A stretch of DNA of 64,000 nt from Asterochloris sp. CNOR1. Its lineage: Eukaryota; Chlorophyta; Trebouxiophyceae; Trebouxiales; Trebouxiaceae. Below the pieces are notes generated by a model. The model had not been told where the DNA came from. It saw nothing but the letters and a program-made list of their open reading frames with translations, and ran no database searches. Of this stretch, positions 1 through 64,000 are shown one piece after another; positions within the stretch are counted from its first letter, which is position 1, and the number at the start of each line of letters is the position of its first letter. Where the stretch lies: NCBI GenBank assembly GCA_963969365.1, contig OZ017754.1, forward strand, positions 1,550,001 through 1,614,000, written 5' to 3'. The position numbers and the translations under genes were made by a program.

Positions 1-545
1 GCATCTTCTTGGCCACCGTCTGGTTGATCAGGTTGTCTTCTGCCAGTAGCACGTTGCGCCCCTGCACAGTAGCACTCTCAGCGATAAAGGAGAAACTGCA
101 GCACTGCCTGGTTGCTTGAGTCGCCTTCGACCAGCAGCATGTTGCTTGCTCCTGCACAGGGGCTTTGATGGTGAGATGGGCGTACTGGCCAGCACTGTAT
201 GGGTACCAGTACTCTTTGGGCCGCGTGGGGCTCGCCAGCACATTGCACCCTAATACTATAGGACCACAGGCCTTGCGAAAAGAGTCCTGCAGCAGTTTCT
301 GACAGGTACTTCTGTCCTGTGCAGCAGCACAAGCGCCTCTGCACAGGTACTGGTAGTGAGAGGGTATGATGGTCAGCAGTATATCAGCCTCAGGAACTGG
401 GGCCGCATGTGGTCCGACAGCACATTTGTCCCCGAGCAGAGGGCACCCATCAGAGACTCAGCATGGGTATGCTGGTCTGTGCAAGCACTGGCGCGTGCAG
501 CAGGGGTCCCTTAGATCTGCCAGCAGCACATTGCGCCCCTGCACC
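1..545 (-). repeat. decayed copies of the receiver-domain exon start
   Basis: The last visible kinase exon starts at base 61 (minus) and encodes [15 protein letters not shown]. Its intron holds same-orientation decayed copies of that start at about 98-167, where the translation still reads [15 protein letters not shown], at about 217-253, and at about 508-545, where it reads RNVLLAD. Each lies directly after a ctgcag-like acceptor. They are interpreted as partial duplications of the exon edge. Confidence 0.7.
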
Positions 546-3500
546 AACAATCACAATATGGTCATTGCAGTGCATCATGGGACAGGGCAACACAAAAGTG
601 GACCTTGCAGCAGCAGCCTGAGAGTGTGCCTGACAGCCTTCAGCACCCTGCAGGGGCCCGCTGCATTGTGCTCTGCGCTGCCTTGCGGCAACAAAGGGTT
701 GATGTAAACAGAAGCGCAGTCCGCACAGATGACATGGTGTACTGCCCGCTGACCCACATGATGGACCTGCAGATGTGAGGTGTCCAGCTTTCCCCCTGTA
801 GAGTGCTGTCCTGCCCATCAATGCAAGCGCATCTCCTGTCATGTACAGGCAGCTTACCTGCAGGCATCAGGTGTCCAGCTTGTGCCGCTGTGTCGTCTTT
901 GTAGGGCACTGAAAACAGCCAAACATTATGCCGTTTCAATCCAGACCCACCTGCAGGGCTGAGGTGTCCAGCTTGCGTCGCCGCGCCTCCATTGAAGGGC
1001 GCTCCTGCTGCCGCCGCACAGATGCAGCCGGCGAGGGTGCTGGCACCATGGCTGTCAAGTCCTGCCGCAGGCAGGGCTCGGTGGCACTGAAGGACGAAGT
1101 GCGCCGCTGAGAGCCCAGCTCAGCGGGTAGTTCCTGCAGGGCCCACTGAACACCTGAGGGCCTGTCTGCTGGAGACGAAGGCGAGTTGCGACTGCCCAAG
1201 GGACTCAGCAGCAAGGCAGCCTCAACCCGCCCAAGCCTGCAAGGAAACCCTGCGATGCATGTAGGAAAGGGTCTTTGATGCCAGCACAGGCAAAGCAGAC
1301 CTGCGGCATGCAGGCGGAGCACAGCAGTGCAATGGGCATATGTAGAGCAGCGTGAAGGGCAGCAGCAGGCAGGCACACACAAGCACAAGTCTGCATGCAG
1401 GCGCAAACGACACAGAGTTTGGCCAGGCAGGAGAAGGGGGCGATGCTAGGCGCTGGCTTGGGCTGGTGTTGCTGCGGATGTTCTGGGGAGCTGCGTTGCT
1501 CCATCATGGAGCGCAGGCAGCACCGTGTGCTGCAGGGGTTGAGACAAGTGCAAGCAGCAGGGGCTGGCACAGTTGGGCAGGCTTGCTCTCTCTTTCCATG
1601 GCGGTGACAAGTGTTTGGTGGCAGGACTTGAAACTGGGCTTTCAAACAGTACGATGGCAAGGCATCAGATCTGGCTCAGCCAAGCGCTAATCATGGAATT
1701 ACTCCCCCAGAGGATGTTGGGGCATCCAGAGCTGTGATGAATACTGAGGCAAGTGCCGCATGCTCGGCGAACCAGTGTGCACATGCATATCTCCACATGC
1801 AGGAGGTGACATGCTCTGCTACAGCACGAATCAGGGCACCCAGCAGGGGTCGTGGTGCTTTCAGATGACAAAACAACACTGACAAGGGGGAGAGACCTCC
1901 TGTCCTACTCCTTGTGTCCCTTGCCAATGCTGACCTGAACCTTGACCTGCATCTCGGGCAGGGACTCTAAGGAGCCATGCGTGATGCCCGTCGCCAGAGC
2001 GCTGGTGCAGGGCGGAGGCCCTGGGGCTTGCACCTCCTGGTGGAGCCCTTTGGGCACCTCCTGCTCTCCTCGATGCACCAGCTGGGAGTGATGCTGCTGC
2101 TGCAGGCAGGAGGGACAGCATATGCTCACTGCAATGCTTATAGCCTCCTGCTCCCTCCCAAGCACCAGCTGCAATGAGGTTTGCTGCTGCATTGTGGAGG
2201 TCCACTGACTGAGCACCGATGCATAAAGCTGCGCTGGGGTTGCTGCAGCAGGCCAGGAAGATGGCAGACACTTGGTCAGACAGGGGCATGACTGGCCATC
2301 TCCCTCGCTGGCATGCCCCCATCTGACCACATGTCTGCCATCCCCCTATCAGGGATGAGACCAGACAGGCCACTGCAAGCATACGCTAGCCAGGGGATAA
2401 CGCACAAGACGACCGCATGCAGCATGGCAATGACCGTCAGGCACTGACAAGGGGCAGCAGGTGCTGGCATGCACGTGCCTAGTGGTGCAAGAGAAAGAGC
2501 CAAACAAGACGCACCTTCCGCAGCTGGTGCTGTTCTGCAGCAGACCGCTGCACGGCAGCATAGTGCGGCCCAAGCATCTCTGGGGGAAGGTACTCGGCTA
2601 GAGGCCCATTGCCGCTCATGCCTTCCTGCAAGATACTCCTATCCGAGTCTGCAGGCAGGCACGAGACTTCTCAAGAAAGCTGGGGGCATGATGCTGGACA
2701 TCCTCACGAGGGCTTGCAGCGACCCAGCTCTTGGTGTGCCCAGGCCCCACAATTTGGCAGAGCCACTGATAGCTGCCGCTCCCTCATGCCACAAAGCAGC
2801 CCTTGACGTGCAGTTGATGATCAGGGCGCCTTGCACTCAGGGTCCAGCACATGCATGGGCCCCATGTCTGTGTCAGCAGCAGCCTGGCAGCTCCCAAATC
2901 CCAACAGAGTCCAGCAAACCCGCTCCACCAGCAGCACCATGTAGAGGCTGGTGCGCATGCGCTCTCAACAATGCCAAAAGTGTTGAGGCTTACCAGAGTC
3001 CGGCACCCCGCCCTGCACGGGCTCCATGCTGAGACTGCTGCGCAGCAGGTCCCGGCTGATGCTGCGCCGCGGTACAGACAGGTCGTCAGGCTTGGCTGGC
3101 GTGCACAGTACAGCCCGCGCCACGGCAGCCCGCGCCTGGGAGGAGGTCCCTTGCTGCAAAGGCGTGGCGACCTGGGCTGCCTCGGCGGCGGCTGAGGCTG
3201 CTGCAGCAGCAGCATCTAACTGACCCTTATACGCTGCAAGGCGGATGGCCGCAATGTTGGCCGGCGCCTCAGGTGCGCTGCGCCTGCACAGCACCAGACT
3301 CACAATGAACACTCGCCACACAGGTGTGCAGAGGCGCCTCAGCAGCGCTGCTCCTGCACAGCCCAGCAGAGCCTGTCAGTATCTGCAGTGCGCCATCACT
3401 CTGCAAAACAAGGTGTGCTGCCATGCAGCTGGCCGCCATATTGACTGGCGCCTCAGGCAACAATGCAGCTCTACACATGAGATGTGGGAAGCATTGGTCA

Positions 3501-6500
3501 TGAAGGCATGCAGGGGCGCCTCAGGTGCGCCGCACCTGCACAGCCTGTCAGTGTTTGCAGTGCACATTCGATGAGCAGCAGATGCCCGCAAAGTGTGCTG
3601 TGCCTGCACAGCACCATGTAGTGTATGACTGGCTCAGGCACCACTCAAAAAACTCATACGAGCCAGGCAGCAAGGCAGCAGCGTGTCAGATTGCAGTCAG
3701 CCCCCTCAACCCCTCGATCCGCTCAGTGCCAGTGCCAAGACCATGATGGGGCCATGCAGCAGGGCAGCATGGTGCCCAGGTTGTACTCAGCCCCTCCAGC
3801 ATTTTGATGTCATGAACTGCAGCAGGGCGACTGCGTGCCCAGGACACACTGACCCCGGCTAGCACCACAGACTTGAAGGGGCCAGGCAGCGCGGCAATGA
3901 CGCTCACCGCCGGGGAGGCGACCGGTCCATGCTGGACTGGTGTGTCTGCTCAGGCTCAGACGTTGAGCGCCCCTGCATGCTCCCATCCTGACTGTGCCTC
4001 TCCTGCTGGGCCAGGGCTCCTCGCGTCAGCTGCTGCGAGCGGCGCACCTGGCTGCCCTGCGGCAAGGTGGGAGGCAATCAGGTTCAGTGGCAGGTTGACG
4101 CCTGACATTGAGCAGGGCGGTGGGAACAACATGTAGACTTCCAGCAGGCTGAACTCAAGCATGCTGCACCCGCTGCTATCACTCCAGGCAGCTTCTGCTG
4201 TAGTGGGGAGCTGCAGAGGAGCGCTCAGGGAGGGTGCAGGGGCTTGACGTCGGGAGAGCCCTCAGCAGAATAGCGGTGCTTTATGGCTACACCATACAAG
4301 ATGGCAGATGGGCACTCCATGCACTGCACACCCACTGGCCTGACCACGGCAACCCCCAGCAGGTCTCCAGAGCCAGAGTACAAACCTGCTGGTCCAGCCA
4401 CGTCCCAGAGCGCGCCAGCTGGTGAGACTGACGCCTGTACTGGTGGGGCCGGGTCACGGCGCGGTTCATGCGTCCAGGCAGGGTGGCTGCTTGGTCAAAG
4501 TCAGAGATGTGACCATCTGAGAAGGCATTCCGGCTGCCCCAGGAGGCAGTGCGTCGCAGGGTGATGGACCTGCAGGATGCATGAGAAGGAATCATGTAAG
4601 ACCTGCAGCCCTGCAAAGCATTTGATGTGCTGGTGTCATGTGTTTTGTATGTGTGGCCAGATTAGAGGTCATCAGAGCAGGCAGGCCTACGGTGCTGGTA
4701 CACAGTGCACCGCAGGCTGATGAGTCTCCAGTAAGCATGAGATTTGCGGCTAGTCTGGTCGCTGGACTGGTACAGGCTGACAGGTTTGCAGCCACTCAGG
4801 GCTCTATGGCCGGGTGCAAGGCTCAATCACAGAAGGGCAGTGCAGCATAGGCTGATGGACCTGTAAAGGACAGAAGATACCATCAAGCAAGAGATGCCAT
4901 GCCTGCCCTAGGAAGCAGTGCCTGTGGTGCCTTGGCCGCCTCAGCCCCTGCCTGTGATGGGTGTGAGACACTTGTGCAGCTTGGCATGCCATCCATGTAT
5001 GCTTGAAGCATCCAGAGCATACGGCAAAGGACGCGCGCTTGTCTTTCTGATATTTACTTTCTGGATGGAACTCCGGCGGCAGCAGCAGCAATACCTTCAA
5101 TGGAGGGCTGCTCCAAATTGCCTGTTGAAGGTCAATTGCGCGCCAAGATGTGCAGTGCAGGCAGCTACTGCCAGCCACGCCTGGGCCAGAGGCAGCCTAC
5201 TTGCAACTGCATCCTTCATGGGCAGCCAAACACTCTCCTACCTTCTGGGTGAGTGCTCCGGCAGCAAAAGTGGCACCGTGAACCAGAAGGTGCTGCCGGT
5301 GTTGAGTTTGGACATGGCTCCAATGTGACCGCCCAGGACGGCCACCTGCTTGGAGCAGATGCTGAGCCCGAGGCCTGTGCCACCCCGGCTGCGGGGACGG
5401 CGCATCTCATCCTCTGTTCCCTGCAGCATTGAGTAGCAGCAGGGTGGAGCAACACCTGTTCCAGTAAAGCAAGTTTGCACTGGCATTTGCTTCCAAGGAG
5501 CAGCAACTGTTTGGCTCCAGGCAGCAGATTGTGCTTGGCAAGCTGCACAGCTACAGTCGGTGTCCCAACAGTTCAGGCAGATGCACACCTGCGTGATTGC
5601 AGCTGGACAGCAGCGCGACCCTTGGCGGCAGGCATGCATAGTGAGGGCCTCAGCTGACAACCCAGATCTGACAGATCTGAATGTCCTGAAGATACTATGC
5701 CCTGCCTCCAGCAGTGATCAGGTTCTGCAGGTGCAAAGCAGCTGGAACGGCCTGCAGTTCTTACCTGCACATAGTCCTTGAACAGGCTGCGCAGGCCAGC
5801 CTCCCCAATGCCGCAGCCCGAGTCTGAAACCTCAAATACCAGCCACTGCTGCTGCTGGCGCTCTCCAGGGCTGGCTTTCCGGCGGTCGGTGCTGCTGTGG
5901 GTGCTGCTGCTGCTGGTGCCCCGCTGGGAGCTGGGGGGCTGTGTGGCCACAGCATTAAACCACCCTCGCCCCAGAGGCTCCACCTTGCACTCCATACCCC
6001 GCCCTAAGGTCGCCTTCCTCGTGGTGGACATGGAAGTGCCTGCAGTTGACATGTCAGGCACATGCTTGAGGGGATTGCCCTGTGAAGGGGGATTGGTACA
6101 ACAAACCACGATATGGGCCCAGTGGCGCAGACTGATGGTGGGTATTATTGCAGCGTGGCAGACGCTTCGCCAGGCAGCTTGTTGGGCACCTGCTGCAGCA
6201 GGCAAGGTATGAAGGATCTGTTGCGTGTGGGGACACAGCAGGCAGCATGGGGGCCAGCCAGAATGAGGGAGCAGTGTTGGGGCAGGGCAGTGCAGCGCCC
6301 AGGAGGTCCTGCACAGGAGCATTTGCCAGCAGGCTGGGGAGATATGCTCTCTGACGTGGCAAGCTGCAGGCTGTATTGCAAACATGCAAGAAGATCACTG
6401 GCCACTGACAGACACAGGCCCCTCCAAGGTGCCGGAAGGCAAGCAGGCATTGGGGTCACAGGCCCTGCTGGCAGCAAATTTGCAACTCTGTGCATGCAGC

Positions 6501-9500
6501 ACAGCCCACAGCAGGACGCCAACCCTCGGCTGACAGGATGCTGACCTCTGCGCTGGGTTCTTGATACATCTGCTGGGCTGACACAGGACTTGCGGCAGCA
6601 CACAAATGCCTGGAGCTCTATGTACCTCAGGTGCAGCATTGGATCCATCCTGCAAAAAACTTACAAGAGCTACCCACCTCTGCCAGGCAGCCGTCCCTCA
6701 GCCACCAGAGCGCTGACTGCAGCGATGGAGGCTGCATCCATGACGTCTGCCGGGCTGGAGAATGACTTGCGGCAGGGCACAGAGGACTGGCGCTCTTCAG
6801 AGACATCGGGTGCAGAGTTGGAGGGGCGAGCTCGGTCAACATCTGACTCGCTGGCATCCTCCAGGTCATCCTCGTCCTCTTCTGTGAAGGGCTCAACAGC
6901 CTGGGCTGAGAAGGGCGTCTTTCCGTTACACACTGAGGGGGCCACCTCCTGCAGCAGACTAGGGCGCTGAGACATGCAAAGGCGTGCGGTGGGAAGCGTC
7001 CTACCCCCTAGTGCACGCTGGCCGCCTCAAGACCATGAGGTTGAGGCATCTAAAGGCATGGGATGGCAATGTGGGCTTGTGGTAGCAGTTTAGCGTGGCC
7101 ACCTCCTGTACATGACTGGAGCGAGCAAGAGTGCTGGTAGGCTGCGCAGAGGCAGCTGATCTGGCTGCAAGGTGGAACAGGGCCAGGTTTGCTCAGCTGC
7201 AGGTGGCAGCACAGCTTACCCCGCAATGCTGGACCAGACACAGGTTGCACCAGCATGCACAGTTCCTTCTGGCTGCCACATGTGCAGCGGCTTACTGTAA
7301 GTTGCAAACTATGCCCTGGTTGCCTACTTCCAATTGCAGCAGAGCAGAACTGAATTACCCACCTCAAAGCTGGTCGTTTGCAGTTTTTTGGGAGGTACAG
7401 AGCTGTCCAGGGACTTCTTGTGGGCCATTGCACTGCGTAGGAGCCCATCTGACAGGGCTCGCCGCTGCTCCTTCGCTTCCTGCGGTGATGTCACGCAACA
7501 TAACCTCGGAAAGCTGCAGGCAGGAGCGCGGAGAAAGCAACACAGAATAAGGGCTGGCTGCGACCTCCTGGCCCTGCTCATCAGCATGCCGCAGCAAGCT
7601 GGTGCTGTCAGGCGTACACCTGAGTGCCCACAGGATGCAAAGCATTATCTCACCCATACTGTGCAGGCTGCCCCACCTGTTATCAAAGCAGCAGACAGCA
7701 GACCCCAGACCAGTGTGCAGCTTGCCACGACAAAACAGTCACACCTGCGACGCCTCAGCAACCTTGGCCCCATGAGACAGGCCATTGGTCTGCGAGTGGG
7801 CCAGAGCTGCCTGCAACTTGCTGCCTGGCATCTCTTCACCGGCTGGCGAGGCACCGTCCGCTGACAGGGCAGCCTCTGATGCATTTGTGGATGCCTGCCT
7901 TGACGCAATCCGCTCTGCTCTTGCTGCCTCCGGACAAGAGAATGCAGACCCAGGCCCCTGCGTCTGCATGACATGTGACGATATCAGCTTTTGGCTTTCC
8001 AGAGCTGCCTCATGAGGGCACAGCATTCAGGGTACAAAAGTCCACAGTACTCTGCAAACGGCAAGCCTGCATACAAGGCCCCATAATGCCACTATCTTGA
8101 GCCTGTCAGTCGCAGAAGCAACATGGGTTTGCGTGCACAATGCTGATGACTTCATACATGACAGCAGGCCAGGGTGGGATGTGCAGCAGTGAGCACCAGA
8201 TCACACATGTCGAAATACTGCAGCAAGCAGCCATACAGGAGCATACTTCCTGGTGCAGTGGGCCACCCTGTGCAGGTGAAGGAGCAGCTGGAGGTGCAGG
8301 GGCATGACTTGACCCTGAGACGCCCTGACTCTCAAGGCTGTACTAAGCGCACCTTACGGTGAAGCTGGCTGGCCTATGCTTGCACAGAATACAGGGACAA
8401 ACATTGCAGGATGCATGCACAAAACACAGAGACAAGCACTGCACGATTGCTCAGGGCAGAGCACTTGCGGGTGAGCCTGGCTGGTCTACATTGGTGAGGA
8501 TCTAGGGGCATGCATTACGAATTAGGCCTCTGACACATGCCGCCTGGTGAGGCTGCTTGCCTTGTGCAGAGGATCATGGCTTGCACCAGCAAAACTCTGG
8601 ACAGGCGGACTGCAGCACACCTCCTGGTAAGGCTGCTTGGCCTGTGAAGGTGCTGAGCCCCTCAGGTGCCCGTCACAGCTATTGGCTAAGGCAGCTGGCT
8701 CCCGAAAGAAAGCGTCTAGGGAGTGCTCTGAGTGTCCTCCAGAAGACCTGAATTCAAAGAAGTGACTGGGATTGCTGAATCACCATACAGGCACAGCAGC
8801 AATTCGGCCAGGTCATGATGGCTGCACGAGCCTGCAGGCTTGGCCCAAGGCAGCAAGGACCGGGCATGCTTGCTTTGAGCCAAGCCATATTAAACATCGC
8901 CCTCAAGAGCAGCTCTAAAAGACATCTGCAAAGCTGACAATTCCCTATTTGGGCACCAACATGAGCAAGTGTCCTCTGAAGGGACTTCTGACAAGCTAAG
9001 CACAGGTCTAGGGGTGGGTGCTCCTAGCGACGGCCTCAGATGAGCTGGGTGCAACACAAAGTGAGATCTTGAAAGGTCTACCTCGAAGAAGTCACGGATG
9101 AGCGCCTCGAGCCCGCACCGCCCTTGAGCAGGGCTGCTGCTGCCCTGCTCTGTGCAGCTTTGCTCACAACGGGCTGCTGCTGCGACACTGGCTGCTGCTG
9201 CATCTGGGGCAGGCGTTCGCTGACAGCAATGAACCCCTGCCGCCGCCCCTGCAGGAAGGATTTCACATTGGTGGGGCTGCACAGGAGTGTGACCCTGCAC
9301 AGAGCACGGCTGCGGCAATGCCTGCAGCAACCCTGGTGGACAGCAGCTCAGGCTCGGTGGCCCCACACCCACACTGGGGCAGCAAGAGTGGGAGCACCTG
9401 CAGTGTCCCAACTGCAGCACTGACCTGCAGGGGCGGCGGCGGGGCCTGACGCTGCTGCTGCTGCCGCTCAGCTGCAGAGGGAGCCCCATTTGCGGGCCGG

Positions 9501-12500
9501 GGCCCCAGGCCTGGCTGGACGCTGCTGGTCTGTGAGCCGCCCTGACAAGGCGCGGTGCCGCCCGCAAATGTGGTGAGGTCGTGGGGGGTGGGCCTGTAGT
9601 GGGGCCCTGCCACTCGCACACGCAGCGAAATGGTGCCCTCCTTGGTGAATTTGGCTGCGGGGCAACAGGAGTTTGGTGGGAGTCACAAGGGAGTCTGGCC
9701 AGATATCAAGCGAGCACAACTAAAACGCGATCCTTGATGTGAGCCTGGCTGCAAGGCAAGGTGCAGAGCAGAGACAGCTGGGCTGCAGGTGCATGGTGAG
9801 AGTCATTTTTGGGCAGGGGAGGGACCCTGCAGTCCATGTTTTGCACCAGCTGAAGGGTTGGCATGAGGGTGGGCTAGCGCTTGCAGAGCAACGGCAGCAG
9901 GGCTGCAGGTGTACCGAGGGCGGTCCAGTTTGCACATGGCTGCAAGGGCATCAGAGCTTTTTACTGAGTCATGGAGAATTACAGGAGCACTGACAAGCTT
10001 GCAGTCTTTTGTGAGCTTGGCTGCATGAAGGAAGGGTAGAAGCCGTTGTGGGCCAGCTGCGCAATACATAAGGGACACACGGGAGGCCTGCAGGTGCACC
10101 CCAGGGACCTCCTGTCACTCCACTCTGACTTTGACTGCAAGGCAAACTACAAGTATGATGAGGCTGTAAGGCTGCCAGCATGGTGGCTCAAGGTAGGCGT
10201 CCAGAGCTGCACAGCCAGTGCAGCCAGCATGTGGCATGATGACCAAGGCAGCGCTATATGATGCATCAGCAGCTCGGGACCTGTTACAGGGGGCCCTGAC
10301 CATCACAGGGGCTTTTCTTAGCGCAGAGAAGGCACAAAGGCAAGCAGCTGCAGCTGTGGTGCAGCAAGCGAAAGTCTGACAGGTTGTGGCAGCCCTACGC
10401 ACCATCTCGGACTGAGCAGCTCGGTGAATCAGCTTGGGCACCCAGCGTGCAGGCATGGCAGGCGGCTGCAGCTGTGGTACGGCAGCTGCAGCTGTGCTAC
10501 ACTGGCTTGAGCTGAGCACAGGCCTGGGCACTGAGCCAGCCAGGGCTCAACTTCACAAGCAAGACGGACAAGGCAGGCAGCCAAGTGCGAGAGATGATGC
10601 GACAGTCTGGTACAGCCCCACCAGAGGTTGGCAGCTCACCTGCGTTGGTGTAGAGGTTCAAAAGCACGCCCTTAAGCCTGTCTGGGTCCCCCATGACAAA
10701 CTCAGGCACAGCTTCAGTGCTGGGGCGCAGGAGCTTCACATCCGACTCCCGCCCAATCATGGCCTCAATGATGCAGTGAATGTCATTCACCAGCTCCTGC
10801 AGTGTAGCATGGAGCTTTGCACCACAGCCTGGCGGCTCCTGCACGTCAGTAGCCGTCACTATGCAGCAAAGACAATGGACCAAGTCCTGCAGTACGCCAG
10901 GCCCATCTGGAATGCTGCAGCACACAATTATGGTTTGCTGTCAGGCGTCCTTGCCTCAAAAAGGGCGCTAGACAGTGACGACATGTTTGCCCAGATGCTG
11001 TCACTGTAGCTGTGCACAGAAGCAAGCTTGAAACACTGAAATGGCCAACACACGCTATCAGTTCGTTTTCAGATATCTCCTTATCGTGCAGGACCTCCCA
11101 GGATATGTCACTAGCCAGCACAGAGATTGCAGACTTCACATCCCTGCTGGCTACAGCACACACAGCCTGACCCTGTTGTTGATCTTGGCCCACACCCCGT
11201 CAGCTGGTATTGCTACTTGCGATGCCAGCACACAGCCCGACCTTGATGTTGATTTCACTCCGCACTACGTCCAGCTGCTTTCCTGCCTCCATCTTGAAGA
11301 AGTCCAGGAAGTTGGACACCGTGCTCAGCAGGATGCTGCCACTGACGCAGATGGTCTTGGCCAGCTCCCGCTGCTCATCCTGCACAGAGATGGGCCAGCA
11401 TCATACAGTGCTTGGCAGATTTCAGGAGGTGGCAGCACGCTGCCGCTGACACATGGGTCCTGGTCAACACTCTGCGCAGGTGGCCTATGGCATGTGGGAC
11501 TGCTTCACTCACTCAATCAACAGGCGGGCAGCAGGTTTTCTCAGGCACAATCCTGCAACATGCGCGCCACTGACCACCATGCAGTCATGAGTGGTGTCCA
11601 ACCCCCTCTGAAGTCTGAGGTCAACTGCACGGAGCACCATGAGACAGCAGCATGCTGCCTGGCAGCAGGCTGGGGAGGACGGGGGAGAACAGCACAAGCG
11701 GGCCTGCCGTCATGATCATGCCAGGCACCCGCACATTTGCAGAAAGTGAGGGACATCACGTCAGTGCCCCTTGCTAGCAGTATCTTTCATTGAAGCAACA
11801 CATGCTGCCAGCCGATCATCCACCAGGAGGGCAGCATGTCCAGGTAACCTGGTGCAAGAGGCATAGCCAGCCATCTCGGGTAAAGACGGGGAGGCGCATG
11901 CAGCAAGTGCAGGTTGACAGCACGACCTTTCTGATAATCTTCTTGTCAAGTCCCAAAAAAACCCCCAATTTCAGACCACAATCCACTCAGGGGCTCACCT
12001 GCAGCGGCGTCTCCAGCAGCATCTCAGCCGAGGCAAGGCACCCGTTCAGGGGCGTGCGCACTTCGTGGCACATCAGGGACATGAACTCCGACTTGGCCTC
12101 GTTGGCAGCCTTCTCGCGGGCAACAGTGAGAGCCCTGTGGGCTGCCTGAGCTTGGGCTGCCGCGAGCTGCTGCTGCACGGTGGCCCGCGCCTGGGCCTCC
12201 TGCAGCTCCTTCTCAGCAGCTGCGCTGGCCAGCTTGTGGTTGGCAAACATCTGCCTGCAGATCAACACAACCGTAAACTTAGCAAGATATGTTCCTGCAG
12301 AAGCACCTCAGCGTGGCAATGGTCCAGGTTCCTCGGTGGCTGCACTAGCCAGCTGATTGATGACAGCATCCTGTCTTGCAGAAGCAAAGGCCGCCTTGCT
12401 CAGCACAGCCTGTGCTCGGAGAGGAATCCTGCATCCTGCAGCCTAAGTTCAGCAGCTGCAATGCCAACCAGCTTGTGACTGGCTGACATCTGCCTGCATG

Positions 12501-15159
12501 CCAGCAGAAACAGCAAAGTCGTCAGCTAGCAGGGACCAGTCTAGCATGAGAGATTGAGCTGTGACTGCACTCAGGGCTGTGAGCACTGGATGAGCTGCTG
12601 AGCCTTCCTGTAAGCATGCTATCAGTCCTGCAAAAAGGAAGTGGCAGGCTATCCTGCCTTCACATCATATTTGATGCTGCGTCAGCTCATCAGCGGCTGG
12701 TTGTCTGCGCTGACAGCCTGCGCGCTGAAGCACAGCCAGGTCATCCAGCCTCAGCTGCACAGGCGTCTGCCAGGAAGGGAGATGAGCAATTTGATCACAG
12801 GGCAATGGCAGCTGTGAACCTCATCATCAACGACAGGCTGCAATGACAGGCTGCCCGCCTGCAGCTGCCAGCGGCAGCATCCCTCTGCAGCAGTTCTCCA
12901 GTGCAGCTCCAGCCTCACCTGCGCCAGCTGTCCGCCAAGAAGGACATGAGGGACCCCACCGCCCATGACACCGTCAGGTGCACCTCTGCATCCGCAGGCA
13001 GCAGCGCCCGCGTGCGCGGCCAGGCAAAGACCAGCACCAAGGGCAGCGTGAGGATGACTGTGCCCACCAGCCAACGGATTTTGAGAAAGGTGGAGGTGCA
13101 CATCAGGAACATGGCTGCGAAGACATAGTCCTGGGCATTGCTGGGGCGTAGCGTGGCCAGCAGATTACAGATGGCCAGGGCCATGATGCCTGACAGCAGC
13201 AGCTCCTCCTGTGGAGCAGCGAGAGACATTGATGGTGAGACAGCATGTGCAGCAATGGTTTTGAGGCGGCCAGATGGCCAGTGCATCAAGCCTGACAGCA
13301 TCACATCCCACTGCTTGTTGCAGAAGCAGTGTGTTGAAGTGAATGTTTCAGCACATACATAGAATGCAGATGGCTATGGACATGCCCAGAGGCAGTAGCT
13401 CAGGAGCAGAATGGTGGCTGGGCGATGAGGTTGCTGTGCAGGCTGCAGAAGGCCCAAGTCATGACGCCCAGCTGTTGCACTGGAATGTAAATGATGAGAT
13501 TCATCTGCCGTAGGCACAGCTTGGTGTCTTGAGCATGCTGGGAACTCCGGTCCAGTCACTAGTATCAAGGCTCCAGGTCATCCAGATCAGCCTCAATGCT
13601 GAACATCATGCATCACTGCACCTCTGCCCTACTGGAGCCACATCGCTGCTGAGGAGATCCATCCACATTGTGCCAGGCTTCACATCCAGAATTATCACCA
13701 CAGAAACAGCATAGGCTCCAAATTGTGGAACTAAACATGTGAGGCTCTATGCATGTACCACATAACAGCAAGCTTCTGTGGTGGTAAAATAGCCCAGCAC
13801 AAGTGGCCAAAGAGTGGACTGCATCACTGCCGCAAGGTGCCACACAGCTGCCCCAGGACTGTTGAAAGAAGACTATGCAGGCGATGGCACACTGCATTCA
13901 CCTGTCTGGCTGCGCCATTCCCCAGGCGCCGAGACCTCCAGTTGAGCAGGCCCAGGAACACGTAGAGGAAGGCCATGTTCAGCAGCTGGGGCATTAGACT
14001 GCTGAGCACGGAGCCCGCCTCAGACGTCTCGCTAGCCTTGTTTTTCACATATTTGGCCAGCAGTCTGAAGAGGTAGCACAGCACGTCAAAGCACATGATG
14101 AACATGAGCACGTAGCGTCGGCGCACTGCCACATTGTTGAGGAACTCAGCCTCCAGCTCTGCAGGCAGCAGGGGCAAAAAGATCAGCCTGCATGTGTTCG
14201 ATGCTGCCTGGGGCAGAGGAAACAGCAATTGAGCTTGCATGATGTTCAGCAGCCTGTATTGTTGAGTAATCAGCCTGCAGCAGCAGGGACCTGGAGTCTG
14301 ACGGGGCCAGATGTGCCGTCCAAGCCAGCATCACGTCCCATGGAATGCAGCCCAAGCCTTTGAGGAAGGGCAGCCTTTGGTTCTGCAGGCGATCTGGGCA
14401 GCCTGCTTGTTTGTGTGCAAGCCTGTGGCCAGGGGAACAGTTGAGGCTGCATGATGCTGTAATGCATCATAACCGCTTATGTCGATGCACATGGCATGAT
14501 GCAGCTGTGCAGGCATCAGCAACGTATAGCTCTGGTGCTGATCCAGCTTCACATATACAACACTGATGCGTGCAGTCAGCATGCAAATCAAGCCTGTGCC
14601 AGCGCGCCTCATTGCAATCAGATCGGCAGCCGCATGACTTGCGCATAGCAGCAGCTGCATGACACTATGCATCATGGCTCGCTGTGTGCAACAGAGCACC
14701 TTCAGATTCTGTGGCCGGCTAGGCATCAAATGCACCCAGCGTGTCCGGATTTAGAGGCACACGTGTTGCTGAGCCTCATCATGCAGAGGCATGACCAGAC
14801 TCAGCATGGCAGCCTGCATATGATGGCGTGGTCTGCCCAATGCTGCAGCCGGATCTGGCCGTCTGCGTGACGTCAGACGTGACCTCAGCGAAGATTCGCA
14901 GGTGATCTCGCCGAACGGCCATACCAATGGAAGGCCAGCGCTTACTTGGCTCTCTGAAGCTGAGGGTGACGGGGTGCATCTCCAGTGCCATAGCCTCCTT
15001 CCCAAGAAATGCCAGGGCAGCGGCCTTGCGCCGCTCTTCAGCTGTGCGCAGCCCTGCCACTGTCTGCGGCTGGCCCGTGAAGGTGAGGGAGCCTTTCGCT
15101 TGCAGCCACTGAATGACCGCTGCAGGGCCAGCCACAGGGAGGTCTGGCGGCAAGTGCAT
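1..15159 (-). CDS. membrane-bound hybrid histidine kinase (HisKA-HATPase-REC), partial at left edge
   Basis: Sensor kinase that should autophosphorylate on His and pass phosphate to its own receiver domain; the signal is unknown. Read on the minus strand, a first exon with ATG at 15159 is followed by hydrophobic multi-pass exons at 14158-13902 and 13208-12919. A coiled coil plus HisKA exon lies at 12254-11999, with the H-box [13 protein letters not shown]. HisKA helix 2 is at 11379-11242. The N box ([13 protein letters not shown]) is split between 10796-10640 and 9654-9425. The G1 box (VSDSGCGIG) ends near 5765 and the G2 box ([10 protein letters not shown]) is at 5420-5242. The last visible exon, 61-1, starts a receiver domain ([13 protein letters not shown]), so the gene continues off the left edge. 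Low-complexity exons at roughly 8.0, 7.5 and 6.9 kb lie between the N and G1 boxes, and more linker exons between 4.6 and 1.0 kb. No CHASE or ethylene-binding motif was seen. The exact joins of the linker exons and the first-to-second exon join are unresolved. Confidence 0.82.
11158..11213 (-). repeat. decayed copy of the 3' edge of the HisKA helix-2 exon
   Basis: The exon ending at 11242 (minus) is followed in its intron by a same-orientation copy of its last roughly 40 coding bases plus the donor region. On the plus strand both copies begin with a shared cagcacacag block and run in parallel, the intronic one with scattered substitutions. Confidence 0.6.
12325..12500 (-). repeat. two decayed copies of the 5' edge of the HisKA exon
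   Basis: The exon starting at 12254 (minus) encodes [14 protein letters not shown]. Upstream of it in the intron are two same-orientation copies, about 12325-12380 and 12447-12500. The second retains the plus-strand blocks ccagcttgtg and acatctgcctgca found at the true acceptor. Confidence 0.65.
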
Positions 15160-15559
15160 TGGCTTGCCCTCAGTGGTTGTCTCCCAAGACCTGTCTGTGC
15201 TGGGTCGGCAGGTCTCATCTGCAGGGCAGCACGCAGCGTGGGCAAGGGAAGCTGCATCAGGAGCAACAGAGGCAGAAGAGCGACACCACACATTCTGGCT
15301 TAAGGATACCTGTCTTGCTCACGCTCCCCAGGAGGTTGTGGGACATCCCCTGGACGTCAGTGACGCCTGGCCAGTGGTGGTTCATGGGCGCTCATGGGCA
15401 GGGGATCAAACCAGGCCACGTCGATCTCTTGGTATTCGGCAGCGAGGAGTGATGCATGCACTCCGCCGCAAACGTAATGCGTGTTTGAGCTCCACTCGGT
15501 GACTAGTAAAATGGTTTTCTGTTACTGTACAGCAGCAGGTCACAGCAAGGTTCAAGCGG
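15160..15559. other. intergenic spacer, kinase 5' side / KAPA synthase 3' side
   Basis: About 400 bases between the start of the histidine kinase and the stop of KAPA synthase, both on the minus strand. It should hold the KAPA synthase 3' UTR and the kinase promoter. I see no conserved coding segment, RNA gene or repeat in it. Confidence 0.4.
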
Positions 15560-18500
15560 TCATTGCAACGCATCTGCAAGTAGGCTGTCTCGGGCTGGAG
15601 CAAGGCCGCAGTCCCTGAGGGCAGCTGCTAGGTCCTCAACATCTTGAGCTGAATGTGCTGCGGACAAGCTTATTCTCAACCTGCATGCATGCGGTCTTTC
15701 AGCACGAGCAGGAATCAGGCAGGCAGCAACTGACTTGGCCACCATGAGCCTCAAATATGCACCTGCTGGTGCCAACAGGCACAGTTGGCGGTCTGATGGC
15801 AGGCACATGGTACCCGCAGCGCAGCAGCTGGGCGCTGGCTGCCACTGCTGCTGCCTCATCCCCGACAATCAGTGGCACGATGGGGCTCTGCACAGGGACC
15901 TGAAGCAGCTGCTGCAGCTGCCTCAGCCGCGCCCATAGCCTCCGCCGCCGCTCAGGATGCTGCAGCAGCAGCAGCAGAGAGAATGTGTTGATCCTTCAGC
16001 AAAACTCCATGGCCACCTGTTGGAGCTCTCACAGCGCATCAGGTGCAGCAGCCATGGCTGGCGTGCAGTTGATTGAACCCATGAGCCAGTGCTATCGAAG
16101 GCAAACCAAAAGGATGCCACAGCCTCCTGCACATCCGCTGTGGAGCAGCAGGAACAGTCCCACGCCCACCTGCTGGCAATCCTGCAGCGCAGTGTCTGCA
16201 GCAGCCCCACAAGCAGATGCAGGGCAGTGCGCTGACACCCTCATTGCGCAGGATGCGAGGTAGCTATGGCTGACAGGGGCAGGGCATGTCAAATTGGTTC
16301 ATGCAGCTGAACCCACCTGCTGGCACTCCCGCAGCGCAGCATGTGCAGCAGCCACCGCCGGCAGCGGCAGGGACGTGCTAAAGACATAGGAGCGTCCGCG
16401 GTTCATGAGGAAGTCTTTGAGCGCATGGCTGCCCGCAACAAACCCGCCGTGACTGCCGAAGGCCTTGCTCAGAGTCCCAATGTGGACGTCCACCTCGCCC
16501 TGGACATGGAAAACTTCTGCAGCACCGCCCCCCCTGCAGCAGTTCATGATCAAATGGTCCTGCGGCAGAGCTCGTGTGGCAGCACTCATCGGAGCACTGC
16601 CAGTCCTGCAGCAGCAGCAGTCCCCAGCTGGCATTGGCCAGTGATGTGCCGTGAGGTGGCACACAAGAGCTCCCGCAGTGCAATCAGCGTGCTGACCAGG
16701 CAGTGGTAGTTGGCCGGCAGCATGCTTTGGCTGACTCATTTGTGGTGTTGTATGCAAGGTCAAGCTCACATGTTCAGCCTTGGCAGAGGGGCATGACTGA
16801 TGCTGGGAGCAGTACTGACCCATCTGGAACGCCATGGCAGCAGCATTCCTCATGCAGCTGCAATGCCAGATCAGCCCAGAGGCCCCAAGAAAGTGCAGTG
16901 CCATGCTGGTCAGACAGCGTTTGGCCTGGCACGAGCAGGCCGGCCTGCCTTTCACCAGCCACCGGTGCTGTGTAAGACATAGCAGCAGCACATTGACTCG
17001 CCTGTCACCAGCTGCCAGCATCGCCTGGTCAGCGATCAGCAGGGGCGCATTGCTCAGCAAACCACTGCTGCAGCAGTCTGGCTCATCCGTCACCAGGGAC
17101 CAGCATAGCATGGGCCCTGTCAACCGTCAGCAAGAACTCCTAGCTGCAATACCAACAGGTCAAGAGAGCACCGCAGCAGCAACTGGCTGACCTGTCACCA
17201 GCCACCAGCGTGGCGTGGGCCTCGTCAATCGCCAGCAGGAAGCCATAGCGTCGCCGCAGGGCTGCCAGGGCTGGAAGGTCGGCAAAGTCGCCGTCCATGC
17301 TAAAGAGACTGTCAGTAATGACTAGCATGCGTTTGGAAGGGGGACAAAGCTGCAGGAGCTGCTCCAGGTGGTTCATGTCGCCGTGCTTGTAGACCTACAA
17401 AGCAGGCATGATCTGGTCAAGGTGCTGCACATGCAGCTGGACTGCAACATTACAAGCGAGAGCACGTCAAGCCTGTCAGCAAGGCCACAAATCAGTTGTC
17501 AGCCGGCTGGCTTCCATTATATTCCCCACAGGGAGGCCTGGTGAGCGCGGAGCAATGCTGGCATCCATTTGCTAGGCCAGCTCAGCCCAACTGTACTGTC
17601 AGATGTCAGCACAGCCCAGCATATTTTCATTTTGCTGGGCACAGCAAACATATGTGCTGGTCTGACAGCCTTGTCCTTCTAAGCAACCAGTTGGATGCTG
17701 CCTGCAGCCACTGCTCAATTTAAGATGTCTTCCTCTCACCTGAAGCATTCCTGGCTGCTTTCTAGAGGCCAGCCGTGCTCCATCGATGATGCTGGCATGA
17801 TTGAGCTCATCTGAAAAGATCACAGCGTTGCCATCCTGACACAAGGCTGAGACGACCGCCAAATTGGCGGCAAAGCCAGAAGAGAACAGTAAGCAGGCCT
17901 GCGTCTGCTTCAGATCTGCAATGGCAGCCTCCAGGTCCGCATGAGCCTGGGTGTAGCCTCCCACCAGGGCTGAGGAGCGGGGTCCTGCATACAAGAGTCA
18001 CTGCTGCTGACACAGATTAGCATTGGCGCTGCAGCTCAATCAAGGCTGTGCTGAACAGCTTACCTGAGCCACATGCAGCTGCGGCCTTAGCGGCAGCTTG
18101 TCGCACTGCAGGGTGGGCAGACATTCCCATATAGTCGTTGAGGCTGAACAGGCGCAGCCGGTGCATGCCATCTGAAAGTGGCAAGCCATGACTGGCATCG
18201 CCCTGCTGATCAGCAATGCCAGTAGTCTGGCTGCGGCAACAGTGCACAGAAACGCCTTCCTCATGGACCTGTGACGGCAGCTGTTGTGGTGACAACTGGA
18301 CTGGGGCTGTAGCTGCATTGAGGTTGCATGCGGCGTCTGAGCTGCGGTCCAGCCGTCTGTCCACGCCATTACTGCTGCTGAGAGCAAGCCACTTACTCAG
18401 CACGTCAGTGGTGATGTAGACCTGCAGCGCAAGGGTCTTTGAAGCACTCAGGCATGAATGGCTCACAACATCCCAACTGACTGTGAGCCTGATTACTTCG

Positions 18501-18611
18501 CCGCCTCACCTCCACAGATGACGATGTGGCCACGACAGGGTGCAGAGATCGCTGCAGGGATGCCGCTTGCAGGTTGTTCACCGACTTGGTCAGCCATGCC
18601 TCCCAAGACAT
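15560..18611 (-). CDS. bioF: KAPA synthase (8-amino-7-oxononanoate synthase), biotin synthesis
   Basis: PLP enzyme that condenses pimeloyl-CoA (or its ACP form) with alanine to give 7-keto-8-aminopelargonate, the first committed step of biotin assembly. Eight exons: 18611-18510, 18421-18397, 18171-18064, 17984-17740, 17394-17192, 16533-16317, 15959-15763 and 15680-15560; all phases agree and give 405 residues, a normal length. The ATG at 18611 begins MSWEAWLTKSVNN, matching the family N-terminus. Recognisable motifs are SLNDYMGMSAHP, FSDELNHASIIDGARL, the cofactor-Asp region LLAIDEAHATLV, and the PLP-lysine motif GTLSKAFGSHGGF. The C-terminal part contains AIRPPTVPVGTSRLR. Plant homologues such as the Arabidopsis protein can end in a peroxisomal signal; this one ends DALQ, so no PTS1 is visible. 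Its start lies head to head with the trehalose-phosphate synthase. Two introns contain copies of its own exon edges. Confidence 0.95.
16011..16225 (-). repeat. two decayed copies of the 3' edge of KAPA synthase exon 6
   Basis: Exon 6 ends at 16317 (minus) after coding AHAALRECQQ. The following intron holds same-orientation copies of this edge at about 16164-16225 and 16011-16058. Both keep the order cacctg, then a cagcgcag-like block, then gcagcagcc on the plus strand. Copy spacing is about 150 bases. A weaker, partial match lies near 16648 in the preceding intron. Confidence 0.65.
16945..17150 (-). repeat. three decayed copies of the 3' edge of KAPA synthase exon 5
   Basis: Exon 5 ends at 17192 (minus), coding LLAIDEAHATLVAGD. 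Downstream in the intron are same-orientation copies at about 17085-17150, about 16993-17055 and, shorter, about 16945-16975. Each keeps a core close to the plus-strand word gtcaccag, and the first two retain the region matching the donor and the next 50 coding bases. Confidence 0.7.
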
Positions 18612-21600
18612 CCAGCAGCTCTGGGTGTTCTTTAGGGAGCAAGGGACTGGGCTTTGCAGAGCCAGACCAGTCGCTTGCGAAGTCGACTAAGCTGCCCTCC
18701 TTCCCCAGTCTGCTGAGCTGCAATATCGGATCAGGCCGCCATGAATCAAACAATGCAATACGAGAGTCGACGCCCCGTCCAAGCACAGCGGGCGAAGGTC
18801 CACTGTCAGATACGCGTGACCTAATCAGGCCAAACTTTGCTGAATTTTGCAGTCAGCTACAGGTTCCGAGGCCATCTTATCAGCTTTACGAGCAAACAGG
18901 CTTGGAGCTGATCTCGCCCCCGGCTGATCTCCCCAGGTGCAATGCAGTGTCGGGAGGAAAGACTCGGCATGGCCTAAGCCATGCTCAAAGCTTGCAGCTG
19001 CCACCATGCTGGCTGGGGGATCGTATCAGAATCTTGCAGGCAAGTTTGTGTGTGGTTGCACGTCGTAGCATCCAGCTGCAGAGCACAGGCTTGTCAGATG
19101 CAGCTCACATGCATGTTCAGCACTGCGCCGGCGCGTCTGGCTGGATTGCTGCCCCAAACTTTGGGCATGGGCATGATGGTGCCATGTCGCCACAAGGTAC
19201 CCTGGGCTGTCGAGTCCTATTGATGGGGCGCAGCCTGCACTAGTCAGCAAAGAGATGCTCCCCTGCAAGCTGTCCTGTGAAGCGACCACCCAGAATGCTG
19301 CCCACAGCCTCCTGCCAGCAGACAGCTGCTGCACCTTTAAGCCCCATTGGTGACAGCAGCGCTTGCATGAAATCCCTGGCCTCTTGGCCTGCAGCTCTAG
19401 CTGATGACACATATGGCGCAGACTCCCTCGTGGGCGGGGGGCCCCTCAGCTTCTCAGCAGCGCGAGGCAGAGCCTCACGCAACTCCATTGATAGCCAGGA
19501 CAACAGGAAGCAGTCCAGGTTAGCCAAGAGAGTCAAGCCTGTTGGCCATGCTGCCTGCCAGCCCCCTGTCGCAGCAGAGGGAGAGCCACCTATGAAGCAA
19601 TCTGGTGTGGTAGACCTGAAGGCACCGGCACAGCGATGTGGCGCCCTTGCCCTGTCGTGGGCTAGGGGCTCACCTATGCCTTCCAAACGCCCCCTCTGCA
19701 TGCTGCTGCTCTGCAGGCTGTGTGCATTAGCATGCCCCATACCCTCCTGAATCACTTGGTAGTGCCCTGAAACTAGCTTGTGATGCCCTGGCTGGCTAGG
19801 GGGCACGCCTGCAGTGCCCCTGGATTCAGGACAATACTATGTCCTCTGGCACAATTCTGTGTGGTGCCTGCCTGCAGCCGCTTCATTTTTGTTTCCAACC
19901 ACCTGCCCGTCCGGTGTGCACGCGGGGAGACCGGCTGGGAGTTTGAGTGGGATGAGGACGCACTTATCGCCCAGGCCAAGGTGTGGCTGCTGTCATTGGC
20001 TGCTCAGGCTCTCAAGTGCTGCTCCTGCTCATCAAGGGTGGGGCACAGTATGTACACAGCCTTGGGCAGCAAGTGTGCACACCACCTACCACTCAGGCCT
20101 AGGTGGGTCCCAATGGTTAGCTACATCGGCAATGCATGAGCCCTCCAGAAGCAGTGAGCTTAGGCCTGCAGTGGGTTGGCCCGAAGCAGGGACTGGAGAG
20201 GACTGTATGTTGCAGAAGTGCCAGGGCTGACAGAGAAGAATTGCTGTGTGGTGCAGGAGGGCGTTGGGGAGGACCTCGAAGTAATGTTTGTGGGATGCCT
20301 CCCTGTTGAGATTGACTTTGCAGAGCAGGAGGTGGGTTCCATCTCCCTCTGGAGATAGGGTCCCTCTGAAACCTGTTGATGTGGGGTTCTTGCGGGACAA
20401 TCCCCAGCTTGTGTTGTTTTGCAGAGGCTAAGGTGGATCTGCTGTACCCTTGTTGCTCAGCTGAGCTCTGCACAGTACATGGATCAGGCTAGCACTGCGT
20501 GGGTGCATTGTTTGCCCGTCACCCTTCCCTTGCTGTAATCCTCTTTCAGGCACCTGCTATAATTGCAAGTCCCCAGTTGAGACATGACAATCATTTGGTG
20601 CAGATGGTGGCACTAGAGCTATACGCCAACTTTAACTGCTTCCCTGTGTTTCTGGGCGCTGAGTTGAAGGAGCGGTACTATAAAGGTGAGCGCCTCTGGT
20701 GCGCTCCTGGACTGTCAGCAAGCACGAGGTCAGCATTGAATGTCATGCAGTGCACTCACAGTCAAGCTGCATGTGCAATGTGCTGCACATGCTGCACACT
20801 GCACATGCAGCTGCCTGGTCCTAGCCCTTCTGTGCAGGCCCAGCCCTGGTCAATCGCAAGCAAAGTCCTGTGCAGCAATGTGCATGCCTTGCTTGCCTCC
20901 TGTTAATTCTGCCTGGTTTGGACCCGCCCCTTGCAGACTGGAGCCTGCAGTCAGTCTGCATTGAGCCAGGATCTGTCTGCTGCAGGGTTCTGCAAGCAGC
21001 AGCTGTGGCCCCTGTTCCACTACCTGCTCCCGTTGTCGCCTGGCAGCAGTGGCCGCTTTGACCCTGACCTTTGGCAGGCCTACGTGAAGGCCAACAAGGT
21101 GGGGTGCGGCTCTGTGGCTGCACTGATTGCTGTGCATGATCGCCGCTGGCGACATGTGCCTGACTTTGCGACGCAAGCTGTCCACACATCAGCAGTGGTG
21201 GCCTGACGGGCTGCATTCCTCGTGTGCTCTGCCAAGGCTTCACCACTGTCTGCATTGTCAGACATGAGCCCTCTTTTCAACGGTCAGGGGCATGTTGAAG
21301 TCAGACTCCTGGCCCACTTTGCTGGCTAGAGGCCTTGTGGTGAGACCCTCTTGCTGGCCACACCAGGGGCTGCTACTTGCTCAGAGCAGTGTCTGGCCTG
21401 TCAGGGGCTCTGGCTATCACTGCTGCAGATCTTGGCTGAGGCCTTTGCAGACAAGGTCTCAGACCCTCTGCTGCCTGCAGCCCTGAGGAAAACACAAGCT
21501 GCTCTTGACTATGGCATGCCATCTTGTGTCTCTCTGGTGGCAATGCCCATCTCAGCCCCTGCAGGCCGCTGCTGACAAGCCATGGAAGTGATCAGCAATG

Positions 21601-24600
21601 GCCGCCAAGCACCACATCATGCTGAACACAGTGGCATGCCTCCCTGCCGGCAGGCCACACTTTTGCTGGGCCCGTCAAGGATCTGCCCTGCCTGATACCT
21701 GAGCCTGTGAGGTCCCTTGCTGACTGTTGTGCTCTGCTGAGAGTTGTGCTGTGCCTGCTATCCGCAGGCCTTTGCTGATAAGCTAGTTGAGGTGATCAGC
21801 ATGGACGATGACTATGTGTGGATCCATGACTACCACCTGCTGGTGCTGCCCAGCCTTCTGCGCAAGCGCTTCCACCGCATGCGCTGCGGCCTGTTCCTGC
21901 ACTCCCCCTTTCCCTCCTCCGAGATCTTCAGGACCTTTCCCAAGCGGGAGGAGCTGCTGCGCTCCCTGCTCAACGCTGATCTCATAGGTCAGCATGTCCA
22001 GAGTCGGCGTGATGCTGGGAGTGCTGCAGCATACCACATGGGTCAGCTCGCCGCCCCTTCAGCTATGGCAAAGTCTGGCAAGGTGCCTGGCAAGATCCTT
22101 GCATACTTCCAACCTGCACCAGTGGAGGCAGCCTCAGGCCACCAAGATGCCTGCTGCCAGCGCGCCCTGATGCCCCTCAAAACACCCTGCCGTGCTCTGC
22201 CCTGCAGGCTTCCACACCTTCGACTATGCGCGCCACTTCCTGTCCTGTTGCGCGCGCATGCTGGGCATCGAGCATGTGACCAGACGGGGCAGCATCGTGA
22301 TGGAATATTTTGGCCGCGAAGTCGGCGTGAAGATCATGCCCACGGGCGTGAAGCCTGAGCGCTTCCTGGGGGGCTTTGACTGGGGGGACACGCAGTGGCG
22401 GCGGGGGGAGCTTGTCTCGCAGGTGGGCTGATCAGCTGCAGGCGGCTGAGCAGGCTCTCTGCTGTGTTTGAGGGCGCGTCGTGCTTAGTGATACTGGCTG
22501 AACCTCTAACAGGGCACAGCACCTCCGTTGATGCCACAGCTTCCTGCTGCATGGTCACCAGTGAGGCCGCTCCCTGGTGATGAGCTTTCAGAGGCAGCGT
22601 CTGGTCCGATGGGCACATCTCAATGCCATGAGTGTACACTGCAAACGGTGCAGCTCTCACTTGCACCCCTGCTGCTGCAGTTCGAGGGGCAGACGGTGCT
22701 GATTGGGGTGGACGACATGGACGTCTTTAAGGGCATTGAGCTCAAGCTGCAGGCAGTGGAGCGCGTGCTGGACCACCACCCCGAGTGGCGCGGGCGCCTG
22801 ACGCTGGTGCAGGTCACCAATGCGCCTAGGTCAGCGTCCTGGCGCCTGCCTGCGTGTAGGATAGCTGTGCACTTCTCCTGGCTGCACTCATGGCAGGCCC
22901 ATGGAAGTGTTGTTTCTGGGGATGTCAGGTGCAAGGTTCAGGTCATCAGTGTGCCCAGGTCAACTCTGAGGTGGCCCAGGCTGCGCCAGCAGGGGGCTTT
23001 GAAGCGTTGTTGATCTTGGCGGAGGTCCAGGTCTGCGCAGGGGTGACTTCGGCAGAGCTGCTTCGCCACAGCTTCCTCACAGCTGGGCCGCACTACTGCA
23101 GGCAACAGCATCCTGCAATGGCCTCTGGGCTCCTGTAAGTGGTGTTTGTGGGCAGTGGCACCCATGCTGCCAAGTGGCCACTTCTTTGAGCATTGGCATT
23201 GCTGACCAGCTGGCCTCGCCCCTGCTGCAGCTACGGCGGCCGCAACTTCAGCGGCCTGCCTTGTCCTGCCTTGCGCAATGTCAATGCCTCGTTTGGTCAG
23301 CTGCCTGTGTTCCTTGCTGGAGCTTCGGCGACTGCTATGGCAGCAAGCTTCAACTGTGGCTCATGAATCAGCCCTGCCTGTCATCAATCAGCGTTACTGC
23401 AGGTCCAGTAGTCGTGACATCAGCGAGCTGCATGCCTACATCATGGACCTGGTCAAGCACATCAACTCCAAGTATGCCTCAGAAGGCTATCAGCCCATTG
23501 TATGGCTGGAGCGCCCCGTGCCCCTGTACGAGAAGATCGCACTGTACTCGATCGCTGACGTTGCTGTTGTCACGGCGACGAGGGACGGTATGAACCTGGT
23601 GCCCTACGAGTACATAGTGTGCAGGCAGGGCGCACCGGTGAGTTCCTGTAGGGGTGGCCGCCGCGTGTGTGGGCTGCTGTGTAGGAGGAAATGAGAGACG
23701 CTACAGTCATCCTGGCTGCATGCATGAACCTGGAGGCGGGTGGGCGCATGGCGGGCCAGCAGGGCGACCATTGTTCTGGTGCTGCTTCTGCTTTCTTGTG
23801 GTGCATACCAGCACTCGGGCTGGAGGGGTACTGGGCATGCTCTGCTCTGTTTGATATGGAGGGCATGTGTGCTGGCAGGCGACCACATGGGCGTCTGAGA
23901 GTTCCAGAGGCTTTGCACAGCATGTCCTACTGAGAACTATTGGCCTGCTTCTGCTGGCCGTCCCTGTATGCTCTGGGTATGCGTGACGTGCTGAGCATGC
24001 TAATCTGCATGCCGCCTGGCTGCACTGACATTGGCAGCGGCTTCTTGCCTGCGCATTGTTGCCTGAGACGCTGCATGGCTCTTCTGCGTCGACTGCAGCT
24101 GTGTTTGCTTGCAGGATCTGCCTGCAGAGCATGTGAAGTTGGTAGCCTGCCAGGGCACTGTCTCAGAATCTATGCTTCTGCTGCTGCCAGGTGTTGCCTG
24201 CCAAAGACCTCCTGCCCCTCCTGCAGGACATGGACCAGACTCCAACAAGCAGGTGTTGCTTGCAGTCTTCTGGTGGAGTGTCCAACTGTCGCACTCAATC
24301 TTTGTACATCGCTGCAGGACATGCAGCAGAGCCAGAGGGACTTTTGCTCTCTCAAGTCTTATTCTCTGCTAGCTTGACTTGCGATCAATCCTTCACGTTC
24401 CTGCAGGATGTGGAGCAGAGCCAGAAGCACTCCATGCTGGTCGTCTCAGAGTTTGTGGGCTGCTCCCCGAGCGTGAGTGGCGCCATCCGCGTCAACCCCT
24501 GGAGCGTGGACTCGGTGGCAGATGGCATCTACTCAGCCATCAAGATGCCCCAGGCCGACCGCCACATGCGGCACGAGAAGCACTGGCGCTATGTGTCTTC

Positions 24601-27600
24601 ACATACAGCCGCCTTCTGGGCAAGGGTGGGTGCTCACTGCCATCTGCTCACACAGTGTGGCCTGCATGTGCCTGCAGCAGTATCAGCTGTGCATAGTCCC
24701 TCCCGGTGGCACGAGAAGCACAGCTGTCTCGTGTCTTTTCACATGGCTGCCTTGTGGGCCGGGGTGGGTGCCGTGCAGCTTTGGCATAGGCTGCAGCTAG
24801 CCTGCGCAGACTATTGCTGCTGTGAGTTCTGGCAGAGGCGCTGCCCCTTTGGTCCTGGGTTGGTACTGTGTGAGAGCAGCTGGATGCATCCAGGAAGCCT
24901 GTTGCCTGGATGCTGCTGGCACGCTGCTGGCCTTTGCACAGGGCCAGCCTCTGTCCCTGGGAATTGGAAGTACTGGGCCACATCTTGCATCACTTGACCA
25001 GTGTACAGACAGTACTGGGCGGGCAGTTATAGGGGTCATGCTCTGTGTGTCCCTTGGAGCGGGCTAGCGGCTATGCAGCTTCTCAGAAAACAGCTGCTTG
25101 TGTGTGGGCTGGTTCCTGCCTGAGCGCCTCTGCAGTCAGGTGCTCGAGGACCCCACCTGACCGGAGAGCATCATCAGAGAGCCCCTGCTGCACAGTGCTG
25201 GGCTCCTGCGTGCCACCTGCACATCTGACAGAGTGCCATCGTTCCACTCACATCTCTGACGCCTCCACCTCCTGTCTACTCCTGCAGTCCTTCGTGTCGG
25301 ACCTGTCGCGCCTAACGCAGGGGCACAGCACCATGAAGTGCTATGGCCTGGGGCTGGGCCTGGACACGTTCAGGATGGTGGCTCTCACAGAGCACTTCAG
25401 AAGGCTAGATGCCGTTTCGCTCATGAGCGCCTACCAAAGGTCAGCAACTCGTGTTGCGTTAGCAAGCTTGTATGGAGGCAGGCGTTGCCCTGCAAGCTGT
25501 ACTTCAATCGACAGGACCATGCAAGTGATCCTCCTCGGACTCGTGAAGCGGCTGGTGTGGGCTGTTGCTCAATCTGCCCAGTGAGGCTTGCTCCTCATGT
25601 TGCAGCTGCAGCTGAGCAGTTCCTGGCCAGCAACCTCAGCACGCTGTCACTACACAGCATCCTGCTACTTTCACATGTGATCTCAGGCAGTGTGCCTTCC
25701 GTCTACAATTCATGCAGCATTTTGGAGACCGCAGGCCACCGCAAACCACCTGCATGTTTTGCAGCCTTGCTGGCACTGCCCTTGCATTGACAGGGCCTTG
25801 CCTGGCTGCATGGTCCATGTTTGCCTGCAGCATTGCTAGCCCAGATGCAGCTTCGCTCACTCTCCAGCCTCCTCCCCACGCTGCCCAGCTTCTGCACACT
25901 AAGCACCCCTGGCTGCTGCAAACCCCCTGCGTGCCAGCTGCAAAAGTCTGGTCCAGCCTCCCCAGAAACTTCTGCTTCCTCTGCTGCAGGGGCAACAAGC
26001 GCCTCTTCCTGCTGGATTACGATGGCACGCTGATGCCCTCAGGCAGCATCAATGCCCGCCCGACCGAGGAGGTGCTGCACGTACTGCGCGGGCTGTGCGC
26101 CGACCCCGCCAATGTGGTGTTCATCATCAGTGGGCGAGCGCGGCAGGAGCTGTCAGAGTGGTTCGGCTCCATTGTGAGTCTCTTGGGCTGCTGGTGACAG
26201 CTGGTGATGTGCTTGTCATGCAACACCCAGTCCTCCATACTAGGAGCTGTCGGAGTAGAAATTTGTGGGGCTGAGCCGGCTTAGATGGGCTGTAAGGGGC
26301 CTGGTGCTAAGCATGCGTCAGGTGAGACAGGCGCTGTCAGAGTGGTATGGCTCTCTCCTGAGTTGTGGGCTGCGCATCACCGAGCAGGGCGATTGGGTGG
26401 TAAGAGGTTATCTGTGACTTCTTTGGTGCATGTGCCCTGCCCATGGTGACACGTGTGAGCACAGCAACAGCTGCCCAACTTGTTTGGCTTCATTGTGGGT
26501 AGGTCTTTTGGGGCTGGCTGGAGACAGGATCACTGTCTCAGGCAACACAGGGCTGGCAGGAGCTGTCTCACGGTCTGGCTCCAGTCCGATGGTGGGCTGT
26601 GCAACTTTGTGTGGGGTGCCACAACTGTGCCGAGATGCTCCAGAGGGGGCCGCAACAGGACCTGCCAGGATGTGCAGGCATGTGTTTGGCTGAAGGGTGG
26701 CTGCATTGTGGTTTGCTTCCCTCTGAAATTCTGAAATTATCCAAGCGGCTGCCGGTCGTCCGCACAGCTCATTGGCGGGCTGGCACAACAGGAGCTGCCT
26801 GGCTGCATTCTAAAGATCAGGGTCGCGGGTTTGGGCTGCAGCGCTGTCCTCAGGCAGGCATGGTAGTAGTACTCCACTGTGCATTCTGAGCTGCGCAGTC
26901 TGCTGCAGAGTGGCCTGCAGCTTGGGCTGGCGTTTGATCATGCTGACCTGGCCGTCCAGTCCTTTCTCTTCCTTACATGCATCGCAAAGTGCTTGGCTGC
27001 AGGCGCAGCTGAGGCTGGCAGTAGAGCTCGCAGTGCAACCCTTTGTCATTGTGGATGGATGTCACCAGCGCTTGCGGCCATGCCGTTCATCCTGGAGGGC
27101 CAAAAGGAGACTGGGAGCCCCCAGCTGGGCCCCCTCGCTGGGCTGGCAGCTGTGCCTGCAGTTGGTCCCTTCTGAATCTTTAAGTCACTCCGTCTCGTCC
27201 TCATGCAGCTGCAGCTGGGGCTACCTGATGGGCATGGAGCACATCCCGATTCTGCATGCAGATGACCTTGTTTGCTGCATGCTGCTGCAGATGTAGCAGG
27301 CGCTGGCTGCTGTGCCTGCCATTGATCTGATCTGCTCTGGAGGCACCAGCATTAATCCTGATGCAGGCGCAGCTGGGGCTGGCGGCTGAGCATGGCTACT
27401 ACATGCGCCTGCATGCTGGGGAGGAGTGGGAGGTCCACAGCTCCCATGGGGAGTTTGCCTGGAAGGAGATGGTGCTGCCCATCCTGCAGGTCAGTGCACA
27501 TGCTTGCCCACCGTTGTGACAGCTGCATCGTGCTGGGGCCATGTGCGGGGGCTGGCTCAAAGAGCGACAAGAGCAATCAGCTTAACGCTATGCACTGCAC

Positions 27601-29889
27601 CCTGCAAGCCCCCTCCACTCACTGTTTGTTGTTCATGTCTGACAGACACAGACAGCTCACGTCGCACGGACCTCTGCTACCTCACTGTATGTGCCTGCAC
27701 TTGCCTTGTCACCTCAGTTGAGGTCCAGGAAGCAGCTCCACTACCTGCAGGTGTACACAGAGTCCACAGATGGCAGCTACATCGAGTCTAAGGAGAGTGC
27801 TGTGACGTGGCACTACAAGGATGCCGACCCTGACTTTGGCAGGTGGCAGTCCAAGGTGAATGCAGCTCTTACCTGGGCATATGTTGCTGCTGGGTCATGA
27901 CTTTGGCACGTGAAGTCAGGGTGATGTCTGAAGGCCGCCAAGACACCTGCTGCTGCCTGTGTTCCTGCTTGGCCAGTACCAGTCTCAGGTGAGCTGGATT
28001 GCATTGTGTCCTGCTTGGGCAGCTGGCAGTCTAAGCAGAGCTCGAGGTTCCTGGCAATATGGACTCGGCAGGTGGCCATCTCGCAAGTGCTGGCGAGGTC
28101 CCTGCTAGGCAGGCAGTGGCCCTAGGTGGGCGCCCCTCTTGATCTCTGCTCAGGTCCATGCTTTGCATGGCCCTATCTGCCAATGAATCATTCATGTCAG
28201 GAGGGTGCTGTGCTTGAGCTTTCCTGGGGCCTGGGGTGGCTGTGGCGCTGGCGCCAAGTCCAGCCTGGCTGTTTGGGGCAACTGCAGCATGGCTGTGTCC
28301 GCAGAGGCTTCAGCAGCAGCCTCAGTCTCACCACCGATGCTAAAATATCACAACGGGCGCACAACCACCTGTCTGCAGAGGCAGCGGACCCAGGGCGCCC
28401 ACATGTTTCTGTCGACGACGAAGCTGCAGAGTTGCGAGGTCACTCCTGCTTCCCAGCAACTGCAGTTGATGGAGATCAAGGGAGTCTGAATTCCTGGTGC
28501 TGCAGGAGCTGCTGGACCACCTGGAGGGCATGCTGTCCAATGAGGCTGTGGAGGTCAGCGGTGGGCAGTCCATTGTGGAGGTCAAGCCCCAGGTGGGTGC
28601 CAACCTGGGTCCTCGCCGCCTGTGCAGGACCCTGGCAACACCTGCAGGGCGCTTTGCTGCCTTGCACACACGCCTCAAGCTGCCCAGGGGCCCCTGCACC
28701 TGCAAAGTGCACCTTGAAGAGACAGGCTCCAGGAGGCTTGCTTGATTGCGGCACCTTCCGTGTGCACTGCAGTTCCTGAGGACCCCATGACCTGGCTCTG
28801 CTTGGACTGTTGCCCCATACTGAGTAGTTCTGCCAGCAATGCTCTGTATGCGCCCCACCACCTCGCCTTACATGCTGCCGCTGGCTCAAGTTGACCCTGT
28901 GCCCCCGGCAGAACGTGTCCAAGGGCAACGCAGTAGACAGGATCCTGGAGCGACTGATCAAGACCAATCACACGCCCGACTTTGTGCTGGTGGTTGGGGA
29001 CGACCGCTCTGACGAGGACATGTTCACAGCCATTGAGCATGTCCACTTTTCCCCGCACGTGCCGGCAGAGGTCAGTGTCCAGGGGTTGTCTGTGGCACAC
29101 TGGTGGCATGGGTAGGCGTCTGGTGTGACATGCTGGCCTGCTCAGGCTTGCCACAGCCATCTGGCATGTCCACTTCGCCCTTGGGGTTGTTTGTGGGCCA
29201 ATTGCTGGGACGAGGAGTCTTGATTTGATACGACTGCATGTCTTTGCTGGCCTGCCATGACTGGCCCAGAGTGAATGCCACTGCAACCCCCACAAGCTGG
29301 CAGAGATCAGCGCCCGACGGCCATCTGTGGGGCACTCGCATGTGTAGCCTTTCGGTGCGGCCCCATGTTGTTGCTGTTCTGCTGGCCTGCGTGGACCTTG
29401 GAGGAGACACCCCTTTTGAGGGCCTCCCTGTCCCAGGAGCGCACGCCGACTGAGGACCTGGACCGGTCGCATGTGGCTGGGTGCCCTCCCCTGTCCAGTT
29501 CAGGGGTTCAGAGTACAATTGCACAGCCTTACATCAAGCCAAATACTGCCTGTTGCCGACCTGGGGTGGTGGACACTATTCTCCTGCTAGATTGTGACCC
29601 CTTCCACGGCCTGCGCATCGAGGCAGAAGCTTCCCCTGAAGCCCCAATGCTGAGGGTCTGCAGAGCTTTGAGTTATGTGTGCACCTCTGCTCAATCGTGT
29701 GACCCGTCCCCACTGCAGGTGTTTGCCTGCACTGTGGGGCAGAAGCCTAGCAAGGCGCCCTTCTACATGAATGACACTGCTGAGGTTGCCGGCTTGTTAT
29801 CGCGCCTGGCTGAGCAACATCCTGCGCCACAAGCTGCCCCTGCAACTCTGACGTCCAGCAGCAGCGTCCGCTCACTGCAGCAGCGGTAG
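18596..29889 (+). CDS. class II trehalose-6-phosphate synthase/phosphatase (TPS-TPP fusion)
   Basis: Fusion of a GT20 trehalose-phosphate synthase domain and a HAD trehalose-phosphatase domain, as in plant TPS5-11. Seventeen exons (candidate first 18596-18936; then 19878-19980, 20257-20331, 20604-20685, 20986-21098, 21768-21987, 22208-22422, 22681-22829, 23403-23637, 24407-24625, 25288-25439, 25990-26173, 27367-27489, 27751-27855, 28506-28592, 28912-29070, 29719-29889) join in phase to 910 residues; class II plant proteins are about 860. GT20 motifs: RFIFVSNHLPV, FCKQQLWPLFHY, WIHDYHL, FLHSPFPSSEIFRT and RDGMNLVPYEYI. The loop GVDDMDVFKG lacks the Arg of active class I enzymes, as in plant class II proteins. 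Phosphatase motifs LLDYDGTLMP, VFIISGRAR and GDDRSDEDMF are intact. I infer a regulatory or phosphatase role rather than trehalose-phosphate synthesis. The Ser-rich first exon is the weak point: its donor (gtgcaa) is poor and its ATG overlaps the KAPA synthase start by 16 bases. Confidence 0.93.
18937..19877 (+). other. long first intron or 5' region of the TPS gene
   Basis: A 941-base stretch between the candidate first TPS exon and the first homology-supported exon. It contains open frames on both strands (plus 19277-19750, minus 19240-19806), neither recognisable. If the candidate first exon is wrong, the real one probably lies here. Confidence 0.35.
21441..21475 (+). repeat. decayed copy of a TPS exon start
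   Basis: The TPS exon starting at 21768 encodes AFADKLVEV. About 330 bases upstream in the intron, the segment 21441-21475 reads gcctttgcagacaaggtct, which would still translate AFADKV. Same orientation, decayed afterwards. Confidence 0.65.
24221..24345 (+). repeat. two decayed copies of the 5' edge of a TPS exon
   Basis: The exon at 24407 begins after ctgcag and encodes DVEQSQKH. Two same-orientation copies precede it, starting at 24221 (ctgcaggacatggaccag) and about 24312 (ctgcaggacatgcagcag). By eye the second matches the true edge at 25 of 30 bases. Both keep an acceptor-like ctgcag. Confidence 0.75.
24695..24780 (+). repeat. decayed copy of the 3' edge of the same TPS exon
   Basis: The exon end, 24565-24625, encodes RHEKHWRYVSSHTAAFWAR and is followed by a gtgggtgc donor. 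About 130 bases further on, the intron repeats it: 24698 onward would translate WHEKHSCLVSFHMAALWA and again ends in gtgggtgc. Together with the upstream copies, this exon is echoed on both sides. Confidence 0.75.
26311..26835 (+). repeat. series of decayed copies of a TPS exon 3' edge
   Basis: The exon ending at 26173 encodes ARQELSEWFGSI with donor gtgagt. The intron repeats this edge at about 26311-26372, which retains cgctgtcagagtggtatgg. Weaker copies lie at about 26478-26520, 26550-26602 and 26770-26835. Spacing is irregular, 70 to 220 bases. Confidence 0.6.
26995..27260 (+). repeat. two decayed copies of the 5' edge of the next TPS exon
   Basis: The exon starting at 27367 encodes AQLGLAAEHGYYM. 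Copies precede it at about 26995-27040 (tgcaggcgcagctgaggct) and about 27203-27260 (catgcagctgcagctgggg). Each has an acceptor-like tgcag. With the 3'-edge copies before them, most of this 1.19-kb intron is echo material. Confidence 0.65.
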
Positions 29890-30424
29890 CCCTTGCCGAG
29901 CTGAGCAGGGGCGCCTGGTGCCCCTGCCTGGCGAGAACATCTTGTGCAAGTCTGCGCACACCCTTCTGCCTTGCCTGCTGCACCATCTGGAGGGGCTTGT
30001 GCGCTCTTGTCCTCAGCTGCCCCTCTGCAGTTTTTCAACAGCTCCTCTGCAGCATTTATGCACTGCGCCCACGTCATGAGTCCAGAGTGCCTCCAAGCTT
30101 CAAGTTACTCCTTAATAGGATGGAATTTGCAGACATAGGAGGCACATTGGCTTCAGATAAAAATATCAAGGACCTAAGCCAGCCCAAGTCACGGACCTTT
30201 TGGATACATCTGGCGGGCATGCAGCATTCCAAATGCTTCTGAGCATCAAGGGCCAAACATTAGCCTCCCCTAGACCTGAATCAGTCCCTTGCCGCCTCAG
30301 ATCGCAACGCTGTGCCAGGCGGCCCAGTCGGTTCTGGCTGGTGGCAGAAGACGGTGACAACCACCCAGAGTCAGGAGGGAGCGAGACCCGGCATTCCAGC
30401 ACCAGCCAGAAGAAAACAGACACC
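29890..30424. other. intergenic spacer between TPS and the hydrolase
   Basis: 535 bases in tandem-gene arrangement; it should hold the TPS 3' UTR and the hydrolase promoter. No conserved coding segment or repeat was recognised. Confidence 0.4.
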
Positions 30425-33255
30425 ATGTCAGGCTTCTGGCAGAACTTCACACTGTCTTCGTACACCCCCTTTGGCTGGGAGCCTGGCAGGAAGTTTGAGA
30501 GCAATTGGGCCAAGATTGGCAAGTACAACGCACACTGGCTGGAGGCAGGTGTGTGCTGCGGCCCTGTGTGGCATAGCCTGCCAGTCCGGATGCACCCGCC
30601 AGACTTGAACCGGAAAGGCATAGTCAGTCAAGCATCACGCTGCAGGCAGTGGGCCCCCCTTTATCCTGTTGAGCAGCCAGGTGGTGCAAAGCCGCTCCTA
30701 CAGGACGACGCTCAATGTCCTGAGCAGGTGCAGTATGGCTAGGATGGGGGTGCTAGCATGCCCGTGCTACAGTGCAGGCAGCCCTTCAAGTGTAAATGAT
30801 CAGGTGCAGCACTGCAGGGCCACAGCCCCCTCCTGCATGCTCATGGCACCGTGCAAGCAAAGCTTGATGAGTCCCCCACTCACTGGGCTCTTGCCAGCGA
30901 CTTGCAGATTCTAATTGCTGTCCTTTGCGCCAGTCTGTTCCCGCAGTGTGTGTCTGACTCCTTTGTCTGCAGGAAGTTCCATGTCTATGTGGTAGACATG
31001 CCTGGCTGTGGGAGGAGTGACCGTGTGGACGACCCCTGGTGAGCCAGGGCATGCTGGCTCCGCTGCTGTGCCCTGTGCAGCAGATCCTCCATCAGCTGCA
31101 GGCACTCTGGACCACAGCTGTGTCTGCTAGCCTCCATTTGTGCTGTGCTCCCGGGGATACTGCTTGCTACCATTGACTAGGGGCATGCTTCAGGGCTTCT
31201 TGGACCACAGCCGTGTCTGGTGGCCTTCGCTGGTGCTGTGCTCACAGGAGCTGTGTGCTGCATGCTGTCCTTCACCCGCTGCTGTGACCTCTTGGCGGCA
31301 CAATGCTGGCGCACAGACTCCAGTGCTCATCCGGGTGCTGGCTGCACTGCACGTCCTGTAGCAACAAAGCCTTGACCCCAGCAGGGACGAGAGGGACTAC
31401 GCAAAATGGGTCTGCGAATTCATGGACCTTCACAACATCAAAAAGGCACCAGTGCTGGGCCACTCCGATTCTGGAGCACCCGCCATTGCGCTGGGGAGGT
31501 TCCATCGAGATAGAGTCACCCACATCTTTCTGGCAGCAGCTGTGGGTGAGCGCTCTGCTGCCTCCATTTGTCTGAGAGCCATTGGGTCACTTGGTTGGGG
31601 CTGCTCAGCTGCGAAGCTTTGTGCGAGCGAGTGCCTGCTGGCCGCAATGCTGAAGCCAGTGCAATGCAGGGCCTGAGGGACAGTGGTTTTTCACGTCATC
31701 CGGCTGCTGCTGGAAGTCTGGATGGGGGTTGGGTTTGGATGTACATTAGCCTGATGCTGCTTGACCCAGCGGGCTGTGGTGCCTCACAGCTGTCTGGCAG
31801 CTGCCGTGGCCGCTGTGCTGAAGCATTCATGTGGCAGCTGAGGCTGACAGGGATAGGGCTGCAGGCAGACGCGCTGCAAGGGTTGCTACCAGGGTTGCAT
31901 CACATGCAGCCACCCCGAACACCTCTGCCGCAGATGTCACGAGTGCATGTGCTGACAAGCTGTGGGCTGCAGACAGGCCAGCCACAAGGGCTGCATCCTC
32001 GGCAAGCAGAGACTGGGTGCGGGGCTGGCAACTGAGCCCACCCTGTTGATGCAGGAGCTAACCCACCTGACAGACTCGTCAGGATCGTTGGCGCGCGCAT
32101 TCTGGATGCCTTCAGGGAGCCCACGTTCAGCATTCCAGGCCTCTATCATGGCGGCTACAACATTGTCAAGCACACCAGAAATTTCTTTTTTCAGGTGCAG
32201 ACTTCTGTCAGCACCCGCCAGGAGGAACAAAACAAGAGCGCATGAAAAAGCAAGTGCATTGGCATTGGGCATTGGGAAACAGGTGTCTTGCCCTGCCCTG
32301 CTGCTGTCAACGTGGCAGCCTGCTGGATTTGCCACAAAGTGTGAACTGAGCCTGCACCATCCTGTGACCTGCAGGCAATGGTGGGAACTCACTGCGACTT
32401 GAGGAAAGAGGCCAGCGAACTGGATGTGCCCACCCTGCTGCTTTGGGGACGCCATGATTTGACAGTCCCGCTGCCGTATGTCTGGGGATGCTTGGCTTTG
32501 TTGTTATGGACATCATGCAGCCCCCTGCCAATGTGGGGTGGCCATGATCCCAGCACTGCAGCCATGTGCGAGGCATCTGGCCTTGTCGTAAGCGCTGTGC
32601 AGCCTTGTGCATGGCTTGCACCTGTCAATCAACCCTCTGAGGGCTTGACCAAACCAGCTCAGTGAACTACATTGCCTGCCCTGCGCCTGTGCTGGGTGGC
32701 ACTGGGGTGGGTGCTCATCTGCATTTCGCTGCTTGGCCTTCCGCAAGTCTTGCACCAACACGTGCATCAACTCTCTGCGGGGTGACCGCAGTGCGGAGCC
32801 AAGCTCTTGCTGTTTGTGCAGGTGCGCTTGTGAGTACTACCACCTCATGAAGAGGGTGCGCTCCAGCCTTCACTGGAGTCATGTTTAGCTTGTGCGCTTC
32901 AGCACACAAGTCATGCCTTTGAGGTCCAACATGAGATGATCTGGATGTTCCTGAGCTGCAGGCGTCTGCCTACATCTGCACCAAGGGCTGCCACAACTGG
33001 ATCATTCTCCGGCCAGAGGTGCAGCCTTACTGTGCACGCTTGATTTGCACCCTCATATCAGGCAGGTGTGCTGTGTTTGCAAGCTACTGCCGATTGCCCT
33101 TGCAGGAGTTCATGAAGGTTGTGTTGGAGTTCCTAGACAGGCCTGAAGGGGCTGAGTGCACTGTGGGCATGACAGAGGGAGTATTCTCAAAGGAGGGCTT
33201 TGGCACAGACTCCCATCGCAACAGACCCTTTGACAAAAAGAAGAAGGCCACCTGA
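30425..33255 (+). CDS. alpha/beta-hydrolase fold protein
   Basis: Hydrolase of unknown substrate. Eight exons (30425-30548, 30646-30727, 30973-31038, 31385-31545, 32055-32194, 32375-32479, 32962-33018, 33106-33255) agree in phase and give 294 residues, normal for the fold. The nucleophile elbow is GHSDSGAPA. The acid is in LLLWGRHDLTVPL and the catalytic His in TKGCHNWIIL, so the Ser-Asp-His triad is complete. The strand before it reads YVVDMPGCGRSD, typical of the superfamily. The usual oxyanion HG after the first strand is replaced (GPPFILLSSQVV), as in some hydrolases of unknown role. The tail is Lys-rich (DKKKKAT). No transit peptide or membrane segment is obvious. The sixth donor (after Tyr, 32479) is less certain because a better gtatgt overlaps it but breaks the frame. 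Intron 3 contains a tandem duplication of about 100 bases. Confidence 0.88.
31085..31260 (+). repeat. two-copy tandem duplication inside a hydrolase intron
   Basis: Two units of about 100 bases in the intron after 31038 share tggaccacag, gtgtctg and gtgctgtgctc in the same order (about 31108-31150 and 31200-31252). They resemble the intron sequence just after the exon 3 donor, so they may be donor-side echoes with little coding sequence. Confidence 0.5.
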
Positions 33256-33652
33256 GCAAGCATACATACGAGAGCAGAAACAGAGCCCCTTTCCTAGTAA
33301 CACTCGACGCCACACACATCTGGGACAACTCAAGCAATTGTGGAACATGCAGTGATGTCAAGGCGTCCTATGACATCAAGCACAGGCCGCGGCCACCAAC
33401 GGCAGAGATGCAAGCCACTAAGAGCACATTCTGCTGCATTTGGCAGGGTCTCTCCCCAATCAATCCTGCTCTCGGAGCACGCAAGGCTGGCTGCACTGGA
33501 GCGGCTGCCCCAGCCTGTGGCACCTATGTCAGCAGAGGCAGCCAGCCTCTGCATGATGCAGCCCTCCTCTGCTCCATGCTGGGGCACCTGCCCCCTGTCA
33601 GGTTGTGCGTCTTGTGCACAAGCGCTCATCCGACAACAGCGGCCCCTGTCAG

Positions 33653-34371
33653 GATGAGGCATGCCTCAGCCCAGGCACCTGCCCAGGCAACAGGTCCACC
33701 TGGGTGGACACAGTGGAGAGGAGCAAGCTCAATGTGCAATGTGAGCACCACAACAATGCCAGGTGGTGAGTGCTGCATTTTGTCGCTTGCACGTCCCCAC
33801 TGCATACCATTGCCTTCCAAAGGTGTGTTTGGGCTGTAGCAGATTTCCAGGCACACTGGAGGTTGTATGAGGCTGGGCTGCAGTAGGCCACATGTGCATG
33901 CCTGCCCTACAGGCTCTAGTCATGCCACCGTTGCGGTGTGCGCATGCAAAGGGCTGCCCTAACCCCAAACCCTTCCTGCAGGTGGGCCACTGGCCTGACC
34001 TTCAACCTGCCAGACACCCTGAACCAGCTGCTGGTGCCCTACTTCACCATGAGCAGGGCACAGCTGCCGGACAGCCCCTTTGCCTTTTTGGACCTGGGCT
34101 TCAGCTCTGTTCACAGCAGGCTCAGCAGATGGACACCAGCTTTCTCAGGATCCCTCCCTCACAGCTGAGGCACATCTTTGTAGATGAGAGGAGGAGCAGA
34201 CAGAGGGTGGAGGGGCCAGATGATGCAGCTGCTGCCCAGGTCATGGGCAACAGCACCCAGGCTTCGAGCAAAATCTATGACCTGCACTTTGATGTCAGAG
34301 AGGCACAGGCAGCTGTGGATGCCATGCAGACCTGGAGGCAGCACCTACAGGCCAAGCAGCAGCCTTGTTGA
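33653..34371 (+). CDS. unrecognised protein, 3' exons only
   Basis: Exon 33653-33762 joins in phase to one starting at 33982. Together they encode a peptide with DEACLSPGTCPGNRST, VQCEHHNNARWATGL, LPDTLNQLLVPYFT and SPFAFLDLGFSS. This has consistent codon use and one NRS glycosylation sequon. From about 34100 a different frame has good coding character and ends with a stop at 34371 (MDTSFLRIPPSQLRHIF to QTWRQHLQAKQQPC). No intron with usable splice sites joins the two frames, so there may be an assembly indel, an unusual splice, or two unrelated pieces. I recognise no family. Upstream exons between 33260 and 33650 are possible, but I cannot fix them; two ctgtcag acceptor-like words occur there. 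Confidence 0.35.
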
Positions 34372-34439
34372 GGCACCAGCTGAGGAGGGTGAAGCTGAGA
34401 TGTCTGCCTTCCAAGGCAGTGACAATGAATGATTGCATC

Positions 34440-35010
34440 AAGACACATTGCCCTGAGAACAGCACCCTGTACATGCAGCCCTTCTTCTCCCACTGCCACG
34501 CTCCATGTTGATGCAGCCCCCTCTCACCATGGTGGTTTAGCATCATGCTGCTGTGCACAGGCATGGTGCCTGAATCAATATACTGCACAAGTTGCCTGCA
34601 ATGTGAACCTGCACAGGACCAGCAGCCCTTCTCCTCCCACAGCCCTGGTCCATGCTGCTGAAATGCCTGCTCACCACTGCATTGTAGTGCAAGAGACATG
34701 CAGCTGTGCACAAGCATGGTGCCTGAATCAATTTACTGCACACATGCATACACTATGACGGTGAGCAGGCGAACAGCACAGCAAGGCAATTCCCTGTGCC
34801 CTGGTCCATGCTGCTGCAGTTCCTCCTCACCACAACATGGTATTGCAAGAGACATGCAGCTGTGCACAAGCATGGTGCTTGTGTGCAAGGTATGTTTCCT
34901 CCACACCTTGCTCAGGCTGTGAGATTGCCACACGCAGCCCTCTCTTCCCACTGCCCTGGTCCAGGTCCATGTAGTGTGTATTAATGCTGCTATGGAGTGC
35001 AAGTGCACGC
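34440..35010. repeat. degenerate tandem repeat, about 150-170 bases per unit, three to four copies
   Basis: Shared blocks recur in order: cctggtccatgctgctg, then cctcaccac, then gcaagagacatgcagctg, then tgcacaagcatggtgc. They occur in units around 34470-34600, 34620-34735 and 34790-34890, with a truncated one at about 34945-34985. Noncoding; lies between the unrecognised gene and the fibrillin gene. Confidence 0.7.
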
Positions 35011-35435
35011 TGCACGGAGTTTGAGTGCATGTTGCATGGACCGGAGCGTGACCAATGCTGCATGGTTTTGCACCACCAACGCTGCATGGTTATACACACC
35101 AAGCTCTAGCCGCGACGGAAAGGTGCATCGCTTTCTCAAACGGCGGGTCAACGGCCAAAGCTGCGTGGCCTGCTGTCGAGCTCAGGCTTTACAATTATCT
35201 GTAGTGACTGTGTTGTTCCTTTCAACCAAAGTCACAGATTCCCTTGCCGACATGCACTGCCAGATGCTGAGCGGCAGGTGTTCGATTCCCACCAGGCCCC
35301 TCCTGCGGACAGCAGGGCCCTGCAGGTGCCGTGGCTGCATCCACTAGTCGGTTGCTGTATGCCTGCCCTGCCCTGCCCTTATTACATTCACTGGTTGCTG
35401 TTTCTGCCTGCAGGCGCCAGTCCCAGCATGTGGCA

Positions 35436-38400
35436 ATGGCTCGCTCTGGTGGCACCAGTGGGCGCGGCAGGGGCCGAAGCGGCAGGAAGGGTGCTGGCAG
35501 AGCGGGGGAGACGACTGACTCCGATGACAATGGAGAGCCCCCACAGCCGGCTGCCAGCACGCCTGCCACAGAAGCGGCAGATGCGGCTGAGCAGGATGCA
35601 GCTGCCCGCAGGGAGGCACTGGGGCAACAGCAGCGGGAAGCACAGGCAGCCAAGCTGGCACAGCAAGCAGCAGCTCGCCGCGGCGAGTCTGGTGGCTCAG
35701 AAAACACCAGCACGCCTGCCCCAGGGACGCCAGCTGTGGCTGAGCAGGCGGTCCGCCGCGAGTCTGAAGCCTCAGAAACATCCAGCACGCCTGCCACAGG
35801 GGCGGCAGCTGCGACTGAGGAGGAGGCAGCTGCCCGCAGGGTGGCGCTAGGGCGAGAGCAGCGGGAGGCACAGGCAGCCAGACTGGCACGGCAGGCAGCA
35901 GCCCGCCGCGGGTCTGATGTCTCAGGGCGGCACCGTGCGGCGGTGGCGCTGTCTGAGCAGCAGCGTGCCAGGCGGACAGCGAATGTCAGGCAGCGCCAGA
36001 CAGATCGGCCTGCGGATGATGGGGCTGCCTCTAAAACGGCGGAGCAAGCTGCTGACAGTGAGTACCTCCTGCATCGTGCCCAGCAGCACTTCTCGTCAAG
36101 GCTGCCTCAGGCATGGCAGAGCATGGTATAGACTGTGAGGGCTTCTGCTTGTGCCCCTCTCCAGGAGGGGCACATAGTGTGTGCCTGCCTTTGCAGATGC
36201 CTGAGACGTCGAGCATGGGGTCGATGCTCTGCCTCAGACGGCGCGGAGTAGGCAACTGCCAGGGCGTGGTGCCTGGGCTGTGTGTGCTTGATTTGCCGGT
36301 CACGCAGGCAGCGCAGCCTCACGCGAGGGCGCTAAGAACCTGCAACGCCACCCTGTCTGCAGATTGCTCCAGCTGCAGCTCCTGCAGACCTGCAGGTGTG
36401 TGTGGTTGCTGGTGCCGCTGAGGTGAACAGCTTGCACTCACCAGCAGCAGCACCTGCACCTGCCCCCCAGCGCCTGAGCGCTCCTCCAAACTTCCCTGCA
36501 GTCCTGCAGGAGCGAGCCTGACAGCAGCTTTTTAGCTGCAGCGGCACTTTCCAGACAACACGAAGCTCAGCTGTTCTGCTGTGCAGGCCTGCAAAAGGGC
36601 GCAGACAACCTGCAGCGCAATGTTGACAAGGCAGCAGACCAAGCAGCCTCCACGGCAGAGTCCCTGGTGGATCGCGTCTCGCAGGGGGCGCAGTCTGCAG
36701 TGGACAGCGTGGCAGACGTGATTGAGAGCGTCAAGAGTGAGACTGTGACTGTTGTCAAGTGGCGCCCTCTCTGAGCGCGCAGGAGTGCTGGCTGGCTACC
36801 CGCTTTGATGATCTGGGTGCTCTGCTGTACTGTATTGTCTTGTGCCAGCTTTGCTGAAAGGCATGGGCACTGCTGTGCTGTGCAATGAATGTGGGAGGCG
36901 TCGCATTCTGCACTCAGCTCCTATGAACAACAGGCCCCCAGCAGCCATCCGTTTTTTGCGGCTGCCACAGTGCTTTGTCAGGATGAGGCTGCATGCCACT
37001 GCAGCCAGTCAGGAGCTTGGACCTGGTCTGCACTGTCTGGTCTTTTCTGCCTGGGTGACAGCCCATGCCTTCTGCAACAAGTCAGTCCAAGGCTTGCAGA
37101 GATCTGGTCTTGCCCAAACCCATCCTGCCAAAAGAGCTGTGGCAGCACCAGGGCCGCGTCGCACCAAAAAGTGAGTCTCGCTTTGGCCTTACACTCACCT
37201 CAACCTGCAGTCTTTGCAGGCAGGGGACAAGCTGGCGCCCCTTGCCAGCAGGCGGTCTTGTACCTGCTCTCCATAACTTCCTCATGCCTGCAGAGAATGC
37301 AGGCAGCGACAAGCCTGCGCCCTTTGCCTTCCAGCCCCTGACTGTCCTGACAGCCACCCCTCCCGAAGAGACCCCCTCAGACAACAAGCAGTACCAGAAG
37401 CTGCGGCTCCTGCAGAGCGTGGCAGGGCTGGACCGCGGGTTCGCTGCCAACACGACAGCAGCAGCCCTGGTGGAGAGCGCCGCGCTGGCGCTGGCGGGCA
37501 CTGGGGAGGCTGTCACCCTGAGCTGGACTCCTGGTGAGCTGCTGATGCATCAGGAGCTGAAGCTGCCCGGCGTGTGCTGGGGCGGGCAAGAACTTAGCTG
37601 ACGCTGACAAACACAGTGGGACGCCATCATTCAGAGATGCACTGCTGATGTGCTGCTGTTGCTTCAGAGTGACACCTCTCAAGTCTTGCTGTGGCAAAAT
37701 GCGCAATGCTGATGGGCGACCAAAAAGGTCTTGACCCTCTCCAGCGTGCTGCTTGGCCCCTGGCATGAGAGGCTTGACAACTTTATGCTCTGACATTTGT
37801 GCGCGTTGCTTGCCCCTTTCCCGCTCCACATCGCATGTAGTGGTAAGCAGGCCACCATGTCGTGCTTTGGCGCATCAGTGGCAGCTGGGTGGCATGCCCA
37901 CAGCACAACCTGCTGCGTCTTCATTCCCCTTATGTGCATGCCTGCAGTGGATGACGAGCAGGCCACCATGCAGCAGCTGGGTGGTACCTGGCGCCTCATT
38001 TACAGCAGTGGCTTCTCCTCTGGCAGCATTGGCGGCAGCCGGCCAGGGCCTCCCGCAGGTGAGCAGTACTCAGAGCCCTTTGGCAGCTCCAAGGTGCACT
38101 GTCACTGGCGTGATTGACTGTGGCAGCATCTGGCCAGGGAGTCGCCTTCAGCAGGTGAGCTGCTGCTGCGCATGTGGGCCAGGCTGATTCTTGCATCATT
38201 TGTGACAATGGCCTGAGCCAGTTGCTGATGTCGTCCTGCTGAACTTTGGCTGTCAACCCAAAGCAGCTTTTGCTGGCCCCCTCTGCATGGCGCGCACCAC
38301 TGAGGCCACACAGCGCAGGCTTGCTGCCCTTCATGCTGCAAAGGCAGCCGCATGAACAAGTGCCAAGGGAAGTTGTGCTCCCCCTGCAGGCCTGTTGCTG

Positions 38401-39549
38401 GCTCACAAGCTGTGCAACTTGCCTTTTTCTGTGTCACGAAGGCCCAGACAGGCTGTGTCCCCCTGCAGGCCTGATTCCCTTCACCCTGGGCCAGGTCTAC
38501 CAGGTGATCTCCCCTTACACCAACAAGCTGGACAATGTGGTGGAGCTCTACTCGAAGATCATCCCCCCGACCCTGCCAGGTGTGCCATAGTGTATGCTTG
38601 TTGTGTGCACCAGATGGGACAGCTGCCCGTACAGCTTTGCCAGGCCTCACAGGCTCTTCCCAGAGTCTGCTGCAAGTCGGCCTGGCGACCCTGCTGCCCT
38701 GCGTCCATGCCTGCTGGGCCCCTTTGATGTGATGCAATGTGCCATTGCCAGAAGGCAGGTTGCAGTACCTGGCAGCTTCTCTTCCCTGTTGCGCCCTCTC
38801 CAGCTGGTTGAGCACCGACCTGCGTTCCACAACACCCTGCTAGCTGTTCTTGTGATGTCGTGTGAGCTTGGGGCTGCCGGCAACCTCATATTTGCCCTCT
38901 GCGTCGCAGGCTTCCCAGAGTCCAAGAGGGCTGTATTGACCGCCTCCCTCAAGCACTCCTTTGAGGCAGTGGGTGGCAGCGCTGTGCAGATCACTTTCGA
39001 AGATACAGAGGTGGGCTTTGCGCATACCTGCTTGACTAAAAAGCGAGCTGCCTGCTCAGCCTGCACTGCAGGCTGCACTGCAGGCAGCAGCTGTCTGTCT
39101 GTGCCCTTTGTGCCTTGCTGTCGCACCCGGGCTGCACTGCCGGTGTTCCCCCTATTCACCTGGCTGCCTGAGGCTGCAGCGCCTGCTCTATCATTGCTGT
39201 GCTGCCACTTGTTCTGTCAGCGCTTTGCTGGCGCCGCCTGCCTCTGCCTACCCTTGTCACAGGTGATGTGTGCCCCCTTCAAAAGCCCTTTTGTCAGCAT
39301 CTCGTGCTGCCACCCGCCACCGCTTGTTCATGTTGACAGAAGCATCCTTGCTGCCTGTAGGTGCGTGCTACAGGTGGCCCCCTGGGCACACTAGGAAACC
39401 TGCCAGAATTCATGATCCCCCAGCTGCCAGAGCCTCTGCGACCATCCCGCCAGGCCCGCACCTCAACTTTTGATGTGCTCTACTTAGACAACGACATGCG
39501 GATCACCAGGGGCAGCCGCGGCGAGCTCAGAATCTTTGTCAGGACATGA
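35436..39549 (+). CDS. PAP/fibrillin family protein with Ala/Arg/Gln-rich N-terminal extension
   Basis: Plastid-lipid-associated proteins bind lipids at plastoglobules and thylakoids. The PAP core is clear from 37294 on: SDNKQYQKLRLLQSVAGL, then a lipocalin-like start GGTWRLIYSSGF, and the family C-terminal signature TFDVLYLDNDMRITRG, GELRIFV. Exons 37294-37533, 37948-38058, 38469-38579, 38910-39010 and 39361-39549 agree in phase. Upstream, an amphipathic helical exon (36587-36736, QKGADNLQRNVDKAADQAA) fits in phase. So does a large exon, 35436-36057, which ends at a strong gtgagt donor; together they give 507 residues. That exon encodes basic and acidic low-complexity sequence with a repeated unit containing QREAQAA.LA.QAAARRG. 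It is unusual for a fibrillin, so the join is inference: the exon could instead be a separate gene stopping at 36131. No clear transit peptide is seen; an in-frame upstream stretch from 35331 (STSRLLYACPALPLLHS) lacks an ATG. Confidence 0.8.
35590..35930 (+). repeat. coding tandem repeat in the Ala/Arg/Gln-rich exon
   Basis: Residues about 54-84 and 130-159 of the predicted protein are near-identical (AAARR.ALG..QREAQAA.LA.QAAARRG). They are separated by Ser/Thr/Pro/Ala spacers that themselves resemble each other (SE..STPA.G). The unit is about 75 residues if both parts are counted. Confidence 0.75.
37155..37250 (+). repeat. copies of both flanking exon edges in a fibrillin intron
   Basis: Near 37160-37185 the sequence repeats the end of the exon at 36736 (caag/agtgaga becomes caaaa/agtgagt). 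At 37212-37250 it repeats the start of the exon at 37294 (gcaggcag.gacaag.ctg.cgccc.ttgcc). Both are in the same orientation, inside the intron between the two exons. Confidence 0.55.
37845..38670 (+). repeat. further exon-edge copies in fibrillin introns
   Basis: About 37845-37900 copies the start of the exon at 37948 (caggccaccatg). About 38116-38172 copies the 3' edge of the exon ending at 38058, including gtgagc. About 38376-38405 copies the start at 38469 (ccctgcaggcctg). About 38640-38670 copies the start at 38910 (cttcccagagtc). All are direct and decayed. Confidence 0.6.
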
Positions 39550-40431
39550 CTTACAGGACATAATCTGCTGGCATGTTTCACATGCACTTAGATTCCTTTG
39601 TGAGTGTCTGTGAAAACAGATGAAGATTTGGGTCAACTTATCAGGTTGGCAGAACAAATTAATCGTCACAGGTGCACATCGAATGGGTGGGAAACAAATC
39701 AAAAAGTTGCTAGGAAGTAAACATAACACCCCACAAGTGCACTGCGACACAGTGTCACAGTGCATGAGCCTGTCTACAGAACCACATTGTTAAGGGACGG
39801 GACGGGACCGAGACGGTATCTGCACCTTGGGCATGCCAGCAGGTCATCCCCAATTCAGAGTAATGAGCAGAGGGCGGGTGGGCTCCTGGTTGTTGGTACT
39901 GGGTCGATCATGATGATCAGTCCAGAGAGATGTTGGTCTGAGCTGCTGCCACTGCTGGAAGGACTGAAATGGATCATTACAAGCCCTGCTGATTGCTCTC
40001 GAATGCTGAAAGTAGATCATGCTCATCCTGGGAGTCGAACCCTGAGGAGAACATCCTGACACACTGCAGAAGGAGTGCAGCGTATTGCAGGCGCAATCGT
40101 GCAACAGGTGCAGCATGACCAGCTGCAGGTGCACATTGACATCTGTGGCTGCCGCAAGTTGGGGCTTGTGAGAGGCCCCACACAATCAGCTGCAGACACC
40201 AGCAGATTGGCACACCTGAATGGCCGCAGCCTGAATGTCTGGATTGCTGCATGTTATGGCCTGTGCCAATGGGGCCGCCAAGCCGGCCTGCACATGGGGA
40301 GACCTCTGTTGACGCCAACCTGCTCATGCATTACAAGCCAGCTTGAGGAATCTCAGGGAAGTGGAGCCAGCACAGAGGTTGATCAAGTCTACATCTACAT
40401 CGTTGCATAGCAACTTTGGATAGCAGAGCTG
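39550..40431. other. convergent intergenic region, fibrillin / armadillo protein
   Basis: Holds the 3' ends of two convergent genes. A minus-strand open segment ending at 39977 (FSSGFDSQDEHDLLSAF) has coding character and could be the true last exon of the armadillo-like gene, but no join was established. Confidence 0.35.
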
Positions 40432-43400
40432 TCATGTCGATCCCTTATAACTATTTGCAGGCCTCTGCGCCTGATGCAAACCCCCCCCCAGGCAAAGGAC
40501 AGGCATGCCCTTGCTGTGCCAGCTGTGGGGATGCAGAGCATGCCAGACCGCTGCCACTGAGACACCTTGTCTCAGCTTGAGCGCTGACATGGACTGCAAG
40601 CTCCTCAAGCAGGCGCCAGGCCTCAGGCTGAGACCCCTCGATCTCGCGACGCCCTGCAAACTCACCTCAGCCGCTCGTTCTTTGGAGGTGAGGTCCTGTG
40701 CCAGGGAGGTGATGGATTGGATGTAGGCCAGCTGTACGGGCGCCTGCTCGTGCCCACATAAGCGGACCATCAGTGTCAGAAGTGGACCCTGCAGCAGGCG
40801 GTGCCAGCTAGTGTTAGTGGTGGACAGGAAAATAACAGGACTGCCCAGATGCACACACGCTGGTGCCCATGGTGCACAGGGGAAGCCTCACTGCCAGAGG
40901 GCCCATGGTAAGCAATGCCAGGCAGGTCAGGGACCCAGAGCAGGCTAGCTGCATTCATGGCCGATGGTGTGCAGAGGTGCAGCAATATCATCAGAAGCAC
41001 GCCCTGCAGCAGGCAGTGCCAGGTAGGTGCAGCCAACTGTCTGTCTTCAGAATGCGTGCGCCCATAGACAGCAGACCTGATTCATGCAGCAGGCAAAGTG
41101 CAGCATCCAATGTTGCCCTCTTCAGCAGCTGCCGCGAGAGGTTGACACACTATCCATTATTTTTTGGGGCCACCAGGGAAACCTCACCACACTTTCTGGC
41201 CACAAAATCAACAATATGCAGCTAAGAGGCCTGTTCAGCCTGTGCATCAGGGCACACCCTTCAGCCTGCCACCTGCTGATGAAAGCCCATTGCTCCTTAG
41301 CTCTGCCGCTGCACTGCATTGCCTGCTCAAATGCACATCGGCATTTGTGAAGCAAGAAGAGGTCTGAGGCTCAGTGCAGATGGCCCTGCAAGGCACTAGG
41401 CGCTTAGTGCTCCACGGAGGGCACAGCTTCAGGCAGCCTTCACAGGTAAAGGCACAAGGTCTGCTGCAAATATGCAGCTGCTGGCAAGTGCCTGACACTC
41501 ACTCCCAGAATGGCTTCTGCGCCCTGCACGCTGTCCTCTGCAACAGCCTTCAGCATCAGGGCTCCCGATAGCAGCATCTCTGTGCCGGCGTCGCTGTCAA
41601 CCTCACGGCCACTCAAGTCCTGGATGCCGCCTAAAATCCCCAGTACTGAACCAAGGGCTGCAAGCCCATTGGCCTGCAGTTCCCAAGCTCAAAGTTCAGT
41701 GCAAAATCCAATTATGCCAGGACTTGCCTGACAGCCCTGTTTGAAGCCATGTATATGCTGTCAAGACTGGCAGCTCACAGGGCTGCAGAGTGTTGCTTGG
41801 CCGGGGAAGGGCAGCTTGTCCCCAGACCCTGTGCCTGCAGCTTTGCAGTGCGCAGCAGAAGCACCTGACATATGGAACCCCTGTTCCACACCAGCACATA
41901 TGCTGTTCAGGTAAGGCTACCGCACTGTGTGGGGTCTCATTCCAGGACGATACAGACAGCAGCGCAGCGCAGCGCTGCAATCTCCCCTTCAAATGCATGC
42001 AAAGTCAGCAGCATCAAGACCCCACTGGCAAGCGTCTCGGAGATGCTGGTGACTCTAGGTGCTTTGGCCAGCCCAGCACGCTGCCACAGTCATGTCCTGC
42101 CACCTGGTCCCACCCACCGTGCAGCTGGCCAGCCCGCCACAGCCAGCCATGCAAAAAATTCTCACCGCAACGAAGCTGTCCACTTGTCCTGCAGTGGTGA
42201 CCATGGCCTCCAGGGAGCGGAGTGCCATTGCCAGGTAGCGGTCAAAGGGCCCATTGCCTGCAGGCCAGATGCCCCTCATGGCAAGCCTAACCTCAAAACC
42301 CAGCTACAGATTGCAGGGCTCTGTCCCTGCAGGCCAGAGGCCCCCTGGGCTGCTTCTGAATCCCACACAACTCTGCCCTGGAGGACAGAGGTCCCTTTGA
42401 GGCATTGTTAAAGTTGCTTGAACCACAGAGCCCACACTCAGCAGCTGCAGCGTGCCCAGCTGACTATACAGTGACACAGTGGCATCTGCCTGTGCTGAAA
42501 GGCAGCAACGTCGCCCAGTGCAGTGCTCAGCTGTGCTCATATCAGATGCATCAGCAGCCTGCCTGCTCAGCAGCCATGTTGTGATTCACTGCTGAGTAAC
42601 ATTCAACATTTGGCCGAGTGCTGTGTGTGGCTCATGTCGTGAGACACAGCAAGGGTGCCAGGGCCCCCCCAGCCTGCTTGCCTGCCATGCGCCCAGCGAG
42701 CAGCTGCACGGTGGGCCCAATGAAGGCTGGCAGTTCCGCCCGCACCATGGGCTCCGCAACACACATGACCCCCACAGCGCCCGCTGCGCGCACTCTCTTG
42801 CCAAAGGGGCCGCGCTGCAGGGCCTGGGCCAGCACCTGCAGCCCATTGTGCTGCAGCAGGGCCACCTACAGGCAGGCAGACCAGGCAGCACTGTACGTGA
42901 GACATGTAACAAGATGGTACGATCTGCAGCAGCAAGATGCGGGCTGCGCATGAGCACTGCACATAGCACACAGCTGATGGCAAGCATGTGCACTGGCAGG
43001 CTTACCACTCCACTCCTGACACCCACCGCCTCGAGAGTGAGGGAGGCAACCCTTTCCTGCGTGTGGTCTGGCAGCCGTGGGTCTGTGAGCAGGGCTAGTA
43101 GTGGGGGCAGGCACCCAGATGAAACCAGCTGCATGCCAGGACGGGAAATCAGGTGAGACATGCTTTTCCCTGCCAGAAATGCACCGGCACAGCTGACAGC
43201 CACATCACTCACCACGCTACGCCTGGCAGGACTGAAGGCAAAAGTGTCAATGCTGTCTATTACACCATTGCTGAGTGGGTCAGCTACAAAAGTATCGCAA
43301 AACCGGGTGAACTGCAGCACATTGGATGGACCTGAGAGTAAGTTTTGGGTGATGAGACTCTTTCCCAAAAAGCAGGCTCCCACCTCGACATCACTGGGAT

Positions 43401-43461
43401 TGGGCTCCTGTGCACCAGCTGCAGCTGGAGACTCGTGCTGATGGGTCATGAAGCCGGGCAT
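40432..43461 (-). CDS. armadillo/HEAT-like repeat protein, 3' end unresolved
   Basis: Helical-repeat protein, probably a binding scaffold; partner unknown. First exon 43461-43021, then 42865-42682 (VALLQHNGLQVLAQAL, RVRAAGAVGVMCVAEP), 42257-42166 (DRYLAMALRSLEAMV), at least one further exon near 42050-41950 (ISETLASGVLMLLTLHA), 41630-41503 (GTEMLLSGALMLKAVAE) and 40788-40666 (LLTLMVRLCGHEQ, IQSITSLAQDL). The pattern of paired Leu/Ala-rich helices ending in 'hNG..vLaqaL' is typical of armadillo repeats. The intron after 42682 starts with gcaagc, a GC-AG intron required by the frame. Downstream of 40666 two frames compete, one giving EIEGSQPEAWRLLEELAVHV, so the stop at 40432 is tentative. No signal or transit peptide is evident. 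Confidence 0.65.
40955..41115 (-). repeat. decayed copies of an armadillo-gene exon start
   Basis: On the plus strand the exon edge at 40788 reads gtcagaagtggaccctgcag followed by caggcggtgccag. The intron repeats it at about 40985-41035 (catcagaagcacgccctgcag, then caggcagtgccag). A weaker copy lies at about 41070-41115. Same orientation. Confidence 0.65.
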
Positions 43462-45714
43462 GTCTGCTAGGACAGTAGTGTCTGCTGAATCGACTGAAGG
43501 CAGATGATATCATCAGCTCTTCCGGCTCAGTCTCATGTGCGATCCGATCAGTGCCTGAAATGGGAATGAGGGGTTAAGACCTGTCATCTGTGTTTGGCTA
43601 CTTCTGGTCCCAGGTCGGCGTTGCTCAAGGGCGCGTTAAGCACCTGAAGTCAAGCGGATATGAATAGTGCTGCTGATCAGAATGCTGACTCATCAAGGAT
43701 GACGATAATATGGGCCAATCAGTTTTAACCGTTTGTCCCCTGCAGATGCAAAGCTGTTTGTTGTGTCACATGTCTGGCAGTCAGGAGCAGTGATAGAGAA
43801 GAGGCTCTGGCAACCTTGTAATGCCCAATTACCCTTGGGTCAGAAGCAGTGGCATGAAACGTTGAGTTCTGCTCATTTTAGCAAAAGCCATGTTTCAAGG
43901 CTGCACAGCAGTGAAGTCAGACCACATCACAAGCAGCTGCAGGAAGGGACACAATGATGAGTGTGCCCTCTGGTTCTCTGTATTGCTGCATGGACCCCAC
44001 ACTCATGCCAAGGTCCGGGGGCGCATGCCTCCCTGCGGAGGATGCAATGTCCCTGCATGTGCACAAAGAGAGCTTGCACAGGGTCAGCGTGGTGAATGGG
44101 CTGCGCCCTTGCTCCAGAGACGCACATTCATAAGCTCATCTGCTGCCAGCCAGACCCTTCATTGCCAATCTTGGCAAATGCTGGCATGATGCATGTAGCT
44201 CAATGCATAATGGGGGTTGAGGTCAGATGTAGACATTGGGTGTCCAGTTTTGCTAGATGGCTGCTCCACAGGGGGCTTCAGCTAGACCACATGTGGCACA
44301 TGTGGGGGCATCAATGGTCAGGTACCTCTGCTTCATTCAAAGTCAGCTGTAGACCTGCTGTCAAGATTTCACGGACCCAGTGGCAACACACCCTGATGCT
44401 GTGCAGGTGCTGCTGGTGACAGAGCTGGCTATGCAGCAGCTGGCCCTGCACCAGATCAGCAGCACCCGCAGAGCACAAGAAGGGTGACTCGCAATGTCAA
44501 CACAGCTGCAGCCTTAAACTAATGTCCTAAGATCAGATGCTGCCCTTCTAGTTGCCTTACAAAGGGCTTGGGCAGCCATGGTTCTCCTACCTCTCGAATT
44601 GGGGCAGGCCTGCAGGTATTCTTGCCAGAATCTATGTGATCTGCAGTGTCACGTCAGAATGAGGCTGGCTATGAACCCTGAGCTAGATCACTGTCTGAAA
44701 TTGGTGACTTGTCTGAGCTAAAATTATGCCTATTTCACATTATCGTCAGCAGCCCACAGCTGCGGGCACACCTCCTAGGGCTCTGCTTGTCCATTTGGGG
44801 CCGTGATACGGCAGCTTAATCTTTGGTCAGTGCTGCTGCTGACACTGAGCTGCCTGCTGTTAGGGGCTCAGCCTGATCCATGCGGGCGTCCAGCAAACAC
44901 TCCCTGGCTGTGCTGGGGAGATCTTTGCTGCAAAGGAAGAGCTATGCAGCTGCGCCTGAAACAGGTGAGCATGCCATCTAACACCTGCATGCCTTCATCT
45001 CCATGAGAAATGTGCAGATCAAAACCACTGCCAATTTGGTGCTCAATTTTTGGCTCTCCATCCTAACTGTATATGCATCTTAGAGCACATCTGCAATCCG
45101 TTGTTGACCCTGTATGTACCATCAGCCAAGCACATGGCAGTCTGACCCCGATGTCCATGTGCAGCAGCTGAGCCGCTGCGGGAGGCGTCTGTCGCCCTCT
45201 CCCCTACAGCGCCAGTGCTGCTGCAGCTAAAGGAGAGGACATGGGGCCCAGTGGCCACTTTGCCGGTGTCTGCCATCCCAGGTGACTTGCAGATGCCTAC
45301 TTTACATGAAGGCATCGACCAGGCTGCGCCAGCATGTCAGCTGAGCTGCATCAGCCAGCCTCCGGGCTTGAGAGACAGGTTCGCTAGCCTCACGTATGTG
45401 TGCCACCAGCCACCTCTGCAGAGCCTACATTCATGGCGGCTGCCTTGAGCTGCGCCTGCTGCAACAATGACACGTGCTGGGCTGTGCTGGCTGCCTTCTG
45501 ATAGGTAAATGGCTGCTGCTGCACCCTGCTGCATCCCAATGACCTCATGCTTTAGCATGTTCAGAGCCATCGAGTCTGTGGCTGTGAAAAGCCACACACC
45601 ACCCCTGCCGCTTTGGCCTGCATCTGCGCGGTGTCCACAGGGGAATCTGATGGGCTCATGACCACCTGAGCATGCACAACTGCTGCTGAGCCTATTGCCC
45701 CTCTCCTGCTGCAG
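43462..45714. other. 2.2-kb region without a confident gene
   Basis: Lies between the start of the armadillo-like gene (minus) and the first homology-consistent exon of the amidinotransferase (plus), so it must contain a divergent promoter and probably 5' exons of the latter. Two segments have coding character: 44407-44487 (plus; VLLVTELAMQQLALHQ, ending in a stop) and about 44815-44963 (plus; hydrophobic LLLTLSCLLLGAQPDPC, ending at a gtgagc donor). Neither could be joined with confidence. Confidence 0.4.
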
Positions 45715-48700
45715 TGGATGCAGCGTCAGCGCCACGCATTGGCGTGGTCCGCGATGCCTATGCAATGTACAACCAGACGCCCAAGGTCCTGTCGCAGGCG
45801 GTTGCCTCCATTGGCACGGGCAAGGCAGCAGTGCTGGCAGAGGTAGCTGAGAACCCCCACAGGCTGGTGGTGGATGAGTATGTACATGATGAGGACTTGG
45901 ACCAGTTCTTGCTCCAGGGGGTCAGCACTGACCTTTTCAGGTGAACACAGGGTGTTTGGGGTGTTGTTGACAGAGTCAGCCAAAGCCCCCAAGGCCGGGT
46001 CGGTGCCCATCAATTTGCACCGCAGGTGGACTGGTGGGGTGGCGTCGGTGGGTTAATTGAGAGCCCCACAGGCTGCAGCGGTCGAGTGCATCCATGCTGA
46101 GCAGCCTGCTCTAGGAGCTCAGCACTGATCTGTCCAGGCATGCAGTCAGGTAGGGCATTGACACCAAAGGCCAGATGACAGCTCAGAAGTACTTGCTCCA
46201 GGACAAGTGCTCATGTCAGAAAGCGCAGAGTTTGCCTGCTTTCACAGCTCACTGACTGCCTGTCTGCAGATTTGCTGTAGCAAACTGATAGCCAGTGTCT
46301 GCATCTACCTATGGCAGGCTGCTGTTCTGCATTAGCACTAACCAACCGTGGGCAGGCAATCCACCTGACAGCCTTGGCCAGGCACATAACTGCCAGGCTG
46401 TCCAGCGCAGCCTGCCTGTCTTCCGTGACTGAGCAGCTTGCTGAAGCGGACGTGTATCATGCAAGCTCACCTCACGAAGGAGGCCCTGCAGGCCATTTTC
46501 TGCCCTCCCAGCCTGCCCACAGCCTGAGCGGCTCCTGGCAAATTGCCCAGCATCCGGCAACTGCTGGCCACATTCAGCTTCACACTCTCACCAGACTGTG
46601 CCCTCGCCGCCCTGCAGGCTGCTGAAGTGTGAGGGCACTCCCAACTGTCCTGGTCCCATCTGACCGCTGTGCCCAAGAAGAACGTGCTGCCTGCACATTT
46701 CTTCCCTGGAACAGATTGTAGACTGCCTCTGGTCCCGCTCTGCGGGCTGCTGAAGTGCTAGCGCACCATCCACCCCATGCTACCTGGCCCCTCTTTGCAC
46801 AAAATGCAAAGATGTGAGCTGCTCACCTTCTGCCCTCACCTCTTGTTGCAGATACCTCATTAATGAGGTGCGAGGGCATCTGCACAGCCCTGGTCCCTGA
46901 CCTGGCAGCTATCCTCAGCCACAGCCTGCGACACACAGCCATCAATGCCCTGCCTGTCCTGCAGGCTGCTGAAGCGCGAGGGCATTCGAACTGCCCTGGT
47001 CCCCGACCTAGCCGCCGTGCCAAAGTACAACAGCTGCCAGGCGGTGCAGCGCGGCCTGCGCCAGAACACCAATGAGATCCTCATGGTTGCCCCCACAGCC
47101 TTTGGCTTTAACTCTGAGGCTGCCGAGGACAACTACTTCATGCACGACACCCTCAACGGGGGAAAGGGCACTGCCCCAGGGACAGAGGTCACCAACCGGG
47201 TACTGCAGGAGTTCTCGGGGCTCTACCGCGAGCTGACAGAGGTGGGGGTGGCGGGGCAGGGGGGAATGGGGGGCGCCCAGGGGTGGGGGGGTTTACACTT
47301 AGCTAGAGGCAAGGCCTGACAGGCAGCCCCACAAGCATGTCCCTGTCAGCTATATAGGGTCCGGTGATGCAGGTTGCATGCTGATGTTCTGACATGGCTA
47401 GCCAGCAATTGGCACAGACATTCAATGCACAAAAGGGGTTGAGAAGGCCCTGAAGGAGTGGAAGGGAAGTGCAAGCTGCACGGCGGTCACCTACCTGGTG
47501 CTGCAGGAGCTCTTGAGGCTGTACTGAGAACTCAAACAGGTTGGTGCAGGTGACTTCACAAAGGGGGGCGGTTCGACGCTGCTATGCTGGCGGGATTGCA
47601 GAGGTTGAAGGCAGAACAGGGCAGAGCAGCAGCCCAGGGCAACTGCCACGCTCAGAACCTCTTCAGCCTGGAGCCTCCTTGCTTTTGTCCCTCTTCCCTT
47701 GCTACTTGAGTGGCACCCACTGCAGCATGCAGTGGCATCAGCAGGTGCCATCTTCTGGTCTGCATAGGAGCCCTCTTGTGGGTGGCACACTCTGGCCCTG
47801 CGCAGCAGGTCAGCTGGTATCAGCCGCCCTGCAGATGCTGTCATCAAGACTTTCTTGTATTCTGATCTGCCGTAGCAGGATCGGCAGCCATCAGCTAACG
47901 CCCATCAGCTTGCCAGCTGACTCACTGCTTGCCCTGTACTGCAGGTGCTGTGAAGCGCAATATGTCATGTCACGACCTGGTTGCACAGAAACACACACTT
48001 CCTGCTGCTCAGAATTGCGCCAGGAGTGTTCAGCTGCTGTGCAGGTGGCTGGCCACAGGTTCACTTCTTCTGCCCCAGGCACAGCAGCTGTGTATCTCAA
48101 AGCATGGCCTGCAGGTGGCCACTCAGGGGGACCAACCATTTCTGTGTGTGTCTTCTGCCACACCAGGTGACCTCTGCTCCATCGGGTGACTTTGCTCTGC
48201 GGCTGCAGGTGGCCGGCGTCAAGGTTGACTTGTTCTGCCACAACCTCTTCCATGGCACCCCCGATGCGGTGTTCCCCAACAACTGGTTCTCCACCCACCC
48301 CGCTGCCGAGGCCCAGGGCTCCCTGCAGCGCTCCACGCTGGTGCTGTACCCCATGAAGCACGCCAGCCGCCGACATGAGAGGCGGGACCAGATCATCGCT
48401 GTGCTGCGCAACCGGGGCTACTCCCACCTGTTTGACATGTGAGCCATGTGTCAGGGAATGATGTGTGTGGCATTGTTGCCCTTGCATGTGGTGCTGGGAT
48501 GCTGTCTGCTAAAGGGCAGGCCGGTTCAGGTGTAAGAAACCAAAGTGAACTCTGCTACCTGATCTGTGTTTAGCATGCGAAGCCCTGGGAGGGCACTGTT
48601 CCTGTTGTTTCTCCCCCCCCAAAACTGCTACCTGCTGCTCACGCCAAGCGCATGTAACAATTCTGTCTGGGAGGACTGGGCGGCCCCGCTGGTCAACTTG

Positions 48701-50151
48701 CTCACGTGAGCTGATGGCCAAGTTTCGTTGCTTTCCTGGAGCTCCCATTGAGCTACTCTCCTGCATACCTCCTGCCTACTACCTGCAAGGTCATTGTTTG
48801 ATGATGCACAGCACTTACTGCAGAGCACTGGTGCCATGGTGCTGTCATGGTGCTGTTTGCCTTCAAGTGCCTTGCTGCTGTCCGCAAGGCCCCTGCCAAG
48901 GTGGCTCAGCACTCCAGACACTTGCCTTTGCAAGCGCAGGAGTGTCACAACAGACAGCAAGCAAAGTCATGCTGCCTGCCAGGTCCTTTGACAATTCTTG
49001 ACAGCATGGCTTTCATTGATACTCCATCTCCTGATATCTCCCTGCTGGCTGCCAGGTCCTATGCCGAGCGCGCACAGCACTTCCTTGAGGGCACCGGTGC
49101 TATGGTGCCTGACCGGGTGAATGGTGTGGTTTACTGCTCCCTCTCAGAGCGTGCGGAGGAGATGCTGGCCCGCCAGTGGGCCAGCGAATTGGGCTACAAG
49201 GATGTTGTCACCTTCAGGTAGCAGCAGGCAGCATAGCGCATGGCTCTCGGCCTTGGCTGTTGCAAGCATGGGCTGTGTTTTTCATCATTAGTGCTCTTGC
49301 AGCGACCACCCTCATGCACCAAGCCAGACACGAGGTTGCTGCACACAGACAGGGCGGTGCAACAGGTCACACAAGGCTGCCACTGCTGCGCGCACAGCTG
49401 CACACCTGTGACGGTTTCCCTACCTGGAATAGCTTGTAGGCATTTGTGCAGCTGCCGTTTCATCCTCTTGTCTCTGGCGGCACCAGTTCAACGGCCCATG
49501 GTCTCCTGCAGGTCGCGTGATGCCCGTGGCAAATGTGTTTATCACACCAACGTGATGATGTCTGTTGGCACCGATGTGGCAGTAATCTGCCTGGCATCAC
49601 TGGCCAGCGATGCCCAGCGTCGTGCAGTCCTGGCCAAGCTGGAGGAGCACCACGAGGTGGAAGCTGTACATACTGTTGACAGCTTTGACTCTTTGGGCTG
49701 AGCAGCGCCCTGTGCGCTTGTCAAGAGTAGAGCTGGTGGGCTGCTCATTGCCAAGCCTTTCAGATCTCCAAGTGCCGTATGCCCCACCCTGAGCTGCATA
49801 CTAGTCCACCTGACAGCCGTTCCTAGCAGCCGCCATGGTCTCTGCCATGTCTCTGCATCGCTGCAAAGTGTTGCAGCAACAAAACTTGCAGAGCCAAACC
49901 TCTTCACATGGCTTCAGGTTGTGGACATCACACTAGAGCAGATGGATGCCATGTGTGGCAATGTGATCGAGCTGGAGGACGGCAGGGGCCTGCCGGTGCT
50001 GGCCATGTCCACCCAGGCGTATAATGCATTCACCCCCGACCAGAAGAAGATTTTGCTGAAGCATGTGGCTGCGCTGCACCATGCTCCCATAGACACGCTT
50101 GAACGCGTGGGTGGGGGCAGTGTGCGATGTACCATTGGAGAGCTGTTTTGA
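45715..50151 (+). CDS. CtlX-type amidinotransferase-fold hydrolase (arginine-deiminase superfamily)
   Basis: Guanidino-group-modifying enzyme fold; the bacterial CtlX branch acts on citrulline or arginine-like substrates, so the substrate here is inferred only to family level. Exons 45715-45940, 46965-47241, 48209-48438, 49056-49217, 49512-49656 and 49918-50151 agree in phase. Family motifs in order: MVAPTAFGFNSEAAEDNYF, FHGTPDAVFPNNWFSTH (catalytic Asp region), LVLYPMKHASRRHERR, FLEGTGAMVPDR, VYHTNVMMSVG (catalytic His) and GGGSVRCTIGELF (catalytic Cys near the C-terminus). All key residues are present, so the enzyme looks active. About 125 residues precede the domain (VVRDAYAMYNQTPKVL onward); they are helical and not part of the bacterial enzyme. 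The first exon begins mid-codon, so one or more upstream exons are missing from this model. Confidence 0.88.
46053..46920 (+). repeat. copies of both flanking exon edges in the first amidinotransferase intron
   Basis: About 46053-46139 repeats the 3' edge of the exon ending at 45940 (agccccacaggctg, then tcagcactga.ct). Three copies of the start of the next exon (46965, LLKREGIRTALVPDL) follow, at about 46611-46692, 46733-46790 and 46848-46920. The first shares an unbroken gcaggctgctgaag with the true edge. Confidence 0.75.
47455..47545 (+). repeat. decayed copy of the 3' edge of the second amidinotransferase exon
   Basis: The exon ending at 47241 encodes NRVLQEFSGLYRELTE with donor gtgggg. 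The intron repeats this about 300 bases on: it retains gtgctgcaggagct and the positions of GLYRELTE, now with a stop, followed by a gttggtg donor-like word. Confidence 0.7.
48035..48125 (+). repeat. two short copies of an amidinotransferase exon start
   Basis: The exon start at 48209 (ctgcaggtggccggcgtc) is anticipated at about 48040 (gtgcaggtggctggccac) and about 48110 (ctgcaggtggccactcag). Both are short, so chance in ctgcag-rich sequence is possible. Confidence 0.45.
48775..48995 (+). repeat. decayed copies of the exon carrying the EGTGAM motif
   Basis: The exon at 49056 encodes SYAERAQHFLEGTGAMV. At about 48790-48850 the intron repeats it as gcacagcacttactgcag, agcactggtgccatggtgc, which keeps the AQH and STGAMV codons. 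A second, short copy of the exon start (ctgccaggtcctttgac) lies at about 48972-48995. Confidence 0.7.
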
Positions 50152-50535
50152 GGCGGCAGTTCCCATCGAACTGCTGCACACTGGTCTGAGAGTCTTGGGC
50201 AGACGCCGTAGTTTGCATCAATGCTAGAAGTGTATCTCCTTGAACTCCTTCTCAAGTTACATGCAAGTGAATCTACATAGTCTAGTGCACAGCTGCCCAA
50301 GGTGTTGGTGGTGTATACAAGCAGCATGATGAGCAGATTTTGGTGCGTTCTAAATTCAAATGTTCCCTAATTGAAAAGGGAGCCAGCAGGGTTGAGAACA
50401 GCACGGTGCATTAGCAACTACCAATTTAGATTGAGCAAAACTTGTGCCACATGGACACGGGAAGAGCAGTGTACACCTTTGAACGCGAAACACACTAAAA
50501 AGAGGCTGGCGTGCTGATGCTAGCATGCTGAGATA
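50152..50535. other. convergent intergenic region
   Basis: 384 bases between the amidinotransferase stop (plus) and the LamG-protein stop (minus). Relatively AT-richer than the surroundings, as expected for two 3' UTRs; no gene or structured element recognised. Confidence 0.4.
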
Positions 50536-53500
50536 CTAGACACGGCCATGCATTGCTGCGGCAATCCCCTGCTTGCTGTTGGTGTGGGCGTCGATGAAAA
50601 GATTCACCTTATCATCTGGCTTGTCGCCCAGGGGGATGTCATGCATCTGCACTGCAGCAGGTATCTTGGCCGAACCACGTGGCTTCCCAAACTCCTCCTG
50701 AAGCCGATGTTTGCGGTTGAGGCCTCTCCGGCGATTGTTCACCTGCAGCCAGGGGTGTAAACCGAGGGCTGCAAAGGGATTTCAGGCGGCAAGCAAAAGG
50801 CATATTGAGACTGCAGACAGAGGCTGAGATGGGATTATAAGGAAGCTGACAGCAGCAGCAGAAGGCGTTGAGGGCCCTGAATGCAGTGGGAGCATGCCTT
50901 GCTGACAATAAGGCACAAAGCAGCGGACACCAGAAAACTTTGACAGGCATGTACCAACTGCCAAGCATGGTCATGCAGCATTCTGAATGCAACATCTCTC
51001 TTTCCAGGTGCCACAGCTTGACAGTTGGGTGTTGGTTTGCTTGTGCAGGCTGCTCACCTTGACAGCAGCAAAGACAAGGAGGGACAGCAGGGCGACGACT
51101 GCCACAGCAACGCCCGCACCAATTCCAGCCTTGGCCCCTGAGCTGAGCGTGCTACTCTGCGATTGTGTGCTGCCAGGGCCGCCCTCTGTGCTTATGCCTG
51201 ACAGACTGTCCTGGGGCGGTGGCTGCTGCTCGCCTCCTGCAGTAGCATTGAGAGAGCATGTCATCAACAAACAGACGCACCAGGCCACAGCCTCATGTTG
51301 GGGCAGCTGCTGTTGACTGTCTGCAGCTGGATTGATGAGGTTGGCCTTCAAGCAGAATGATACCAGCTTGCAGCAGTGATGAGGCACGCCGCAGCAAGCT
51401 CTCCAGCAGCTGCTGCTGCTCACTGCCTGCAACAGCGCTGACCCTCAGCATGAGGTTGTTATAGGACACAGCCTGTTGCAAATGGAGCAGTGCCAGGGGC
51501 CAGTGTAGCAGGTGAGGCAGCTGTCTGCATAGAATTGGGCAAGCCTGCAGCAAGGCAGCATTGTCAGACCAGCGGCCATGGGCGGCGGCTGCCTTAACAT
51601 GCTCTCCAGATCTGTCTCTCTCTACCGAGTGATCACATGAGGACGGGGTGGCTTGTTGGGCATGGCGCACTCACTGTCAGGCAGCAATGCCAGCATACAT
51701 TGATAGTTGTATTCACATCTGTTGGGTACCCACCCGAGGACTGTGCTGAGACAGGGCCAGCAGGAGCTGGTTGGCTGCCTGTAGCAGCCTTGATGGCATC
51801 TGTCAGCTGCTGCTCGACACTGGCAGCTGGAGAGCTAGCTGATGAGGCGTTGCGGTTGACCAGGGGTGGTGCCAGCAGCTGCTCAATGCTGGGCAGCGGC
51901 GCTTGCAGGTTGGCAGGGGTTGTGCTGAAGGCCCCGGGCCCTTGCACCTGCTCATACAGAGCCTGGACCTGCAGCGCATTGCAGCCCCTTGTAAGCACTC
52001 ATATGCGCCTCTCTATGCTTGAGGGCTGGCATAGTCATTTGGATGGATCCGGCCTGGCCTGGTGGCCGGCTCCCACAGGTCTGCGCCTGCACAGCATGAT
52101 TGGCCCAGCCTGGTGCATCCAATGTATCCTCGCTGCCTTGGATGCATGTGAAACATGGCATTTGGCTGGCAGCTGGGAAGAGCACCATCAACCATCACTT
52201 TGCAAGGGATTTTTGAAGCAGCATCACGGCCCAGTCTGCCAGCATGACATCAGAAGCTTGATTGCCAGAAGCCATGCAGAAGCCATGCGACACACTGGGA
52301 TGTAACCCACCCTGACAGCCCAAACAGTCAGTGCTCCCCATCCATTCAAACATGGGCATGGACATGCAAAGACTTGTTGAAGCATTACAAGCTGCCAGCA
52401 GACCTCGTCCAACAGCAGGGCAGCATGTTCCAGTAGCGCGATGCAAATTGCATGCCCAGCCAAACCTTGTAGAGGCAGGAGGCGCGTGCAGCAAGTGCAG
52501 GTTGGCAGCACAACCTTGCTGGGGCGGCAGCGGTGAGTGGCATGTGCACTGACTGCAAGACTCCCATGAACAGCATGCGCAGTGCACACCGTGGACCACA
52601 GAAGCCAGCAAGGTTGCTGGGCTCTCAACACAACAAGCGTGTGATATGTGGTACCCGCTGCCACTGCAGCCAGTAGGAGCAGGCAGCACATGCCTGCAGC
52701 ATGCACAGCATGCACGCTGCCCCTACTGCAGGCAATTGATGCAGGCAGAGTAGCAACTTGCTGCCCCATCTCACGTCTGCAGGCACCAGCGACTGGTTGA
52801 AAAAGGTCAGCGCAGCCAGGGTGCCGTCAAAGAACCTGTCCGGTGCGCTATCTGCCCGCCCACACAGGTGCATGCTGTTGTTGATGAGCAGGGGGTCGCC
52901 GCCTGGGGTCTGCAGCTGACGCAGGTCTGTGACTGCATGGGTGATCTGGGCAGCCTGCTGGCCGTCCAGGTAGAGCACCCAGCCCTGCAGCAGCAGACAG
53001 CAGAGTTCTGTGACTGCGTGGGTGACATGGGCAGCCTGCTCGCCCTCCGGTTGGAGGCCCCGGCCTGCTGCAGCACGACACAGCTACACGTGCAAGCTGC
53101 AGACCACATGACAATGCATGCCTGATCGTCCACTGACAAATCTCAATGCTATAGCAGAGCAGAGCCAGCTCTGTGCACCTACACTGCATTGTCAGGTGAC
53201 CCTGTCTAAGACTGAGAATGGCAAGGGTGCAGCACCTGCTGATGTTCGTGCAGCAATACATTTTGCAGCACTAGAAGGCAGCGCTACACAGCACTTCCTC
53301 AAGTAGCAAAGTTTGCATTGCTGGGCAGTGTGAATGGAAATAAGCCTTCAGGCTGACCGCCACCAGCCCCAAGGCTGGGTCTGCTTGCCTATAGGCTTGC
53401 AGCTGTGCATGGCCGTGAGCAGTATTCCTGCAGCACGAGAAGGCAGGGCCAGCAAGCAGCGGCCAGCCTTCTCAGATGCAATGATGGGGATGCATGGGCA

Positions 53501-56500
53501 GAGCAGGGAAGCCTCAGGCAGCTTGCCTGCGTGCCTGCCACTGGCAGGGTGGTCAGGGTGGCCATGTGCCATTTGCCATCTGAAAAGTTGGAGCGTGGGG
53601 TGTCTCGCACAGAATCGTTGGCCACCAGGCCATCTGCAGAAGCAGAACAGGTGTCCAAAGACCAGGGGCGTGCAGTGCTGTTGCAGTGCTGCGTCACAGG
53701 CACAGAATGCATTATGCTGCTGGAAAGAGTGCATGACTGCTAGTACAACTTTCATGCAACCACCCTGCATGCTTGAGCTGCTGCTGTCACACCAACAGGA
53801 GATCACGGGCAGGCAGAGGCATGTGCCATTAGGTCTGGCAGAAGATGGCTGCCGCGCATGCCTGAGCTGCTGGCGGCTGCCACTGTGTCGGTAGCGAAGA
53901 AGGCAAAGCGTCCTGCAGGCTCTGCTTTCTCACTGCATGCCAGTCAGCAAGCCCGCCATGCCCTCACCGGAGTCCAGCCATACTGCGTCCAGGCTGCTGT
54001 TGTAGAAGTCATTGCTGTCCTTAACGACTCCTCGCAGCAGGTGGTTGGCAGGGTGGTTCCCATCTGGCAGGTACAGTTGCACCTGCATGTGAGATGAACA
54101 TTGGCTGTGAGGCCATCACTGCCTAGGCCTTTGTGCCTGAGCTCTGCAAGGGTTGAGAGAAGCCCCAAGCTGATGCAGGCGGCCTGAGCTGCCAGCTGCT
54201 GCCCCAGGTGGTAGCTCCTTGCAGTGTGCAGGGCTTCAAGAAGGCATCAAAGCCTGCCTGCAGGGCAAGCTTGCTCTTACTTGCAGATGTCTGCTGGTCA
54301 TCCCAGGAGGACAGCGGCCAAACATAAGGACAGGGCACAGCAGGCCTCTCCAGAGGCCACGGCTCACCGAGTCGGCTGAGAAAACGGTGAGGTTAGTCAT
54401 GGGGAAGTCAGCAGGGGCGGCGGCCGACAGCAGGTACTGGAAAGTGTTGCCTTGCCTGTTGGCAGGGGTGGCGGTCTGCTTGAACCACAGGTTGATGGCA
54501 AAGGGGCCGGCCTGCCCAAAGCCCAGGGTGGATGGGAGCTGCAGCATGCTTCCAGCGGCAGCCTGCAGGCAAGCAGCACAACCACAGCGGGCTTGAACCA
54601 ATTGTTAAACAAAGTGGAGAAGGGTGGCGCGCCCCAAAGAGCTGGCTTGGCGAGCAGCACGCTTCAGCACCTGCTTGCATAATGAGTAGGAGGCAGCAGT
54701 ATGACAGCTGCAAGGCTGGCCTGCGGCCTCATGGCAGCATTCCTTGAAGTCAGCTTGAGCTGCAGTGCCCTGAGGGTGCTGGCAGCACTGCATGGAGGGC
54801 AAACAGTGTGCTGCAGAAATGGTAACCCAGGAACATGCCCCGCTGAGGGGCGAGCGGTGCCAGTGCTGCTAAAGTCGCACGCGTGAGGGATGTGCACGGA
54901 AGCTTGTTGTTCTGAATGCAGTCCGCTGCCTGCAGCTGCTCACCGTGCATGTGGCTGTGAGCCCAAACACAGGATCCGAGGTCCAGGAGATGTTTGTGGC
55001 CTCAGCAGTCCACTGTGGCAGGGGCCAGCTGCTGGCGTCATCCTGTGCCAGGGGAAAGTAGGCCACTGGCACAGGCAGGCCATTGGTGGTGTTGGACACC
55101 AGGGCTGCCCCTTTGAGGGTGCTGGCACAGACTCCAGCCACAGAGCCTGCAGCGGGTGGGCCTGTGTCACACTGCGTGTGAGCCATCTGCGTGCTGCAGA
55201 GCAGAGCCCATGCACATTGCAGCAGAGCTGCTGGCTGTGCTGCAGCTAACACCAGCCACAGGAGGTATGGTGTCAGGGACAGCAAGCTAGGTAAGTATGC
55301 ATGAGCAGATCGGCCATTACTTGGGCCTGGGCCTCCTTGGCGTGCACCTCAAGCACCGCAGATGTGATCTTGGGAGGACAAGCCTCCTGGTGTGGGGATG
55401 CTCTGTTAAGCTCACCATTCAGGTTAGCTTGCACAATGTCTGGCATCTGTGTGGTGGCCAAGGGCGCGCACACAAACCCATCATTGCACAGGCCACTGAC
55501 CGCTGACAGCTCTGGGTTGCCAGCTCCCAGCCCCGTGGAGCACAGTGTCACATTCAGCCCTGCCAGCTGCAGGGTGGTGGGACTGGCGAACTGCCCGGCC
55601 CATGCCATCAGCTGGTCAGTCCAGGAGCCAGTGACTGCAGTGGTGGCCACAGCAACAGAAGGGGCTGGAGCTGGACCTCCACAGGCCACCAGGTGCTGCC
55701 CATTGCTGTCCAGGCAGTACCTGCAGGGATACAGCACATGATGCTTGCTGTCCTGCTGTAGAGCATGCGTGATGAGTGCTGGCCCATGGGGCGGTGCAGA
55801 AATGTCTAGGAGTTGAGGCCGGCAGCAGCTGGGTGCTGATTGCAGCGCTGTGCATGCTCACAACAAGCTGCCATGTCACAGCAGCAGTGAAGAAGGAGGC
55901 AAGAACACAGAGCGCTGGGTGAAGCCAGGATGCAGGCAAGATGCCATGCTTATGCCAACTGCTTCCAAATGCAGTCATGGATAGGGAAGCCCAGCATGCA
56001 CGTGAGACTTCCATGGGCGCAGCTCACTTGGGTGGGGTTGGCAGGGGCACAATGTCAAACATGGCCTGCAGAGAGAGGCGTCACACATCAACTCCAGACC
56101 GGTCCGACAGGGTGGCATATGCACAGCGGAGACAGTCAGCAGTATGTGGATGGCAGGCGAGAGCAGCACCATGAAAGGGGGCCGACCAGCTGGCATTCAG
56201 CAGGACATGAACAGCTGGCCCACTGGCCGGCGGCACACCTTGATGGAGGTGTTGGTCAGCACTTGGTCCCACACGCCCACGTGGGCAATGCTGCCTGAGA
56301 AGAACCTGAAGCAGCGCAGGGGGCATGGCACTTCTTCAGAGGGGGGTTGATGGTATCGATGCAAGTCTGGGGTGATGCAGCACCAGTCTGCACCTTTCAC
56401 GGCAGTGGTGAGGCCAAATTACCACCAAGTCCAGCCATGCGTTGTGCCGTGCCCTGTGCCAGCATACACTGCACCTCACAAGGCAAACAGCAGTACTGGT

Positions 56501-58900
56501 ACAGCTGCCAGCAGCTGCCGCCGTTTTCCATTTGGGCCCACCTGCTGTTATTCAGGTCTGTCCTTGTGCAGAGGAAGAAGTCGCCCTTGAGATCAATTGG
56601 GTTGCCTCCATCCAGCGAGGTTTCAGAACTGCTGGAGTCGGCTGCAGTGATTGCGGCTGGCTGTGACGCTGCAGGTGCATGCAGAAATGTATGGCAGGCA
56701 AGTGTGATGCAGTCTACTGTAGGGAGCTGCTCTGGACTCTGCATAGGCAGCGCTGCAGGCAGCAATCAAGGCAGCTTGTAACAGGGTGCAATGCATCAGA
56801 AGCTGGAGGTGTCAGGTGCTGAGCAGACAGTCATGACAGCAAGCCTCAGTGAGATCAAGGCTGCAGCGTGCCCTGCCTGAGATTCAAGCAGGGTGCCTGG
56901 CATGCCTGGTCAAGTATGGAGGCTGGCTGAGGGCACGGCACAGCAGCCAGCTGGAGTGCGTGCTTGAGCTGGTGCGTCCTGTGAGGCCCTGATTGACTCA
57001 CCACCTGCGCATGTGCATCCCCATAGATCTCCCTGAATGGTTCTCAGCCTCAGTGCCTGGGCTAGGCATCTCTCACCTGCAAATTGGCCATCCAGAAAGA
57101 CCTGGAAGCCCTTGGTGCCGTCAGGCATGCTGGTCACCGTGAACATGTGCCAGCTGCCATCATTAGCCTTGTCCGCTGGCTGGGTATAGCGAATGCTTTC
57201 CACAACGTAGCCATCGCTGTCAAGGAAGGACTGCACATCTGCATCAGAGTCGTCCTTGACAATGGTCCTGATGGAGCCTGCTGAGTCTGCCATGGCTTCT
57301 GGCAGCATGAAGTGTAACTGCAGCAGGCAGGGAGCTGCATTCAAGGCACAGTGATGTCTACTGGTGGTCAGCACATGTGCGCCTGCAGCAGCAGCATGAT
57401 GCAGGTCTCATCGGTAGCAGCATTGCCCCTGGCAGCATGAAGCAGCTGGCAGGCTTGCTCCAGGGTGAGGCGCAAGAGACCGTCTTCGTGGATCGTGTTA
57501 AGGCGGCTGCATCTGTCAAGCCTGCGGCAACATGACGTGCAATTGCGGCTTGGCACAGCATAGCCACAGCCAGTGTTTGGCGTGGCCCGTCATCACCAGC
57601 GGCGTATTCACGCCAGCCGCAAGGTATATTGCCTGATGTTACTCACACCATCACAGCTATCTGTGAGGTGGCTGGCACAACATTATGAATGGACAGCAGC
57701 TCAGGTTGACTTTGTCCCAGCATGGGTGCAAGGACCATGACATGGTGACAGCCCAGGTTGCCTGTCCAGCACACCTGATTGGGAGCCCAGGGGTCCAGAT
57801 TGACAGCAGGAGCTTCATAGGTGGCATTCTGTGACGCTGAAAAGAGGTACTGGAACAAGACTCCGCTTTGATTCAAGGTGTTGGCCTTGAGCCAGAGTGA
57901 GACTGTGAAAGGGCCGTCTTGGGCTGCAGGCCACAAAGTGAGGTTGACAACAAGCTCACTCAGGCCTGCAGCTCTGAGGGCTGGCAGCACAATGTGCAGG
58001 GCATGTGCAGGCCTGAGGAACAGGAGTGATTCCACCTCTTGTGTGTGGTAAGCTTGAGGTGCAAACAGGCAGTCTCCTCACCAAAGGGGACGTTCTCGAG
58101 TGCCACGGCATCCTCAAAGCTTGCTGCACAGTTCAGTGTCCATCCAAAGACATCATCTGCTGCCCATCTGCAGCAGCAGTGGGCTGATGAGATGCAAAAG
58201 CAACTGTCCGACAGAGGCATCCTGGAGCCTGATTTGTCAAGGACTGGGCCTGTTGCTGTCTTGCAAACAGCGCGCCAGGAGGGCACGATCCTTGATGCAG
58301 GATAGGCCTGAGTCAGGGCCTAAAGCTGCCAGAAGGCAGCCAGGGAGGTGCTCATGAAGACACTTTTGCCCACCTGCCCCAGCCAGACGCTTGCAGACAT
58401 CTGATGCTTGCAGACATCCAGCAGCCAGTCACTGGCAGGGGACATCTGATATTTGAGGTACTGCTCGACTCAGCCTGCTGAGTTGGACTCTGAAAGCCAC
58501 AAAAGGCCCCTGGCAATGCAGTCATCTGTGCAAGCAGATGCCACCAGGCCCAATGGCAATTTCATCAGCAGAGCTGAGTTTGACTGCGTGTGAAAACTCA
58601 CATGTTGCGGTCCTGGCCTGCATGGACTGTGCCGTTGTATGAGGTGCTGCTCCCTTGGGAGTGCAGGCTGATCCCCATCCCCTCCGTCAGCGGCCAAAAT
58701 GCCATTGCTGCAGGCACTTGATCCTGTCCTGGCATGAAGACATCCCCGAGAAAGCCTGGATCTATCGCAGCTATAGCTGCATGAAAAGTGAGGGATTCGG
58801 TGAGCATGCCGGGAGAACAACACGCCAGGCTGCGGACACATCGAGATGTCTCACCTGCTGTTGCACAACATGACAGGATCCCAGCAATCAGTCGCTTCAT
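50536..58900 (-). CDS. single-pass membrane protein with two LamG/concanavalin-like domains
   Basis: Probable cell-surface or wall-facing glycan-binding protein; ligand unknown. ATG at 58900 gives a short hydrophobic leader (MKRLIAGILSCCATA). The first lectin-like unit runs AMAFWPLTEGMG, then PFTVSLWLKANTL and FQYLFSASQN (about 57.9 kb), GSWHMFTVTSMPDGT and FQVFLDGQFAG (about 57.1 kb), then FFSGSIAHVGVWDQVL (about 56.3 kb). After a Cys-containing spacer (YCLDSNGQHLVACGG, 55.7 kb) a second copy follows: VPVAYFPLAQDDASSW, PFAINLWFKQTA and FQYLLSAAAP (54.4 kb), DGKWHMATLTTLP (53.6 kb), GWVLYLDGQQAAQ and RFFDGTLAALTFFNQSL (52.9-52.8 kb). Next come a Ser/Pro/Ala linker, a transmembrane helix (GVAVAVVALLSLLVFAAVK, 51.1 kb) and a basic then mixed cytoplasmic tail (VNNRRRGLNRKHR) ending at the stop at 50536. 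Many NxS/T sequons are present. About fifteen exons; the joins in the middle were not all verified. Confidence 0.82.
52921..53080 (-). repeat. adjacent copy of a LamG exon edge
   Basis: The exon start encoding GWVLYLDGQQAAQITHAV lies at about 52922-52985. Immediately beside it in the intron, at about 53005-53077, the same segment recurs. Over a 50-base core I count about 42 identities by eye, including shared words tctgtgactgc and gggcagcctgct. Direct orientation, spacing about 83 bases; the clearest and perhaps youngest echo in the window. Confidence 0.85.
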
Positions 58901-59059
58901 CGCAGCAAGGAACTGGGTAGCTTTCGGCGATTTTTGAACAATGTCCCGTTTCTTTCTGTGCTTTCCAGATTTTTTCATGCCCCTGTTCTGGAGATTGCAA
59001 CACTTCCTCACAATGAGCTCAGCCTGTTGACCACTGGTGGCAGGCTGCGTCAGGCTATT

Positions 59060-59224
59060 ATGCAGAGACCAGGAGCTGTAGGAGCCAGGTTGGCGCTGCT
59101 GGTGCTGTTGACTGGCTTGTCACCTTTATGCTGCCAGTTATCCCAGTCGTCAGTCTCCTCATCTCTGCAGACCAGCAGCTCAGGGGTCACTGTGAGTGAC
59201 CAAGGCCTGACTCAGGTTCAGTAA
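59060..59224 (+). CDS. possible short secreted peptide or first exon
   Basis: ATG-led open frame of 54 codons with a good signal-peptide shape (MQRPGAVGARLALLVLLTGL, then SPLCCQ) and a Ser/Gln-rich remainder. It contains a gtgagt word near 59189, so it may be a first exon continuing into the 59250-59500 region, where another frame has LPAPATTVRELQQCL. Divergent from the LamG protein start. No homology recognised; could be spurious. Confidence 0.25.
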   Translation: MQRPGAVGARLALLVLLTGLSPLCCQLSQSSVSSSLQTSSSGVTVSDQGLTQVQ

Positions 59225-59507
59225 ACACATGGCGACCCTGTCTCAAGCATGGCGTTATTGGGCTTGCCGCTGCTATACCTGCCATGCACAGCCACCCTTG
59301 TTGTCCAAGCTAAGCATAGATCCCATGGCCAGCTCAAGGCGGCATCGCTGCCAGCCCCGGCCACAACAGTTCGTGAATTGCAGCAATGTTTGCAATTGGT
59401 CATTGCAGCTGCACTGTGCAGCAATCTCAGTGGCCCAAGACCTCCGCAATGCACTCAGAACCTCTGCCCTGCTTCCTGCTTGGCTGTGAGTGACACATGC
59501 AGGCTCC

Positions 59508-62481
59508 TCACCTGACAGCTTCAGCCGCCACAATTGTCTGTGTGGAGCGCGGCCGCATGATGGCTGATGGGCCCTTGCGGCTGCTGCCATTCGCACTGCC
59601 ATGCTGATCCTCCTCCCGTCCTGGGGGTGTGCCAGGGCCGCCATTGCCCTGCCCCTTGCCCACAGGCAGTGGGACAAGCTGGGGCGCCTTCCCGTTTGTC
59701 AGCTTGCCGCTGCTGGAGCGCGGCATCTGGCTGACAGGGAGCAGAGGGCCTTTGGGAGCCTGCAAGCATGCAAGAAGCAGCGTCTGAAGACACCTGGGCT
59801 GTGTGTGCACTTGTCAAGCTGATCGCTGCACTGAAGATCTGTGCAGGTGCGTACGGCAGCAGTGCTACATTCATGCTACATTTCAGAGAGCTCTCAAATT
59901 TTCAATAAAGCAAAAAAATTGCTGACGTCCCTCACACTTCCTCACAGTTGAGTACCGACCTGCTTGCTAAAACCTCTGCCAGAGCCATGCAGCAGCGCTT
60001 GAGAGGCAGCACCTGCTCACATAGACATGGCAGCAATTGCTGCAAGGAGCCTCTTACACAATCCAGGGCAAGACAGTACTGCCTTGCCCGCATGGTGAGT
60101 CTCAGGAGCTCAGCTGGCCCAAGCAGATTAGGTTGCATCCGCCCCATGTGACAGCGCAAGTCCATCTCCCTAGTCCGGCGCCGCTCTATCCTTGTGCCCC
60201 GCTCACCTCTGCAAGAGCCACACCGTCGTCCACCACAACCTGTTGCAGGCCCACATCAGTGATCAAGGGGCGGTGGGGCCACTCGTCCTTCAGAGGCCGC
60301 TTGGTCGTCCAGCGCTTGTGCATGGCATAGAACACCAAGGGCACCACGTACCTGCACACAGAAGGCCACTCGATATCCTGGCCAGGACAACATGCATGCT
60401 GCAGGACAGCCACGTTCCAGTACAAGCAGGACAAGCATGGACGGTAAGGGCCTGCTTGCAGGGCAACTCCAGGGACGAAGCGCACTTTGCAGCCTCTGCC
60501 GCGCAGTCCCGCAGTGCAGCACACCAGCCGCTGCGGCCAGGTGTCATGCTTGGCCCAGAACCACAAAGGCTTGCAACTTCCTGAAAGCACCCCGCTGGTT
60601 GAAGGCATATATCATTGACAGCACGCCGGCCGCTGCCAGGGATGATTCGTCAACATTGCAGCTCCAGGCTTACCAGGCTATCACCACATCCACGGTGTAG
60701 TGCTTCCGTGAGGCAACAATGAGGACAGATAGGGTGGCCACCATGAGCCAGGCAATGGCCTGCAGGGGAGAAGACCATATGTGAGCACCACAGCATGTCT
60801 GCCATACTTGCTGAGACGGCTTGCTGATACGACCACGTGAACAGGCAGCAGCTGGTCAGGCAGCCGATGCAAAGTTCAGCTGATCAGGCATGAAACCTGT
60901 TGCCTGATTGTCACTGGCTCTCTGTATGCTATGGGCGCAAAAGGAACTGTACAGATTTATCATTCACGAAATCGCTGCCAACACACAGGAAGCTGCCTCA
61001 CAAAGACTGACCTTGGTGATGAGCAGGCCACCGTACTCAGTGTATGTCAGGATGCCCACCAGCGCAAAGGTGGTGTGAGACGAGAAGATGAGGTCTCCAC
61101 AGCCGTGGGTGGTCTGCAAGGCAGCCAGAGGGAATTTTCGCTATGGCATGCACAGCATGGCCCAAAAATGCCAGCGCTGCAAGATGCGTGCTGCAATGCG
61201 ATGTTAACTTGGGCAGCAGCCGACGCCCTGTGCCAGCACTTTGTTGCCAATTTGGCTCAAGCAGCTCAAGACAGATGATGCCATATGACCAATGCAGGTA
61301 GTGTGACCTGCAGCTGCACAGCATGCATGCGTGCTCATTGCTTACCCCTTTGGCAACATCCACTACGAGGTGGCCCCACCAGCTGAGTGGCATGGGTCTT
61401 ACGGCTGTGACTTCTGGCAATCTGCAGTGATAATTTGGGCCGGGGAGCTGAGTTGAGCTGAAGGACAGAATGCGCAGCGTCTGACAAACTGCAGCGGGCA
61501 GCACAGCAATTGTCAGGATGAGCTCAAGGAATGCAAGCCAAGCAGCATGCACAGCAGCCCAGCACCTAAGCAGGCAGGGCTGTCGGCAGGCAGGATCAGC
61601 AACTCAACCGCAGGCGGGTAGACTGAGCAACAGGTATGCATCTCAGCAGCTGCTCGCAGGGCAGGCCGGCTCAGAAGCAGCGCAAGGACCCATTGTTCAG
61701 GCTCACCTACTAGCACCATCAACAGACGGGCAAACAATACACACGTGTAGAAGCGTTTCTTCTCAGTGACAAAGGGCGAGAAGGACCAGATCATGAATGA
61801 AATGAAAAGCGATCCAAAAATGAGTTCACTAACCCACTCCTGTTTCTGGCCAAGTTCCTGCAGAGCAGCCATTGCAGAAGGCTGACAAAGCTGCTGCCTC
61901 AGAGCAAAGGTCAGCGGAGGTTGAATTGAAGAGGCAGGCCATTGAGCAAATGCAATGCTGGACACGGTGCAGCTGAGCACATGCCGTGCAGCCTGCCAAA
62001 GTCAGCACCTGTGTGCTGGTGCGGCAAATTTCAGAAAGCTCAGCATGTGTAAGGTGAGCACCCCAGCTGAGCTCAGCACATAGGGGGTGCACCAGATGCA
62101 GCCAACTTGGTGCCGTGAGGGGGGGTCCATCCTGGGGCAGGCCAACCTACTTCTGCTGCGTGGGCTCACCGGAAGGACAGCGAAGCCAATGTCATGCAGA
62201 GGATATCTCATCGGCTGGTGGACTCTGTGTGCCAATTGCGTGGCCATGCCATGCACATACTGGAAGCACGCGCCAAATAGTATGAGCTTCCATCGATCCC
62301 GCAGCAGCGGGAGCTGCAGGCAACTGAGTGCATCAGAGAGGACACAGCAGACCAAGTAGGGAGCTAGGCCTGGCAGCAAGCTTGCAGGGGGCAGGGAGGT
62401 CTGAGAGGACTCTTCATGATTGCTGTCAGTGTAAGGCTTGAGCCTTGCAACGTGGACGGAAGAGCTTGTGTTGCTCCCCAA
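59508..62481 (-). CDS. inositol-phosphorylceramide synthase (sphingomyelin-synthase superfamily)
   Basis: Multi-pass Golgi enzyme that transfers phosphoinositol from phosphatidylinositol to ceramide. Seven exons (62481-62170, 61857-61707, 61488-61346, 61113-61012, 60759-60674, 60351-60207, 59759-59508) agree in phase and give 396 residues, a little longer than plant IPC synthases. Conserved stretches include CFQYVHGMATQLAH, HDIGFAVLPELGQ, FSSTQLPGPNYHCR, the active-site HGCGDLIFSSHTTF and SRKHYTVDVVIAW. The two His and the Asp of the lipid-phosphatase triad are present. Hydrophobic helices alternate as in the family. The C-terminal tail after KRPLKDEW is Ser/Gly/Pro-rich and hydrophilic, like the plant cytosolic tail. 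The start is the least certain part: the family match begins only at LPLLRDRWK (62313), and the ATG at 62481 is in the same open frame upstream. Confidence 0.92.
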
Positions 62482-63004
62482 TGCAAGTCAACAGCAGGCA
62501 GCCCACAAGGCAGACACGTCAGCAAGCCACCTCCATGCACCCCAAGCTGCCACTCAGTATGGCCAGTATGGCAATGCTGACCGCAGAGCGTCAAACACCG
62601 CAACTTGCCTCGATGGTGAACTCTAATCTTATTCTGCGCCAGATCTCCTGACACCATCCCAGCATTGACCTTCTCAGTGAAGCTGCACCGCTCCTCCTTC
62701 TCCAGTAGTGTAGAGTGGCTGCTGTCACAGATTGCATTCAGCCAGGCTGGAGAGCCCTGGCATGGTGGGAAGGCGCCGTCTAAGCTACAGCTGGGTAGAC
62801 ACTCTGGCACTTGGCCTGCTAGCTGCGAGCAGTTGCTTCAGGACCGCCAAGGTAGCCAAAGTAGGAACTTGCAGACTGCCGCCTGTGGGCTACGGGGACC
62901 ACCTATATTGGCGCTGAAGCAGCAGGGTGTTTACAAGCCAGGCAGATGCCCCCACAACGCCTGTTACGTAAGGGAAACTTCATGGACTTCTGAGAACAGC
63001 GGGT
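62482..63004. other. intergenic spacer between transporter and IPC synthase
   Basis: About 520 bases in tandem minus-strand arrangement: transporter 3' UTR, then IPC synthase promoter and 5' UTR. No conserved open frame or structured RNA recognised. Confidence 0.4.
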
Positions 63005-64000
63005 TTATGCTGTCTTCGGATTGCTGTTCTTCTTGTTCATCAGCTGCTGTAGTTGTGGAGCATTGTATGTCGCCAAGCCGGCAATCAGGACAGCCACTCC
63101 AATGAAAAAGTTGGTGCTGAGTGGTGGAGCAGGCGGCATGTAAGGCCAGTTAAGAGTGAAAGCTCCTATAGCAAGTGGTGTGATGCTGCTCATCACCAGG
63201 GACTGCACCACATTGCCTGAGGTGCGCAAAAGGTTGAGAGCAGCGATGTTGAATGCCAAGTTTGATGCAATGTACAGCAGGGGCAGAAGAGGTGCACCCT
63301 GGACATCTGGGTTGGCACCAGAAATGGTCTGAACAGCTGCAGGCAGAAAGCACGCACTCAGCACAATTGTGGGAGCCTGTTGCACATGTGATGCAGCAGA
63401 GCGCCATAGCAGGTTGCTGCATTGCAGGGATCCACTTACTCTGTGAGAGGTAGGCGGGCAGCTGGCTGAAGGGAACGCCCCTCAGCTTGGTTATGAGCGG
63501 CAATAGCAGAAAGACAAAAGCAGCCTGGGCTCCAGATCCAAAGCTGTTCACCTGGACAGGGCACAGGCTAGGTGTCAGCAGAGCAGAAGGCCACCGGAGG
63601 CCTGCTTCGTGTGAGCAGCAACCAGCGCAGCGGTGCCACGCCTTGCATGATAGACATACTGCTTACCACAAAAATGTCCAGATCTTTGCCATTGAGGCGC
63701 TCCTTCTGCAGTCAAGGTCAGGGCATTCAAGTCATTGGTGCACGGTAGGACTCCAAGCGAATCACAGACAATTTTTGACACAAAGCCCACCTCTTTGGCA
63801 AAGATGCGCTCCTTAAAGATGGAGGAGAGTGCAGGAAATAGCATGGACACAACGAATAGCACTGCATATGCAGGATTTGCCTGCAGCATGCGGACAGTCT
63901 CGAGCGTTTACATCATGCTACGCTTAACCTGCATATGCTACGCAGGCAGGGTAGTGTAGCAGCAGCAGCAGCCAGACCAGCCACCCGGCATTGAGGGCTG
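63005..64000 (-). CDS. CRT-like transporter (CLT family), C-terminal half, partial at right edge
   Basis: Member of the drug/metabolite-transporter branch related to Plasmodium CRT; the plant CLT proteins export thiols such as gamma-glutamylcysteine and glutathione from plastids. Exons 63880-63791, 63705-63667, 63551-63441 and 63336-63005 agree in phase. Diagnostic stretches: LFPALSSIFKERIF, KERLNGKDLDIFVVNSFGSG, FVFLLLPLITKLRGVPF, GAPLLPLLYIASNLAFNI and STNFFIGVAVLIAGLATY, ending NPKTA. These form about five of the usual ten helices. The N-terminal half and any transit peptide lie beyond base 64000; sequence right of 63880 is intron or unresolved. Confidence 0.92.

Follow-up and report, generated by a model that had tools for sequence, protein, structure and literature searches.

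Decayed copies of exon edges in Asterochloris introns are best read as the remains of small local tandem duplications

Intron lengthening is usually put down to transposons or to small indels that go unseen. A 64,000-nucleotide stretch of the Asterochloris sp. CNOR1 genome (hereafter the window; positions 1550001-1614000 of contig 9 in a 56.4-Mb assembly of 21 contigs) raises the question of whether introns can also grow from the exons beside them. A preliminary description, made from the letters of the window alone, held that introns in at least seven genes are built from partly decayed, same-orientation copies of the adjacent exon edges, which we call echoes. Here, we ask whether the echoes are real, how frequent they are, and what process left them. 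In the part of PMC6652019 that characterizes the genome of Asterochloris glomerata, it is given as 56 Mb with a GC content of 56-62%, about 9 introns per gene, and about 5% repeats.

The window and the two 100-kb halves of a block of contig C1 (GC content of 58%) were scanned independently of any annotation for nearby matches on the same strand that scored 40 bits or more at a spacing of 50-400 bp. This self-comparison revealed a local same-strand excess, with 21 matches in the window, 10 in one half of the block, and 13 in the other; at spacings below 3.2 kb, neither an inverted match nor a match in one dinucleotide shuffle per sequence was found. A tiled scan of 314 kb gave a match in 221/10065 forward windows, as compared with 5 in the reverse complement and 0 in shuffled sequence. 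The forward excess and the empty shuffles demonstrate that decayed local direct duplications are real and extend beyond the window.

Exon edges were those predicted by our own two-strand gene model, trained on the same 314 kb (the window, 200 kb of C1, and 50 kb of C12), with the penalties of the gene finder settled before any exon-edge test. Self-training arrived at the splice consensus CAG/GTGAGC for donors and CTGCAG/G for acceptors (slash, splice site). Fixed filters, which excluded introns shorter than 80 or longer than 2500 bases, and exons shorter than 45 bases or with a coding score below 6, left 399 exons and 339 introns. The finder fused neighbouring genes, which were then split and named by homology and by our judgement. 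A homology check of exon edges covered three echo-bearing genes. In the oxononanoate-synthase-like gene, junctions 17192/16533 and 16317/15959 had no gap relative to the best solved relative, as was also true of junction 24625/25288 of the trehalose-phosphate synthase. At junction 23637/24407 of the latter gene, 8 residues were extra relative to the relative, indicating that the gene model is wrong there. The DDAH protein aligned with six algal proteins with no insertion at its junctions; the nearest named match of this dimethylarginine-hydrolase-type protein was from Trebouxia (61% identity), followed by matches from Myrmecia, Coccomyxa, Micractinium, and Chlorella, which places the organism among the trebouxiophyte green algae.

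The last and first 60 bases of every exon were compared with the adjacent intron, and a score of at least 34 was taken as strict. At this score, the own adjacent intron contained a same-strand copy of 17/339 donor edges and 17/339 acceptor edges in the 314 kb from three contigs. No copy appeared in shuffled introns (0/1695 on the donor side and 0/1695 on the acceptor side), in other introns (0/1017 on either side), or in reverse-complemented introns (0/339 on either side), nor when the other edge of the same exon was compared with the wrong-side intron (0/276 and 0/268). Hence the copies are polar: they lay on the correct side of 34/678 edges, and on the wrong side of 0/544. When the model was frozen and applied to 30 kb of contig 5, 2/72 edges had a copy in their own intron, compared with 0/568 in shuffled or other introns, 0/72 in reverse complements, and 0/64 on the wrong side. 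The excess of own-edge matches and the spread beyond the window thus bear out what the preliminary description observed. That description had itself named ctgcag-rich composition and an assembly artefact as the explanations that would undo it, and the genome is indeed rich in CAG and CTGCAG words. However, such words left no match in shuffles, other introns, or reverse complements, 24/37 copies differ from their parent by 15-28%, and copies occur on four contigs, so that the probability left to an artefact is close to nil.

With edges extended to 120 bp, the search yielded 37 copies distributed over 35 introns (19 at donor edges and 18 at acceptor edges), and 13 of the 37 were in the window. 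Relative to the number of introns, this is 13/64 in the window, 11/51 in C12, and 13/224 in C1; as the window was chosen for the pattern, the density in C1 and C12 is the fairer estimate. Echo-bearing introns were longer (median of 546 bases vs 319), in part because long introns give more sequence to search. The 13 copies of the window, listed with additional echoes in Table 1, fell in five gene models, one of which is two genes fused, as judged by homology, and hence in six genes. A seventh gene is likely, at the pair 31108-31150/31201-31243, where an unnamed gene is weakly modelled.

Table 1. Parent exons and echoes in the window (positions in the window; scores are those of the exon-edge test).
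Feature	Position	Strand	Basis
Parent exon, histidine-kinase gene, 5' edge copied	2994..3283	-	edge test; HisKA found elsewhere in the gene model
Echo of 3233-3273, spacing 184	3417..3457	-	score 42
Second echo, of 3263-3292, spacing 252	3515..3544	-	local-pair scans
Echo of 6743-6796 (exon 6678-6948), spacing 177, ends 65 bases before the donor edge	6566..6619	-	score 43
Echo of 12195-12254, the 5' edge of exon 11999-12254 in the HisKA region; acceptor AG intact	12431..12493	-	edge test
Echo of 13168-13201 (exon 12919-13208)	13271..13303	-	score 39
Parent exon, oxononanoate-synthase-like gene, 3' edge copied twice	16317..16533	-	edge test and homology
First echo of 16317-16378, donor GT intact, offset 148	16170..16230	-	edge test
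Second echo of the edge of exon 16317-16533, offset 300, steps 148 and 152	16013..16062	-	array scan
Parent exon, oxononanoate-synthase-like gene, no gap at the junction to 16533 against the best solved relative	17192..17394	-	homology
Echo of 17194-17249, spacing 105	17089..17144	-	score 47
Second echo of the edge of exon 17192-17394, matching 17173-17218	16982..17028	-	array scan
Echo of 24570-24621 (exon 24407-24625, trehalose-phosphate synthase)	24708..24759	+	edge test and homology
Echo of 26144-26169 (exon 25990-26173, trehalose-phosphate synthase gene)	26328..26353	+	score 37
Echo of 27356-27395, acceptor and 5' edge of exon 27367-27489	27198..27237	+	local-pair scan, score 40 in that scan
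Pair 31108-31150 / 31201-31243, predicted exon 31102-31180, parent copy not assigned	31201..31243	+	local-pair scans
Echo of 37298-37328 (exon 37294-37533, PAP_fibrillin gene)	37215..37246	+	edge test
Parent exon, DDAH_eukar gene, both edges copied, junctions backed by six algal proteins	46965..47241	+	homology
Echo of 46965-47038, acceptor CTGCAG intact, offset 347	46618..46691	+	edge test
Echo of 46970-47015, offset 106	46864..46909	+	local-pair and array scans
Weaker third echo, matching 47034-47059, offset 644	46390..46415	+	array scan
Echo of 47187-47234, 3' edge of exon 46965-47241	47485..47532	+	score 46
Echo of 49072-49108 (exon 49056-49217)	48806..48842	+	score 44
Echo of 52912-52984, a tandem pair with almost no spacer, 5 bases off the acceptor in use	52990..53065	-	edge test

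Typically, the match reached to within 10 bases of the splice site (31/37 copies), and in the other 6/37 it ended more than 10 bases short. The splice signal was often retained, as first described, with the GT or AG dinucleotide intact in 15/23 copies that reached to within 2 bases of the edge. The spacing of 80-220 bp given earlier applies to 23/37 copies; the whole range was 25-597 bp, with 11/37 at 200 bp or more. Two or three copies were present at 13/37 edges, so that the claim of one to four copies stands for one to three per edge, and no edge had four. The clearest case in the window is the exon at 16317-16533, with its echoes at offsets 148 and 300. Other arrays had steps of 110 and 113, of 195, 183, and 219, or of 99, 88, and 111 bases. 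Among the 13 arrays, the first two steps of each agreed within 1.3-fold in 8/13 (permutation mean of 3.8, P 0.004), and 5/13 were irregular, e.g., with steps of 184 and 68. Introns echoing both neighbouring exons, also reported at first for the window, did occur (2/35), but neither was in the window, where intron 26174-27366 echoed both neighbours only in a scan that also scored intron bases.

The duplicated unit appeared to include intron sequence, of which a weak but real similarity is left. In the 34 echoes covered by flank tests (three of the 37 had too short a flank), the intron flanks had a mean score of 18.6 vs 14.2, and a score of at least 24 was reached in 6/34 vs 0/168. The identity to the parent was.72 over the last 20 exon bases and dropped to.37 immediately beyond the splice signal. 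Such a steep drop is expected in simulations that include the detection step, where the exon part has one decaying lineage and the intron part has two. Copying that ends at the splice site was also considered, as a flank score of 42 would naively be expected and 18.6 was seen, and was rejected, since the simulated detection step accounts for the fall. Insertion of an introner or transposon should leave the same sequence at many places, but two echo loci searched genome-wide, with very common words skipped, matched themselves alone.

We conclude, with a probability of about 85%, that each echo is the decayed spare copy left by a small, local tandem duplication crossing one splice site, as the preliminary description had proposed; polarity, steps, flanks, and controls agree on this. 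The copies, their polarity, the regular steps, the one-sided decay, and the residual intron similarity are direct observations. A same-strand copy was found beside the parent edge, only at the side of the duplicated edge (with a slight wrong-side excess under a looser score), with intron sequence in the unit and a constant step (aggregate flank similarity; 8/13 arrays regular). The unit, mostly of about 60-350 bp, would run from within the exon over one splice site into the neighbouring intron. The exon could then be completed only with the outer edge copy, so that the old splice site would stay in use and the inner copy would turn intronic; the intron would gain the length of the unit, and the protein would be unchanged. 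Thereafter, the inner copy would drift neutrally and the exon copy would be kept by selection. Repeated duplication at some edges would produce the arrays of two or three echoes, most with nearly constant steps. As the unit crosses one splice site, the echo of a donor edge would lie downstream, in the next intron, and that of an acceptor edge would be its mirror image, which gives the strict side rule. The duplications themselves may come from break repair or slippage.

The decay of the copies was compared with simulations, which model donor edges only, with unit lengths and indel rates of our choice. The differences between exon and echo by codon position were.168/.143/.254, as compared with.164/.170/.248 simulated at 0.25 substitutions per site, and the codon-position pattern and similarity profile resembled those simulated for tandem copies that had diverged by about 0.25-0.35 substitutions per site. 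The mean match length was 46, somewhat below the simulated 58 (age 0.25) and 52 (age 0.35). In 24 pairs compared over the same columns, echo-echo differences (.282/.208/.323) exceeded exon-echo differences (.202/.113/.228) at every codon position, as expected with the exon as a frozen reference. Points that count against the tandem reading are the dip of echo-echo differences at codon position 2 (.208 vs.282 and.323), the shorter matches, the irregular arrays, and the copies that end short of the splice site.

Two other readings of the copies were weighed. A patch of exon may have been copied nearby during break repair, without tandem structure, as most echoes lie tens to hundreds of bases off the edge rather than abutting it, and flank similarity is mostly weak, exceeding the 95th percentile of shuffled flanks in 9/34. 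However, the simulated ascertainment predicts weak flanks, the steps are near-constant in most arrays, and wrong-side copies were absent (0/544) even though 11/37 spacings are at least 200 bp, which makes this origin very improbable. Hardly better is the prospect, raised at first reading, that the echoes are retained because they serve as alternative exons or as decoys for splicing. Intact GT or AG in 15/23 copies reaching the edge, the small number of in-frame stops (2/371 codons in ungapped copies), and short exons predicted within echoes at 16170-16181, 17002-17067, 46618-46628, and 46852-46867 would fit such a role. But 4.4 stops are expected in neutral simulation (P 0.17), a single neutral lineage would differ at codon positions 1 and 2 about as much as the copies do, and the relatives' proteins have no such insertions in either of the two genes compared. 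Coding constraint on both copies, which alternative exons should show, was not seen, though the dip at codon position 2 remains, and the codon-position, stop-codon, and splice-dinucleotide patterns gave no sign of function and fit neutral decay. One predicted exon, 17002-17067, overlapped by the echo at 16982-17028 and absent from the solved relative, could be a nascent exon.

A further question is whether exon edges are special, with breakpoints clustering at splice sites, e.g., via CTGCAG, so that introns grow mainly there. The 118 local pairs comprised 54 exon-intron and 36 intron-intron pairs, the remainder being of mixed classes, and at a score of at least 50 the former outnumbered the latter 22 to 3, with two of the three in the 34.5-kb repeat array. 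CTGCAG is the commonest 6-mer in the 314 kb, and one young 79-bp tandem pair has TGCAGC at both unit ends. Nevertheless, CTGCAG is only 1.34x its trinucleotide expectation. Moreover, when duplications were placed at random with a frozen exon copy, the two simulated pair ratios were 1.33 and 2.6 for an age of 0.2 and rose to 2.97 and 11.4 for an age of 0.25, about the same exon-intron excess as observed (1.5 and 7.3, the latter lying between 2.6 and 11.4). Thus, a preference for exon edges need not be assumed, although the two ratios fit no one age exactly, and we regard it as unlikely. As the exon copy is under selection, exon-intron pairs stay detectable longer than intron-intron pairs; tandem duplications probably fall anywhere in the gene, and those crossing an edge would be recognizable longest, one copy being frozen.

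A more sensitive score, tuned to older copies and applied to 676 edges, gave an excess over other introns at 13-16% of edges (thresholds 55-80), and over the wrong side at 8-13% of edges (thresholds 65-90). With this score, the wrong side was itself slightly above unrelated introns (P 0.011); at the two lowest thresholds the own side showed no excess over the wrong side, and for weak echoes below a score of 85 the excess was not significant (P 0.18). Roughly, therefore, 10-15% of edges have a copy above chance, depending on the threshold and the control. The offsets of the best copies add up to 6785/158140 intron bases (4.3%), which is a lower bound. To call the introns "built from" such copies was thus an overstatement.

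Young copies were scarce: 6/118 local pairs reached 88% identity across 40 bases or more, and two of the six belong to the 34.5-kb array. Birth at a constant rate was rejected, as it predicts too many young copies (log-likelihood of -118.3 vs -98.2 with free ages; with more indels, -123.0 vs -93.8). The free-age fit was unstable, with almost all weight in one old bin, and we therefore claim a shortage of young copies and no dated burst. No single age fits: the 54/36 pair ratio indicated about 0.2, the flanks 0.25-0.35, and the deconvolution of length and divergence mostly at least 0.4 substitutions per site. A past burst, or fixation under weak selection, would account for the few young copies, and is possible but unproven; we infer that an episode of relaxed selection or of a high rate may lie in the past. 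It is conceivable, though we consider it doubtful, that most intron sequence is the remains of successive tandem duplications at or near exon edges, mostly from one past episode. If so, several hundred older events, to which the unstable age fit points, would lie behind the 678 edges, with the strict-threshold echoes as their visible tail, and intron growth could be dated genome-wide from frozen exon edges.

Single events of a related kind are known. The part of PMC4974935 considered here describes a potato RNA-dependent RNA polymerase gene in which a tandem duplication runs over the intron 1/exon 2 boundary, with most splicing signals inherited from the parent structure. The alga shares with it a tandem duplication crossing one intron-exon boundary, but the potato case, as far as this part goes, is one recent event that created a new intron, whereas in the alga the events add length to introns already present, affect many genes, recur at some edges, and have left old, decayed copies. 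In the Rogers model and the ATP2A1 test by Hellsten, as presented in parts of PMC3443670 and PMC4974935, introns are gained from tandem genomic duplication of an exonic AGGT; here too, a small tandem duplication is absorbed by the spliceosome and the protein is unchanged. By our reasoning, an intron gained in this way would begin with an echo of the next exon and finish with one of the previous exon, whereas in the alga the copied edge is that of the adjacent exon, and the event requires no new intron. An echo abutting the opposite end of its intron was found in 0/37 cases, the nearest being about 119 bases away. An earlier study reportedly treated within-gene duplications that include exon-intron structure, with duplicated exons and created introns rather than arrays of decayed edge copies. 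Small tandem duplications such as those proposed here have a general source in the Pol alpha-primase fill-in during break repair set out in the section of PMC8355091 available to us, which also cites patch-mediated duplication in rice; that section deals with insertions under 100 bp and not with splice sites, and the units here are mostly of about 60-350 bp. Among the open-licence papers listed, no title or opening of an abstract presented introns as growing by copies of exon edges that then decay. The novelty suspected at the outset thus holds, as far as searched, for the frequency, the decayed arrays, and the use as a clock, and not for single duplications across an intron-exon boundary, which the parts of PMC4974935 and PMC3443670 cited above already describe.

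The introns of this alga are best read as a record of small tandem duplications, which are widespread and which the frozen exon edges bring to light. Splice-site-spanning tandem duplication can be read above chance at about one in every seven to ten exon edges, and the selected exon copies serve as references that expose duplications too old to detect inside introns. The same test is applicable to any annotated genome, and would tell whether introns grow by duplication in general or in this lineage alone, and whether they do so in bursts.

CTGCAG was observed 253 times in the whole window, compared with 139 occurrences expected from dinucleotide shuffles, and was the most frequent 6-mer in 314 kb comprising the window, 200 kb of contig 1 and 50 kb of contig 12 of the same genome (1.34 times the trinucleotide expectation). 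In the young tandem pair of L017, TGCAGC was present at each of both unit ends, suggesting microhomology at the breakpoints of this duplication.

Positions of the repeats and predicted exons (window coordinates, except for the first row, which is local to L017, the sequence holding the young pair)
Feature	Position	Properties
Young tandem pair	~2562-2729	79 bp, 93% identical
Predicted exon inside an echo	17002-17067	66 bases; frame open, splice sites present
Tandem repeats in predicted exon 35414-36110	35554-35925	steps of 75 and 228 bases
Array	34475-34963	units of ~150 bp
Dispersed repeat	11790-11933; 52377-52521	146 bp; copies 77% identical, 40.6 kb between

Two non-local matches were detected within the window, and that between the copies of the dispersed repeat was the stronger. 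Relatives of the array were found in contigs 12, 16, 11 and 1, at 67-83% identity. As several of them lie no more than ~1 kb from a contig end (the start of contigs 1 and 16, and the end of contigs 1 and 12), the family is probably a subtelomeric repeat with internal copies.

The tandem repeats within a predicted exon are a coding region of repetitive kind, and both of their steps are divisible by 3. The predicted exon located inside an echo, i.e., a decayed same-strand copy of an exon edge within the adjoining intron, lies in an oxononanoate-synthase-like gene on the (-) strand, and is a candidate nascent exon.
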